Shown here one piece after another: positions 1 through 64,000 of a DNA stretch of 64,000 bases. Source of the DNA: Hymenopellis radicata (lineage: Eukaryota; Basidiomycota; Agaricomycetes; Agaricales; Physalacriaceae); the NCBI GenBank assembly GCA_015501595.1, contig JADNRX010000017.1, positions 124,001 through 188,000 of the forward strand, in the 5' to 3' direction. Below the pieces are notes generated by a model that saw only the letters and a program-made list of their open reading frames with translations, was not told the origin of the DNA and did not search any database. The position numbers were made by a program, and so were the translations under genes. Each line of letters begins with the position of its first letter. Positions within the stretch are counted from its first letter, which is position 1.

Positions 1-1423
1 AACGGACATCCGAGGAGCTCTAGCGGCGCGACTAGTCCTACTCTTAGCGAAGGTGGCGAGAGCATGGGAGGTTGGGGTAGTCCCCGACAACGCTCTGTCA
101 CTCTAGGATCTCCCGGCGCCCATGAGAAAGAGCGAGGACGCCGTGGTAGCGGAAGCTACTATAACGTGAGCTCCATGTCCACGAATGACATAGTCTCTGT
201 CTCATCCCTCATTTAGGCTGCTCTCAACGGCACTCTCAACTTCTCCATGCGTTATGATGATCTTTCGAGCCTTACCCCAGTTGTACGCAAGGAGGTTTTG
301 ACGGGTGATCTCAGCCGTCGGGTCAAGGCGATGGGAACGGTGGATCCCGCCAACATTGATACCCTCGTAGACGCCCTTGTTGGCATTTCTCTGAGCGATG
401 TGGTAGCATGCATTGAAGACCCTGTCAAGTTGGCTGACAAGGTCGAGACCTTGAAGCTCTCGCTCAATATTGCGTCTCCGCCCAAGTCGCGATCGCCATC
501 CGTCCCTGGGTCTCGCGACTCTAGTTCGGATCCTAATAATCTCGCCGCCACCGCCAGCGCACCCGAATATCCCTCCACTCCCATCTCTGGTAATGGATCG
601 ATATCAACGCCACCCAGAACCTCATCACCCTCTGGCTCTGTTCCGCCTACATCCGAAAGAGACCGGATGATTGCCGCCGTGAAGAAATTGGAGACTACCC
701 GGCAATCCGAGCTCACCGATCTGTTGATGAGTCTACCCAAGCGCGAGCGCGCCATGTGCTTGTTCAACGTGGAGGTCCTTCGTGCCAAGCTTGATGATGC
801 GAAGTTGGTGCTAGAGAGTGAGGAGGACGAAGCCGCCGCGAATGAGACGCAAAAATTGCCTGTTACGCCGCAGTCGAAGAGGACAGCAGCGAAGGTTCAG
901 GACTCGCCTGTGACTCCTGATCTGTCATCGAGGGGACCGTCGGCGACGTCGTCACCTATGCCCAGTACTCCTGCTGGCCCGACTCATACCATCGCCGGGC
1001 TCGCCAAGCTTCCTGCAGCTGAGATCATTCGGATTGTGTCTAGTCCCACAGCAAGTATTCCGGTCGCCAAGGCTGACCCTCTAGTCCAGCAGGCGACAGA
1101 CGAGTTCATCGACGGTCTCCTTGATAAGCCTTCATCCGTCCAAAAGCAACAACTTGGCGAGAAACTGTAAGTGTTCGTGTTCCAAGTGAGATACTGCTAT
1201 TGACTCTCTACATCAGATTCAAAGTGGTCAAGTCGTTTGGGATCAAAGGAGCTGTGGGTCACCAACCGTCATTCATCCGTTTTCAGCTTCTTACCCTTGT
1301 TTTCAGCCCAAGATCACTGTCGCGCTACTCGACCAAGAAGATCTCCGTGCCCTGGCACATCTGATGAACAGCTACCCTGCTGTCCTCAAGGACAAGGCGC
1401 AGGCGTTGGTCGTGCCCAAATAA
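1..1423 (+). CDS. Rrm4-like RNA-binding protein, C-terminal part with MLLE domains (5' end outside window)
   Basis: The reading frame is open from base 1, so the N-terminal part (RRM domains are expected in this family) lies outside. Introns are read at 166-216, 1167-1216 and 1254-1306, each GT-AG and about 50 bp. Three helical blocks resemble MLLE (PABC) domains: one starting near 'MRYDDLSSL', a second near 'RDRMIAAVKKLE', and a C-terminal one across the last two introns ('QKQQLGEKLFKVV', then 'PKITVALLDQEDL') that is closest to a canonical MLLE. Ser/Pro-rich linkers separate them. Such an array is known from Ustilago Rrm4, which links mRNA to endosomes through PAM2-like peptides. A poly(A)-binding protein is the alternative, but three MLLE-like blocks with long linkers fit Rrm4 better. 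Endosomal transport here is inferred from the family. Confidence 0.72.
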
Positions 1424-3895
1424 GCCAAAAACAAGGTCCTTGCGCCACGCCAATTTTCCTCCTCCTATACATTTTCCTCATACTCTAGCATCCCAACACT
1501 CATTCCTGCTTTCATGGGATTTCCAAATGATATTTTTTATTGCTACCCACTTGGATCTACATTTACCCTTACCGTACAATTAGTCTTCTTTTTTCCCCGA
1601 GCTGTCCTATATACTCTTGCCTGCTTTCCCATCCCCCGCTCTCATACTGCCGACCCGCTGCCATTGCTATCCGCACATCACCTGTTACGAATTTTGACGA
1701 CCTTCCTGATTAATATTTTTCTTACCCGAATTGTGTTTTCTCCGAGTATTTTGCATTCAGTTCGCGTGGATATATAGGTATTGGGGTTGATGAATATGGA
1801 TTGTTTTACAATGTGTGGCGGTGGTTGATTGGGGATTCGTGGAAAGTCTTGCGTTCTTCGGTGCCGCAAGGGTAGGACGGCGATCAGCTGTTGTGCCTTT
1901 AATGGTCATGGTAGCACGTGTAAGTGTGGCACGAATTACGGAGTCTTCATTCTTAGGATTAGGATGAATGTTCGGCGAAGATTTTGTCCGAATTGGGTTG
2001 CTTCTTTGTTCACCGCAGTTGCTCACGGGCCCTAATAGAAGTCTAGGTGGGGAAGTGTGGCGATGTCTACTACCCTATATCTCTATACACCCCATTTCCA
2101 GGCAGGCATTTGTTCGGCAACAGCCTCAGTCGGGGGAATCCGAAAGAATGTATCATGCGCGTCTAACAGGCCACACAGACTTGCTAGTCGCCGTCTTGAA
2201 AATGGCGCGGGCTCCGTGTAGTCCCCACCTCGAAAATTTTTCGTGTACGCGGTGCTCTCTAGTTCAGGAGCAGCGATCAGCGATCATCAACTACATACTC
2301 GGTAGCTGCTAGTCTGGCTCGGAGCATTGGACCCACCATGCTGTGCATACTAGGGCGTACCTAATTCCGCCGGGGAAGGAAAAGGGCACTGCACTGCGAT
2401 ACATGTGCTATGAACCTACCGCTTTTGGTTTCCTTGGATGTGGGAGGGGTCCAAGTAGGCGTTCGGCGCGTATGAATCAAGGGACGCCTATTGAAATGGA
2501 GTGAGTATCATCAGGAACACAGTGTATATGGACGGTGAATCCCAACCCGGTGCTCTTACAATGACATTGTGCAGTCCGTAGAGTAGGGTCGGCATTGCAA
2601 AATCGGGCGAACAATGGGATTTTAATGCCTGAGGGGGCCTGAAGTACGTGGAGATGGACGGATATGGAAGTTTTGACGCGTTGTGTGTCCAGTTGCGCAC
2701 GGGGACGGTGGACGGTACTGGTTATCAGCATCGCCAGACTCGGAACGGTACTATCAGATCATCAGTCGGATGTCATTAAAGCGTGGATGCCAACTATTCT
2801 ATCGCACCCATGTTCTCTCCATGAAGTTAGGACCCATCTGATCAAAGAGGACTCAAGTATTCCTGCAGGAGACAATAACCCCACACGACCTTTTGACAAA
2901 CCTGAGTGTGTAGACTGATGCAACACGCAGGCGCGAGAAAAGTGGGGCAAACATTGTAGACGGTTATGGGTGCATATTTGCCATGAGTCTGCCTCGAGGT
3001 GATCTACAAATCCCCAGGTCAGAAAAGACAATAAGAGGGGCACGAGGCGGGCCCACAACACTATCGAGCGTGCACATCGGAGAGGTCAACTTCGCCCCGG
3101 AGATGATTCATTTGCACCAAATGGACTGACATGTTCCGCATGTCAATCTCGGAGAACAACAACCTATCCCAGAACAAAGAAAGCTGCAACTGAATGGAGG
3201 GTGATGTACTGAATAGGGTATGATTGGCGCCGAACTAGCTGACTCGACTTCGTGTGACTCTGAGCTCGAATCGAAGCACCTGGGTCTGGAGACCTGAAAA
3301 GAGTATTCCTTGTTCAAGTCCTTGCACCGGTCGTATCAAGGCGGCTTTCAAGTATCTACGAAACGTTGCAAGAACGATGGCAACTTGAAGCGCGTGCATG
3401 ACGCCGTCGATACCATGATGGGATTCAACTGATTGTCCTAGTCACGGTCCCTTAATACACCTCGCGTTTCGGTGATCCAGATCACTGCATGCGAGCCAAT
3501 AGTCTCAAGGCCCTTTCAGTTTGAAGGCCTACCGGAAAGCCCATTCCGCCTTTCAGAGCCGTAAAGGGAGATGGAATCAATGGGTCGTCCACACGGTCCA
3601 AAACGTAAGAGAAAAGGAGACGAAAGTGCGCGCTACATGAGCCAGAGAACAAGTAAGGAGCAAGCCTGAAAGTGACGAGAGTAACGAGCGGAAGGAAACG
3701 GGTTGATCAAATCTGGCAGTCCCGAGCTATACCCATTTGGACAGGCCCGGACAGAATGAATTCCTCGATCACAGATCCCAACTTGGCCACTGTATGTCAT
3801 GATCTGGCAACCGTATAAAGATTTGCTAATAATGCTGTTGGGAACCTCTGGCGCCTTTACCTCCTTCCCCCTTTGTGGCCTGCCTATAAAACACC
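1424..3895. other. Intergenic, nothing recognised
   Basis: The first 300 bases after the stop codon are pyrimidine-rich and look like a 3' UTR. No frame in the remainder could be joined into a convincing spliced protein, and I see no tRNA, repeat or transposon end. Confidence 0.5.
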
Positions 3896-4827
3896 ATGTA
3901 CCGCGGCCATTCCTTTAGTGATCCCGGCCCCTTCTCCCAGGCGATGCGTTCTGCTGCGACCAACTCGTCGTCTCTACAGCTCCCTCGCCAGCTGGAGCGA
4001 CCACCGTTCCAGCCCGAAAGAACACGCCAGGCGCTCATATCTGCTGATCCAGATTTGGAGAATGTCCCCCTTCCATTCATCAGACACAGCCTGCGGGACA
4101 AATTCCAAGAGTGCGTATTTATCGTGCGCCACCTCTCTTTCCTGCTAAAGACATATCTTAGAATGATGAATGGACGAAACAGCCTGTCCCCTTCTCACCT
4201 TCCCACTCACTGTCCTGCCCATCTTCATCCCGACCTCTTTGACGGTACCGCTGTTGAAGTCATCGGCAACGGCCTCGTTCCCCACACATGCCTTGGCGAT
4301 ATGCGCGCTCAACGATCCTGATCAGCCTGCGCTTATATTTCCGATACACTGCCTCGTGTTTTCCGCGCACTGCAGCCTCTGCCTCCCCCCCTACTACGAT
4401 CCGAAAGAGTCCGCCATCTATTTGCCAGTTCAAATACTCCAGCTCCCTCGCCGCGCGCGTTCGTCATCCTATACGAGTACATGTACACCCAGCGCCTTGA
4501 TAGTGTTCTAAAAAAGCTCATTCCTCTTCCGCCCGACTTTCTCCAAGACTCGCTGAGTCACACCGCTGTCATTGAAGCTCGCGATTCGAAATCGACCATG
4601 CTCAGACTCGGTATGCATCTTTATGCCTGCGAGAACGGGAGCATATCCGGACTCATGAACCATGCATCTCATGTGAAGGACCTGTGGCAGGACATGGTCA
4701 AACTTCGCATGTACATGCTTGATTTATGGACACACTTGATCTCGCATGGGACATCGTCGTGTGCGCGTTCCACTTAGCGTCAGGGCGTCGGAGACAAAAC
4801 CCTTTCGGGCATCGTGATTTTGTTTAG
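3896..4827 (+). pseudogene. clp1: clp1 (clampless protein 1) homologue, frameshifted
   Basis: Successive blocks in changing frames match the order of conserved Clp1 segments: an N-terminal 'SADPDLENVPLPFIRHSL' region, 'SFPTHALAICAL', 'FPIHCLVFSAHC', 'LPVQILQLP', 'FVILYEYMYTQRLD', 'HVKDLWQDMVKLRM' and, after a last shift, 'LAWDIVVCAFHLA'. Clp1 acts in clamp-cell formation and dikaryotic growth downstream of the A mating-type genes. Three breaks are seen: the frame cannot be bridged by a normal intron between 4110 and 4185 (a 51-bp GT-AG intron at 4111-4161 leaves the wrong frame), one base appears missing near 4450 in a C run, and one near 4737. The third frame ends at TAG 4825-4827. Either a decayed gene or three consensus errors. 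The family call rests on recalled motif order. Confidence 0.65.
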
Positions 4828-5956
4828 CGGGCTGTCTTGTTACTGTATCCATATCCGTTTTGATGATACCCGATTCGCATTGCCATGATCCCTTGACGCT
4901 ACCCCATGTATCACTAAAATTCGCACGGTCGTCGACGTTCTGTATCAATTATATTATTATGTCTTGCAGAAATCTCGCTACACACGCCTATTCAGAATGT
5001 GGCGCAAATTATGGTTGATAAAGGTCCGCGATGTGATCAAGATCGGCATAGCTGTGATATATCAGAAATAGCTTCTATCCCGAAGACGTGGCGCATACCA
5101 AGCGATGATCAGTTGATGTGGACATGCCTGCCCAGTTGCATGGAGAACTTTGGCTTCAGTCCAAAGAAAGTCACGTAAAGGAACCTGCAAATAACGTTCT
5201 GGTCAATATTGGGGTCTCAAGATTCGCTCTTCCCGCACACACCCTGGAATGATGGTCCGTCGCTTGTGTGTGTCTACGTATTACCATCGCTTGTCAAGGG
5301 GGTCACCGAGCTCTGGCATTCTAGAACTCACGCGTTATTCTGGGACCCTGTAGGCTAGCAAAGAATTGGTCGATACGGAAGAGCATGGATTAGTTTGAAG
5401 TGGTACTCACTGAAATGGCATGACGGTTCGTTGCCAAGTAGTAGTAGGCGGCCAAGAGAAGTTGCGCCACGAGGTGACGTCATGCCTCGTTGGTTCCGCG
5501 TGACGCGCTCGGTCTAGACGCGTCGCGACGGCAAGACAGGAAAGTTTTAACAAGCGAGTGTGGGGACGAAGGGTGGTATGTTGAGTAATTCCTGTGGTTG
5601 CGAGAGAAGGCGAGGAAGCAGTAAATACGTGTGAAGAGCAATTCAGCCAGAGGGATGATGACAAGTCTACCAAACCCTACTCGACATGACCCAAGTGACC
5701 CAAAATTATTGTACTTGTCAGACAGAATTACGAGTTATCGCGTTGTAAGCCAGGGAACCTCGTCCAGTTACATCCCAATTTTCGACACGGTGGTTTGCAG
5801 ATTCGCTGGACTCGGAGATCTGCAGGACCCAAATCGACTTGCCCGAAATCAGTCTTGAATTGGCCGTCCGTGGGCGTAGCGGCATATTCAGCGTCAAGCA
5901 TTTCGACAACGATGTTGCGTAACGTTTCCACAATAGATATCGCTACGACGGTGTAG
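4828..5956. other. Intergenic, nothing firm
   Basis: A minus-strand open stretch at 5728-5991 ('RRILGGNAYTVVAISIV') could be an exon of an unknown small gene, but it has no recognisable motif and runs into the P450 fragment beside it. Nothing else is supported. Confidence 0.35.
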
Positions 5957-6150
5957 GCATTTCCACCTAAGATGCGGCGCTTAAGATTCAATCCATCATA
6001 ACTCGCCCACCCTCAGTTACCGTATGTAAGCCGAAGCGCGCAGAATTTTATTTAGTATTTACCCTCGAGCATATCTGACGCCTCATGCAGTATGTTTTCC
6101 ACCTCTGGGAATCTTGCTTGGAACGAACATTTGTGCGCGCAGAAACTTAC
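5957..6150 (-). pseudogene. Duplicated 3' fragment of the neighbouring P450 gene
   Basis: This stretch is nearly the same DNA as 9285-9510, the last exon and downstream region of the intact P450 on the same strand 3.3 kb away. On the minus strand it reads 'HKCSFQARFPEVENILHEA', the P450 C-terminal tail. Compared with the intact copy, three codons (Pro-Phe-Lys) before the Cys-Ser-Phe are missing, a 9-bp in-frame deletion, and a short insert in the downstream flank of the intact copy is absent here. No heme loop or other P450 part lies next to it, so it is a scrap left by duplication or loss of a tandem P450. Confidence 0.75.
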
Positions 6151-6479
6151 TTACATGTAGTTAATTAAGTCTACGAAGCCCCCAAGTCGACAGCCGCTGT
6201 CGGCGCGACGGTGCCATCGGTAAAGACTCTGGGACGGAGATGAGTACAAGCAGCATTAACCGTAGAACTTTTGCACATACTCAGGATGCTCGTCGCCGTA
6301 ACAACTGGAAACGTCCATGCACCATCGAGACCAGGACCATGAGGCACTCAAGAGTACCAGAGACCCTGAAACTGAATATATACGCATGTAAGAAAAGGGA
6401 AATGTCTACACACCTTGCACCTTTCGTGTTGTCTACGATGGTCACACTCAATGTACCAGATGATACAAGTATTCCCTCC

Positions 6480-6900
6480 AGTACAATCTTGTCCAACGCG
6501 GCAGTCCTCGTCCTACCGGTCGTCATGCTTGTGCTAGGAGTCGAGTCGTCCGGGCCCGGGAATGGGCTGTCCTCGTTCTCATCCTCATTCGGGTATCGTA
6601 TACCTCGTTCAGGCATCCTAATCATCGTCCTGGTACCTTAGTCCTCGTCCTATGGGTCACACTCGTCCAGTGGGTCGTCCCAGTTCAGCGAGTCATCCTC
6701 GTCCAGCGGATTGGCCACGTCCCTTGGGTATCGTCCAGCTCGAATGTCGTCACGTCCGGGTGTCGCCATCCTGGGTGAGCTCGTCCTCGTCCAGCGAGCG
6801 GTCCTCGTCACTAGGAGTCGTCAGTCGCCTGGGTATCGTCCAGCAGAGTGGCCTCGTCCTCCTCGTGGGCCTCCAGTATGCCCATCGTCGCGTATCGGGA
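6480..6900. repeat. Degenerate TCGTCC-rich low-complexity tract
   Basis: The plus strand repeats loose versions of 'CTCGTCCAGCG' and 'GGGTATCGTCC' over about 400 bases. On the minus strand this gives Asp/Glu-rich peptide (for example 'EDRSLDEDELTQDGD'), so it may be part of an acidic protein gene read leftwards to about 6280. No start, domain or clear splice chain could be fixed. Confidence 0.4.
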
Positions 6901-7201
6901 ACCATCGCATAAGGTGACAAGACCTGCTCGTGGCAAGGCGCAGGCAATGGGAGAAGGGCGACCATGACGGTGGCGGAGCAAGAGGCTGAAGGAGGCCGAG
7001 GCATACGTCATCGATTTGTGACTTAGACGCGAAAAGGAACCTTAGACGCTTTGGCAAGCCAACTAAGACAGTGTTATCGACCGAAGCTCAAAAATAGGCG
7101 AGTCCCTGCCAACACCTCTCAACATCTATCAACAGAATCAACCTCTACCGTTTTTCTCCCAACAGAAAGTTCACTGAGCTGTAACTTTTGCTGCGACTAC
7201 A

Positions 7202-9385
7202 ATGGCAACTGTTCCTGTTGGGTCCAACGAACCCAACTCCTTCACATTAGCATTACTGTCCAAAGACCACGCTCCCCTCTGCTGTCTTTTCCGCTTTCCC
7301 ATTACCCGAAAACGCCGCAATATTCCCTCCTTTGTAGCTGAAACTCTCAAAATTCTGGACGTTATTCGACTTGCGGGACTCTTCTTCGGCATATTTTCCT
7401 TCCCTTTGGGTTTGGAGACCGAAAAGCTACCCCCGCTCGTTACATGGATTAGCGCTCACGAGGACGTTGCCGGTGTCATCCAGAACGAAGACATCACCAA
7501 TACTTTGAAGGATGTATCTGTCAGCGAGTGGAAGGGCCGTACTATTTGGCTACGATTCCGAGGGAAAGAGCCAGGCATGTTGTCCATCTCTCTTCGATGT
7601 CTGGGAAATCAGAGATCTTGTCATTTAGAACCACCTCACTCTGTTGCTGAACGCATTATCCAATCACTGATGCAAGCACAACGAGACAAGCGTCCGAACC
7701 TGGAGACGGTGAGTTGATACTATTTGACAGGGATTCTCTTCTTAGTCTTTTGAAGCTCCGAAAGCAGTTCACGAACGACTTCCACAAGCCGGCCGATATC
7801 TGCGAATTCAGTGGCGATGCATTAGCTGTTGAGCTGATGCACATTATACCTTTTGAGCTGGGTTCCAGTCTCATATATGGCACTCTCAAGGCCATCCAGA
7901 ACCGTGCCAATACCATTTTGGCAGCTTGTGTGAGTCTATTATTTTTCTTTCCCATTTCGTTGTCCTCAAACAAAGTGAAAGGAATCCCAATTAGTTTCGT
8001 TTGATACTTCTGAACCTATCATTGGGAATCTGCTGCTGTACAATCCATCGCAGTGGGGTGCAATCTTCGTAGATGGCCCGGTGCGCACCATCAACCAAAC
8101 TGCCAACTTCCTTGTTGGGTCAGCGGTGGTGCATAAAGTAGCAGACGAACTGCACGGGGTGTTATTCAGCACTAACGTATGTTCCTCCAACTCAACTGAA
8201 AGATTTAAGTTTGAATTTCTGTGCTACTAGCCGCGACTTTGGCTCGCCGAAACCGTCACACACTCTCTGACGGCATTCACAAAGGAGGTGTCTCACAACC
8301 TTTTGCCATCGGGTACGACGCCGCTGACTGAGCTCGAGTCCGACCATGAACGGACCGCATTCTTGATATGGTCACTCGCAGATGCTGCGACATTATATCT
8401 AAGATATGCTATGCCACAGTTGCGGGAACAAGTGGACTCGGTTGTTGCACGAATTTTAGCAGAAAAGGATGCTCTGAAGCGGAAAAGAGAAAAGGAAGAA
8501 GACGAAGAAGAAGAACGGCCCAAGTGCAAGAAAGCGAAGCCGGTGAAAGAGGACACTACGAAGAAGGGCCCTGACAATGGGAACGACGATGGCGGGTCGT
8601 CTGGCGCTTGGGAGGGCTTGCTGACCCATCCAGACGACTTGGACTATGTCGAGGATGATGAGGATGCCGTCGATGAACGCGAGCTGACACCGGAGTCAAG
8701 GAAGATAATTGGAGATTTGTATCCAGGACTCGGTGTCAGCGAGGCCGTTGAACGGCATGAGGCTATGCATGAGAAAGCCGTGCATTTTTATTTATGTTGT
8801 GCAACTGGGCTGCATAGTAAATACTTTTCTTCCTTCGTTCTACATAAGCGGACAGAATACGATAATCCTTTGCTCAGAACTCTCCAATATACTTGTACGG
8901 GGTTTGTCCGCCAGTCATCAAATTCGGAAGCTAAGGTTCCTGAGTATTGCACGAGCTTAGGCATGTCAATTGAAGGGAAAAAAGGTTGGGAAGAGAGGCT
9001 GAAACTTGCTAGCTTAGCATCTCCTCGCCAACCTCAGCCCCGTCCCCGTGGTTGGGCCGCCTCGAGGCGCTGTCTTGCGGCGGCGGTGGCCAACTCCCGT
9101 ACCGCTCACCCTCGGCCGACGCGCCGAGCTGTTCCAGTGCGCTATCCGTATCTCCCGCACGGTCTCTTGCAGGTAATGTTGGACGCAGAGATACTCCCAC
9201 ACCCAATCAATCTCGAAAGACGAATCCTCGTTCCAGCACTGCAAACGCCGGATATGTCCATTGTTGTCGTGCAGCTCGAGCTATGCATTTCCACCTCAGA
9301 TGCGGCGCTTAAGAATAAATCCAGGACCAGATCATTCGTTTTCATTGTCGTGATTCTGCATCATAACTCGCCCGCCCGCAGGTAA
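7202..9385 (+). CDS. Hypothetical protein, several introns, acidic/basic C-terminal half
   Basis: I do not recognise this gene. The start at 7202 opens a long exon ending at 7708. A 59-bp intron (7709-7767) joins it in phase to 'FTNDFHKPADICEF', a further intron follows near 7930, and another before 'PRLWLAETVTHSL' (about 8232). The protein is helix-rich, with a charged stretch at roughly residues 380-430 (runs of Glu/Asp and Lys/Arg) that looks like a nuclear or nucleic-acid-associated linker. The frame stays open to 9385, but the last 120 codons, Pro/Arg-rich and overlapping the region downstream of the P450, may not be translated; the true end may lie near 8800-9000. It converges on the P450 gene. 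No transmembrane segment or catalytic motif is evident. Confidence 0.5.
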
Positions 9386-9402
9386 GCCGAAGCGCGCAGA
9401 AT

Positions 9403-11773
9403 TTTATTTACCCTCGAGCATATCTGACGCCTCATGCAGTATGTTTTCCACCTCTGGGAATCTTGCTTGGAACGAACATTTAAACGGTTTGTGCGCGCTT
9501 CAGAAACCAGTCAGCCAACCGCCGCCGTTGTAACAAGCGCGGAAACCTACATGACAACTCCCCCGTAGACGTATTGATTAGGAGCGGGTGGGTTTTCGGC
9601 GTGTATCGTGAACGCCCACAGTAGCGTTGCCGTGTAGATGAAGAGCGTATCGTTGGCGACATATCGGCCAAGACAGATCCTGAGCAGCGTAAGAACATTT
9701 CATGGGAATAAAGTTTAAGTGCAAACCTTCTGCCGAATCCCTAGGAGATTGATGATCAGTACGAATATCCACGGAAGAGAGCGGCGACGTACGAAGCTAG
9801 CATGACCTATTAGCGTAGTGAAAGGGTGAGTAGCACATATGGTAACAGCTTGCATGACCTTACCCTCTGTAAATTCGAAGTCAGACTTGAACTCACGCAT
9901 CTGAGGTATACATCTGTCCTTACCATCTCTTGTATCCGATGCCATTTTCCCCATACGACCGGATTCATCGAGGAAGCGCGATGGATTGAATTCATGCGCG
10001 TCTTCTCCCTGCCTCAGAGTCAGATATCAGAACGAGCAACAATGAAGAGAGCTACATAGACGTCGGGATCCCTGTTCATGCCCCTGGTAGCAAGACACCT
10101 CGGTCAATACGAACGGAGGCCGGGAAGCACTGGATTCAACGTACACGACATTGGGAATGCAGATAGTGCCTTTTGGAATGAACTGGCCCTTATACCAGTC
10201 GTCCTACCAAGAAAATGTAAGTGGCGTTTTAGACTGAAATAGTATATTCACTGACTTGAGTCGAAAGATGGGGTATGCCTGCACATAGAAGAAGTTAGCA
10301 TCTAGCGGGCGCCACTTCGAAGGAGGAAGCACCAAAAGGTGTCGCAAGACTCCATCGTATGCACTCCTTCACCGCCGCGCGAACGTATTGAAGGCGCTCC
10401 ATATCGTCAAAGTTCGGCGGCCTTTCCCTGCCAACGACCGCGTCGAGTTCTTTCTGACATTGAGCTTGTACTGAAGGATTGAGTACGAGAGCCAAAATCA
10501 ACCACCCGATAGTCCCATGAACCTGTCACAACTCAATCATACCATCACCGTGAGGCTAGAGAGCGGACGTACTGCATCAACGCCAGCGACGCTGGTGAAT
10601 GGTCAGTGGCCGATAACGCGTAGATGTCGAACAAGACAAACAGAAGAGACGCCGTCAACCAAGCGCAGTGTTCATTACTCAATTTATGCTGTGGTTGCCC
10701 TCTTGCCAGTAATCCGGAGAAACTGGGGCGCTCGGCCTCGCTATCCTGCGTAACGTAAGATATCATGATACAGCCAGAATGCAAGGAGACTCACGTCCAC
10801 AGAGAGAAAGAGGTCGACGAAAGTCTTCGTTGCTCGTTTAGAATGAGCTTCAGCTTTTCTCTTCCAAGGCGCGATTGAGCTGGGCAAGTGCTTCATCCAC
10901 GGGAAGAATTCAACAAGATAGGTGCCAGGAAACGCAGCGTATGCGATGGCGGATATAAGATCCTTCACCTCCGCAATAATGGGCGCATCAGTGGTCGAAG
11001 ACAATGTTGGGTGGTTATAAAGAATGCTTAGCATGACCGACGTGGTGGCTCTACGTTCCTAGCGTCAGCACTGGCCTTAAGGAACACCGACTTTGAATTC
11101 ATACCGCTCCAGTTCGCCTTCCCAGCTGTGCGAGGAAGGACTACAGCTAAGAAGGTTTCTGCATAGCAGAAGAGCCTCTTTCTGCTGCGTGGGTCGATAT
11201 ATCTGCGCTGCCTCCTTGCTGTGTATCGCTTCGTGTGCAACTTTGCGAGTGCGAATGTATCTTTTGAGAATCAGCGTCATATACGCACTATGCAGGGAAG
11301 GGAGAACGCACAGTTCATTGTAAGGCATGAAACCAGGAAACATGTTTCCACAAAGGATCTCCAGTGCGACTGAACCGCGTCTGAGAACGCATTGAAGACC
11401 GTTGCATGCAACTCACCGATCAATCGAGGCCGACTACTATACATGAATGAACGACGGTCCATTAAGTCCGCCGCTGCCTTATGGGTATGCAAAACAAGAA
11501 CACCTGTCCCCGCGAGATTGAGATAAGTCAGTGAGCCTGACGAACGGTCAGATGGTGCGAACGTAAGGAGCCGTACGTTATTCCATACTGACCATACGTC
11601 TTTTTCCACTGCAGAAAGGTATCCAGCCAATTGTCCGACGTGAGTTGCAGTAAACTCCTAATCCCAGGACCAGGCGGGAGGTGTTTAGAGCGCCGAGAAA
11701 AGATGTAGAGGACGGCGAAAATGCTGAGCACCCCAGACCCAAGCGCAGAGATTACGTTAATGGTTGTAGGCAT
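9403..11773 (-). CDS. Cytochrome P450 monooxygenase, intact, about 510 aa, 17 exons
   Basis: Heme-thiolate monooxygenase, anchored in the ER by an N-terminal membrane helix ('VLSIFAVLYIF') followed by the 'LPPGPG' hinge. All landmarks can be joined in frame through 16 introns of 47-61 bp: 'RPRLI', a C-helix region, 'AYLVEFFPWMKHLP'-like text ('GTYLVEFFPWMKHLP'), I-helix 'AGVDAV', K-helix 'KECIRW' (ExxR), 'DDWYKGQFIPKGT', 'MNRDPDVYGEDAHEFNPSRF', the heme loop 'FGFGRRICLG' with its Cys (split by two introns) and the tail 'KPFKCSFQARFPEV'. The stop is at 9403-9405. The start at 11773 is the first Met before the anchor. The usual I-helix Thr after the acidic residue is Ala. It follows the MFS transporter in tandem, so both may serve one secondary or detoxification pathway. 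Substrate unknown; resembles O-methylsterigmatocystin oxidoreductase-like fungal P450s. Confidence 0.9.
9864..9866 (-). other. Candidate 3-nt microexon in the P450
   Basis: Two back-to-back 57-bp introns, 9867-9923 and 9807-9863, both GT-AG with GTAAGG donors, leave an exon of only AGG. Including it restores the Glu of the conserved 'DEGH' block ahead of the heme loop. Skipping it gives one 117-bp intron and an in-frame protein lacking that Glu. Confidence 0.6.
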
Positions 11774-12320
11774 TGGGAAAGCAGTAGGCTCGAAGGGGTC
11801 TACGGTGGTCGTGGTTTATATACGCGAAGAGAAGGGTAAGCAAGCTCCAAGCGGAGCGTCTGATGGAAAGGACACTCTAACAGTGACGGTTGGAAGAAAA
11901 CACCGGGACTGATAACGTCCAACGGATTCTGCCAGTGTGATCATCATAAGTATACATTGAACAAGTATAGGCCACGCGCTAGTAGTCGGTCGGGGTTGTA
12001 AATTCGCGAGTGATGAGGGCCCATAAGGTAGAAGTGATCCTGTTTTCATCATGAGAAGAAGGTTCGGGTCACTGTCAGACCTTGTTTCGCCGAAAGTGAG
12101 ATATCGACGCGCGATCCAGTGCCACCCAGCCTGTGTTGACAAAATGAGTCTCCCAAGTACCGGTGAAATTCTCGACAGATTCAATGTCAGATGAACGCTA
12201 GCACGTCAGAGCCGAAGCCCGCAGAAGGCCCCGGACTCGGATTTACTCACCCCACGCTCCTCAGTCTTGAGACATTCATTGCATGCGTATCATTCGCTGT
12301 CAAGTTCGTACAAGTAGCTT
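11774..12320. other. P450 promoter region / MFS 3' flank
   Basis: The 547 bases lie between the MFS stop and the P450 start, both genes reading leftwards. An open minus-strand stretch (11816-12184) shows no family motif. It must hold the P450 promoter, but no clear TATA box or operator repeat was picked out. Confidence 0.4.
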
Positions 12321-14489
12321 TCAAGACATATACCGGAACTCCGGCGCCTAATAGAGAATGAGATTCAGGTGATAAAATGACAGCGAAACCGACCTGATCA
12401 GCCAGCACACTGGTGTCTACTCTGGTGTCTGGTTTCGGCACACCATACAGGGCATCTCTTCTTTTGTTGGATATCCGGTATGATACCTACAACGTGTTAT
12501 ACGGGTGGCGCATCAATACTGTGAAAGATAGTCTTACATGAAGGATAAAACAACATAGCGCAGCGAGAAGCTCCAATGCGCAGATGACAGCAAATCCGCG
12601 TCTGGAGGGACCAAGTTCGTCATGCTAGACTCCAAGCGGACTGAAAGCGATCGTACATGTATTTCGGGCCATCCGTTTTCGGGAACAGGTGCGAGCCGAG
12701 GATACTGCCGCACTGTCCAATCGCCATGAACATTGGGATGCCCGTCGCCTTCTTCGTCTCCGAGCCCAGATTGTGCGCAACTGATACGTCGGGTTAAACT
12801 CCGTTCGGGGTTAGTCGTAAAGGGAACATACACCAGGCGATGATGATGCCGATAGTCGTGTAGGTCCCGCTCGTGATGCAGAAAGTTGCGAAGTACCGAA
12901 CACTGTTGTTATCGTGCACCGTTAGCAGAAGTCTGTCGTGGTAAAGTTGAGCGGAGAAAGTCAAAGTGAGAGGACAGCGACGCATACAGATAGCCGAGCG
13001 CCACAATTAGACAAGCTACAGACATGAAGAGGCCCCGGGTTTGCATTCTGTCTGTCGCGTAGGCAAACATGGTCATCACTACGGCAGCAACAGCGTAAGG
13101 CGGGACCGTGAGCAGCTGGGCCAGAGCATTGGCTAAGAATGGGCTGAAGTTAAAAGAGAGTTCTTGAAACGAGAATCGAATACGAACTGTAACCAAATGT
13201 CTTGATGATGGTAGGCAGAAACGCGGATATACTCGCCAGGGCGCTGTTCAAGCCGAAGTAGATGACACCGGCCGTGTATATCTAAACGGAGATCGTAGCG
13301 TTGAGCTTTGATTGCCAAACGACGTGAAGTTAACGAACGTACCCTCCAGTCGCGGAACGCCAGCCATATGTGAGCTTTGTTTACTGTGGCGCCGACGTCT
13401 CCTGTTGCATCTTTGTTCATCCTAGAAATGGCGATTGCACGTTCCCTAGGTGTGAATATTTTTGTGGCCTCGGGGCGATTAGGCAAGATGAAGACGCTGA
13501 GGATGCCTATCAAGACGGTGGCTACACCCTGGCAAAGTGGTCTGGGTCAGCTTTTAGACACACCGTGTACATAACTCTTACCTCGATGATGAACAAAAGT
13601 TGCCAATGGGCAATGTTCACGGTCGATTGTTGTATGCCAAATGCAATGAGACCGCCGAACGCCCCAGCAACTGCAGCAAATCCGAACCAGTAAGCCAACT
13701 GTAGAACGAGTCAGCATCCTAGATAAAGAAGTGACACGAAGCGACATACTCGGAGACCAAGTTCCTCTTTCGTGTAGAATAGAGCTACACGATATGATGA
13801 GTGTCATATCTGAAGGAGTTACGAGTACCCCACAGTAGTACAGTGGAATTCCCGGCCCGAAACACGCCTCAAATAATCCCAGAAATACTCTTGCAGTGAC
13901 CAGACCTCCGAAGTTCTTTGCCGTAGCCTAAAACAGGGGAGTCAGCCGCCATACAAAACTCAGAGTGCACCTTCATCTCACCATCAACGTCGATGCCATT
14001 CCCCATCCTACAGCAGCCGCAGACAACCATCTCTGTGGTGGAAACAGTTTCGAAGTAATCGTGGCGGGGATTTGGAAGATGATCTGTTGCAAAAGGGTGC
14101 ATGAGTCCATTTCGCGTATCCCGAGTTCGTACGGCATGTTCTCACGTATGAAAAGAAGAATGACGAGTTAACCCAATCGAAGTAACTTCCGGTCGGGTCT
14201 CCATTCAATACGTCTTCCGGAAGACCTTGAAGGCGCGCGTTCCCGAGGTTGGAGCGATCAAGGTCTGTTTTTAGGGTTAACACGCGCCACTGGGAGAGGG
14301 ATGACCAGGAGACATACATGCGAACAGGTAGAGCAGACAAGTTATGGGCAGAATGTACCAGTCGAGTTTGCGAACGAGTTTCTTTTCTTCGGCGGCCGTT
14401 GGTGCGTTGAAGTTTGAGTTCGAAGGGGACTCGAGGTCACTGGTGCTCTTCTTGTCATCCTCTTGAGGGCGTGTATCAGCGTCCTTCAT
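12321..14489 (-). CDS. MFS permease, anion:cation symporter (Dal5/Tna1-like), intact
   Basis: Plasma-membrane transporter of the allantoate permease family, moving organic anions such as allantoate, nicotinate or other carboxylates with protons. In order: a hydrophilic N-terminus, 'KKLVRKLDWYILPITCLLYL' (TM1), 'YLDRSNLGNARLQGLPED', 'QIPATI'-like TM2-3 text, 'FILPNRPEATKIFTPRER' in the central loop, 'IAWFAHNLGSETKKATGIP', 'GQCGSILGSHLFPKTDGPKY' and the tail 'NKRRDALYGVPKPDTRVD' ending 'LADQAPEFRYMS'. All joins use 47-60 bp introns and no break was found. The ATG at 14489 is the first good start; a further in-frame stretch upstream starts only at TTG. A mobile element begins 62 bp upstream of it, so its native promoter has been moved about 33 kb away. 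The P450 follows it. Confidence 0.88.
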
Positions 14490-14550
14490 GGTGGAAGGAG
14501 AGAAAGAAGACGGACAGTGACTCACTCCTTGAATGTTAGTTTTTGCCAAG

Positions 14551-14558
14551 TCCTGCTC
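14551..14558. repeat. 8-bp target-site duplication, left
   Basis: TCCTGCTC, repeated exactly at 47402-47409 on the far side of the hAT-like element. Confidence 0.85.
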
Positions 14559-15074
14559 TAGGGTGGCGCAAGAAATGGTCGGCCGCTTTTCTTACAGGTA
14601 ACTTACCTCGGGCTCCCGCAGCTGCCGGTAATTTACGGGGTAATTTACATGTAAATTACGGCACGTGATAGTCACGTGAAACACTCGCGCACGCCACAAA
14701 TGATCAAAAATTTCTGTCCCTCCGGGGTGCTGGCACACATGAGTTGGCAGACACGAATTAAATATCTGAGTACAGTAGCACAGGTCATGGCCCCAGGAGG
14801 TTATCCAAGTGTACATACAGAAGCAGATCTGCACCCATTTGTTTGCATGTTGATAAGTTTCATATGTTCAGTCCTGCACACAATATATGACGAAGTCTAT
14901 GCCGGATACTGCGACTAGTAAATTAGTACCTGCAACACAACCTCTACTTTGCCGTACCTTGCTTCGTGATGGGGATGCACGGAGTGAGCTGTGCTGGATT
15001 CCCGCCTTGCTCCTCTGTCGGGCAGTGCACAGCACTGGTGGAAATTCGTCCTAGGCGCGTGGCCCGAAAGCCTG
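14559..15074. other. Left arm of the hAT-like element, non-coding
   Basis: TIR, then GTAATTTAC/GTAAATTAC motifs around 14630-14665 and two CACGTG sites, then about 350 bases without recognisable coding content up to the first base of the YR retrotransposon repeat. Confidence 0.6.
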
Positions 15075-15344
15075 TTTATGTACTTCACTCGCATCAAGCA
15101 ATGTGTTGGCAATGTGATAATATATTTGGTTTGGGCGATGGTCGGAAAAGACCATCCGACTCAGCCTACAAGCTCTAGGGATCTGCAAGAACCCGACATA
15201 GTAGACTAAGTTAGTAAGATGTGGGGAGGGATGGTGGTCCAAAAAGCAAGGACTGTAGAGTATACGATGAATACAGGACGAGACTTTCGGCAGTCAACGT
15301 CGTAAGAGACAAGAAGAAGTGATCGACGTTGATCGCCTCATCCG
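15075..15344. repeat. Split direct repeat, left copy, first part
   Basis: Starts at the A boundary and runs through 'ATCTGCAAGAACCCGACA' and 'GGTCCAAAAAGCAAGGACTG' to the Crypton insertion site. Its remainder resumes at 36332. The same sequence occurs at 46760-47219. Confidence 0.85.
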
Positions 15345-15350
15345 TACATA
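15345..15350. repeat. Crypton left attachment core (attL)
   Basis: TACATA joins retrotransposon repeat on the left to Crypton on the right. The intact target with the same core occurs at 46949-46954 and 47167-47172. Confidence 0.88.
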
Positions 15351-15923
15351 TAAATAAGATTTCTGTTACCTGCGAAACGGCGGAAACGTGACGTTCCCCA
15401 GCCAAATCGATCACGTGTGTGTGACCGCGATCACGCTGGCCGTTTCTGCGTCTCGATCCGGTAAACCTTCCCTTTCCGGCGACGCTCACTCTGCCCACCC
15501 TCGACGAGTGCGCGCACTCTGGCGTGACGGACCCTGCCAGAGTGCGCGCACTCAGCTGGTTCGGATCTCGACTGGCTCTTCTTTCCTAACGGACGACCGT
15601 CGGGCTGGACCCGTGCCCTTCCATGATCTCTCTCCGATCGACGAGAGCATCCGAGCCTCCGAGCCGCACACTGCGACCCTCGCTACAACGTCCCGCCCTC
15701 CCGCCGTGGCCGTGCTCTTCCATATTGGCAGGGTCAGCTGAAATGAGCTGGTTTCTCAGGTGTTTAGCATGTGTTATAACCTCTCAATTTGTGTATCGTT
15801 TTCATCCGCGACTTGTCTCGGTCTGACACACACGCTAGGACTCCGGGACCTCTTGCTTCATCCTTCCGCCACTATCCATGACGAACACGCTCGCCAGTGA
15901 GCTCTGCACCACTTCCAAAAATT
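15351..15923. other. Crypton left terminal region
   Basis: Non-coding as far as I can see. It holds GTTACC and GGAAACG motifs near 15363-15399, a CACGTG site and a double palindrome at 15506-15553. It probably contains recombinase binding sites and the promoter of the first gene. The same region in unit 2 is 25839-26412. Confidence 0.5.
15506..15553. repeat. Double palindrome GAGTGCGCGCACTC in inverted 18-bp arms
   Basis: Arms 15506-15523 and 15536-15553 are perfect inverted copies around a 12-nt loop, and each arm contains the 14-bp palindrome GAGTGCGCGCACTC. Located 160 bp inside the left end, it is a candidate protein-binding site. Unit 2: 25994-26041. Confidence 0.8.
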
Positions 15924-17337
15924 ATGGAGACGGCGTGGACCTCTGAGGAGTTGAGGTATGTCCCCATCATTATTTTGCTGCACCTTGTGCTGACACTCAT
16001 TCAAAGTGTACTGTCTAATCGCAAACTCGTCGATATCGCTAAGAGCCAGCCGGACCGGTGGCCGTATAAGGATGCGCGCACTGGAGCGCCCAAGCGACTC
16101 AGCATATCGCACGTCAAGAAAACCTGGCTTGTCAGCACAATCATCGGTGCTGGTTATACGAAGGCCGCTTGTAATGCCGACCGCCGTGTGCCAGTTCGTA
16201 GATCATCTCATCCTCTGTTCGCCAGCTAACTCTTGTCCAGAACGATCCTGCTCGCAAGGTTGTATGTCTCCGTTTCCTTCCCTTACCATCCTTCAATCCT
16301 CACCTGATTCACAGACATTCAAAGTTTATCTCGAAGACGACATTGGCCGCAGAGATCTACGCCGCGTTCTTGTGCAATTCACACTGCCAATTGAGGACTA
16401 TTCTGGCTGCCGCTCAAACCAATGCCGTATTTCGACGGCGAAAATGCTGCGCGCTATCAAGATTTGGATCGAAAGAAGCTATAGTGCTATCGGTGAGTCT
16501 CCTCCGCACTTGACATTTCTCATGTAACCGTATGACCACAGATCCCACTGTTCGTGTTGGGGTCAGGGACGATGTCCGACCAATGTTCATCTCGTACTTC
16601 GCGGAGTGCCCGCTCAACGAAATGGATTCAGCAACTTTAGCCTATGACAGGCTTACCGTCAAACCGCTCGAAGGTGTTTGCATTGTTTTGGAGATAGTGA
16701 GTCAATCTAACCGCTCTCTATATCTCTTCTGATGTGGTCTATCGAGGGTGGTGATGCGGCTTCTGATCATGAAGAAGATGATATGCCGGACATAGATGAT
16801 GACCATTATCGTTCCACTCGTCACCTTGGTAAGGATTCCATTCTCTTTGGCACATTCTTATTCATCATTGCTTGCTTGAGCTAGTCTCACCACTCAAGCC
16901 AACCGACAAGCCTCTTGACATCGCACGTGAGCGCATGGATGCTGATGTCGAGTACATGAAGAGTCAGATTCTTGCGAAACCTAAATACTCGGCCTTCAAA
17001 GCTCTTCGACACCGCGTCGTACCGAATCCATCCATTCCGGAGTACTGGAGTTTCGTCATCAACATTCTTGAAGAGTACGGAAAGGCTCGTAACCCGGAAA
17101 CGGCGAGTCTGGTTCTCTGACACGGAAGTACTTACCTGAATCTCGTAGAACCGGCGCATTTTCCGCAAGACGATTTCGCATGCTATTGGAATCGAGCCGA
17201 CTTGGCTCCGCGAGATTGAGGAGGGTCACCGCCTGCTTCAAGCACATATCGGGCATCCAGCTGTTAAGCGGCATCTTGAGGATACAGAGAGCCACGGAGG
17301 AAGCAAGGGTATGTTAGTTTTTCTTCGAAACTTGTAA
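15924..17337 (+). CDS. Crypton cargo gene A, unknown function (unit 1)
   Basis: Not recognised. A chain of short exons can be joined in frame: 'METAWTSEELR', a 51-bp intron at 15956-16006, 'SVLSNRKLVDIAKSQPDRWP', then 'LVSTIIGAGYTK', an exon with 'TFKVYLEDDIGRRDLRRVLV', 'VRPMFISYFAECPLNEMDSA', an acidic stretch ('SDHEEDDMPDIDDDHY'), and a C-terminal part 'DIARERMDADVEYMKSQILA' to 'WLREIEEGHRLLQAHIGHPA'. The last frame stops at 17335-17337, although a donor just before it could splice onward. It reads towards the nuclease gene 120 bp downstream. No catalytic motif, membrane segment or zinc finger is visible. Its place inside a mobile unit and its preserved frame in both units suggest a function for the element. 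Confidence 0.55.
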
Positions 17338-17459
17338 AATGTAGTATCTATCGTATAGTAGTTGTGTCAATTACTCGTCTACTTTCTTCCCGGTCGTGTG
17401 ATGGATTTGAAAGCAGTCGGATGTCTCTGTTTTCTCATCTGAACTCAGTCTCGACAATC

Positions 17460-19033
17460 ATGGGCGTTGCAGGACTCTGGCCGGTACATCCTTTTCACCA
17501 GTTGCCTCTTCATATTTCTGACTTCGCTTCACAGTTTCTTGAACAGCATGCGCAGAAGACCACACTTCTAGAAGTTGCTGTTAGTGACGGCTTCAATAGT
17601 AATCCTGGGGGCCAGCGTGCACTACGCCTCGGCATCGATGCAAGGTATGTTGAGTCAAACAACAGTTTCTAACAGTGCTGATTTGTCTTCTCTTCAGCAT
17701 CTGGCTACGCCAGGCCTTAGCTTCACCATATGCTGTTTATCACGGAGGCGACACTATGATATCCTTGTATCGTCAATGCGGACGCCTATTTCGACTACCA
17801 ATTATTCCTTTCTTCGTGTTTGATGGTCCCCACCGTGCCTCGAACAAGCGTGGCAAAGCTGTCAAGTACAAATTGCTTCCGAATGAGCAGAATTTCCGGC
17901 AGTTGCTTGAATGTTTTGGGTTTGGCTGGCAAGTGGTCCGTATTGTATCTATTTAAATAAAGTATACTTACTTGTTCCATAGGCTCCGGGCGAAGCAGAG
18001 GCACAGCTTGCCGCTCTATCCCAACTTGGGATTATTGATGCTGTTCTGTCTACTGATGTTGATACTCTTGTCTTTGGAGCTGACCGAATCTTGCGTGTGT
18101 GAGTATACTTGTTTTTCAGTTAATCTCGAATGTTTACTGGTTATCTAACGTAGAACGGGAGTTGACAAGAATTCTGATTCTATTCAGATCTCGAGTTACT
18201 CAGCGTCAGCTTTAGCTGAGAACAACTTTACACGTCCGAACTTGATATTCATTGCTCTCCTGAGCGGTGGCGACTATGCAGTTCGTGTCATGTTACTTCC
18301 AGCTACAGGCAACACTGACTTGATGTAGGATGGTATCACCGGCTGTGGAATCAAGACAGCTGTCGAGCTCACACGTACTGATCTCGGTCCTCGGCTGATT
18401 CACAGTCTACAAGTCCTTCCCATCGAAGAATGGCCGAACTTCTTCGTGCAGTGGCGCGTTGACCTTACGACTATCTTAAGAGACAATCCTGGAGGCACCC
18501 TCACTCGTCAACATCCGGGTCTGGCTGCCGCGGTTCCGGCAGACTTTCCCGATCCCGCCATTCTAGCCCTGTATCTGACTCCAGATACATCTCCATTAGA
18601 CCCACTCGTATGTCTCAACTGGAAGCCACCTTTCATTCCTAGCCTTGCTCGGTTCGCAGAGGTCCATTTCTCGTGGGCTTCCCAGGCCGGGATTCTCAAC
18701 GACTTTGACAAGCACATTTTTGTCGGACTTGCTCTTCGAGAGGTGATTCGGGATGTCCTTGTGAATGATGGAGAGGTCGCAGAGTCTGCCATGGCTCCCT
18801 ACTCGTTTGTCATTACCCCAGTAAGGACTAAGTACTGCAAAAGATCGCAGTGCGAGGCCCGCATCACGCTCGAAATCTCCACCGATCTCATCAAAGCAGT
18901 CGGTTCAAAGTTAGTCGGGCAGCGGACCACACGCCAATCGAAGGAAGAGTTGACGAAGGATTGGGAGGGAGTAAATGCCCCACGGCGTCTGTTTTGGGGT
19001 CCGAAAGCAGTTATTTTGGCGTTACAACCTTGA
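17460..19033 (+). CDS. XPG/GEN1-like structure-specific nuclease (unit 1)
   Basis: Flap/Holliday-junction nuclease fold (FEN1-XPG-GEN1 family). The start 'MGVAGLWP' is the invariant family N-terminus. Motifs in order: 'LRLGIDASIWL' (first metal-binding Asp), 'PFFVFDGPHRASNKRGKA', 'APGEAEAQLAAL' (both Glu), 'VLSTDVDTLVFGA' (Asp pair), 'LSGGDYADGITGCGIKTA' (last Asp and helix-turn-helix loop). All acidic ligands are present. Introns of about 50 bp split 'IDAS', 'WQ-VAPGE', 'RILR-VTGV' and 'GGDY-ADG'. The C-terminal part is less conserved. In this unit an extra G near 18967 extends the protein by about 20 residues beyond the stop used in unit 2. The protein is closer to GEN1/Yen1 than to XPG because the N and I regions lie close together. 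A role in resolving element DNA during excision or replication is inferred. Confidence 0.82.
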
Positions 19034-19479
19034 ATTTCGGCATTGTATACATGATCAAACTGTACTACTAGTATTGCTATGAAACCAGAATTTACGATAA
19101 ATCAGAAGCGAACATATCTGCGTACTCGAAAGGCTGGAAAAAGGAGCAGGGTCGAAGTTCTCATCCTGCTGTAGCTCTGCGCGATATCCGGTAAGCTCCT
19201 CCTCCTCCTGATCTTCCTTCTCTTTCTTCTTGTTGTTCTTCATGTCTTTCAACGGAGACTCGGAATCTGGCCGTAGTCGCTTCTGACAGTTCCGAGTGTG
19301 ACCGCCGCTCTGCGACGTTGCACATATTGGCGTGTCTGCAGCGTCCTCGTAGCCATCGATGGTGCTTTCACCAGTGCTCGACATGCTCCCCTTGCAGCAG
19401 CATTAGTGCGACAACTGTTGGTGAGGGTGTCACAGATGAATTGAGCAATGGTTTCGATAGCCTGAGCGGACCGTGGGTT

Positions 19480-19612
19480 AGAAGCTCATTTCCTTGCGGT
19501 TGTCAAATCCGACACCGAACTCAATCTGAGGGGTAGTGCAAGAACCAAAGTCGCTGGTAGCGCCGGCAATGGCATCTGCTGAACCAGTTCCGGGAACAAA
19601 GTTGGCTTGGTC
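19480..19612 (-). pseudogene. Secreted-protein gene fragment
   Basis: Minus strand reads 'ANFVPGTGSADAIAGATSDF', then 'TPQIEFGVGFDNRKEMSF', resembling a family of small secreted agaricomycete proteins of unknown role. A stop follows directly. Unit 2 has one G less here, which breaks the frame. Confidence 0.4.
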
Positions 19613-19649
19613 GTCAAGGGAACATCGGCGAAGCACTAACACAGCACAG

Positions 19650-19880
19650 CTCCAGCTGGCACCAATATCCCCTCGATTTCTTCGCGCTCCTTTGCGCGTA
19701 TCACATCCTCCGGCTCACCCTGATCATCAACATCCATGGCTGCAGAATCGCCACCGCCAACTAGTCCGCACTTCCTCAATAGTATTTTGCGGCGTTCGGC
19801 ACGACCCTTGTCAATCTCAACTAGACGTCGGTTGACGGGCATAAGACGTGCCTTGAGCTTGTCCGAGGTGATTTCGAGGA
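19650..19880 (-). pseudogene. Ubp6/USP14-like deubiquitinase fragment
   Basis: The peptide 'KLKARLMPVNRRLVEIDKGR' followed by 'AERRKILLRKCGL' and 'AAMDVDDQ' resembles the linker between the catalytic blocks of fungal Ubp6. Neither catalytic Cys nor His box is present. Identity is from memory of the family. Confidence 0.4.
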
Positions 19881-20810
19881 ACTATAATCTTTGCCTTGCG
19901 ACAGACCACCAGTCAACACGGACAAGCGTTCATCTAGACCCGTGCCGAGTTCAAGATCAGTGAAGACAAGGTCGAGAAACAAGTGGCGAACTCTTCACAG
20001 GAGGCCAGGTATGTTCAGAATCAGGAGTAATAATTATATAACAATGTACTATTGAGGTCGACGTTAGTCCCGGCTTCACGGCGAATGAATGTTACTGAAC
20101 ATACCGTATACATATCAGAAGGGAGACGCGAGCATCGCGAGCACAGCGCCGAAGGCTGCTGCTCCCTTCTGTCCTCTGTGAAACAAAGTGTTTCTATACG
20201 AGATATATAAACAAAACCTCGTGGAACGATGAGCCCGGTGAAACGAAAACAACGACATCATCGACGTACCTCTGCTCAACGACAGCGTTGAGATTTCCGA
20301 GCCTCGACAATAGTCATCCCGGTGTACGACATGAGCAAGAGTTCGAGCATAGTCGACTGCACACTCGTCCCCCGGTCCAACCATAAAAGCCGTCTCACAG
20401 TCAAAGGGCCATTCATATCGAACAAGCTAGTTCCGTCCCGCTGTTGTCCGCTGTCTTCCGCGTCTCCAACCGTCATCCACTTTGTGTGTCCACGGATCCA
20501 TCTGCACCCTCCTGATCAGTTCCGGGTTGACATCCGTCTTCTTGCAGATTGAGAAGGTGCGACTAAGTGATCTCGGATGAGATGCGGCTTCGTCCTCGCC
20601 GCCGAATTAGATAAGAGCAGACAACACCAATTGACGAACTGTCTATTGAGTATCATTAGCCCAATATACACATTCGCGGTTCTCGAAGCACTCACCAAAT
20701 CACAGACACTTTATCGCGTACTCGCACCCATAGACCGTAGATGGTCCTTTCGAGCTGTGGCTGTCCATCTCCATAGCACCGACTGCAGCGACATGACCAT
20801 CCTCTGAGGG

Positions 20811-20890
20811 CGCTGAGCCTCATCCTCCGACGCGAACTTCTCAGCCTCGGCAACCATACGGTCGATCTCCTCTTGAGAGAGACGATCTAC
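20811..20890 (-). pseudogene. Hsp70 (BiP-type) fragment
   Basis: Minus strand reads 'DRLSQEEIDRMVAEAEKFAS', then 'EDEAQR', the start of the Hsp70 C-terminal lid domain. Only this short block is present. Unit 2 has one deletion and one insertion within it. Confidence 0.7.
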
Positions 20891-21023
20891 AAGGATTTGT
20901 CAATACAAGCGCTGTGATAGTTGGAATGAACGTACGGCGCTGAATGTGACCGCGCCTCGCCATGAAACGTTGCGCGCCTTGTCTGCAGCGTCCTCGTGGC
21001 CATTGATGGTGCTTTCACCAGCG

Positions 21024-21160
21024 AGTGAGACGAGGGAGGCGCGTCCCTGGTGAAACTCGACGCCTTCTTTGTTGAAGTTGGAGTGGTAGACGCTGTTAAG
21101 TTTGAGGATATATGCGTCCCGTTGAGGTTTGAAGGTTTCCCAGCTAAAGTGGGCCTCGGG
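21024..21160 (-). pseudogene. Glutathione reductase fragment
   Basis: Minus strand reads 'FSWETFKPQRDAYILKLNSV', then 'YHSNFNKEGVEF', then 'HQGRASLVS', matching the segment of glutathione reductase after the redox-active disulfide. The FAD and disulfide motifs are absent. It ends at the 43-bp repeated motif. Confidence 0.65.
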
Positions 21161-21959
21161 ACGAGCAGTATCTTGGAGTGATAAGAGCGAGTTTGGATGC
21201 CTGCTTGACAGAAGGGGTAGACGGGCTGACGACTGTTGTCGTTCTTCGGTGGCCAAGTCTACGTGATTTCCCGTTAGTTTTAGAAAAGGATGCCCAACAA
21301 AACGCGCTCACATCTGATGTCTGGAAGTCATGCCGGGAGTTCGTGTCGGTGGAGGTCGGTGGTGTAAAGGACAATGACTGATGCTCGGCCAACCCAGCAC
21401 CCGTCTCTGGAAGTAGGCTCAAGGTCGGCCCGCTATCAACAGAGGCGCGGTGCTGGGGTGGCGGGCAGACAGGACTGCAAATATTAAGGAAACACCAGTG
21501 TCGGAGTGTGTGTCTTCGAAGGCGGTGGAATTGACCGCGGTGGAGGAAAGCTGTGGTGGCGACACGATGGGACTTGACATGTCCGATATTCTTTGGCGGC
21601 GCTTTAGGGTCTCATCTTAGCACGCTGCCAAGCAAGAGAAGCAAGGCACTTACCTGGACAGGCGCCCTCGACCACAAGGAATGCGCTTCTCGTCCGTGAG
21701 CAAGCCGAAAAAGTCCACATTGACCGGTGCGGTATTCACCGCCTTGATGTCGGGCTTCTTGATGGCTTTTGAGGAGCGCAGGCGGTAGTAGCTGGTGAAG
21801 TCGACCGCGCAGGTCCCAAACGACTCTAGTGGGCGCTCATGTCCGAACCCTTGCGTAAACGGGTAATGACTTGAGCAGCAGCAGTGCCCGCCTGCTTCAA
21901 GGACAGCTGGGTCAAAAATCTTCGTGCGACAAGTGATGGTAGGTGGACGGCAGTTAAGC

Positions 21960-22027
21960 CGGCAAATTTTGGCTTGATTTTAACAGACTAGTGACGTAGT
22001 CTGTTAAAATCAAGCCAAAATTTGCCG
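21960..22027. repeat. Perfect hairpin, 31-bp arms, 6-nt loop
   Basis: Arms 21960-21990 and 21997-22027 are exact inverted complements around GTGACG. It lies 65 bp past the recombinase stop codon. It could form a cruciform, a terminator-like RNA hairpin or a replication/resolution site. Unit 2: 32453-32520, identical. Confidence 0.9.
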
Positions 22028-22091
22028 ACGGCTTTTCGACAGGTCTGACGCGTCAATCTCGCGTTGATTTAAGTATAAAAAGGTATAATAT

Positions 22092-25000
22092 TCAGGATAT
22101 ACTACTACGACGAGCATGATTGACAATATCTGCAAGCTTGATCTTGCATTTCTCCTTTGCCTTCGCTTCCTCTCCCTTCTTCGAGTCCTGCAGAGCCGCG
22201 ATAAAACTCTTCGCCGTTGGGTACTTCTTCGTTGGAACGTAATGATCCTTCAGGAAGTCCAGTGCGCGATCCGCATTCCAACCCTCAAGTGCAACAAGTT
22301 CCCTGATCAAATGAACAACCTTCATTCTCTTCGACAGCTCAGTCCTCACAGATCCGCGTCCCTTCCGCCAATCGTTACCCCATGTGCTTTCGATGTTCTC
22401 CACTGACAGTTGGCCATTGATACCGTCCTTGAATTCCCTCCAGATATCCGAGATAGAGAGACATAGGCCGTTGGGTGGAAGGTAAAACTCGTATTGGGGA
22501 ATCCACAACCTTTGTGATTCGTTCCAGGTGAAGTCATGTTGTTGAAGCTGACGCGGTTGATATAGTGACTCGAGAACTGCGATATGGTCTAGTTGGGCAT
22601 CGCGAGTGTGAAGGTTGTCGATGTTAAGGTTAAATACTGAGGAGTGATAGACTTGACCAGAGCGACTGACGGTACCAGTCGAGCTGGAGGTCGTTACGCC
22701 GAGACCTTGCGGGGGAGAAGGATTGTCGGAAGGTAAAATGGGGTGTGGGGGCGTGTTCTGCAACCCAGTACACGTGTGGTCATTAGCTGGTTGAGTGGGA
22801 GACGAGTCTGGCATGGCGTTCAATCTGAGAGACTGACTGGTTGTGGTTTTTCTGAGGGGAATCTAGTACCAAATGTCAGACACTAATCATAAGTATGATG
22901 TTTAACAGAACCTACTTTTTGACGTTTAGTCGGTTGTTCTGGTTCGTCTTTACGTACGCGCTTCACCGATTTCGAGTTGTTGTTCCCAGTTCCTAGATGC
23001 TCCGAGATCGTCTGCATTGTTTGCTCGAGTTGCTTAACTTGTGCCCGCAGCATAGTCGTTTCCGTAGTGTACGTCCCCATTGTACCATGCAACATGCCGG
23101 CAATCTCCTGCGGTAACTTCTCAAGCTGAACGCGAGATAACAGGTCCGCTTTTTTGAGAGCCTCGCGGGACTCCATGGCGAAGGAACGAAAAGGTGAACC
23201 GTCGAAGGGTGCAAACTGCCATAAAGGGCATTTGGGGTACTTGAAGAAGAGGACAGCGGCGTCTTGTATCACAACCGTACGGAGAAAAGCGAGGAGTTCA
23301 AGAAAAAGGCGGAGTCGGTGATCATCACCACGTTCGGGACCATATGTAGCTTTTTGGACGTCTAGCTTATGCAGCTCGGTCTCGATCCACGGGAATAAAA
23401 GGCTTGAGAGTGATGATGGCACATCTGAGGCAGAAGTGAATACATGGAAATCGGAGTAGTAAACTTATTCTACGTACCAAGTTTTCCACGCGGCAGATTG
23501 TATGAATTGTGATTGCCTCCATTCCAACCTGCCATGGCAAGAATGGCATCAACAGGAAGAGATTGCATGTACCGTGGGGCGGAACCAGCGTTCATAGTCG
23601 TCCACTGCCCAAGTTTTGTAATACCCTCATGTGATGCCCCAGCGTACATAGCAGTTTCGCCCACATAGTGTCGACCGGCATGTGTAGCATTCTTGAGTTT
23701 GAGACCGGCATCTTCGTGGATTGCTTTAGTGCGCTTTAAATGGGCTATATATGCATGTTAGTTGTGTAGTAGCAGTTTCGAGAGGAAAGACTTACTGTCG
23801 TACGACAATGGCTCATAGTCAGAGTTCCCGCCTCGGAAGAGGTGTAATCCGTACCATTTACGTCGTCCAAAAGCTCCAAAGTTAGGTTCAACCGAGAAGT
23901 CGGGTGCCGGCCGTTTCAGAAGGTGGTATTCACCAAAGAAGTGAAATCCCAATCCTCCGATACAGCAGATCTCCGGAATGCGATGGCGAATGCTACCATG
24001 GCGCTCCAGATTACCATCAGTGTTCGTCTTGCCCTGATTGGCAATAAATATCACACACTACATGCAGAGGTCAGTTAAGGAATCATACTGAAAGAGTATC
24101 TTACTGGAGCATAAACATTGTACCCTTGATCAATGAGACGGAGCTGATAGAGCTCTAGATCTGACAGCTGCAGTATTCGCGAACTATCCCCTCGAAATGC
24201 TGTTGAGCATGAGAGCAAGATCATCTCGCGATCGCGCAATGCCGTTGCGAGCTTCTGACGCGTCATGGACTGTGCTGTTGCATCATTCTCGAATGCGCAT
24301 ATTGGTCGTGTAGATATGCGGATGAGTTCGTCGTCCTTGTAGGTAGCTGAAACAAAGTATTAGAGAGTGTCTGATGATATCTGCGAATGCGAACCTTCCG
24401 TCATGCCGTGCGCTTTCATTTCGTGCGAGTCTTCAACCCGTTTTGGCCGTTCTGCGCGAGCCTGTTTTTCAAAGATCTTGATTCGGGGATCTGAGCGTAA
24501 TGAAGTCTTGGCCTCCGGACAGTTGTAATACTCCGGTCGATGTTGATTCTTCTTTCGAAAGTCTTCAAGGGCGTTGATTATTTGCTCGATAGTTTTGTCG
24601 CCGATGGAACTGTCACTGATCTCCTTGCCGGTAAATGCTGCACGCTATATGACAGTGAGACAGATGGTGCGTTGAAGTTATAATGTGCATACCCTTTTTC
24701 GTTCACTTTCGTGTTGGAGAAACACTGCTACTCGCGGCGCGGTAATCGGCTCTGCAGGAAGAGTTGCCTGTCCGTTTTGAATGCAGGTTTGTTGAAAGAC
24801 AGGCCAGTAGTCGAAATAGTTCTTCACTTGACGCGCGTACGCTCCGTCTGTCGCCTTTTTCTGTCCCAACTTCTTCTGGATGTCGACACGCATATTATGT
24901 GTCTGGAGCTCAAGTGCGGCATGTGCATCCATGACAGGTAGGTCATTTGAAGACGAATCTGCATCTGCAGACTGTTCTGGGGCAGTCGCGTTACCCTTCT

Positions 25001-25352
25001 GTGCTGGGACGCGTGAGTCGGGCACGGATGAACTTTGCTGGGAAGAGGAAGGAATATCACTCCGAGAGGGCGCGCCGCATGCATCAGGAAGATCGAGAGG
25101 TGCAGAAAGGGAATTGGACTTGGAAGAGCTCCCTGGAACACCGCCTGGAATCGATTTGGACGAGAAGTCTGAAGATGAGTTTGGGAGTTGAAACTCCCAG
25201 TCATCGGGAAGGGATGTCATAAGCCCAAGTTTGATAGCCTTCGATAGAGAGGGGATTGGGGGATCTGTCGGGGTATACAGAGCCTGAAAACGGATCCCCT
25301 TTTCAAAGACATGGTGATTGTGGACACAGTGGACGGCCGATGAGCTGGCCAT
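22092..25352 (-). CDS. Crypton tyrosine recombinase with GCR1_C-like domain (unit 1)
   Basis: About 980 aa after splicing six introns of roughly 50 bp, with no break. The N-terminal part is Ser/Pro-rich, then a helical SAM-like region ('GAYARQVKNYFDYWPVFQ'). The catalytic domain shows the first Arg ('AFRGDSSRILQL'), 'THAGRHYVGETAMYAG' (HxxR), a conserved Trp ('TKLGQW') and the nucleophile Tyr in 'RYMQSLPVDAILAMAGW'. A coiled coil ('AQVKQLEQTMQTISEHLG') and a basic signal ('KRVRKDEPEQPTKRQK') follow. The C-terminal 'FTWNESQRLWIPQYEFYLPP' to 'ESTWGNDWRKGRGSVR' is a GCR1_C DNA-binding domain, as in fungal Cryptons. It should cut and join the TACATA core in excision and integration. The start at 25352 is the first ATG in frame. 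A Starship DUF3435 captain is less likely because of the GCR1_C domain. Confidence 0.87.
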
Positions 25353-25832
25353 TGTTCGACGCGAGGCCAATCTATGCGGCAGACATTGTCAGATAATAGA
25401 TTTTAGAAAACAAAGAAACTGCGCACAGGGGGGATGCTTTCAAATTCGCGTTCGTACGCGTCCACAATCCACAATCAACAAAGCGAGATCTTGAAGTCTG
25501 AAGCAATGCAAGCAGCAGTATGAGAAAAAAGTAGCTTGAATTTGGCGTAGAACAGCGAGTGAGGTATGGTAGATAGTTAACAAGAAGAGGTATAGAATGC
25601 CTGGCGCGTGAAGCCGCCATAGCGATCCGGGGTCCAACACACAACTCGCGCTGACGGGCGTAAGTGATCGAGAGGCCGCGTGGGAGAACAATGGGCAGAG
25701 CCACCGGTGGCAGTTACCTTTTTGGGGTAACAAAGGCGAACCAACTCATACTGGAGCGGAAACGTTTCCAAAGGCAAGGGGAAACGTTACCACCGCCGTT
25801 ACTGCACCAGGCGGTAACGCCCATATATGAAC
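25353..25832. other. Crypton right terminal region
   Basis: Contains the recombinase promoter and a cluster of short palindromes near the end: CCACCGGTGG (25701-25710), GTTACC facing GGTAAC (25713-25731), GGAAACGTTTCC (25758-25769) and GGCGGTAACGCC near 25810. Related motifs occur at the left end, so these are candidate recombinase binding sites. Unit 2: 35846-36325. Confidence 0.55.
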
Positions 25833-25838
25833 TACATA
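25833..25838. repeat. Crypton unit-unit junction core (attP-like)
   Basis: TACATA between the right end of unit 1 and the left end of unit 2, the sequence expected in a circular form. Confidence 0.88.
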
Positions 25839-25993
25839 TAAATAAGATTTCTGTTACCTGCGAAACGGCGGAAACGTGACGTTCCCCAGCCAAATCGATC
25901 ACGTGTGTGTGACCGCGATCACGCTGGCCGTTTCTGCGTCTCGATCCGGTAAACCTTCCCTTTCCGGCGACGCTCACTCTGCCCACCCTCGAC

Positions 25994-26041
25994 GAGTGCG
26001 CGCACTCTGGCGTGACGGACCCTGCCAGAGTGCGCGCACTC
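25994..26041. repeat. Double palindrome (unit 2)
   Basis: Identical to 15506-15553: two inverted 18-bp arms, each holding GAGTGCGCGCACTC. Confidence 0.8.
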
Positions 26042-26412
26042 AGCTGGTTCGGATCTCGACTGGCTCTTCTTTCCTAACGGACGACCGTCGGGCTGGACCC
26101 GTGCCCTTCCATGATCTCTCTCCGATCGACGAGAGCATCCGAGCCTCCGAGCCGCACACTGCGACCCTCGCTACAACGTCCCGCCCTCCCGCCGTGGCCG
26201 TGCTCTTCCATATTGGCAGGGTCAGCTGAAATGAGCTGGTTTCTCAGGTGTTTAGCATGTGTTATAACCTCTCAATTTGTGTATCGTTTTCATCCGCGAC
26301 TTGTCTCGGTCTGACACACACGCTAGGACTCCGGGGACCTCTTGCTTCATCCTTCCGCCACTATCCATGACGAACACGCTCGCCAGTGAGCTCTGCACCA
26401 CTTCCAAAAATT

Positions 26413-27826
26413 ATGGAGACGGCGTGGACCTCTGAGGAGTTGAGGTATGTCCCCATCATTATTTTGCTGCACCTTGTGCTGACACTCATTCAAAGTGTAC
26501 TGTCTAATCGCAAACTCGTCGATATCGCTAAGAGCCAGCCGGACCGGTGGCCGTATAAGGATGCGCGCACTGGAGCGCCCAAGCGACTCAGCATATCGCA
26601 CGTCAAGAAAACCTGGCTTGTCAGCACAATCATCGGTGCTGGTTATACGAAGGCCGCTTGTAATGCCGACCGCCGTGTGCCAGTTCGTAGATCATCTCAT
26701 CCTCTGTTCGCCAGCTAACTCTTGTCCAGAACGATCCTGCTCGCAAGGTTGTATGTCTCCGTTTCCTTCCCTTACCATCCTTCAATCCTCACCTGATTCA
26801 CAGACATTCAAAGTTTATCTCGAAGACGACATTGGCCGCAGAGATCTACGCCGCGTTCTTGTGCAATTCACACTGCCAATTGAGGACTATTCTGGCTGCC
26901 GCTCAAACCAATGCCGTATTTCGACGGCGAAAATGCTGCGCGCTATCAAGATTTGGATCGAAAGAAGCTATAGTGCTATCGGTGAGTCTCCTCTGCACTT
27001 GACATTTCTCATGTAACCGTATGACCACAGATCCCACTGTTCGTGTTGGGGTCAGGGACGATGTCCGACCAATGTTCATCTCGTACTTCGCGGAGTGCCC
27101 GCTCAACGAAATGGATTCAGCAACTTTAGCCTATGACAGGCTTACCGTCAAACCGCTCGAAGGTGTTTGCATTGTTTTGGAGATAGTGAGTCAATCTAAC
27201 CGCTCTCTATATCTCTTCTGATGTGGTCTATCGAGGGTGGTGATGCGGCTTCTGATCATGAAGAAGATGATATGCCGGACATAGATGATGACCATTATCG
27301 TTCCACTCGTCACCTTGGTAAGGATTCCATTCTCTTTGGCACATTCTTATTCATCATTGCTTGCTTGAGCTAGTCTCACCACTCAAGCCAACCGACAAGC
27401 CTCTTGACATCGCACGTGAGCGCATGGATGCTGATGTCGAGTACATGAAGAGTCAGATTCTTGCGAAACCTAAATACTCGGCCTTCAAAGCTCTTCGACA
27501 CCGCGTCGTACCGAATCCATCCATTCCGGAGTACTGGAGTTTCGTCATCAACATTCTTGAAGAGTACGGAAAGGCTCGTAACCCGGAAACGGCGAGTCTG
27601 GTTCTCTGACACGGAAGTACTTACCTGAATCTCGTAGAACCGGCGCATTTTCCGCAAGACGATTTCGCATGCTATTGGAATCGAGCCGACTTGGCTCCGC
27701 GAGATTGAGGAGGGTCACCGCCTGCTTCAAGCACATATCGGGCATCCAGCTGTTAAGCGGCATCTTGAGGATACAGAGAGCCACGGAGGAAGCAAGGGTA
27801 TGTTAGTTTTTCTTCGAAACTTGTAA
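26413..27826 (+). CDS. Crypton cargo gene A (unit 2)
   Basis: Same exon chain as in unit 1. The only difference I see is C to T at 26994, which falls in an intron. Function unknown. Confidence 0.55.
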
Positions 27827-27948
27827 AATGTAGTATCTATCGTATAGTAGTTGTGTCAATTACTCGTCTACTTTCTTCCCGGTCGTGTGATGGATTTGAA
27901 AGCAGTCGGATGTCTCTGTTTTCTCATCTGAACTCAGTCTCGACAATC

Positions 27949-29462
27949 ATGGGCGTTGCAGGACTCTGGCCGGTACATCCTTTTCACCAGTTGCCTCTTC
28001 ATATTTCTGACTTCGCTTCACAGTTTCTTGAACAGCATGCGCAGAAGACCACACTTCTAGAAGTTGCTGTTAGTGACGGCTTCAATAGTAATCCTGGGGG
28101 CCAGCGTGCACTACGCCTCGGCATCGATGCAAGGTATGTTGAGTCAAACAACAGTTTCTAACAGTGCTGATTTGTCTTCTCTTCAGCATCTGGCTACGCC
28201 AGGCCTTAGCTTCACCATATGCTGTTTATCACGGAGGCGACACTATGATATCCTTGTATCGTCAATGCGGACGCCTATTTCGACTACCAATTATTCCTTT
28301 CTTCGTGTTTGATGGTCCCCACCGTGCCTCGAACAAGCGTGGCAAAGCTGTCAAGTACAAATTGCTTCCGAATGAGCAGAATTTCCGGCAGTTGCTTGAA
28401 TGTTTTGGGTTTGGCTGGCAAGTGGTCCGTATTGTATCTATTTAAATAAAGTATACTTACTTGTTCCATAGGCTCCGGGCGAAGCAGAGGCACAGCTTGC
28501 CGCTCTATCCCAACTTGGGATTATTGATGCTGTTCTGTCTACTGATGTTGATACTCTTGTCTTTGGAGCTGACCGAATCTTGCGTGTGTGAGTATACTTG
28601 TTTTTCAGTTAATCTCGAATGTTTACTGGTTATCTAACGTAGAACGGGAGTTGACAAGAATTCTGATTCTATTCAGATCTCGAGTTACTCAGCGTCAGCT
28701 TTAGCTGAGAACAACTTTACACGTCCGAACTTGATATTCATTGCTCTCCTGAGCGGTGGCGACTATGCAGTTCGTGTCATGTTACTTCCAGCTACAGGCA
28801 ACACTGACTTGATGTAGGATGGTATCACCGGCTGTGGAATCAAGACAGCTGTCGAGCTCACACGTACTGATCTCGGTCCTCGGCTGATTCACAGTCTACA
28901 AGTCCTTCCCATCGAAGAATGGCCGAACTTCTTCGTGCAGTGGCGCGTTGACCTTACGACTATCTTAAGAGACAATCCTGGAGGCACCCTCACTCGTCAA
29001 CATCCGGGTCTGGCTGCCGCGGTTCCGGCAGACTTTCCCGATCCCGCCATTCTAGCCCTGTATCTGACTCCAGATACATCTCCATTAGACCCACTCGTAT
29101 GTCTCAACTGGAAGCCACCTTTCATTCCTAGCCTTGCTCGGTTCGCAGAGGTCCATTTCTCGTGGGCTTCCCAGGCCGGGATTCTCAACGACTTTGACAA
29201 GCACATTTTTGTCGGACTTGCTCTTCGAGAGGTGATTCGGGATGTCCTTGTGAATGATGGAGAGGTCGCAGAGTCTGCCATGGCTCCCTACTCGTTTGTC
29301 ATTACCCCAGTAAGGACTAAGTACTGCAAAAGATCGCAGTGCGAGGCCCGCATCACGCTCGAAATCTCCACCGATCTCATCAAAGCAGTCGGTTCAAAGT
29401 TAGTCGGGCAGCGGACCACACGCCAATCGAAGGAAGAGTTGACGAAGGATTGGGAGGAGTAA
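27949..29462 (+). CDS. XPG/GEN1-like nuclease (unit 2)
   Basis: Same protein as in unit 1 through the catalytic core. The G run near 29456 is one base shorter, so the frame ends at 'KDWEE' with TAA at 29460-29462, about 20 residues earlier. This is probably the original end, because the added tail in unit 1 looks non-coding. Confidence 0.82.
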
Positions 29463-29539
29463 ATGCCCCACGGCGTCTGTTTTGGGGTCCGAAAGCAGTT
29501 ATTTTGGCGTTACAACCTTGAATTTCGGCATTGTATACA

Positions 29540-32452
29540 TGATCAAACTGTACTACTAGTATTGCTATGAAACCAGAATTTACGATAAATCAGAAGCGAA
29601 CATATCTGCGTACTCGAAAGGCTGGAAAAAGGAGCAGGGTCGAAGTTCTCATCCTGCTGTAGCTCTGCGCGATATCCGGTAAGCTCCTCCTCCTCCTGAT
29701 CTTCCTTCTCTTTCTTCTTGTTGTTCTTCATGTCTTTCAACGGAGACTCGGAATCTGGCCGTAGTCGCTTCTGACAGTTCCGAGTGTGACCGCCGCTCTG
29801 CGACGTTGCACATATTGGCGTGTCTGCAGCGTCCTCGTAGCCATCGATGGTGCTTTCACCAGTGCTCGACATGCTCCCCTTGCAGCAGCATTAGTGCGAC
29901 AACTGTTGGTGAGGGTGTCACAGATGAATTGAGCAATGGTTTCGATAGCCTGAGCGGACCGTGGGTTAGAAGCTCATTTCCTTGCGGTTGTCAAATCCGA
30001 CACCGAACTCAATCTGAGGGTAGTGCAAGAACCAAAGTCGCTGGTAGCGCCGGCAATGGCATCTGCTGAACCAGTTCCGGGAACAAAGTTGGCTTGGTCG
30101 TCAAGGGAACATCGGCGAAGCACTAACACAGCACAGCTCCAGCTGGCACCAATATCCCCTCGATTTCTTCGCGCTCCTTTGCGCGTATCACATCCTCCGG
30201 CTCACCCTGATCATCAACATCCATGGCTGCAGAATCGCCACCGCCAACTAGTCCGCACTTCCTCAATAGTATTTTGCGGCGTTCGGCACGACCCTTGTCA
30301 ATCTCAACTAGACGTCGGTTGACGGGCATAAGACGTGCCTTGAGCTTGTCCGAGGTGATTTCGAGGAACTATAATCTTTGCCTTGCGACAGACCACCAGT
30401 CAACACGGACAAGCGTTCATTCTAGACCCGTGCCGAGTTCAAGATCAGTGAAGACAAGGTCGAGAAACAAGTGGCGAACTCTTCACAGGAGGCCAGGTAT
30501 GTTCAGAATCAGGAGTAATAATTATATTAACAATGTACTATTGAGGTCGACGTTAGTCCCGGCTTCACGGCGACATGAATGTTACTGAACATACCGTATA
30601 CATATCAGAAGGGAGACGCGAGCATCGCGAGCACAGCGCCGAAGGCTGCTGCTCCCTTCTGTCCTCTGTGAAACAAAGTGTTTCTATACGAGATTATATA
30701 AACAAAAACCTCGTGAACGATGAGCCCGGTGAAACGAAAACAACGACATCATCGACGTACCTCTGCTCAACGACAGCGTTGAGATTTCCGAGCCTCGACA
30801 ATAGTCATCCCGGTGTACGACATGAGCAAGAGTTCGAGCATAGTCGACTGCACACTCGTCCCCGGTCCAACCATAAAAGCCGTCTCACAGTCAAAGGGCC
30901 ATTCATATCGAACAAGCTAGTTCCGTCCCGCTGTTGTCCGCTGTCTTCCGCGTCTCCAACCGTCATCCACTTTGTGTGTCCACGGATCCATCTGCACCCT
31001 CCTGATCAGTTCCGGGTTGACATCCGTCTTCTTGCAGATTGAGAAGGTGCGACTAAGTGATCTCGGATGAGATGCGGCTTCGTCCTCGCCGCCGAATTAG
31101 ATAAGAGCAGACAACACCAATTGACGAACTGTCTATTGAGTATCATTAGCCCAATATACACATTCGCGGTTCTCGAAGCACTCACCAAATCACAGACACT
31201 TTATCGCGTACTCGCACCATAGACCGTTAGATGGTCCTTTCGAGCTGTGGCTGTCCATCTCCATAGCACCGACTGCAGCGACATGACCATCCTCTGAGGG
31301 CGCTGAGCCTCATCTCCGACTGCGAACTTCTCAGCCTCGGCAACCATACGGTCGATCTCCTCTTGAGAGAGACGATCTACAAGGATTTGTCAATACAAGC
31401 GCTGTGATAGTTGGAATGAACGTACGGCGCTGAATGTGACCGCGCCTCGCCATGAAACGTTTGCGCGCCTTGTCTGCAGCGTCCTCGTGGCCATTGATGG
31501 TTGCTTTCACCAGCGAGTGAGACGAGGGAGGCGCGTCCCTGGTGAAACTCGACGCCTTCTTTGTTGAAGTTGGAGTGGTAGACGCTGTTAAGTTTGAGGA
31601 TATATGCGTCCCGTTGAGGTTTGAAGGTTTCCCAGCTAAAGTGGGCCTCGGGACGAGCAGTATCTTGGAGTGATAAGAGCGAGTTTGGATGCCTGCTTGA
31701 CAGAAGGGGTAGACGGGCTGACGACTGTTGTCGTTCTTCGGTGGCCAAGTCTACGTGATTTCCCGTTAGTTTTAGAAAAGGATGCCCAACAAAAACGCGC
31801 TCACATCTGATGTCTGGAAGTCATGCCGGGAGTTCGTGTCGGTGGAGGTCGGTGGTGTAAAGGACAATGACTGATGCTCGGCCAACCCAGCACCCGTCTC
31901 TGGAAGTAGGCTCAAGGTCGGCCCGCTATCAACAGAGGCGCGGTGCTGGGGTGGCGGGCAGACAGGACTGCAAATATTAAGGAAACACCAGTGTCGGAGT
32001 GTGTGTCTTCGAAGGCGGTGGAATTGACCGCGGTGGAGGAAAGCTGTGGTGGCGACACGATGGGACTTGACATGTCCGATATTCTTTGGCGGCGCTTTAG
32101 GGTCTCATCTTAGCACGCTGCCAAGCAAGAGAAGCAAGGCACTTACCTGGACAGGCGCCCTCGACCACAAGGAATGCGCTTCTCGTCCGTGAGCAAGCCG
32201 AAAAAGTCCACATTGACCGGTGCGGTATTCACCGCCTTGATGTCGGGCTTCTTGATGGCTTTTGAGGAGCGCAGGCGGTAGTAGCTGGTGAAGTCGACCG
32301 CGCAGGTCCCAAACGACTCTAGTGGGCGCTCATGTCCGAACCCTTGCGTAAACGGGTAATGACTTGAGCAGCAGCAGTGCCCGCCTGCTTCAAGGACAGC
32401 TGGGTCAAAAATCTTCGTGCGACAAGTGATGGTAGGTGGACGGCAGTTAAGC
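29540..32452 (-). pseudogene. Mosaic of host gene fragments (unit 2)
   Basis: Counterpart of 19050-21959 with about 15 one-base gains or losses. At the secreted-protein, Hsp70 and GESTING-motif positions the unit 1 reading keeps the protein frame or residues and the unit 2 reading does not, so the unit 2 stretch is either derived or carries consensus errors. Confidence 0.55.
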
Positions 32453-32520
32453 CGGCAAATTTTGGCTTGATTTTAACAGACTAGTGACGTAGTCTGTTAA
32501 AATCAAGCCAAAATTTGCCG
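32453..32520. repeat. Perfect 31-bp-arm hairpin (unit 2)
   Basis: Identical to the hairpin of unit 1, loop GTGACG, 65 bp past the recombinase stop. Confidence 0.9.
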
Positions 32521-32584
32521 ACGGCTTTTCGACAGGTCTGACGCGTCAATCTCGCGTTGATTTAAGTATAAAAAGGTATAATAT

Positions 32585-35500
32585 TCAGGATATACTACTA
32601 CGACGAGCATGATTGACAATATCTGCAAGCTTGATCTTGCATTTCTCCTTTGCCTTCGCTTCCTCTCCCTTCTTCGAGTCCTGCAGAGCCGCGATAAAAC
32701 TCTTCGCCGTTGGGTACTTCTTCGTTGGAACGTAATGATCCTTCAGGAAGTCCAGTGCGCGATCCGCATTCCAACCCTCAAGTGCAACAAGTTCCCTGAT
32801 CAAATGAACAACCTTCATTCTCTTCGACAGCTCAGTCCTCACAGATCCGCGTCCCTTCCGCCAATCGTTACCCCATGTGCTTTCGATGTTCTCCACTGAC
32901 AGTTGGCCATTGATACCGTCCTTGAATTCCCTCCAGATATCCGAGATAGAGAGACATAGGCCGTTGGGTGGAAGGTAAAACTCGTATTGGGGAATCCACA
33001 ACCTTTGTGATTCGTTCCAGGTGAAGTCATGTTGTTGAAGCTGACGCGGTTGATATAGTGACTCGAGAACTGCGATATGGTCTAGTTGGGCATCGCGAGT
33101 GTGAAGGTTGTCGATGTTAAGGTTAAATACTGAGGAGTGATAGACTTGACCAGAGCGACTGACGGTACCAGTCGAGCTGGAGGTCGTTACGCCGAGACCT
33201 TGCGGGGGAGAAGGATTGTCGGAAGGTAAAATGGGGTGTGGGGGCGTGTTCTGCAACCCAGTACACGTGTGGTCATTAGCTGGTTGAGTGGGAGACGAGT
33301 CTGGCATGGCGTTCAATCTGAGAGACTGACTGGTTGTGGTTTTTCTGAGGGGAATCTAGTACCAAATGTCAGACACTAATCATAAGTATGATGTTTAACA
33401 GAACCTACTTTTTGACGTTTAGTCGGTTGTTCTGGTTCGTCTTTACGTACGCGCTTCACCGATTTCGAGTTGTTGTTCCCAGTTCCTAGATGCTCCGAGA
33501 TCGTCTGCATTGTTTGCTCGAGTTGCTTAACTTGTGCCCGCAGCATAGTCGTTTCCGTAGTGTACGTCCCCATTGTACCATGCAACATGCCGGCAATCTC
33601 CTGCGGTAACTTCTCAAGCTGAACGCGAGATAACAGGTCCGCTTTTTTGAGAGCCTCGCGGGACTCCATGGCGAAGGAACGAAAAGGTGAACCGTCGAAG
33701 GGTGCAAACTGCCATAAAGGGCATTTGGGGTACTTGAAGAAGAGGACAGCGGCGTCTTGTATCACAACCGTACGGAGAAAAGCGAGGAGTTCAAGAAAAA
33801 GGCGGAGTCGGTGATCATCACCACGTTCGGGACCATATGTAGCTTTTTGGACGTCTAGCTTATGCAGCTCGGTCTCGATCCACGGGAATAAAAGGCTTGA
33901 GAGTGATGATGGCACATCTGAGGCAGAAGTGAATACATGGAAATCGGAGTAGTAAACTTATTCTACGTACCAAGTTTTCCACGCGGCAGATTGTATGAAT
34001 TGTGATTGCCTCCATTCCAACCTGCCATGGCAAGAATGGCATCAACAGGAAGAGATTGCATGTACCGTGGGGCGGAACCAGCGTTCATAGTCGTCCACTG
34101 CCCAAGTTTTGTAATACCCTCATGTGATGCCCCAGCGTACATAGCAGTTTCGCCCACATAGTGTCGACCGGCATGTGTAGCATTCTTGAGTTTGAGACCG
34201 GCATCTTCGTGGATTGCTTTAGTGCGCTTTAAATGGGCTATATATGCATGTTAGTTGTGTAGTAGCAGTTTCGAGAGGAAAGACTTACTGTCGTACGACA
34301 ATGGCTCATAGTCAGAGTTCCCGCCTCGGAAGAGGTGTAATCCGTACCATTTACGTCGTCCAAAAGCTCCAAAGTTAGGTTCAACCGAGAAGTCGGGTGC
34401 CAGCCGTTTCAGAAGGTGGTATTCACCAAAGAAGTGAAATCCCAATCCTCCGATACAGCAGATCTCCGGAATGCGATGGCGAATGCTACCATGGCGCTCC
34501 AGATTACCATCAGTGTTCGTCTTGCCCTGATTGGCAATAAATATCACACACTACATGCAGAGGTCAGTTAAGGAATCATACTGAAAGAGTATCTTACTGG
34601 AGCATAAACATTGTACCCTTGATCAATGAGACGGAGCTGATAGAGCTCTAGATCTGACAGCTGCAGTATTCGCGAACTATCCCCTCGAAATGCTGTTGAG
34701 CATGAGAGCAAGATCATCTCGCGATCGCGCAATGCCGTTGCGAGCTTCTGACGCGTCATGGACTGTGCTGTTGCATCATTCTCGAATGCACATATTGGTC
34801 GTGTAGATATGCGGATGAGTTCGTCGTCCTTGTAGGTAGCTGAAACAAAGTATTAGAGAGTGTCTGATGATATCTGCGAATGCGAACCTTCCGTCATGCC
34901 GTGCGCTTTCATTTCGTGCGAGTCTTCAACCCGTTTTGGCCGTTCTGCGCGAGCCTGTTTTTCAAAGATCTTGATTCGGGGATCTGAGCGTAATGAAGTC
35001 TTGGCCTCCGGACAGTTGTAATACTCCGGTCGATGTTGATTCTTCTTTCGAAAGTCTTCAAGGGCGTTGATTATTTGCTCGATAGTTTTGTCGCCGATGG
35101 AACTGTCACTGATCTCCTTGCCGGTAAATGCTGCACGCTATATGACAGTGAGACAGATGGTGCGTTGAAGTTATAATGTGCATACCCTTTTTCGTTCACT
35201 TTCGTGTTGGAGAAACACTGCTACTCGCGGCGCGGTAATCGGCTCTGCAGGAAGAGTTGCCTGTCCGTTTTGAATGCAGGTTTGTTGAAAGACAGGCCAG
35301 TAGTCGAAATAGTTCTTCACTTGACGCGCGTACGCTCCGTCTGTCGCCTTTTTCTGTCCCAACTTCTTCTGGATGTCGACACGCATATTATGTGTCTGGA
35401 GCTCAAGTGCGGCATGTGCATCCATGACAGGTAGGTCATTTGAAGACGAATCTGCATCTGCAGACTGTTCTGGGGCAGTCGCGTTACCCTTCTGTGCTGG

Positions 35501-35845
35501 GACGCGTGAGTCGGGCACGGATGAACTTTGCTGGGAAGAGGAAGGAATATCACTCCGAGAGGGCGCGCCGCATGCATCAGGAAGATCGAGAGGTGCAGAA
35601 AGGGAATTGGACTTGGAAGAGCTCCCTGGAACACCGCCTGGAATCGATTTGGACGAGAAGTCTGAAGATGAGTTTGGGAGTTGAAACTCCCAGTCATCGG
35701 GAAGGGATGTCATAAGCCCAAGTTTGATAGCCTTCGATAGAGAGGGGATTGGGGGATCTGTCGGGGTATACAGAGCCTGAAAACGGATCCCCTTTTCAAA
35801 GACATGGTGATTGTGGACACAGTGGACGGCCGATGAGCTGGCCAT
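32585..35845 (-). CDS. Crypton tyrosine recombinase with GCR1_C-like domain (unit 2)
   Basis: Intact and the same as unit 1 except for Leu instead of Pro in 'LLKRLAPDF' and one further base change. Both copies keep the Arg, HxxR and Tyr residues, so either could still be active. Confidence 0.87.
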
Positions 35846-36325
35846 TGTTCGACGCGAGGCCAATCTATGCGGCAGACATTGTCAGATAATAGATTTTAGA
35901 AAACAAAGAAACTGCGCACAGGGGGGATGCTTTCAAATTCGCGTTCGTACGCGTCCACAATCCACAATCAACAAAGCGAGATCTTGAAGTCTGAAGCAAT
36001 GCAAGCAGCAGTATGAGAAAAAAGTAGCTTGAATTTGGCGTAGAACAGCGAGTGAGGTATGGTAGATAGTTAACAAGAAGAGGTATAGAATGCCTGGCGC
36101 GTGAAGCCGCCATAGCGATCCGGGGTCCAACACACAACTCGCGCTGACGGGCGTAAGTGATCGAGAGGCCGCGTGGGAGAACAATGGGCAGAGCCACCGG
36201 TGGCAGTTACCTTTTTGGGGTAACAAAGGCGAACCAACTCATACTGGAGCGGAAACGTTTCCAAAGGCAAGGGGAAACGTTACCACCGCCGTTACTGCAC
36301 CAGGCGGTAACGCCCATATATGAAC

Positions 36326-36331
36326 TACATA
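36326..36331. repeat. Crypton right attachment core (attR)
   Basis: TACATA, followed at once by the target continuation 'AACTATAATCTCC' also found at 46955 and 47173. Confidence 0.88.
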
Positions 36332-36480
36332 AACTATAATCTCCTTTCGTTCGTTCCTCACGACCCGAGATATCGATTTATGTACTTCACTCGCATCAAG
36401 CAATGTGTTGGCAATGTGATAATATATTTGGTTTGGGCGATGGTCGGAAAAGACCATCCGACTCAGCCTACAAGCTCTAG
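36332..36480. repeat. Split direct repeat, left copy, second part
   Basis: Continues the retrotransposon repeat from 15344 across the Crypton pair, crosses the B-A boundary near 36373 and ends at the GG where the next element is inserted. Confidence 0.85.
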
Positions 36481-36482
36481 GG

Positions 36483-39118
36483 CATCAGGAAAAACCTACA
36501 TTGCCTATTTAGAACCTTTTATGTGTAATCGGGTGATGGCAAGTATTTTATGACATTTTAGAACATATTTATGAAGTAGATAGCACTGCATAGCTGAGGA
36601 GAAATGAGTATTCAATTACTCGACATCTGTCTTTGAGTTTATACATATTTCAGTCTATACATGCACAAGTACTCGCGCGCAAACAGGCCGATCCGCGATC
36701 CCTTGCCAGTCAGTTGAGTCGAGTCCGATAAGTCGAGTTAACGCGAATACACGAGGATCACCTGCTACCCAAATCCATTCATGCTCGACGAGCATTCCCG
36801 GGCAATGGCACGGGAACGCTCAGCCGTGCATGAGCAGGGACTGGGAGCAGTGATGGAGGGAGTGGTAGTGGTGGGGAGAGTGGTGAGGAAGGAGGAGGAG
36901 GAGGTGGTGGTGGGTCCACATCCTTGAGTCGTCGTCGTCGCCAGCCTCGACGCGTCATTGTTGTTGTTATATCTTGTTGTTCTGGTTGTTGAGGCAATGT
37001 CATCCCTGCCGCCGAGGTGTCGTCGTGCTTGTCGTTTTCGTCATCGTCCAAAAGTCGTCGTCGACGTTGTCCGCTTTGCTGCTGTCACAGAGACAGCAGC
37101 AGTAAGCTTGGCACAGAGCCAAAGTCCATACCGTCACCCCAGAGGCCGCCTGACAGTCGTCAGAGTGGCAGTGGCGACGGTCGTCGCCACTGGGTGTCGT
37201 AGTGTTGGTGGAGGAGAGAAGCAATGCGTAAGACACTTACGTGTCGCTTCGGACCTGAGCCCAGACCGGCCGGCGTCACCGATCCACGTGCATGTTGACT
37301 TTTGATTTCTTCCAAGTCCGTCTCTTCCCTTAGCTTCTTTCTACGCTCGCACCTAATCATACCGGACGCCCGAGCACCGGCTCACAAGCAGCCTGGACGA
37401 CAACCTCCTGACACCGGCCAGCAATCACGGACGCGAGGACGATGATATGAGTTCAAAGACAACGGCAGTCCCAGCCAACAAGGACACACCGACAAAGCGA
37501 GGGAGGACGACAAGAGCGACCGAGGAAAACGATGAGTTGGACGATAGGCGAGTGCCAGCCGTGGCTACGAGGACAGGATGTCAGCAGGCGGGCTACAGCG
37601 ATGAGCTCGTCGCCTACGACACCCGAGTTGGGAAGGGCATGGGAACGGGTATCCGGCGGGCGCAGAACATCTTTACCAACGACGACGACGTCGACCAACG
37701 AGTTGGACATGCTCCCGACAATTGTAGGCCGACTCTCGCGACTCTGTGAGTCTCTCTGACTGCTATTGATAGGCGAGGCGGGTGGGTGTGGTAGCGGCGA
37801 CCGGCGTCGTCCTGACCAGCGACCATAAGGAAAAGGTGCGTTTGACTTGCAAATATTTCTGTTGCCTTGCTGATAATTCACTCTGCTCATAGCTTCCTAT
37901 TTACCCAGGCGAACAGAACAAGCTTAGGTGTGTTCTTGTCTCTTATCTCGTCGCTGCTGATAGAATTCCAGCTTCAATACACCCTCAAGGCGGTCCTCGC
38001 AAACGATTCCCCAGCCGCCTACCCTACGTTTCTGCTGACGACTACGGCACTGCTCGGCGCTAGCAATACGCGCAACGTACGCGCCGGTCTAGTCTGCGTT
38101 CCGTGCGCGCTTTCCGCTACGTACGTCTGCATCTCTCAACTTGAGAGACGCAGCCATGAGGGCCTAAGACGTACCGTATGCCGGACTTTTCTTGGAATGA
38201 TCAAAGTGGTGCTGATATCGTGTATAGTGTACCAACAAGAACCGATCCGGTATGTACAGAGGCTCAAGGGTAAGTTATTCGTACTCTCATTTGCCCACAT
38301 GCCCTTACAATGTCAAAGTCCAACCGCCCCCACAGCAGTCGCTTCCAACGAAGAAGGCAACACTCCAGAAAGGGCGTTTGACGTGTTCATCAATAAGCAC
38401 TAATGAGTACACTGCATAGTTCGATCCCGCGAATTCTACAAGAGGGGCGCGCGCGGGGCTTCAGCCCGCGTTTTCCTACGAAGATTTGGCCGCCTCACAA
38501 AGGTATAATTATCATCTCATTTCTATCGTGTCAATCACTAACATGTATTGTGCACAGGTTAGGCGCAGCGTTATCCGAATCGTGCGAGAGAGCCCGTATT
38601 CCGCCACAGAGGTTTTTTTTGCGAACGACGGCATGCACAGTGACGACTTTGCGCGGGGATACCACCAATCACGATGACATCCGGCCAGCTCAACACTCGA
38701 GGAGGTCCATGCGAACGAGATGCAGGATGAGAAGCATGATACGGTGCAATCCGTGATGGATGAGGAGTAAATTGGGTAGTGGCCCGGGTGGGCAGCTTAT
38801 GTATACATGTCATCTCTTCAGCCCTCGTACTCTATCGTGCTTTGATACTTGCTGCTCGTAATGCTATTGTCATTTCTGATTCTATTGTGTGATAAAACAG
38901 TCTAATTAAGTCTAAAGTAGCAGCTAATTGATGTGTAACTCTCATGTAATATGTGTCTAATGTTTGTCTAATTGAGTCTAATATGTCAAGGGGGAAGGGC
39001 ATAAGTGTGCATTTTAGACATAAATGCTGAGATCTGCTATTCTAGCACTATTTAGACCATTTTAGAGATTATCTACGACTACTTACGTATAATATGGCAA
39101 TGTGGGTTTTTCCTGATG
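36483..39118. mobile_element. Non-autonomous TIR element, 2.64 kb, GG duplication
   Basis: Left end CATCAGGAAAAACC and right end GGTTTTTCCTGATG form inverted repeats of about 24 bp with one mismatch. GG flanks both sides, and the uninterrupted site ('CTCTAGGGATCTGCAAG') is seen at 15169 and 46779. The interior has GTC-rich tracts (36880-37250) and open stretches such as 37867-38403 plus, none resembling a transposase. Superfamily not assigned. Confidence 0.75.
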
Positions 39119-39243
39119 GGATCTGCAAGAACCCAGTTTGAAGGAGGTATGCCGACGCGCTGCAGGATCCCAAGAGGTAGGAGGCATAACGATTGAGTTA
39201 ATGTGTGTAAAGACAGTGGTGTGATACGATACGGTAGGTGTTA

Positions 39244-40457
39244 TCAGTTTCGAATGGGAGGAAGGGTATATGTAATAAATCGCTCATGGACGACGGGATC
39301 CGCCTGCATGTATACAGCTAAAATCGCAGCATGTTTTCGGAGGTATCGCAGGAACGCATCACTAGCCCACCGGCCGATCGTCTTTACCGCTTCAAATGAA
39401 ACCCCACGTAAGAGGTATTCCAGTGTGGCACCTATTCGGATCCCATGGCCTTGCAGAGGATCAAGACTCGCTTTCGTAAACGCCAGATGTACGCGCTTGA
39501 GAAACGCGGCCTTTGTGAGTGGTTTGAACTTTCCCTTCTGCTTGTAAGCGAAGAGGTGTCCATTTGCGGGAGGGTGATTCACGGTTAAGTGCACTTGAAG
39601 AAGATGTTCCGGGTCGCTTGAGCCGTTCTGCCGCGCCCAGAACACATCTTCGCCAGTGGGAGACACTTTGGTCCAAGGAAGATGAAAGGTGGTCTGCTTA
39701 AGGCCGTTGCGGTCTGTCATCTGTAAATGGGGAAATGATTAGTGTTGAACACCGTCTCTGAGTGATGTACGCCGTTACCATTTCGACATCTGATGGCTTG
39801 ACATGAATTTTTAGATCAAAACTTGTCAATGTCCGAACGGTGAACTCGCCCAAACGAGCGGCTGAGTAAAACGTTGTTGATAAACACGCAGCTACTGCCG
39901 CGTCGAGAGGAATATCAAGATTGAAGTGGGATAAGAGTGCCTCGATGACGGAAATTGTGTATGGCAGGCGCTTCTTCCGTTTTGAAGACTCCGGTGCCAA
40001 AGCGTCCGCGGCGCGTAGTAGAGCGTCCAATTCATCGTCTTTCATTGCCCAGACCGCGCCATGGATGATGTGCCATGCACGAACACCAGCGACATATCCA
40101 GAGATTGTTCTGCCAGCGTAAGAACCCGCTAGTGTTGCAATAAAACTTGATACCAAAAGAGCTGGTGCTGGGCACCTCAGCACTTCTGGGACAGCCCGAC
40201 GGTCGCAAAAGACATGCCACCACAATAGGCCGGATCCATAGGTTTCGAGTGTACCATCTGCATAAGCGAACGTGATTACGTCGTGGAGACGCTGAACGTC
40301 CATGGTTGAAAGGCCGGCCACGGCAGTACGCGTCGTCGCAGGAGTCCACTTGATGAGGCGATCGCGTGCAGATACATGTTCGCGCAGAGGTGAAGGGATT
40401 ATTGTTAAATGAAGGGGATATGGTTTGACCCATGCTGCTTGTCGCCTCACCGGCAGT
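39244..40457 (-). CDS. Retrotransposon tyrosine recombinase (PAT/Ngaro YR)
   Basis: Joins extrachromosomal retrotransposon DNA to the genome. One intron (about 39721-39778) is spliced between 'KPSDVEM' and 'MTDRNGLKQT'. N-terminal part: 'YAGRTISGYVAGVRAWH', then 'YSAARLGEFTV' with the first catalytic Arg; after the intron 'LQGHGIRIGATLEYLLRG' (HxxR), 'TIGRWASDAFLRYLRKHAA' with Trp and nucleophilic Tyr, and a stop at 39244. No clean ATG is seen before the domain (first Met 'MDVQRLHD' at 40303), so the exact start is open. The catalytic residues are intact, unlike those frames of the neighbouring pol that carry shifts. Confidence 0.75.
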
Positions 40458-42494
40458 TTAGAAACGAGAATTGACGTCGACGAGTGACTCGGGGAGCCAG
40501 TCGAAATCCTGCTGTGGTGAGGCGTTACGAACAGACGCGGTAGTGGAGGGCTTGGGTAGGGCTGAAACCTTGCCACGATGGCGTTCCGCGGCGATGGGCG
40601 GGCTATCCCATGGGATGAGGAAGTTGGCGACATCTTCTGGTAAGTCAAAGTCGGGCAGAAGGAAGGCAGTGGAACCATATTCGCCGCGAGAGGGAGCGTC
40701 TGCAGGGTTATTGTGGGTGTTGACGTAGCGGGAGAAGATAGTAATGTCAGCCGCGGTGCAGACATCGTGTACCCGCTTGAAGACGTCGTTGACGGCTTGG
40801 TTGCGGCTGCGATTATTCCACCAGCCCTCAACGACGGGGTGTTGTCACCGTAGACCTTGATAAACTTGTTTCCCTGGTACCTAGAATGACTCGTAAATTA
40901 ATGAAGAAAATGCCACTATACTGAATGTCTTGTACCGATTCGTGTGATGCATAGGACCAATAATTCGAAGCCGATGGCTTCAGCCCACTGTATGTCACGC
41001 CCGGGCGAGGCGTTCCATCCGGGTACCAGTCGCCACGCCCGCCACCACTTGCCGATGACGATTGCAACACCCACACCTGAACTCGCGTCTGAGTACGCGC
41101 GACAATCCCAGACTTGTACAGGTCGAGGAATGCGTCTAGTGAGGTGACGTTCTGTAACTGTGTAGACCACCAGAAGAGGTCCCGCTCTGTACCTTTCGGT
41201 GGCGTACGTGGTTTGAAAGGAGTGTCTTCGAAAATGCCGAGGAAACGCTCCAACGTCGTGAGATACGCTCGTCCAACGGGTATGATTCGCGTGCATGATA
41301 AGAGCTGCCCATACAGCTTCTCAGTTTCCTTCTTGTCGTGCGTCGCCTTTGAATTCCAGAGCACGATTGATGCAATGTACTTTTCGCGACGGTCCTGAGG
41401 CAAGGAGAGCATGCGGGCTTCGATGTCGAAGCCGATACCTGTGAAAGGACGACGCCCGAAGAGAAAGGAAAGTCTTTGATGGTTTTCCACGGTAGACCCA
41501 GCAATTCGGAAACTGCGTCGATGTCTGCGAAGCAGTACGTATACTTCGCGTCATCTGCTGACCGAATAGAAGTCGCGGACAAATCTCGCAGAGCAAACGC
41601 CATGTCCTCATCAAATTCTTGTGGGTATGATTCTGATTCTGCCCCCTTCCACCAAATGCGACCGCCTGTTTGACGACGTCCGCCTTGTGTGAGTATGCAT
41701 GCGCGCAAATGACGTCTGTATTCATTGTATTCATCAAGAAAACGAAGAAGAATGCGCATGAAGAAATGGTCATCAACCCATTTTGATAAAGGACCAATGC
41801 CCGATGCGCGAATAACGTCTGCTGCTGCGTCACCGACACCACCGTACACTCCACATGCAGAAGAGAGACCAAAAGCACAATAAGGATCAACGACAAAATT
41901 GTCGCCTGGGATTTGAACAACTGTTCCGGGCCACTGAGATTCATGAATAGGTATATTGCGATATGCTTCTGACACGTCGCGTATTGCCCCTTGAGACCCT
42001 GGTGGCAACATGGCGACCTTGAAGCATACAGCCTCGAACGTGCCCCACGTGCACGGAAAATCGTCTGAAGAGATGAAATGATTGATAGAGTAAACGTCGT
42101 CGCGCGGCGTCCGAGGAAACGAGAAGTTCTGAACCATGCGCAACTTGTCTGTATGAGGTTTCGGGACGAGCGACAGAGGTGAACTCTGAAAGGGACCAAT
42201 GAGGTGTTCCAACTCGCGCTTGGAGAATGGACCAATGTAACGATTAGAATCAAACTCGTTCTTAATGATACGATTGAATTCGTCGATATTAGCGATGATA
42301 GATGGGCTATTAGGAGGGGTATATGTAGATGTAATGGGCGGAACGCCCGTATTGAAGCCGTAGCGAAGACCGTTGACGAGGTGTGGATACCGATGGCTAA
42401 GCCCATACAGTGAGAGCAAACGCTCCCAGTTGTCAGGCTTAAGAGGAGTGAGTGTCTTACTCCTTCTGAGCTCGAGGACACTTGTAGGCGCCAT
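40458..42494 (-). pseudogene. Retrotransposon pol: reverse transcriptase and RNase H, frameshifted
   Basis: Starts at 'MAPTSVLELRRSKTLTPL' (42494), overlapping the end of gag. RT text includes 'DKLRMVQNFSFP', 'AIRDVSEAYRNIPI', 'AFGLSSACGVYGG' and the catalytic 'WVDDHFF'. A shift follows 'FPFSSGVV' near 41450 before 'TGIGFDIEARML'. RNase H follows: 'YSDASSGVGVAIVIG', 'IQWAEAIGFELLV', 'KVYGDNT' and 'NTHNNPADAPSR', which supply its acidic residues, with further shifts near 41100 and in a C run near 40840. The stop is at 40458. The three shifts make it inactive unless they are sequencing errors. Confidence 0.7.
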
Positions 42495-42907
42495 GATCCT
42501 TGGAGCCACAGCCGGAGCAATCGTGACGATCGGAATGGAATGCACTGGTACAACCGCGTGGGATTTGCCAGTTGAGGCAAACGCGACCGCCCGACTTGGT
42601 CTCGATGCTGCCAGTGGAACGTCTGCGAATGCGCGTCGCTCCTCCGTTCCAAAGTGTTGTCGCGCGGCACGCTGAGACACCCGTGTGTAACCCCAAGCAG
42701 ATGGCACAGGTGACGGGGCTCTGACCTCCTGTGCTCTTGTGAAAATGGCGTGGAGGGTCGCGTCTGGATGACGACGCGCCGTGCTGTGGGGAAGGCGAAC
42801 GGGGTCGCTTCGCTGAAGATGATGACGACACTGAGCGAGCTGCGCTCTCGAGTCTCTGCAGCAACGCCTGTGCTTTCGCGTTGGAATCACGCGACTGTTG
42901 TGTCACG

Positions 42908-43050
42908 GAAATGTCAAGGCATCGGAAGGCCATAATAAATGTGAAGACCATCGGAAGGGTCCATGAAAATGTAGGGCATCGGAAGGCCAATTGAATGTGC
43001 AAGGCATCGGAAGGCCAAGTGAAATGTAATGCAAAGATATCATATGTAAG
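42908..43050. repeat. Short repeats of GGCATCGGAAGGCC in the gag intron
   Basis: Four spaced copies, three close to GGCATCGGAAGGCC and one shortened, at about 35-bp spacing fill the unusually long gag intron. Confidence 0.7.
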
Positions 43051-43303
43051 AGAGAGGGAGAAACGATAACCATTAGTAAATATTTCGCCACAAGAGAGAA
43101 AAGAGCACATACAGTCTGAATAGCGGCCGTCGACTCATTCGCGATGATCTCGTTGTACTTGGCTTCCAGGGACGTAGCATTGATGTCTCCGATATTGAAT
43201 GAGACGCGACCAGCCTCGAAATCATTGTGCCAGAGGCGGCGCATACTCTCGCAATAGGCGAGGAGCGCACGCACCCTATGCTGTATCAATTATCTATTAC
43301 AAG

Positions 43304-45872
43304 CTCTTACAAGAAGGCATGGAATTACATTAACAGCTCTAATATGAGGCCTGCGACTATAGGGTTATATTACATTACATATCCCCTGCCAAATATAATG
43401 GGTTAGGTTAGATCACATGATTGTAAAAGCGGAGGACCTAGTCACATGATCAAAAAAGCGAAAGGGCTAGGGTTCTCCTCAATGGGTGTAGGGATCATTA
43501 GGAACCACAGATTAGATATTGATGGGATGTGGGGGATGTTCCTGGGATTGATGGATTGATGGATGGGACCTAGGATGGGTGGGGGATGCCCTTGGCTACG
43601 CAATTGTGGCGCATTTTTGATTAGATCAGCATTGGGCTGGATGGCGTGGGTAATAATGAATGCTGCTGTAGGGGATGGCTGTTGGGGTGATGAAAACCTT
43701 TTTTATAGTTTTTTGGGCTGGGAATCCAATGGTGTAAACCATTTTGCAATAGCTTCAAAACTGGAGGAGATATTAAGAGTGCGAAAATGCGCCACACTTC
43801 TAGTAGGCTCTGTACATATCCTATAGCCTTGTGACTTTGATACCTTTTAGAGGTACTATAGAACAATATCTGATATCATTTTCAGGTAATTCTATGACAG
43901 GGTTCAAGAGATATATCAGAATGACTGCTCCAGGGCCACCAGGGATATAGCATAGGATCCTGGCACTCTGGGGACCTGATACTTTGATACATCGTTTATA
44001 GTAGTACTAAACCTCTATTTATGATATAGATAGTGTCCCCAACCCAGTGGTCCATGTATAGATAGGTCCCCAGTGCTGTTTTAAGCATTTTCGCATTTTT
44101 GGTTATTTAACATAGGGATACCTCTCTAAATTGTACTGGGCTACCTTTAGACATTCATTTACAACCTTTTTGCAAAAGGAACCATGTTATTTGGTGAAGG
44201 GACCAGTGTTCTAGAGGTCAGTCTTCCTCCTCACCGGAGTTTTGATCAAAATTCCCACGCTCTAGAGGGAGGATCGTCCACTCAATTTAACGTGTCTCAC
44301 ATATGCTACTGCCTTCATTTCTTCTGTAGGACGTGTATATATATTATATGCATGATCTCCAGGTGTCAGACCAGTAGTTTAATGAGGTAATCATATCAGA
44401 AAGTCGTCCTTGGATATGCAGACCTACTTATCCTGCTATAAATTGGAGATTACTCTATGAGTATTGATAAGAGACCTGAAATGTGAGTTGGACCTTGTTA
44501 TTAGAGTGAAATTAGAGGTATTAGAGCAGTCAGCCAGATAACAGTTATGTGCTATAATCTGTTTAGGCATTGAAAGCAGTTAGGCAAGAGTTAGTCCACT
44601 TCGCATTTTCACTTTCTTACCTCTCATGTGTAACATATAAGAGATGCCTCTTAGTTCATTCCATATGATATATAATCATAACCTAACATTTTTTAAGGTG
44701 CCATTTGAAGTAGAACATGAAATATCACTATCTGAAGGTAGCCCAAGCTGTCTACAGAGCTTAGGGCGAGTTCCTGACCTGATTACTTCATTAAATTACT
44801 GGTCTGGCATGTGGAGATCATATATATGACATATATACACGTCCTGCAGAAGGAATGAAGGCAGTAGCATATGTGAGACACGTTAAATTGAGTGGACGAT
44901 CCTCCCTCTAGAGCGTGGGAATTTTGATCAAAACTCCGGTGAGGAGGAAGACTGACGTCTAGAACACTGGTCCCTTCACCAAATAACATGGTTCCTTTTG
45001 CAAAGAGGTTGTAAATGAATGTCTAAAGGTAGCCCAGTACAATTTAGAGAGGTATCCTTATATTAAATAATCAGAAATGCGAAAATGCTTAAAGCAGCAC
45101 TGGGGACCTATCTATACATGGACCACTGGGTTGGGGACACTCTCCACATCATGAATAAAGGTTTATTAGCACTATAAACGATGTATCAAAGTCTTAGGTC
45201 CCCAAAGTGACAGGATCCTATGCTATATCCCTGGTGGCCCTGGAGCAGTCATCCTGATATATCTCTTGAACCCTCTGATGAAATGACCTGAAAATGATAT
45301 CAGATATCGTTCTATAGTACCTCTAAAAGGTATCAAAGTCACAAGGCTATAGGCTATGTACAAGGCCTACTAGAAGTGTGGCGCATTTTTGCACCCTTAA
45401 TATCTCCCCCAGTTTTGAAGCTATCGCAAAATGGTTTACACCATTGGATTCCCAGCCCAAAAAACTATAAAAAAGGTTTTCATCACCCCAACAGCCATCC
45501 CCTACAGCAGCATTCATTATTACCCACCCCATCCAGCCCAATGCTGATCTAATCAAAAATGCGCCACAATTGCGTAGCCAAGGGCATCCCCCACCCATCC
45601 TAGGTCCCATCCATCAATCCATCAATCCCAGGAACATCCCCCACATCCCATCAATATCTAATCTGTGGTTCCTGATGATCCCTACCCCACCCATTGAGGA
45701 GGACCCTAGCCCTTTCGCTTTTTTGATCATGTGACTAGGTTCTCTGCTTTTTCAATCATGTGATCTAACCTAACCCATTATATTAGGCAGGGGATATGTA
45801 ATGTATTATAACCCTATAGTCGCAGACCTCAAATTAGAGCTGTTAATGTAATTCCATGCCTTCTTGTAAGAG
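43304..45872. mobile_element. Foldback element with ~1.1-kb inverted arms
   Basis: Left arm 43304 to about 44410 and right arm about 44770 to 45872 are inverted copies with few differences, separated by a loop of about 360 bp. Each arm carries the same open stretch ('MGPRMGGGCPWLRNCGAFLI') and ATCC/GGAT-rich blocks. The ends read GCTCTTACAAGAAGGC and its complement. It splits the gag frame. No transposase is visible and no clear duplication flanks it; weak symmetry continues about 30 bp beyond both ends. Confidence 0.75.
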
Positions 45873-46679
45873 CATGTAATACATAACTGGTACATCATAG
45901 GGTGGCGCACGCTTTCCGAGGACTCCACGTTTCGCAAAATCGTGTCCACCAAGCTTGAAGAACAGATCGTTAAGAGCGTGAACGTGTTCCGCGGGCCAGT
46001 TGTCGGCGATAATTGCGCGGATATAGCCGTTGTAGGCTTCAGGGAAATAAGTCCAGTCCATGGCACTCTCGCCCGCCAACTTTCGAGAGACGGGCTCCTG
46101 TCCAAGAAGCACGCGCAAACCGTCCGCGACAGCGTCATCGGCGGCGGAGGCGTCCAAGTCAGCTGCTGACTTCAACGCGTCGGGAGTCCAGTACATCAAG
46201 GACACGTAGCGGCGAGCCTGGACGAGCTTCAAAGCCGTAGGGTGAACGAGACTGTGAACGAAATCAGGCGCCTTGGTGTTGGAGTCGAAAACGCCTAGCT
46301 GAGGCTTCTTGTCGATAATGGCCTGAAGCGCGTCCTTGCGAGCGCGGTCAGCCGCCGCTTCCGCCAGCTTTTCAGCTGCTAAGCGCTGGTCTTCGGCGGC
46401 GTCAGCAGCAACCTTGTCGGCTGCAACCTGCGCGTCCCAGTCAGCTTTACTCCTGTCGTTACCATCCGTCCACCGCTTCGCAAGGAGAGCAATAGCTTCG
46501 GCCTCGGTAATCTGCCGAGCCTTCTCAGCATCCTCCCTCGAGTCCTTCCACTCCGGCAACGAGAAATCCGGGCAAACGAGAGCATATGGGTCGACTAGGA
46601 CACGAATAGGGGGGTTGGTGGCAGACATTATTGGTGGGATGAGATAAAGTAGATCAAGGAGTGTTATCAGAAGTCAAGA

Positions 46680-47219
46680 TAGGACTAGAAGAGTTGTCCA
46701 AAAAGCAAGGACTGTAGAGTATACGATGAATACAGGACGAGACTTTCGGCAAAGACCATCCGACTCAGCCTACAAGCTCTAGGGATCTGCAAGAACCCGA
46801 CATAGTAGACTAAGTTAGTAAGATGTGGGGAGGGATGGTGGTCCAAAAAGCAAGGACTGTAGAGTATGCGATGAATACAGGACGAGACTTTCGGCAGTCA
46901 ACGTCGTAAGAGACAAGAAGAAGTGATCGACGTTGATCGCCTCATCCGTACATAAACTATAATCTCCTTTCGTTCGTTCCTCACGACCCGAGATATCGAT
47001 TTATGTACTTCACTCGCATCAAGCAATGTGTTGGCAATGATATAATATATTTGGTTTGGTCCAAAAAGCAAGGACTGTAGAGTATACGATGAATACAGGA
47101 CGAGACTTTCGGCAGTCAACGTCGTAAGAGACAAGAAGAAGTGATCGACGTTGATCGCCTCATCCGTACATAAACTATAATCTCCTTTCGTTCGTTCCTC
47201 ACGACCCGAGATATCGATC
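46680..47219. repeat. Split direct repeats, right end, two-and-a-half copies
   Basis: Partial copy (about 46695-46752), full copy (46760-46997 and on to about 47058) and a third (47059-47219) of the retrotransposon repeat, including the internal B-A boundary and two uninterrupted Crypton target sites. The third ends at 'GATATCGAT', the outer B boundary. Confidence 0.8.
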
Positions 47220-47401
47220 GTCTTATCCACCATCACCACCCCGCCCTTCCGCCGGGTCGGGATCCACACGTGACCCAATTTGGTAACTTACGACCTCCCA
47301 AACGGGGTCGGTAATTTACAAGTAAATTACAGTCACGTGACGCGTAATTTACAGTAAAAAATGGATTTTGTAAAAAACTGACCGTTTCTTGCGCCACCCT
47401 A
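47220..47401. other. Right arm of the hAT-like element
   Basis: GTAATTTAC and GTAAATTAC motifs at 47311-47350, CACGTG sites, then the inverted TIR ending in CTTGCGCCACCCTA. No coding content. Confidence 0.65.
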
Positions 47402-47409
47402 TCCTGCTC
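47402..47409. repeat. 8-bp target-site duplication, right
   Basis: TCCTGCTC, matching 14551-14558. Confidence 0.85.
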
Positions 47410-48551
47410 GCCTTGGCCACCTTCTGAGAACCTCCTGATCAAGTGGCCCCACGTGGTTCTCGGCCGATGATGTGATGCCAGGGATGGTGGCCAATGATGG
47501 ACGAAAATCAGTGTGGCGTTTCTCCTTGGCTTCCCCACACATTTAAGCGGCAGGCATTGGGTGAAAGTATGCAGATGTGGACTGTTGTAGTCTTTTTTAG
47601 TAGGGCCGCTTTGAGAGTGGGTAAAGATAGGAACGCCAAATCGCGGACGCTATACTTTAGAAGAGAGTGAAAGTAGCTATCACGAACGTGCCTCATAGGA
47701 AACCGCGTCACGCGCGCCCTGTAGATAACATCAGTAAAGGTAGAGGAGAATGGCAGTCGTTCACCGACGAGGATCATATAAGGCGTTTACTCAGTGTCCG
47801 GTTCCGATGTGACATGACGGGAAATAGTCAAGGCGAAGACGCGACGTGTCGCGCGGCGGGAGAAGTTGGCCACTTGTTCTGTGGCACGAAAGGAAAGTCG
47901 TTCCGGTCTCCACGGCAGAAGTGCTGTCAAGAAAGCGTCCAAAGTTAGGTTCTGCGGAGTTGAAACTAGACCGTAATATAGTATAGATTGGATGTGAGAG
48001 TGCACCTGAGAAGATGCAGGCTAAGAACATGCAGAATAGAATGGCATATTCTGTTCAGAAAGAAATTACGGAAGAAAGACACCGCTTCATTGGGATCGGT
48101 TGGCCGTCTTGTCCGTGAACGCAGTATCAGAACAGCGCTGAAGAGCGCTGGAGCTGGCCAGGAACTTGACGTCGACGTCATATATACTGAAGGTTCATAG
48201 TAGACTGCAAAGGCTGAACACAGCAATGTACGCGTTTTGAACGTTCGTTGTTAATCATGATGGCGATAGTACACCGCTTTTAGTGACGACGTTTATTTGA
48301 AGGAGAGGCGGTGATGTGTCGGACACATGCTGTGCCAGCAGCGAGATTAGCGCGCCTGAATGAAAACACGTCAAAACAAAGTCCGTTTCCAAGCTTCGCG
48401 CGCAATATAAAGGTTTCATCATCTCCTCTCCTGACTTGCATCTCGCACCTCTCCAGCATCCCATTTTCTTGGTGAGCAGCTCGCGTATACGACGCTGATA
48501 TCGTTACTGACGATGTTGACGCCCTTAGTTTCCTTCTTATACGCCTTTACA
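47410..48551. promoter_or_regulatory. Intergenic: displaced MFS promoter and GFA1 promoter
   Basis: Bases after 47409 are the former upstream flank of the MFS gene before the element arrived (inferred from the duplication). The part near 48.4 kb serves GFA1: TATAAA at 48406-48411, about 140 bp before the ATG, followed by a CT-rich stretch usual ahead of highly expressed fungal genes. No gene was recognised between. Confidence 0.5.
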
Positions 48552-51021
<2,470 letters not shown>

Positions 51022-51317
51022 ACGGACTATCTAAAACACCTGTATTAATTCACTCTGTTGCATGGACTCGGAAATTTACTGTACTTGTACGTATACGGTG
51101 GTATAAAATAGAGACATAACATGGACTCTTTCAAAATAGGTACCACTCTTTTGTTCGGTTTGTTTAGCTGGTGTTATATCATCCGAATTGACGCATTGTT
51201 CACTTTGTATGCTGCGAATGTGGGCGCTAGTGTACTACCCGTATTTCCGCGCGGCATATACCCCGGTTAGCCGATGCAGAGTTGATTTCGCCGACAACCC
51301 GCGGTAGTCCCCTGACC

Positions 51318-51919
51318 ATGACTTCAATCGCAGGGCACCAACCAAAAACGCTCCCAGCCATCTCGGCGGGGGCGGACGAGATGTTGAGCTACATGCATCA
51401 GCAGATACAGCGGGCTGTCGCGGATGCTAGCTCTCAAATGAAGCGTCTGCAACAGAGCAATGCAGAGTTGGAGGGGGAACTGCAGGCTGCCAGGGTATGC
51501 CAAAAAATTGATGGCTTTGTATACCGGATCTCAGGCTTTGTTAGGGCTCCACTCACAAGGCTCTGATAGAGGGGTACGCCTACCGTCACGAGCTGACCCG
51601 CGCGACGGCGGACGTGGACGCCATGAAATCTGTTCTGACTGCTCTGGGCATGCAGTATTCGTCCGACGCGACTACGGGCGAGCGCGTATTGACGTGCTAT
51701 GAGGCGTGGCGCAGCCACCTTGGCTCGAACATCCCCGGTGTCCACCTGAATTTCATCGATCCTCAACCTGTACCGGGACCTGCGGCGTCTGAAGCGCCTC
51801 AATCGCAATCTCGAGCTGAGCCGCCACCACCCCCGATCTACGCTGAACAGCAGCATTCCATCTTCCGGGAGCAGCAGCTTCCTGTTTGTGTGTCACCCGC
51901 GGATACGATCTCTCACTAA
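51318..51919 (+). CDS. Small coiled-coil protein, unknown
   Basis: Two exons joined over an intron of about 70 bp after 'LEGELQAAR'. The N-terminal third predicts a coiled coil ('MHQQIQRAVADASSQMKRLQ'), the middle is helical ('AYRHELTRATADVDAMKSVL') and the C-terminal part is Pro/Gln/Ser-rich and disordered. ATG 51318 is the first start in frame. It begins 297 bp after the GFA1 stop on the same strand. No catalytic motif; function unknown. Confidence 0.55.
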
Positions 51920-53308
51920 GGCTTCTTGTATGGCTTTTTACTGTGAGATGTCTTTTCTTCGTTCTTCTCAAAAAAAACTCTGACATCCTCCCTGTAGATT
52001 TACGTGTATCTCATTATCTTTGCTTTCGTATTGCCTCGTATTGCTCCATCTTGTACCCGAAATCGCTAATTGTTGTAATCTATCAGTCGACTCCTCTCGC
52101 GCTCAGAGAGCGAAGCGACATCAAAAAGCTGTGTTCCGTCAACGAGGAACGCGTCGTATGGGTCATAGAGTGGATGACCTTCAAGACACTCGGCCATACA
52201 GCGGCGAGCGTACAAAACGCGAGGAGCCATGATAATGCAAGAGAGCGTTGGCTGAAGAGAGGACAGGAAGAAATGGGATGAAGTGGATGATAGAGACTCG
52301 ACCTGGATCAATCCCCATTTTATACGCGCCTCAACGCGAATGAACGCGACCAACTGAATTCATGGGAAATCGTCGGTGACAGATGGAGATTGAACAGCAC
52401 CGGATCGAGGTAGGTTATGGCAACTGCCACGAGATTGGGTCCCTGCATGTTTATTGTTGCGCTTTTGTCTTTCTTTATGCCGCAGCCATCACTGGACGAG
52501 GGCTCATCCGGAACCCCCCCCAAGTATGTCCACAAAACTCTTCCAGAATGACTACGCGCGTATGTTCTATCCAAAGGCTCGCGGATACACGCATGGATGC
52601 GGATGGGCTTCAAGCTGATGATTCGCGCGCCTTTTTGAAGGCGTTCAAATTGGCGACCTAATATATCGGGACTCTTTAGGCCTCTTGTACGCTGGAATCA
52701 ACATCACGAAATGCTCTTCTTCCAAAGGTGTTACGACCGCCGACACGGCGGTCATGGCCCTTGGTGATGAAGACGTGGGCTCCCGTGAGTTCGCGTTCAC
52801 CTAGTGTCAAGCACTGAGTGATTGACCAGAGATATAAGCCTTGTCATCCATGTGCACCCATCAGCGAGCTCGTCCATTCGTCGGTAAGACGCTTCCTGCT
52901 TTATGCTAATACAGCGTGTGCTGATCAGCGCTAGGAAGACAGTCGTTGTCCATGATATTCTATCTGTGCTAGAACAGGTACTTCTACCTACAGTTTGAAA
53001 TTTCGTCCACCTATAACTTTGATTATCCAGGACGAGAATTTGCTTCCTAGTGACGCTGAACTGGCGCGAAGAATGACGGCCCGATATGTCGTCCTTGTTG
53101 ATTCCGGTGCCCTCAACGATTCGGCGGCTTCATAACCCAGACGCTCCGGCTTTCCGGATTTAGCAGGTGTGGCGGACTTGAGGTCATCGATATGATGCGA
53201 TTCACCCACAGTATATCAGCTTTGTCAGGATCCCCCCGATACACAAGGAAAATGGCTCGGCATATATAACTGACTGGTGCTTTTTCTTAAGAAATACCTG
53301 AACGAAAT
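51920..53308. other. Intergenic, no supported gene
   Basis: A minus-strand frame at 52066-52353 contains 'MAPRVLYARRCMAECLEGHP' and ends within 55 residues; it could be a tiny gene but has no support beyond length. A plus-strand stretch near 52680-52800 ('GLLYAGINITKC') may be an exon remnant. Confidence 0.35.
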
Positions 53309-54665
53309 ATGGCCTTCGTTAAACTCAACAACAGTGCCACTTTTGGCTGGCTCTTGAGTTCATCCATTTTGTTTCGCAGCTCACGGCGCTGGTGTGGATC
53401 GAAGCGCTTCGAAGTGCAAAGCGTTTCTCAAGACAGTCATCGAAGTAGAAAAGTTGTGGTTCTTATTGAAGACGCGTTCTGACAGTTCGGAAGGCCGGAT
53501 TCCGTCACTTCGACACCGCCGAAATGTACCGTCAGTAATTCCTTGAACCTTCTCCCGCGCTACCCGTTCTCACAGAACATTAACATTGTAGGGACGGAAC
53601 CGGTGCTTTGCGTGGCCATCAGGGAATCCGGCATTCCTCGTGAATCGTTCTTTGTCGCGACCGTAAGGATGAGGTCTGACGCTGTCTAGGTTATACCACA
53701 AACATATGGTGGCGAAGTCCTTCCAGCAGAGCCTGAAGAATCTAGGCATGGATTACGTTGATCTGGTATGCGTGTCTTTCGCGTTGCCACATCGCGACTA
53801 TTGACATGACGTCGTGCAGTATCTCATGCATGCTCCCCAAATCGAAGGTAAGATTGCTCGTGGTACGCAGACTGCAACCACTACTAATGAATCGATGTCA
53901 CAGTTCCCTCTGAATGCGGGTGGCACGTTGAAGACTGGACAGGCCGACATTCAATGAGTCTTATGTATGCCGAGATGGAGAAGCTTCTGGCCACTGGCAA
54001 AGTCAGAGCAATCGGAGTGAGTAATTTCTCCATCAAGACGTAGGTGACTTTTTGTCTCGGTGGCACATACGGTGTAATGACCCTCCCCGGCCTTACCGAG
54101 CTCTTGACCACAGCGAAAGTAGTCCCGGCAGTCAATCAAGTCGAGTATGTGGATTCATGTCGTAGCTTCGACGCGGTAGCTTAAGCAGGTGGATATCTAC
54201 TCTACAGACTCCATCCGTTCTTGGCGCAGAATGATCTGGTAGAATTCCCCCCCAAAAAGGGATCGCTACACAGGCGTACTCGGCAACATGTGGGTCGCTT
54301 GCGTCTTCTCTCCTCCATGGCTGAGCTTCGGTGGCCTAGGTCACAACGACAGAGTCCGGACTGATTTAACGCTGCAAGGCATTGCCGCCAAGCACGGAGT
54401 GTCGGCAACGCAGGTCATCTTGGGATGGCATCAAGCTCGCGGTGTTATCATTGTAACGAGAAGTAGTAATGCTATTAGACAGCAGGAGAACTTGCGTGTA
54501 AGTGCTCGTGCGCGTGTGTTTAGTGCGTATCTTATAAACTTAGCTACTGTGGGCGAAGAAGACATGCTGGCTATCGCGAAGCTGGATCGCGCCGAGAGGA
54601 TCAACGCGAGCCCGGATAAGAATGGTATCTTCATGGGATGCACCGTTGAGCGCTTGGGGTGGTAG
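53309..54665 (+). pseudogene. Aldo/keto reductase, multiply frameshifted
   Basis: NADPH-dependent carbonyl reductase family. Recognisable blocks in order: 'MAFVKLNNSATF', 'GFRHFDTAEMYRTEPVLC' (catalytic Asp and Tyr), 'KHMVAKSFQQSLKNLGMDYV', 'YLMHAPQIEVPSECGW' (catalytic His), 'EMEKLLATGKVRAIGVSNFS', 'LLTTAKVVPAVNQVE', 'HPFLAQNDLVEF', 'GIATQAYSATCGSLA', 'TLQGIAAKHGVSATQVILGW' and 'AIAKLDRAERINAS'. The Lys block is not seen. Normal introns cannot reconcile the frame after the N-terminus, before 'KHMVAK', after 'SNFSIKT', before 'HPFLAQ' and in the C/A run near 54247. Either a decayed gene or a poor consensus stretch. Confidence 0.65.
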
Positions 54666-55014
54666 GTCCAACTCGCGTGGCGCTCTAGCATTCGGCAAAT
54701 GTGATTGGTGGCACTCTGGACCGGTTTTTGACGTTGACGGAGAGCGTACAGCTGCCGAAAAAGAGAGATTTGTCCCACGAGGATGGCCCAGAGCTCATAT
54801 ATTAACGTCTTCTTACTGGGAAGTTGTTCTGTTATCATGGCATCTATACCATCAGTCCTCTAATTAACCATCATTCACGTCTGAAATGAAGGAGTCCCGC
54901 AACGTCCTTTGGCAGGTTTGTAAACGTGTGTTCCGTCGGTCGGTAACACGTTCCGCTGAAGACTTTATCATGATTGTCGCGATGAAGGGACGCAGCAAAC
55001 GCCTAATGGCGACC

Positions 55015-55017
55015 TGA
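55015..55017. repeat. 3-bp target duplication TGA, left
   Basis: TGA directly before the CACTA-type end; repeated at 62582-62584. Confidence 0.8.
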
Positions 55018-55223
55018 CACCGGCGGCAATACCCAGCGTGGTTGAAACACAACCACGTCCGTCGTGGTTGTTGCCGTGGTGTGATCGACGACCGTGAGGA
55101 CATTAGTAAGTAGCGTACCGTAAGCATAATACGTCCGACGCGCGACGCGTTTCAATTCAATGCACGTATGCCTCATGTCCTTTCATCCTTTCATTCTGAC
55201 TGCCAATCACCGACAAAGTTCTA

Positions 55224-56794
55224 ATGCCACCTTGGGCTCCTGGATATACCCCGTCGAATGGTCGCAAGAGCAAGCGCCAGAGATCTCCCACTCCACCTCC
55301 ATCCAACTCAGATCAGGCCTCTCAGTCGAGTCCATCTCGGAAGAGGCAACGTCGCGCGGGGAATCAACCACCACCATCCGCTCCTCCTCCTCCTCCACCA
55401 CCACCACCACCACCACCCGCTCCTGCTCCTGCACCACGCAAAGACCTGTATCATATCAGCCAGGATGAGATTCCTGAGGATGCTCGGACAATCAAGGTGT
55501 GCATTTTCTTCATATTTCATTCATTTTTAACAAACTCTTTAGACTGCACTTGAGCTTCATATCCGTATCCTTGGCGTTTTGACAGATATGAATGCTCTTC
55601 CTCCTGCCGTTGATGATGTCCTTCAAGCTCAGTTTGAGCGACTCTTCGGCTCTGAGAACTCCATCAGCCTTACCGTTCATGCAGCACTCAAAGGCACCAA
55701 CGTCACAGCTCAGGCTGTCTCCAAGATCCAGTCTGTTCACAGCAATGCTGGTACGAGCATCATCGCGAAGAATATGCGTCGAGTCGAGGAGGATTTCCTT
55801 TCCATCATCTTTGGCACTCTCGAGCGTTGCGGCTTGCAACAATGGGCACCCGATATTCGTGCTGGCACACCCAATTCCATGTATAACTCTCTTCACGAGC
55901 ACATCGCCCTCTCTACATTCAAGACTGTTACGATTGCGCATGCCTACATTTTTCTCAAGCCGAACCCGGCATATCTGAAGAAACACAACTTCCTTCAGCA
56001 GCTCTATCGCAACTTTGTTTTTTCTTACCTGAAAGGCAAGGCCGACCGTGAAGCGCGCAATCCTGGAAGTCTTGCAGTCTCGAAAACCATGAACAACGTG
56101 TACAGACGCCGTGATGATGTACGTTGTTATTCGACTTCAATACCTGCACTGAATACTTTTAGTTGCGAATGGCCCGCATTAGTCAACTCAAAAGTGAAGG
56201 CTTTCATTCACGCTACCTTAGCCTGATGGAGGAGATTGATGCCCACTCTGACGATGAGGAAGCAGACAACGACGAGTACCACATCAAGCACAAACTCGGG
56301 CGAGCAACCCTAGTTACGGAGATGTTCCGAAAGTTGGATGAGAATCGCGCACAGATTGCTCTGCGTAGTAGGAAGACACGTTGGACCAAGTGAGCATAAA
56401 TTTTCGCTCTATTGAGAGCTGCATTAATAGTGTCGTCAACAGAGCTCAGCGTACTCGTGTACCCACCGATGAGCTGACGCGTATCCCGGGCCTTCCGCAG
56501 AATGTTCCGCTCGATTGGTTTGAGCCCGATTTCTATAACAATTCTCTGACTGTGCGTGAGCGGGCGCAATACATGGACAACGGGGTCGTACTTCCTAAAC
56601 GAGAATGGTGTCAGACACTGGAGAATATTCGGATGTGGAAGAACCTAGATGACAAGGCGTTTGAACTACAGTTTGGAAACGACAAGCTCGCTCTCTACAA
56701 TCTCCCCACGGAAGAGGAGCTGCAACAGCTGGATGAATACGAGGCGGAGGAGCGGGAGCAAGAGGAAGATGAGGGGATGGAAGAAGACTTGTAG
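55224..56794 (+). CDS. Second gene of the CACTA-type element, unknown
   Basis: Begins 206 bp inside the left end. Exon 1 encodes a basic N-terminus ('NGRKSKRQRSPTPPPSNSDQ') and a proline run of 12 (residues about 57-68). After a 45-bp intron follows a helical region ('VDDVLQAQFERLFGSENSIS', 'LTVHAALKGTNVTAQAVSKI'), then 'LLQQLYRNFVF'-like helices ('FLQQLYRNFVFSYLKGKADR'), an acidic stretch ('HSDDEEADNDEYH') and a C-terminal block 'TRIPGLPQNVPLDWFEPDFY' ending in a Glu-rich tail. It may be the DNA-binding partner of the transposase, like TNPA in plant CACTA elements; this is by position only. No known domain recognised. Confidence 0.65.
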
Positions 56795-57453
56795 ATCAAT
56801 TCGTACCACTTTCCATGTTAAAATATTTCGAGCCAGGCTCATAAATTAACGACGATGGTCGACATGCCTTCGCACATGGCTGCAATCAGACTGCACAAAG
56901 GTACAGTCCATACATACCAAGTGCGAGCACTATGTACCAGCCCTGTGAGTACGCCGAAGCGAGTCCACAGCAGTGGTGACATGGCGGCAGGGAAGAGAAC
57001 GAGGTTTGACCGCAGAAGGTAGACACAATGGCCTGGTGGTCGTCTGGCGATATAGGCGGGGGTGACTGTTGCTGGTGTGGATGAGGGTGGCGGCACACGC
57101 GGACGATGGGTGAGTCGAGTATAAGCCACCATAGGCGTGCCCTGCGTCTGGCGTAGAGGTGGTGGCCAGACTACGGCGTCGTAGAATAATTCTGGGTGAG
57201 AACACCAAAAAAAAATTCAATCCACACACACCATTTAGGCGCACACGTCCACGACGTCGTATCTGCCTGATCCTCCAATCCACAACACTTAAGACGTCCC
57301 AATCATCCATGTAGCGCAGCCTCTGTTCAGAGGGCTTACGCGTTCTCCAACCGGTCAAGGCAACATCATCTCATTCGTTCCGGAAAGCAGTGGTCGCATA
57401 AGCAAGATGGCGGGCGAGAACGCGACGAGTATATGGTGGGAAGAGACGAGAGT

Positions 57454-57517
57454 GGAGCGATGACGCAGTTCAATGTCCGATCTGCAGAGATCGGACATTG
57501 AACTGCGTCATCGCTCC
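57454..57517. repeat. Perfect inverted repeat, 30-bp arms, 4-nt loop
   Basis: Arms 57454-57483 and 57488-57517 match exactly around GCAG, in non-coding DNA of the CACTA-type element. Confidence 0.9.
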
Positions 57518-57610
57518 TACGCTCCTCTCACTTCTCGTTGCGCCTCATCCTTGCGCGCAGAACGAGCACGCAGACGCCGCGGTGGCGTTGAGTCGGAGGA
57601 GCTGTGATCG

Positions 57611-57652
57611 AGTCGTCTCGATTTTGGCCCATGGGCCAAAATCGAGACGACT
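57611..57652. repeat. Perfect 42-bp palindrome without loop
   Basis: Centred on CCCATGGG, both halves exact. It lies 94 bp from the other hairpin. Confidence 0.9.
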
Positions 57653-57689
57653 GATCTCAGTCTGCAGACAAACAGCATCAAAGAAAGAT

Positions 57690-57804
57690 GTCCTTTCTCC
57701 AGTTCTTTCCTCTATCTCCCGGATCGCCTCCCTACCTCTTGTTCTTGGTCGGCTACCCTCTCCTGGACCCAGAGAGGGCAGTCCCGCCATTGTTTGCGCC
57801 CTTG

Positions 57805-57837
<33 letters not shown>

Positions 57838-58290
57838 CCCATCCAATGCTTCTTTCAACAACTCGTTCTCCCTCGTTCCTCAACGGATTTTCTTCGCCTT
57901 TGGATGACTGCCCTCCCATGCATGATGTGAGGGCAGCTCCACTGCGTTTCGGCCCTTCCCGCCGTCAGCGCCGCCGTCGCGCCCCCCACCCATCCCCCAT
58001 CCAACCCTCCTCCTTCCAACGACTTGTTCTCCCGCGTTTCTTGACGGATTTCTGTGGATCTTGGACTGCTGGCCTCTACTGGAATCATAGAGGGCAGTCC
58101 CGCTATCGTTCGCCCTTTGCGCCGTCGGCGCCGCCGTCGCGGTCGCCACCCGTCCCCCATCCAATCCTTCCTCCAATAACTCGTGCTCCCTCGTTCCTCA
58201 ACGGATTTTCTTCGGCTTTGGATGACTGCCCTTTTCTCTTACAGGAGAGGGCAGTCCCGCAATTGTTCACCCTTCCAGCGTCTCCACATC
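57690..58290. repeat. Degenerate tandem repeats, about 170 bp
   Basis: Three to four diverged copies of a unit with 'CAACGGATTTTCTTCGCC', 'TGGATGACTGCCCT' and 'GAGGGCAGTCCCGC', best seen at about 57840, 58010 and 58180. Confidence 0.7.
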
Positions 58291-58409
58291 CCTTTTCTCG
58301 GGTGGACGACGACGGGACTGGCCTTGCGCCAAACAACGGGACAGACACCAATAACGATGACGCTGGAGGTGGCGGGTGGGTAGGCAAGAGACGCCGCGGA
58401 CGCGTCTGG

Positions 58410-58720
58410 GGAAGATTTTGATGGCGTTCTGGATGACCTTAAGGACGTATGTCTGTTATTCATTCGCGATATTCGGATTCTACTAACTCGTTCACAGCTA
58501 CTGCGGCATTCACTCGCCTGCCTCTGTCGTCAAATGCCTCATCTGTGCGAAGTGGTTCTGCAACTTGCGCGGTAACACCTCGGCGTCCCACATCTCTCGC
58601 CAAGATGAACCTGGGCCAAGTTCTCGTATGTGCACCATGCAACGGCGCCGTCGACCAGCTCACCAAAAAGATCCACATCACAGGCCTCAAAGTTATCCGA
58701 CTCACCACCATGGCTGCAGC
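58410..58720 (+). pseudogene. Captured upf1 (RNA helicase) fragments
   Basis: '[20 protein letters not shown]' then '[12 protein letters not shown]' is the start of the UPF1 Cys/His-rich domain, followed directly by '[20 protein letters not shown]' and '[10 protein letters not shown]' from the helicase core; several hundred residues between the two are missing. A 51-bp intron (58447-58497) with a CTAAC branch site stands before the first block, so the source was genomic. No open frame spans the pieces. UPF1 itself drives nonsense-mediated decay. Confidence 0.75.
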
Positions 58721-59115
58721 CTCATCGCGCTGTGGTTGCAGTCTCACTGCGCCGTCGTTGCGGTCTCACGGAGCCCTCGTCGTGGTCTCACGGAGCCGTT
58801 GTCGTCCCCCTCTCACCGTGTCGCCGTCGTCCCACTGCGCCATAGTCCTCCTCTCACTGAGCTGTCCTCGTCCCCACTCTCATCGTGTTGCTGCTGTCCC
58901 GATCTCGTCGCACCGTCGTCTCAGTCTTCCTACATTATTCTTACCGTATGGCACTATCATGCACAGTTGAGTGCCCTTTTGCAATTGCCGAAGGGTGCTC
59001 ACTGGGCATGAATACATCGTGTGTTACATTGAGAATGATCGAGTACGAGTTGCTGGTAGCAATGCATAAATCACAAAACTACACTATAACAAATAGGAAT
59101 TCTATCTACAGAACA
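58721..59115. other. Non-coding part of the CACTA-type element
   Basis: Imperfect repeats of 'GCGCCGTCGT' and 'TCTCACGGAGCC' follow the upf1 piece, then plain sequence up to the transposase stop. Nothing else seen. Confidence 0.4.
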
Positions 59116-62100
59116 TTACCTACGACCACGGTTCAATGCCCAACAGACCACCATTGTCTCTCGGTTTATTCCGTACGTACCCGCTGGTCGCTTGAATGTC
59201 GTCAAGTGAGTAATAATGTGCTTCGGCTCAATAACAAATGACTGGTTGGAGGGTGTACTGTCAACCAAACTAGACATTAATCGTGGGTTGTGGATGTATG
59301 GCGCTCGTTCGGCCTCAGCGCTGGAGAGCAACCGATGACAGTTCACGAGAATGAAGGTCCGCATCACATCCTCGAGTGGGATTTGCCAAATAGTATGGAT
59401 GAAGCCGGTATACGTGGACTGAGTTTGAGGACTGTAGAACTGAATAGCACTGTTTCCGATATGAGATATCTGGCAGCTGTACGTGCGCTTGTCTAGAATG
59501 AACTGTGGAGGTCGACGAGCAGAAGGGGGAAGGATGAGGGCAGCACTTGGATGGGGAAGCTGCAAGTATCCACGGTATGCACGCCCTGTGAGACGCAGAT
59601 ACTGCAAGATCATGTCATACTCAGTAGGTGCTAATCTGGGTGCCTCTCCGAGTATATTGGCGACATCAACAGTGGAAAGTTGTGCATCTGAAAGAACAAA
59701 TCGTGAGCCTTGGGAAGGCTCCAGAATCTCTGCAAGCTTCTTCATATCTGCATCTCCAGATTGATTGTCATGAAGACGGCCCTCCAAACGACACCGACGA
59801 GCCATTTGACGTAGCATGGTAAGATCCAAATCACTGAGATGACTATTTGTATTGATCTTTTGCAAGAGACCATTCATACGCTCTCCGGCAAACTCGCTAA
59901 GCGCAGCGAGAGGACCCCAATATTTTAGGAGATCACCATTATGCATGGCATAGTGATGATTGAACATAGATTTTGGATCAGAGTCAGGATAAAGGTGTGG
60001 AAGGGAGGACCGATAAGGAATATAGTGGTTCATATAGGCGTCTGCCTCAGCATTTGAGGTCTTATAGGAAGCAACAATATTTGTGCATGCAACAAGATGA
60101 ACGAAGCTGGCAAGGAGCTGATCCTCGAATTCTGTATGGTTTGAGGTCCACCAGAACTCAGGAATGATGAGAGGAAAGATGATAGTGAAAAGAGTAAGGT
60201 ATTGCTCGGCCTTCAGCTTTCCATGACCAGGTTCTCCAAGGTTTCCTGGTGGGCGAGATACCCAAGTAGGCAGTGAGACTTCCTGTATACAAGTACGAAT
60301 AGCTTGTAGCTGTTCATCCTCAAAGGTAAAAGGTCCTCGTTTAGTTCCTTCCGCCTCAGGCTTATAGTTAGCATCCATAGGATCATCCTCGTCAGGATTA
60401 ACAGCAGGTACTGGAGTGGCCACGTGGAGTGGGAGTATGAGAGGTAGTAGGGGCAGGTGCAGGAGTTGCACGGGGAGTAATGCTATCTGAAGACTGAGAT
60501 CGTATAGTGACTGAACGAGCATCTTGAGAGGATTTTAAAGCTTCAGCAACAGCAGCATCATGCTCTGCTGCTTCCTGTCTAAGATCTTCTAGCTCATCTT
60601 CAGATTCCCATATATCCTCCTCTGTAAAAGTCTCCTCCTTCTCAAGTTCTGCTAGATTCTGAGCTGTTTGAGCATCACGGCCTATACCCCAAAGACGGCG
60701 TAACTGATGTTGGAGAATACCTTCCAGCCAATTATGTAGAAAACCAAGAACCAAGTGCTTAACTGGATCCCATTCAGGAAGGCGGTGTAGTGCTGTCCAA
60801 CGAACACCAGTTTTTGCAACATGAGCAGTTCTAGCTGACTTGGTTGTGAGATTCAACCAGACTTGAGCCTGCTCTCGTACTTCGACCCCACTTCGTGCAT
60901 TCCAAGTTGTAGGATCCAATTCCTCAATTCGACTAGCGGGAAGGTCGCAAAAGGAACAAAACATTTCACCGCTTGGTGCAACAAATCCCCCAACCTTACG
61001 AATAGCTTGTAGATCAGCTAAAACAGGAATAACTTCAGTCTGAACATCAACACCGGTGGGAAAGCGATATGTTGGAATCTGTCGTGGAGGGGCAGGAGGA
61101 CGATGCATAAGCATACTGTCAATAAAAGGAGTGAGGATATGGGAAATAGTGACAGGATCAGGAGTGTGTGGAGGAGGAATAATGCCGATGATGAAAGTAT
61201 TCTCGGGAAGATATCGAAGTTCCAATGGTAGATTCATGCAATATAGCAGAAGTGCGCCACATGAGACAACTTTGCCTGGAATAATAAATTAAAAGATTTA
61301 AAATATAAATTGAAGAATTCAACATACCAGCAATTTTATTTGTATACGGATTGAACCAATCGATGTAGAATCCAAATACTAGATGATATCGATCTTTTAG
61401 AAAATCCTGCAAGTCCTTCCAAGCAGGACTATCATGAATGTCATGCATGTCGGCACCAAAACCTGCTGAATCCTTCATAAATACCTTCTCCAACTGCTCC
61501 TCAATTTCTCGTCGCCCAAGAAAAAACTGCAACCAAGATTCAAAGTCCTGAGTATTGTAACAGCACTTAGGAACCCACTTTGTTCCATGTGGAGTACGTT
61601 GAAGGCGCCAAAGCGTCTCCCCGCATGGGCGAGAACGAGGAGACTCTCGCCATTGACACTTCCAAGGAACAGGTTTGGGCATAAGCGAGTAACACCCAGG
61701 ACAGCAGATTGTACGAATGATAGTAGGATCGAGGTCGTCATGATTGTAGGCGGTGCGCAGATCGCGAGGAAGATGAAAAGTAGGAATAGTGGCATTAAAG
61801 CCTGGTGCAGTGCGAAGTGCAATAGAGAGTGTATGGAGAAGAGTAGCAATGATGAATTGTAGTGCACGAAGGAGTGTATTAGCATGGTCACGGCTTATAC
61901 CGGCCTTGAGATTGAACCAAATCACTAAGGTGCAGCAGAGCTTGGAAATCTGGCTCATAGGTAGTGTGAGTTCTAGATCATAGCAAATTTTAGTCTAAAA
62001 TATGCAGTAAAGAAGACTCATACCTCGTTGATCGGCAAGGGAGTGAGATAACGGTGCTGATGGTGCGGGGTGTGGTTTGGGAGGCTTTGGAGGTTTCTGA

Positions 62101-62213
62101 GACTCCTTTTCGTGGTTGTTGCGTGTAGAGGCAGAAACCTCGCGGCCATGATGCCAGACACCATAGATCTGGACTTCATAGTGGCTGCATCGAGTGCAAG
62201 TACAGAGAACCAT
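59116..62213 (-). pseudogene. Tnp2-like transposase of the CACTA-type element, one frameshift
   Basis: The start at 62213 gives a Cys/His N-terminus ('CTCTRCSHYEVQIYG'). Introns near 62031 and 61270 join in frame. Blocks: 'TICCPGCYSLMP', 'GETLWRLQ', 'YHLVFGFYIDWFNPYTNKIA' (acidic DWF), 'CMNLPLELRYLPENTFIIGI', 'FVAPSGEMFCSFCDL', 'TGVRWTALHRLPEWDPVKHL', 'FLHNWLEGILQHQLRRLWGI', then after the shift 'EPGHGKLKAEQYLTLFTIIF', 'MFNHHYAMHNGDLLKYWGPL' and 'EFAGERMNGLLQKINTNSHL'. This matches the tnp2 family. Near 60415 one base too many changes the frame; no usable intron covers it. It cuts and moves the element if the shift is a consensus error; otherwise the copy is dead. Confidence 0.8.
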
Positions 62214-62581
62214 GAGATCGAGAGGGAGAGAGTCTAAACCCCCGGTGATCTATCCCAAAAAGGCAGGTCTTGTTCTTCGGCTCAACCGGTCCGAGCTCGC
62301 CCGTCATCAATGTAGATGTAACATACTCAGTTTTATACAGATACTCAACTACCTACCCTGTTCAAACTCTCTGGAAGTCAAGAATCAACCAACCCGCCTA
62401 ACCACCGGTGAAGGGATACCCAGGTATCCCGATTGAAAGACAAAACTCATCCCGTTCATCAGTCTGGTTCCCACCCGGCACCTATACCAACATGCGGCCG
62501 ATCTGCAACCACGGTACGTACCACAGTGCAACCACGACGGACGTGGTTGCGTTTCAACCACCCTGGGTTTTGCCGCCGGTG

Positions 62582-62584
62582 TGA
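62582..62584. repeat. 3-bp target duplication TGA, right
   Basis: TGA directly after the right inverted repeat. Confidence 0.8.
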
Positions 62585-62825
62585 AGCTATGCTCAAACGG
62601 GCATGCAGATGCGTTGTATTATCTCCAAGGCGTAAATATGGCTGATCCGAGCACCGAGGTAGCGATTGCAGGATTGGCTCGGAGCACTTGATGTATATAC
62701 CATAAATTCACGACAAGCACGATATGCAGGCATATGTGATCGCGATAGGAGGCTGTCGCCACTACTAACAGACTGTAAAAGAAGAATGCCAATGTTGTAG
62801 GGGTTGTTTAGGGATCGCCACTTCT

Positions 62826-63840
62826 CTACCCCCATAATCGATTGCGGTCTGCGTCAATATGAGCGAACACGGAAAAATAAAATGTCAATGAGGAGATGGT
62901 ACCTATCGCGGTTGATAAGTTTATCTCCCTTATTCTCTCCGCCACGACCTGCTGCGCCGCCGTCCATGTACTTTCGAAGCCGCGTACCGAGGCTTCCCAG
63001 TCAAGCACCATGTTCGGGTACGTCAAGAAAACAATTCTTGGGTCCTCTGTCGGCACATGTTCTATGCCTTCATCCACGAGGACTGACATGACCCTCAATG
63101 TGGGACATTGCGACGACAGGGAAAGCAGATACGACTTTCTGATATGAAAATGCACAATGACGCCTAGCTGTGTGAGATTCGGCGTGGACGAGAGATCTGG
63201 AAGGGCGCCGTCCTCGTCTCCATCCCAATGAATCAAGTCCAGACGCACTATATTCTGCAGGAGAGTGGAACGGCACAGCATGTCACTTGAGAGCTCGTGG
63301 AAACATTTTCAGCGGGACGGAGAGGTTTCGGAGCGGAAGGTAGGCTAATAGCGGTGGGATAGAGATGTGGGAATCGGATGACCAGAAATCCACCCAGAGA
63401 GCCAAGCTGTCGAGCCCGGTACAGATGCTCAGGATCTGTGTGGCGACGAGGGGCTCGACGGATATCGTCAGGCAGAGTTTCTTCACGTTTGCAGCGAAGA
63501 AAGTGGATGATATCGACCCCATGGTGCGCAGAAATAAATCGGCATCTTGGCTCCCGAGCGTCACTAGCTCGTATACGAGCGGCTGGATCCTGTGGCATCG
63601 TCAGACTTGAACACTGAGCAGATTATCGTACAACGACACGTACCATGTCTTCACCCGTCGTGCTACAAGAACGAGATCTAGAGCGCGACCGGGCTGCATC
63701 CGTGCAGCGGCCTCGAAGATTTCCGTTCGAGTTCCATCGGCAGATCCTGTATTGGGAAATATTGCAGAGCGGACATGATTTCGTGGGGGCTTCGCAGTTG
63801 ACATTGGACGTTCGTAAATAAATGGTGCATCAGCAGTCAT
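62826..63840 (-). pseudogene. F-box-like protein, two homopolymer frameshifts
   Basis: Resembles the large agaricomycete family with a degenerate F-box followed by leucine-rich helices. Blocks: 'LPMELERK' then, in another frame, 'IFEAAARMQPGRALDLVLVA', 'RRVKTWIQPLVYELVTLGSQ' across an intron, 'PLLAYLPLRNLSVPLKMF', then after a second shift 'HELSSDMLCRSTLLQNIVRL', 'LSSTPNLTQLGVIVHF' and 'VRGFESTWTAAQQVVAERI'. One A seems missing in an A run near 63720 and one T too many near 63306. The start at 63840 is uncertain. F-box proteins pick targets for SCF ubiquitin ligases; target unknown. Confidence 0.5.
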
Positions 63841-64000
63841 TAAATTTACAACGGGATGGTAATTGAAATATCGGAAGGAGATACTTAGGCCACTTGTGAC
63901 TCCGACAGCCGGTATCTTTATCCTCTTCATCAACGAGCCCATACATGCGCCCAACTGGACCAAATACGTACAATGAATATACGGATGGCGGTCAATCTAC

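What the first reader, a model, noticed from the sequence alone, without database searches (positions are those of the whole stretch)
15345..36331. Two tandem Crypton-type elements with attL, attP and attR all readable
Two 10.49-kb units lie head to tail. TACATA stands at the left end (15345), between the units (25833) and at the right end (36326). The flanks join to form a sequence present without insertion at 46925-46975 and again near 47167. The bases either side of the core differ between element and target, so the exchange is limited to 6 bp. This fits integration of a circle by the encoded tyrosine recombinase, twice or as a dimer. Such complete evidence for a Crypton in an agaricomycete, at over 10 kb, is unusual.
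Basis: partly seen in the sequence, partly recalled or inferred. Interest (0 to 1): 0.92.

Follow-up and report, generated by a model that had tools for sequence, protein, structure and literature searches.

The report
Self-duplicating mushroom Crypton carrying resolvase-like nuclease
In the mushroom Hymenopellis radicata two nearly identical 10.5-kb copies of a Crypton (a jumping gene that moves with a tyrosine recombinase) sit head to tail, as do some other members of the family elsewhere in the genome, and the element also carries a gene that looks like a Holliday-junction-cutting nuclease, which offers a natural system for learning how eukaryotic Cryptons really move.

Summary
Units 15345-25832 and 25833-36325 are 99.8% identical, with TACATA at both outer ends and the junction; the joined flanks reproduce unoccupied sites at 46949, 47167 and on contig C584. 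The element is a CryptonF-type transposon of Hymenopellis radicata: a spliced 986-aa protein with recombinase (NDC10_II) and GCR1_C domains, catalytic residues kept.

Of 17 loci compared, 6 are tandem, including ~770-bp non-autonomous dimers and a trimer. In the 5 tandem loci where units were compared they are 99.4-100% identical; short copies at different loci are 75-98%. So the second unit most likely derives from the first. (2) Unoccupied sites place the exchange at the A|C step of TA|CATA: attL keeps the target's bases before it (0 of 14 carry the element's AAC), attR the element's. The target looks like a CNTA half-site, not a strict 6-bp match. (3) The element carries a GEN1/Yen1-type XPG nuclease gene and an orphan gene, both with signs of purifying selection. 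A second, divergent Crypton family and two Panaeolus proteins also link recombinase and nuclease. No paper in the open library held both 'Crypton' and 'XPG'.

The parts
15345..25832 (+). Crypton unit 1 (10,488 bp)
   Evidence: 99.81% identical to unit 2; ends shared with other genomic copies
25833..36325 (+). Crypton unit 2 (10,493 bp)
15345..15350 (+). attL core TA|CATA; the bases before it belong to the target
25824..25840 (+). inter-unit junction = attP: TATATG-AACTA-CATATA, an inverted repeat with 5-bp spacer
   Evidence: sequence; the same junction GAACTACATATAAA is seen in the other tandem copies
36317..36331 (+). attR: TATATGAACTA from the element, then CATA from the target
22092..25352 (-). 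tyrosine recombinase gene, unit 1: 7 exons, 986 aa, NDC10_II + GCR1_C
32585..35845 (-). tyrosine recombinase gene, unit 2: 7 exons, 986 aa, one aa difference (P434L)
17460..19033 (+). XPG/GEN1-type nuclease gene, unit 1: 5 exon blocks, 456 aa (hand-made model)
   Evidence: own-genome protein P0009
27949..29518 (+). XPG/GEN1-type nuclease gene, unit 2 (extent to which the unit-1 protein maps); a one-base gap near 29456 shifts the frame at the C-terminal tail
15924..17316 (+). orphan gene 1, unit 1: 8 exon blocks, 348 aa (hand-made model), no Pfam family
26413..27805 (+). orphan gene 1, unit 2
21960..22027 (.). palindrome, unit 1 (31-bp arms, 6-nt loop) just past the recombinase stop codon; role unknown
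   Evidence: similar palindrome in C1329 and C25
32453..32520 (.). the same palindrome, unit 2
46949..46954 (+). unoccupied target site (TACATA, CCG before, AACTATAAT after)
47167..47172 (+). second unoccupied copy of the target site

Best explanation
The locus is a tandem dimer of an autonomous CryptonF-type tyrosine-recombinase transposon. Read from sequence: the element's end CATATAAA is joined to target DNA on the left, and its end TATATGAACTA to a target CNTA half-site on the right, with the exchange at the A|C step; the second unit is far closer to the first than to copies elsewhere. Inferred: after one insertion, the recombinase acts again on the insertion's own ends. Either attL of one sister chromatid recombines with attR of the other (giving a tandem dimer with a perfect attP junction on one chromatid and an empty site on the other), or an excised or replicated circle re-enters the attL or attR of the sister copy. 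Every insertion carries pre-made partner sites at both ends, so tandems form often. The XPG gene encodes a GEN1/Yen1-type structure-specific nuclease kept by selection; its likeliest role is processing the recombination (Holliday-junction) intermediate of this reaction, which is untested.
For: Recombinase: 986 aa spliced, NDC10_II E 1.9e-30 and GCR1_C E 6.1e-13; R355 and H493 invariant in all 9 aligned proteins, R496, W519, Y530 present here. Ends: 17 of 17 attR compared read TATATGAACTA|CNTA, 14 of them CATA (constancy of CNTA is partly built in by how the copies were found); 14 attL have target bases before CATATAAA, 0 of 14 with the element's AAC, 8 of 14 with TA at positions 1-2 (P about 5e-7 against 1/16). 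Unoccupied sites match the joined flanks at the site for C485, C1207, C489, C519, C1081 and, in 2 of 4 paralogues examined, C1329. Tandems at 6 of 17 loci; identity within 5 of them 99.4-100% (C302 not compared), short copies at different loci 75-98%. Nuclease: XPG_I E 1.2e-18, best solved relatives 5cnq and 6grb, E 2e-35 and 3e-35, with acidic motifs kept. Third-codon-position excess for recombinase, nuclease and gene 1.
Against: No circle or excision event was observed. Unit differences are mostly one-base gaps, so some may be sequencing error, and the 10.5-kb dimer rests on the assembly. Two degenerate copies (C1048, which reads CAAT, and C618) do not fit the CNTA rule. At C774 and C629 the unoccupied paralogues differ at the site itself, and for C1329 one paralogue (C560) has CATA where the insertion has CCTA and another (C543) lacks part of the site. 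In 6 of 12 contigs with recombinase hits no nuclease match lies inside the element (C293 is cut by its contig end). The nucleases linked to Cryptons do not form one supported clade.
Confidence: 0.77

Rival explanations
1. A dimeric circle, formed by replication or by recombination of two circles, integrated once; no second event at the locus was needed.
For: Gives near-identical units and a perfect attP junction. Tandem arrays are a documented product of a bacterial tyrosine-recombinase element, SGI1 (passages of PMC2297512).
Against: A trimer also exists (C1207), which needs a multimeric circle or a further step. Not separable by sequence from intersister exchange.
Confidence: 0.25
2. Two independent integrations of circles from different genomic copies, the second landing in the first.
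For: Both attL and attR contain a CATA half-site and so are plausible targets.
Against: Units within the 5 tandem loci compared are 99.4-100% identical whereas short copies at different loci are 75-98%; the relatives of the window's element found in the genome are more diverged over most of their length.
Confidence: 0.05
3. Ordinary unequal homologous crossing-over or segmental duplication made the tandem, without the recombinase.
For: The target region itself holds local direct repeats, also on either side of the insertion.
Against: Junctions are exactly element end to element end, with the same attP sequence at C485, C25, C489, C1207, C302 and C1081. The flanks share only a few bases with the element ends, so homologous crossover is not expected to make the first duplication at that point.
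Confidence: 0.05
4. Assembly artefact: one unit placed twice.
For: Differences between units are mainly one-base gaps.
Against: Three substitutions also separate the units; ~770-bp tandem arrays recur on several contigs.
Confidence: 0.07

Closest known systems
CryptonF transposons of fungi and oomycetes (Kojima and Jurka 2011, PMC3212892, passages read)
   Same: Recombinase plus GCR1_C domain; short terminal direct repeat (6 bp in most fungal ones); no terminal inverted repeats; proposed circular intermediate.
   Different: Here there is an XPG/GEN1-type nuclease and an orphan gene (the passages I read name a Mariner fusion and a C48 peptidase as additional parts, not a nuclease). Tandem arrays are frequent. 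Unoccupied sites resolve the exchange to the A|C step with a CNTA half-site rather than a strict 6-bp repeat.
SGI1, a mobilizable bacterial island with a tyrosine recombinase (PMC2297512, passages read)
   Same: Tandem arrays joined by attP, made with its own integrase.
   Different: Bacterial, mobilised by conjugation, two specific sites, 18-bp att; here a eukaryotic transposon with many short targets.
GEN1/Yen1 Holliday junction resolvases (best solved relatives 5cnq, 5co8, 6grb; that these are Chaetomium GEN1 is recalled)
   Same: XPG_N + XPG_I, conserved acidic motifs, 125 bits.
   Different: The element protein is short (456 aa) and encoded in a transposon; the precomputed Pfam of its own-genome model lists no PF18380, which many of the fungal relatives carry (that PF18380 is the GEN1 C-terminal domain is recalled).
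Starships (giant fungal elements with tyrosine recombinases; search listings only)
   Same: Fungal, recombinase-encoded, carry further genes.
   Different: Listings describe them as Pezizomycotina elements; here the recombinase domain type (NDC10_II/GCR1_C) and the size differ.

Membership tests
CryptonF | Protein with tyrosine-recombinase domain and GCR1_C | tested here: met
   NDC10_II E 1.9e-30, GCR1_C E 6.1e-13 in one spliced model
CryptonF | Catalytic R-H-R-Y | tested here: met
   R355, H493, R496, (W519) Y530 aligned with relatives
CryptonF | Short (4-6 bp) terminal direct repeat, no TIRs or LTRs | tested here: met
   TACATA at each end at the window locus, no long terminal repeat found; only partly repeated at other loci
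CryptonF | Circular extrachromosomal intermediate | not testable with these tools
   Only inferred from the attP-like junction
GEN1/Yen1 (XPG/Rad2) nucleases | XPG_N and XPG_I with acidic catalytic residues | tested here: met
   Pfam, alignment to 5cnq, motifs located
GEN1/Yen1 (XPG/Rad2) nucleases | Holliday-junction cleavage | not testable with these tools
   Needs an assay
GEN1/Yen1 (XPG/Rad2) nucleases | Groups inside cellular GEN1 in a tree | tested here: inconclusive
   Crypton-linked groups fall apart; deep branches weak
Starship | DUF3435-type captain recombinase | tested here: not met
   Pfam scan of the recombinase at E up to 0.1 lists NDC10_II and GCR1_C, no DUF3435 (that Starship captains bear DUF3435 is recalled)

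The most novel reading that the evidence does not exclude
A lineage of Cryptons in mushrooms carries its own Holliday-junction resolvase and uses a reaction unlike the standard two-strand tyrosine-recombinase exchange: a single strand exchange at the A|C boundary of a half-site target, with the junction resolved by the element's GEN1-type nuclease. This leaves attL always with the target's spacer and attR always with the element's. Repeated action on the element's own ends between sister chromatids then amplifies it in place as tandem arrays that non-autonomous copies share.
Probability: 0.27. Interest if true: 0.88.

Novelty: new variant of a known kind. Interest (0 to 1): 0.72.

Why it matters
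The transposition of Cryptons has been proposed by analogy with bacteria (PMC3212892, passages). This genome offers occupied sites, unoccupied sites, tandem junctions and an intact recombinase gene of one family together, so the exchange point, target rule and tandem formation become testable. If the linked nuclease acts in transposition, a eukaryotic transposon has recruited a resolvase for a step that textbook tyrosine recombinases do themselves. It could also be one reason, untested here, why XPG-like genes are numerous in this genome (matches on 29 contigs).

Tried and rejected
Giant Crypton: contig C25 has right ends 34,986 bp apart, but its interior holds long LTR-retrotransposon-type ORFs (ORF list, recognised by eye, not by a family search), with nuclease and recombinase at the two ends, so I read it as a normal element loaded with nested insertions and dropped the idea.

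RNA families: no Rfam match at gathering score in 15000-37000. Middle block 21350-21500 as an element-specific signal: it matches 38 places in the genome including the window's two, many outside recognised Crypton loci, so I make no claim. Gene 1 by database: only two H. radicata relatives. Solved-structure search with the first 730 residues of the recombinase: nothing up to E 1. Fold of gene 1 relatives: machine busy three times, not obtained. Common origin of all Crypton-linked nucleases: the tree did not support it (39 rows, chosen by me from 60 hits plus window and locus sequences). A gene-1-like stretch at C562:37768-38078 (28% over 104 columns; 35% of 84 codons) lies outside the homology boundary of that family; left open.

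Literature: searches. In one search all 4 papers holding two of Crypton, XPG and Agaricomycetes were listed, and none held both Crypton and XPG. Several other listings were capped (30 of 1,699, 12 of 13, 12 of 5,413, 8 of 1,130, 10 of 14); no title or abstract start shown told of a Crypton with such a nuclease or of Crypton tandem arrays. The library lacks most subscription journals; the original Crypton paper (Goodwin et al., reference in PMC3212892) was not seen.

Rows merged or dropped before counts: C502 and C793 merged with C1081, and C38 with C688, because the flanks are the same; C603 and C158 (right-end motif without element sequence) and C1048 and C618 (degenerate ends) are not among the 17. 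For C302 only one unit was cut out, so its units were not compared. Unoccupied sites were sought for 10 insertions (7 of 10 gave a match across the join: 5 agree at the site, C1329 only in 2 of the 4 paralogues examined, and 2 are ambiguous; two further C1329 paralogues listed there, C763 and C821, were not examined) and for C485.

Full report
CHECK. The two units, the three TACATA copies and the unoccupied site are as described. Unit 1 is 15345-25832, unit 2 is 25833-36325; they differ by 3 substitutions and 17 one-base gaps, 16 of which fall between 18967 and 21298. The joined flanks match 46746-47059 over 314 bp with 4 mismatches and no gap, and a further unoccupied copy is on contig C584. 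The target is itself a locally repeated sequence.

HOST. The nuclease encoded in the window matches a protein of Hymenopellis radicata at 99% on a contig of the same length as the window's contig (383,866 bp). A paper read by passages (PMC8480192) lists the genome of strain IJFM A160; which sequencing method served this strain was not in the passages, and that this is the same assembly is inferred.

GENES. Minus strand: a seven-exon gene (introns 47-53 bp, all GT-AG) encodes 986 aa in both units with one difference. Pfam: NDC10_II over residues 340-639 and GCR1_C over 866-935. Catalytic residues R355, H493, R496, W519, Y530 are present; R355 and H493 are invariant in nine aligned proteins. Plus strand: gene 1 (348 aa, no Pfam family) and an XPG-type nuclease (456 aa; XPG_I 1.2e-18, XPG_N 2.4e-5). 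Best solved relatives are 5cnq (2e-35) and 6grb (3e-35), 'nuclease-like protein', which I recall as Chaetomium GEN1, ahead of XPG, FEN1 and EXO1 entries. Acidic motifs are kept. In unit 2 a one-base gap shifts the frame of the last residues. Gene 1 and nuclease lie in the same order in C774, C1145, C25, C1329 and C836; the recombinase was seen with them in C774, C25 and C1329 (C1145 is cut by its contig end, and no recombinase match was found in the 10 kb of C836 read). Differences pile up at third codon positions for all three genes (overlapping matches were counted more than once and stops in introns were read through).

COPIES AND ENDS. The own genome (75.5 Mb, 1405 contigs) holds relatives with conserved ends. 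Both ends were read in C774 (10.8 kb between ends) and C1329 (18.7 kb); C25, C293, C1116, C653, C1145, C1062, C796 and C836 were seen in part or are truncated. Short non-autonomous copies are 755-783 bp including both cores. The right-end pattern ATATGAACTACNTA occurs 31 times, reversed control 4.

TANDEMS. Of 17 loci with a readable right end (after merging obvious duplicates), 6 are tandem: C485 (2 units), C489 (2), C1081 with its look-alikes C502 and C793 (2), C1207 (3, the middle one interrupted by about 1.7 kb of other DNA), C302 (at least 2), C25 (at least 2). Of the 11 loci with both outer ends read, 4 are tandem; for the other loci the number of units is a lower bound. All junctions read GAACTACATATAAA. 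Within-locus identity: C485 99.8%, C489 99.9%, C1081 and C793 100%, C1207 100%, C25 99.4% over 3,438 bp; C302 was not compared. Between loci, short units are 75-98% identical (the three look-alikes counted once). So the second unit most likely comes from the first.

EXCHANGE POINT. attP as read from tandem junctions is TATATG-AACTA-CATATA. In 14 attL the five bases before CATATAAA are not the element's: none has AAC, 8 have TA next to the step, 6 have GA (3), AG, AT or AA. In 17 attR the element's TATATGAACTA is followed by target sequence beginning CNTA: CATA 14, CCTA 2, CGTA 1. CNTA has a background frequency of about 1.1% per position in the window outside the element; part of this constancy is built in, because the search pattern asked for CNTA and alignments had to reach the end. 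Unoccupied sites confirm the reading: C489 GGGTGA|CATATAACC, C519 CTCATAA|CATAATC, C1207 TCCTCTA|CATATCTC, C1081 AATGTTA|CATATTGA, C1329 GTCCAG|CCTACC in C567 and C330 (C560 has CATACC there and C543 lacks part of the site). In C489, C519 and C1329 the target differs from the element inside the 'core', and the bases left of the step in attL are the target's while those in attR are the element's. The paralogues of C774 and C629 differ at the site itself and decide nothing. Two degenerate copies, C1048 (CAAT) and C618, do not fit. A standard exchange with staggered cuts several bases apart would leave mismatched overlaps that could resolve either way; none of 14 attL shows the other outcome. This may mean single-strand exchange, or biased repair; the data do not choose.

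NUCLEASE LINK. In H. radicata 6 of 12 contigs with recombinase-domain hits carry a nuclease match within the same element: C485, C774, C1329, C25 (one family) and C562, C985. C562 and C985 are a second family, 84-92% identical to each other over about 7 kb, with other ends (left GG|[T/C]ATGATG, right CTCTAT[G/A]TAT, inferred from where their similarity stops) and with recombinase and nuclease stretches 26-50% identical to those of the window. C293, C653, C1116, C507, C735 and C1127 show no nuclease match inside; C293 is cut by its contig end, in C653 a nuclease match lies beyond the element's right end, and C507, C735 and C1127 were not fetched. Two Panaeolus cyanescens proteins join NDC10_II (one also GCR1_C) and XPG_I in one model on one strand; this could be a fusion or two neighbouring genes predicted as one. 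Relatives in Psilocybe, Mycena and Gymnopilus have recombinase plus GCR1_C only, but a protein table shows no neighbours. Nuclease-like matches occur on 29 contigs of this genome (79 rows), 7 of which also gave recombinase hits. The linked groups do not cluster, so either the association is old or it arose more than once.

MECHANISM. Read from sequence: architecture, end sequences, exchange position, target half-site, near-identity of tandem units, signs of selection on three genes. Inferred: excision circle; that the encoded recombinase does the work, also for short copies; that tandems come from att x att exchange between sister chromatids or local re-entry; that the nuclease acts on recombination intermediates.

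VERDICT. A real, well-documented CryptonF tandem in an agaric, with a new variant of content (resolvase-like nuclease plus orphan gene) and an unusually sharp view of how insertion works. Searches of the open literature (several listings capped) showed no such case; subscription papers were not searchable.

Noticed in passing
window 43272-44423 and 44750-45904: A 1.15-kb inverted repeat, 93.8% identical, with about 330 bp between the arms.
   Followed up: no
window 48760-49542 (+): ORF with a class-II glutamine amidotransferase domain (GATase_6 4e-15), about 1.6 kb from the unoccupied target copies.
   Followed up: no
window 21350-21500 and 31843-31993: Block with 38 matches in the genome including these two; eleven further long copies of 85-95% identity are partly at Crypton or nuclease loci, shorter copies elsewhere.
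   Followed up: partly
window 21960-22027 and 32453-32520: Palindrome with 31-bp arms just past the recombinase stop codon, also in C1329 and C25.
   Followed up: no
L050 (C562) 2901-10012 and the matching stretch of C985: Second Crypton family of about 7 kb with recombinase and nuclease but different end sequences.
   Followed up: partly
L019, L047, L048 (C25:106200-133999): Interior of the C25 element holds long retrotransposon-like ORFs, recognised by eye, and a 100% identical 403-bp pair.
   Followed up: partly
L046/L049/L028 (C1207:102041-106120): Trimer of short units; the middle unit is interrupted by about 1.7 kb with 3 bp repeated at the break. Contig C827 holds the unoccupied site with 100% identity over 300 bp.
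   Followed up: partly
L050 (C562) 268-579: Gene-1-like stretch, 35% of 84 codons, outside the homology boundary of the second family.
   Followed up: no
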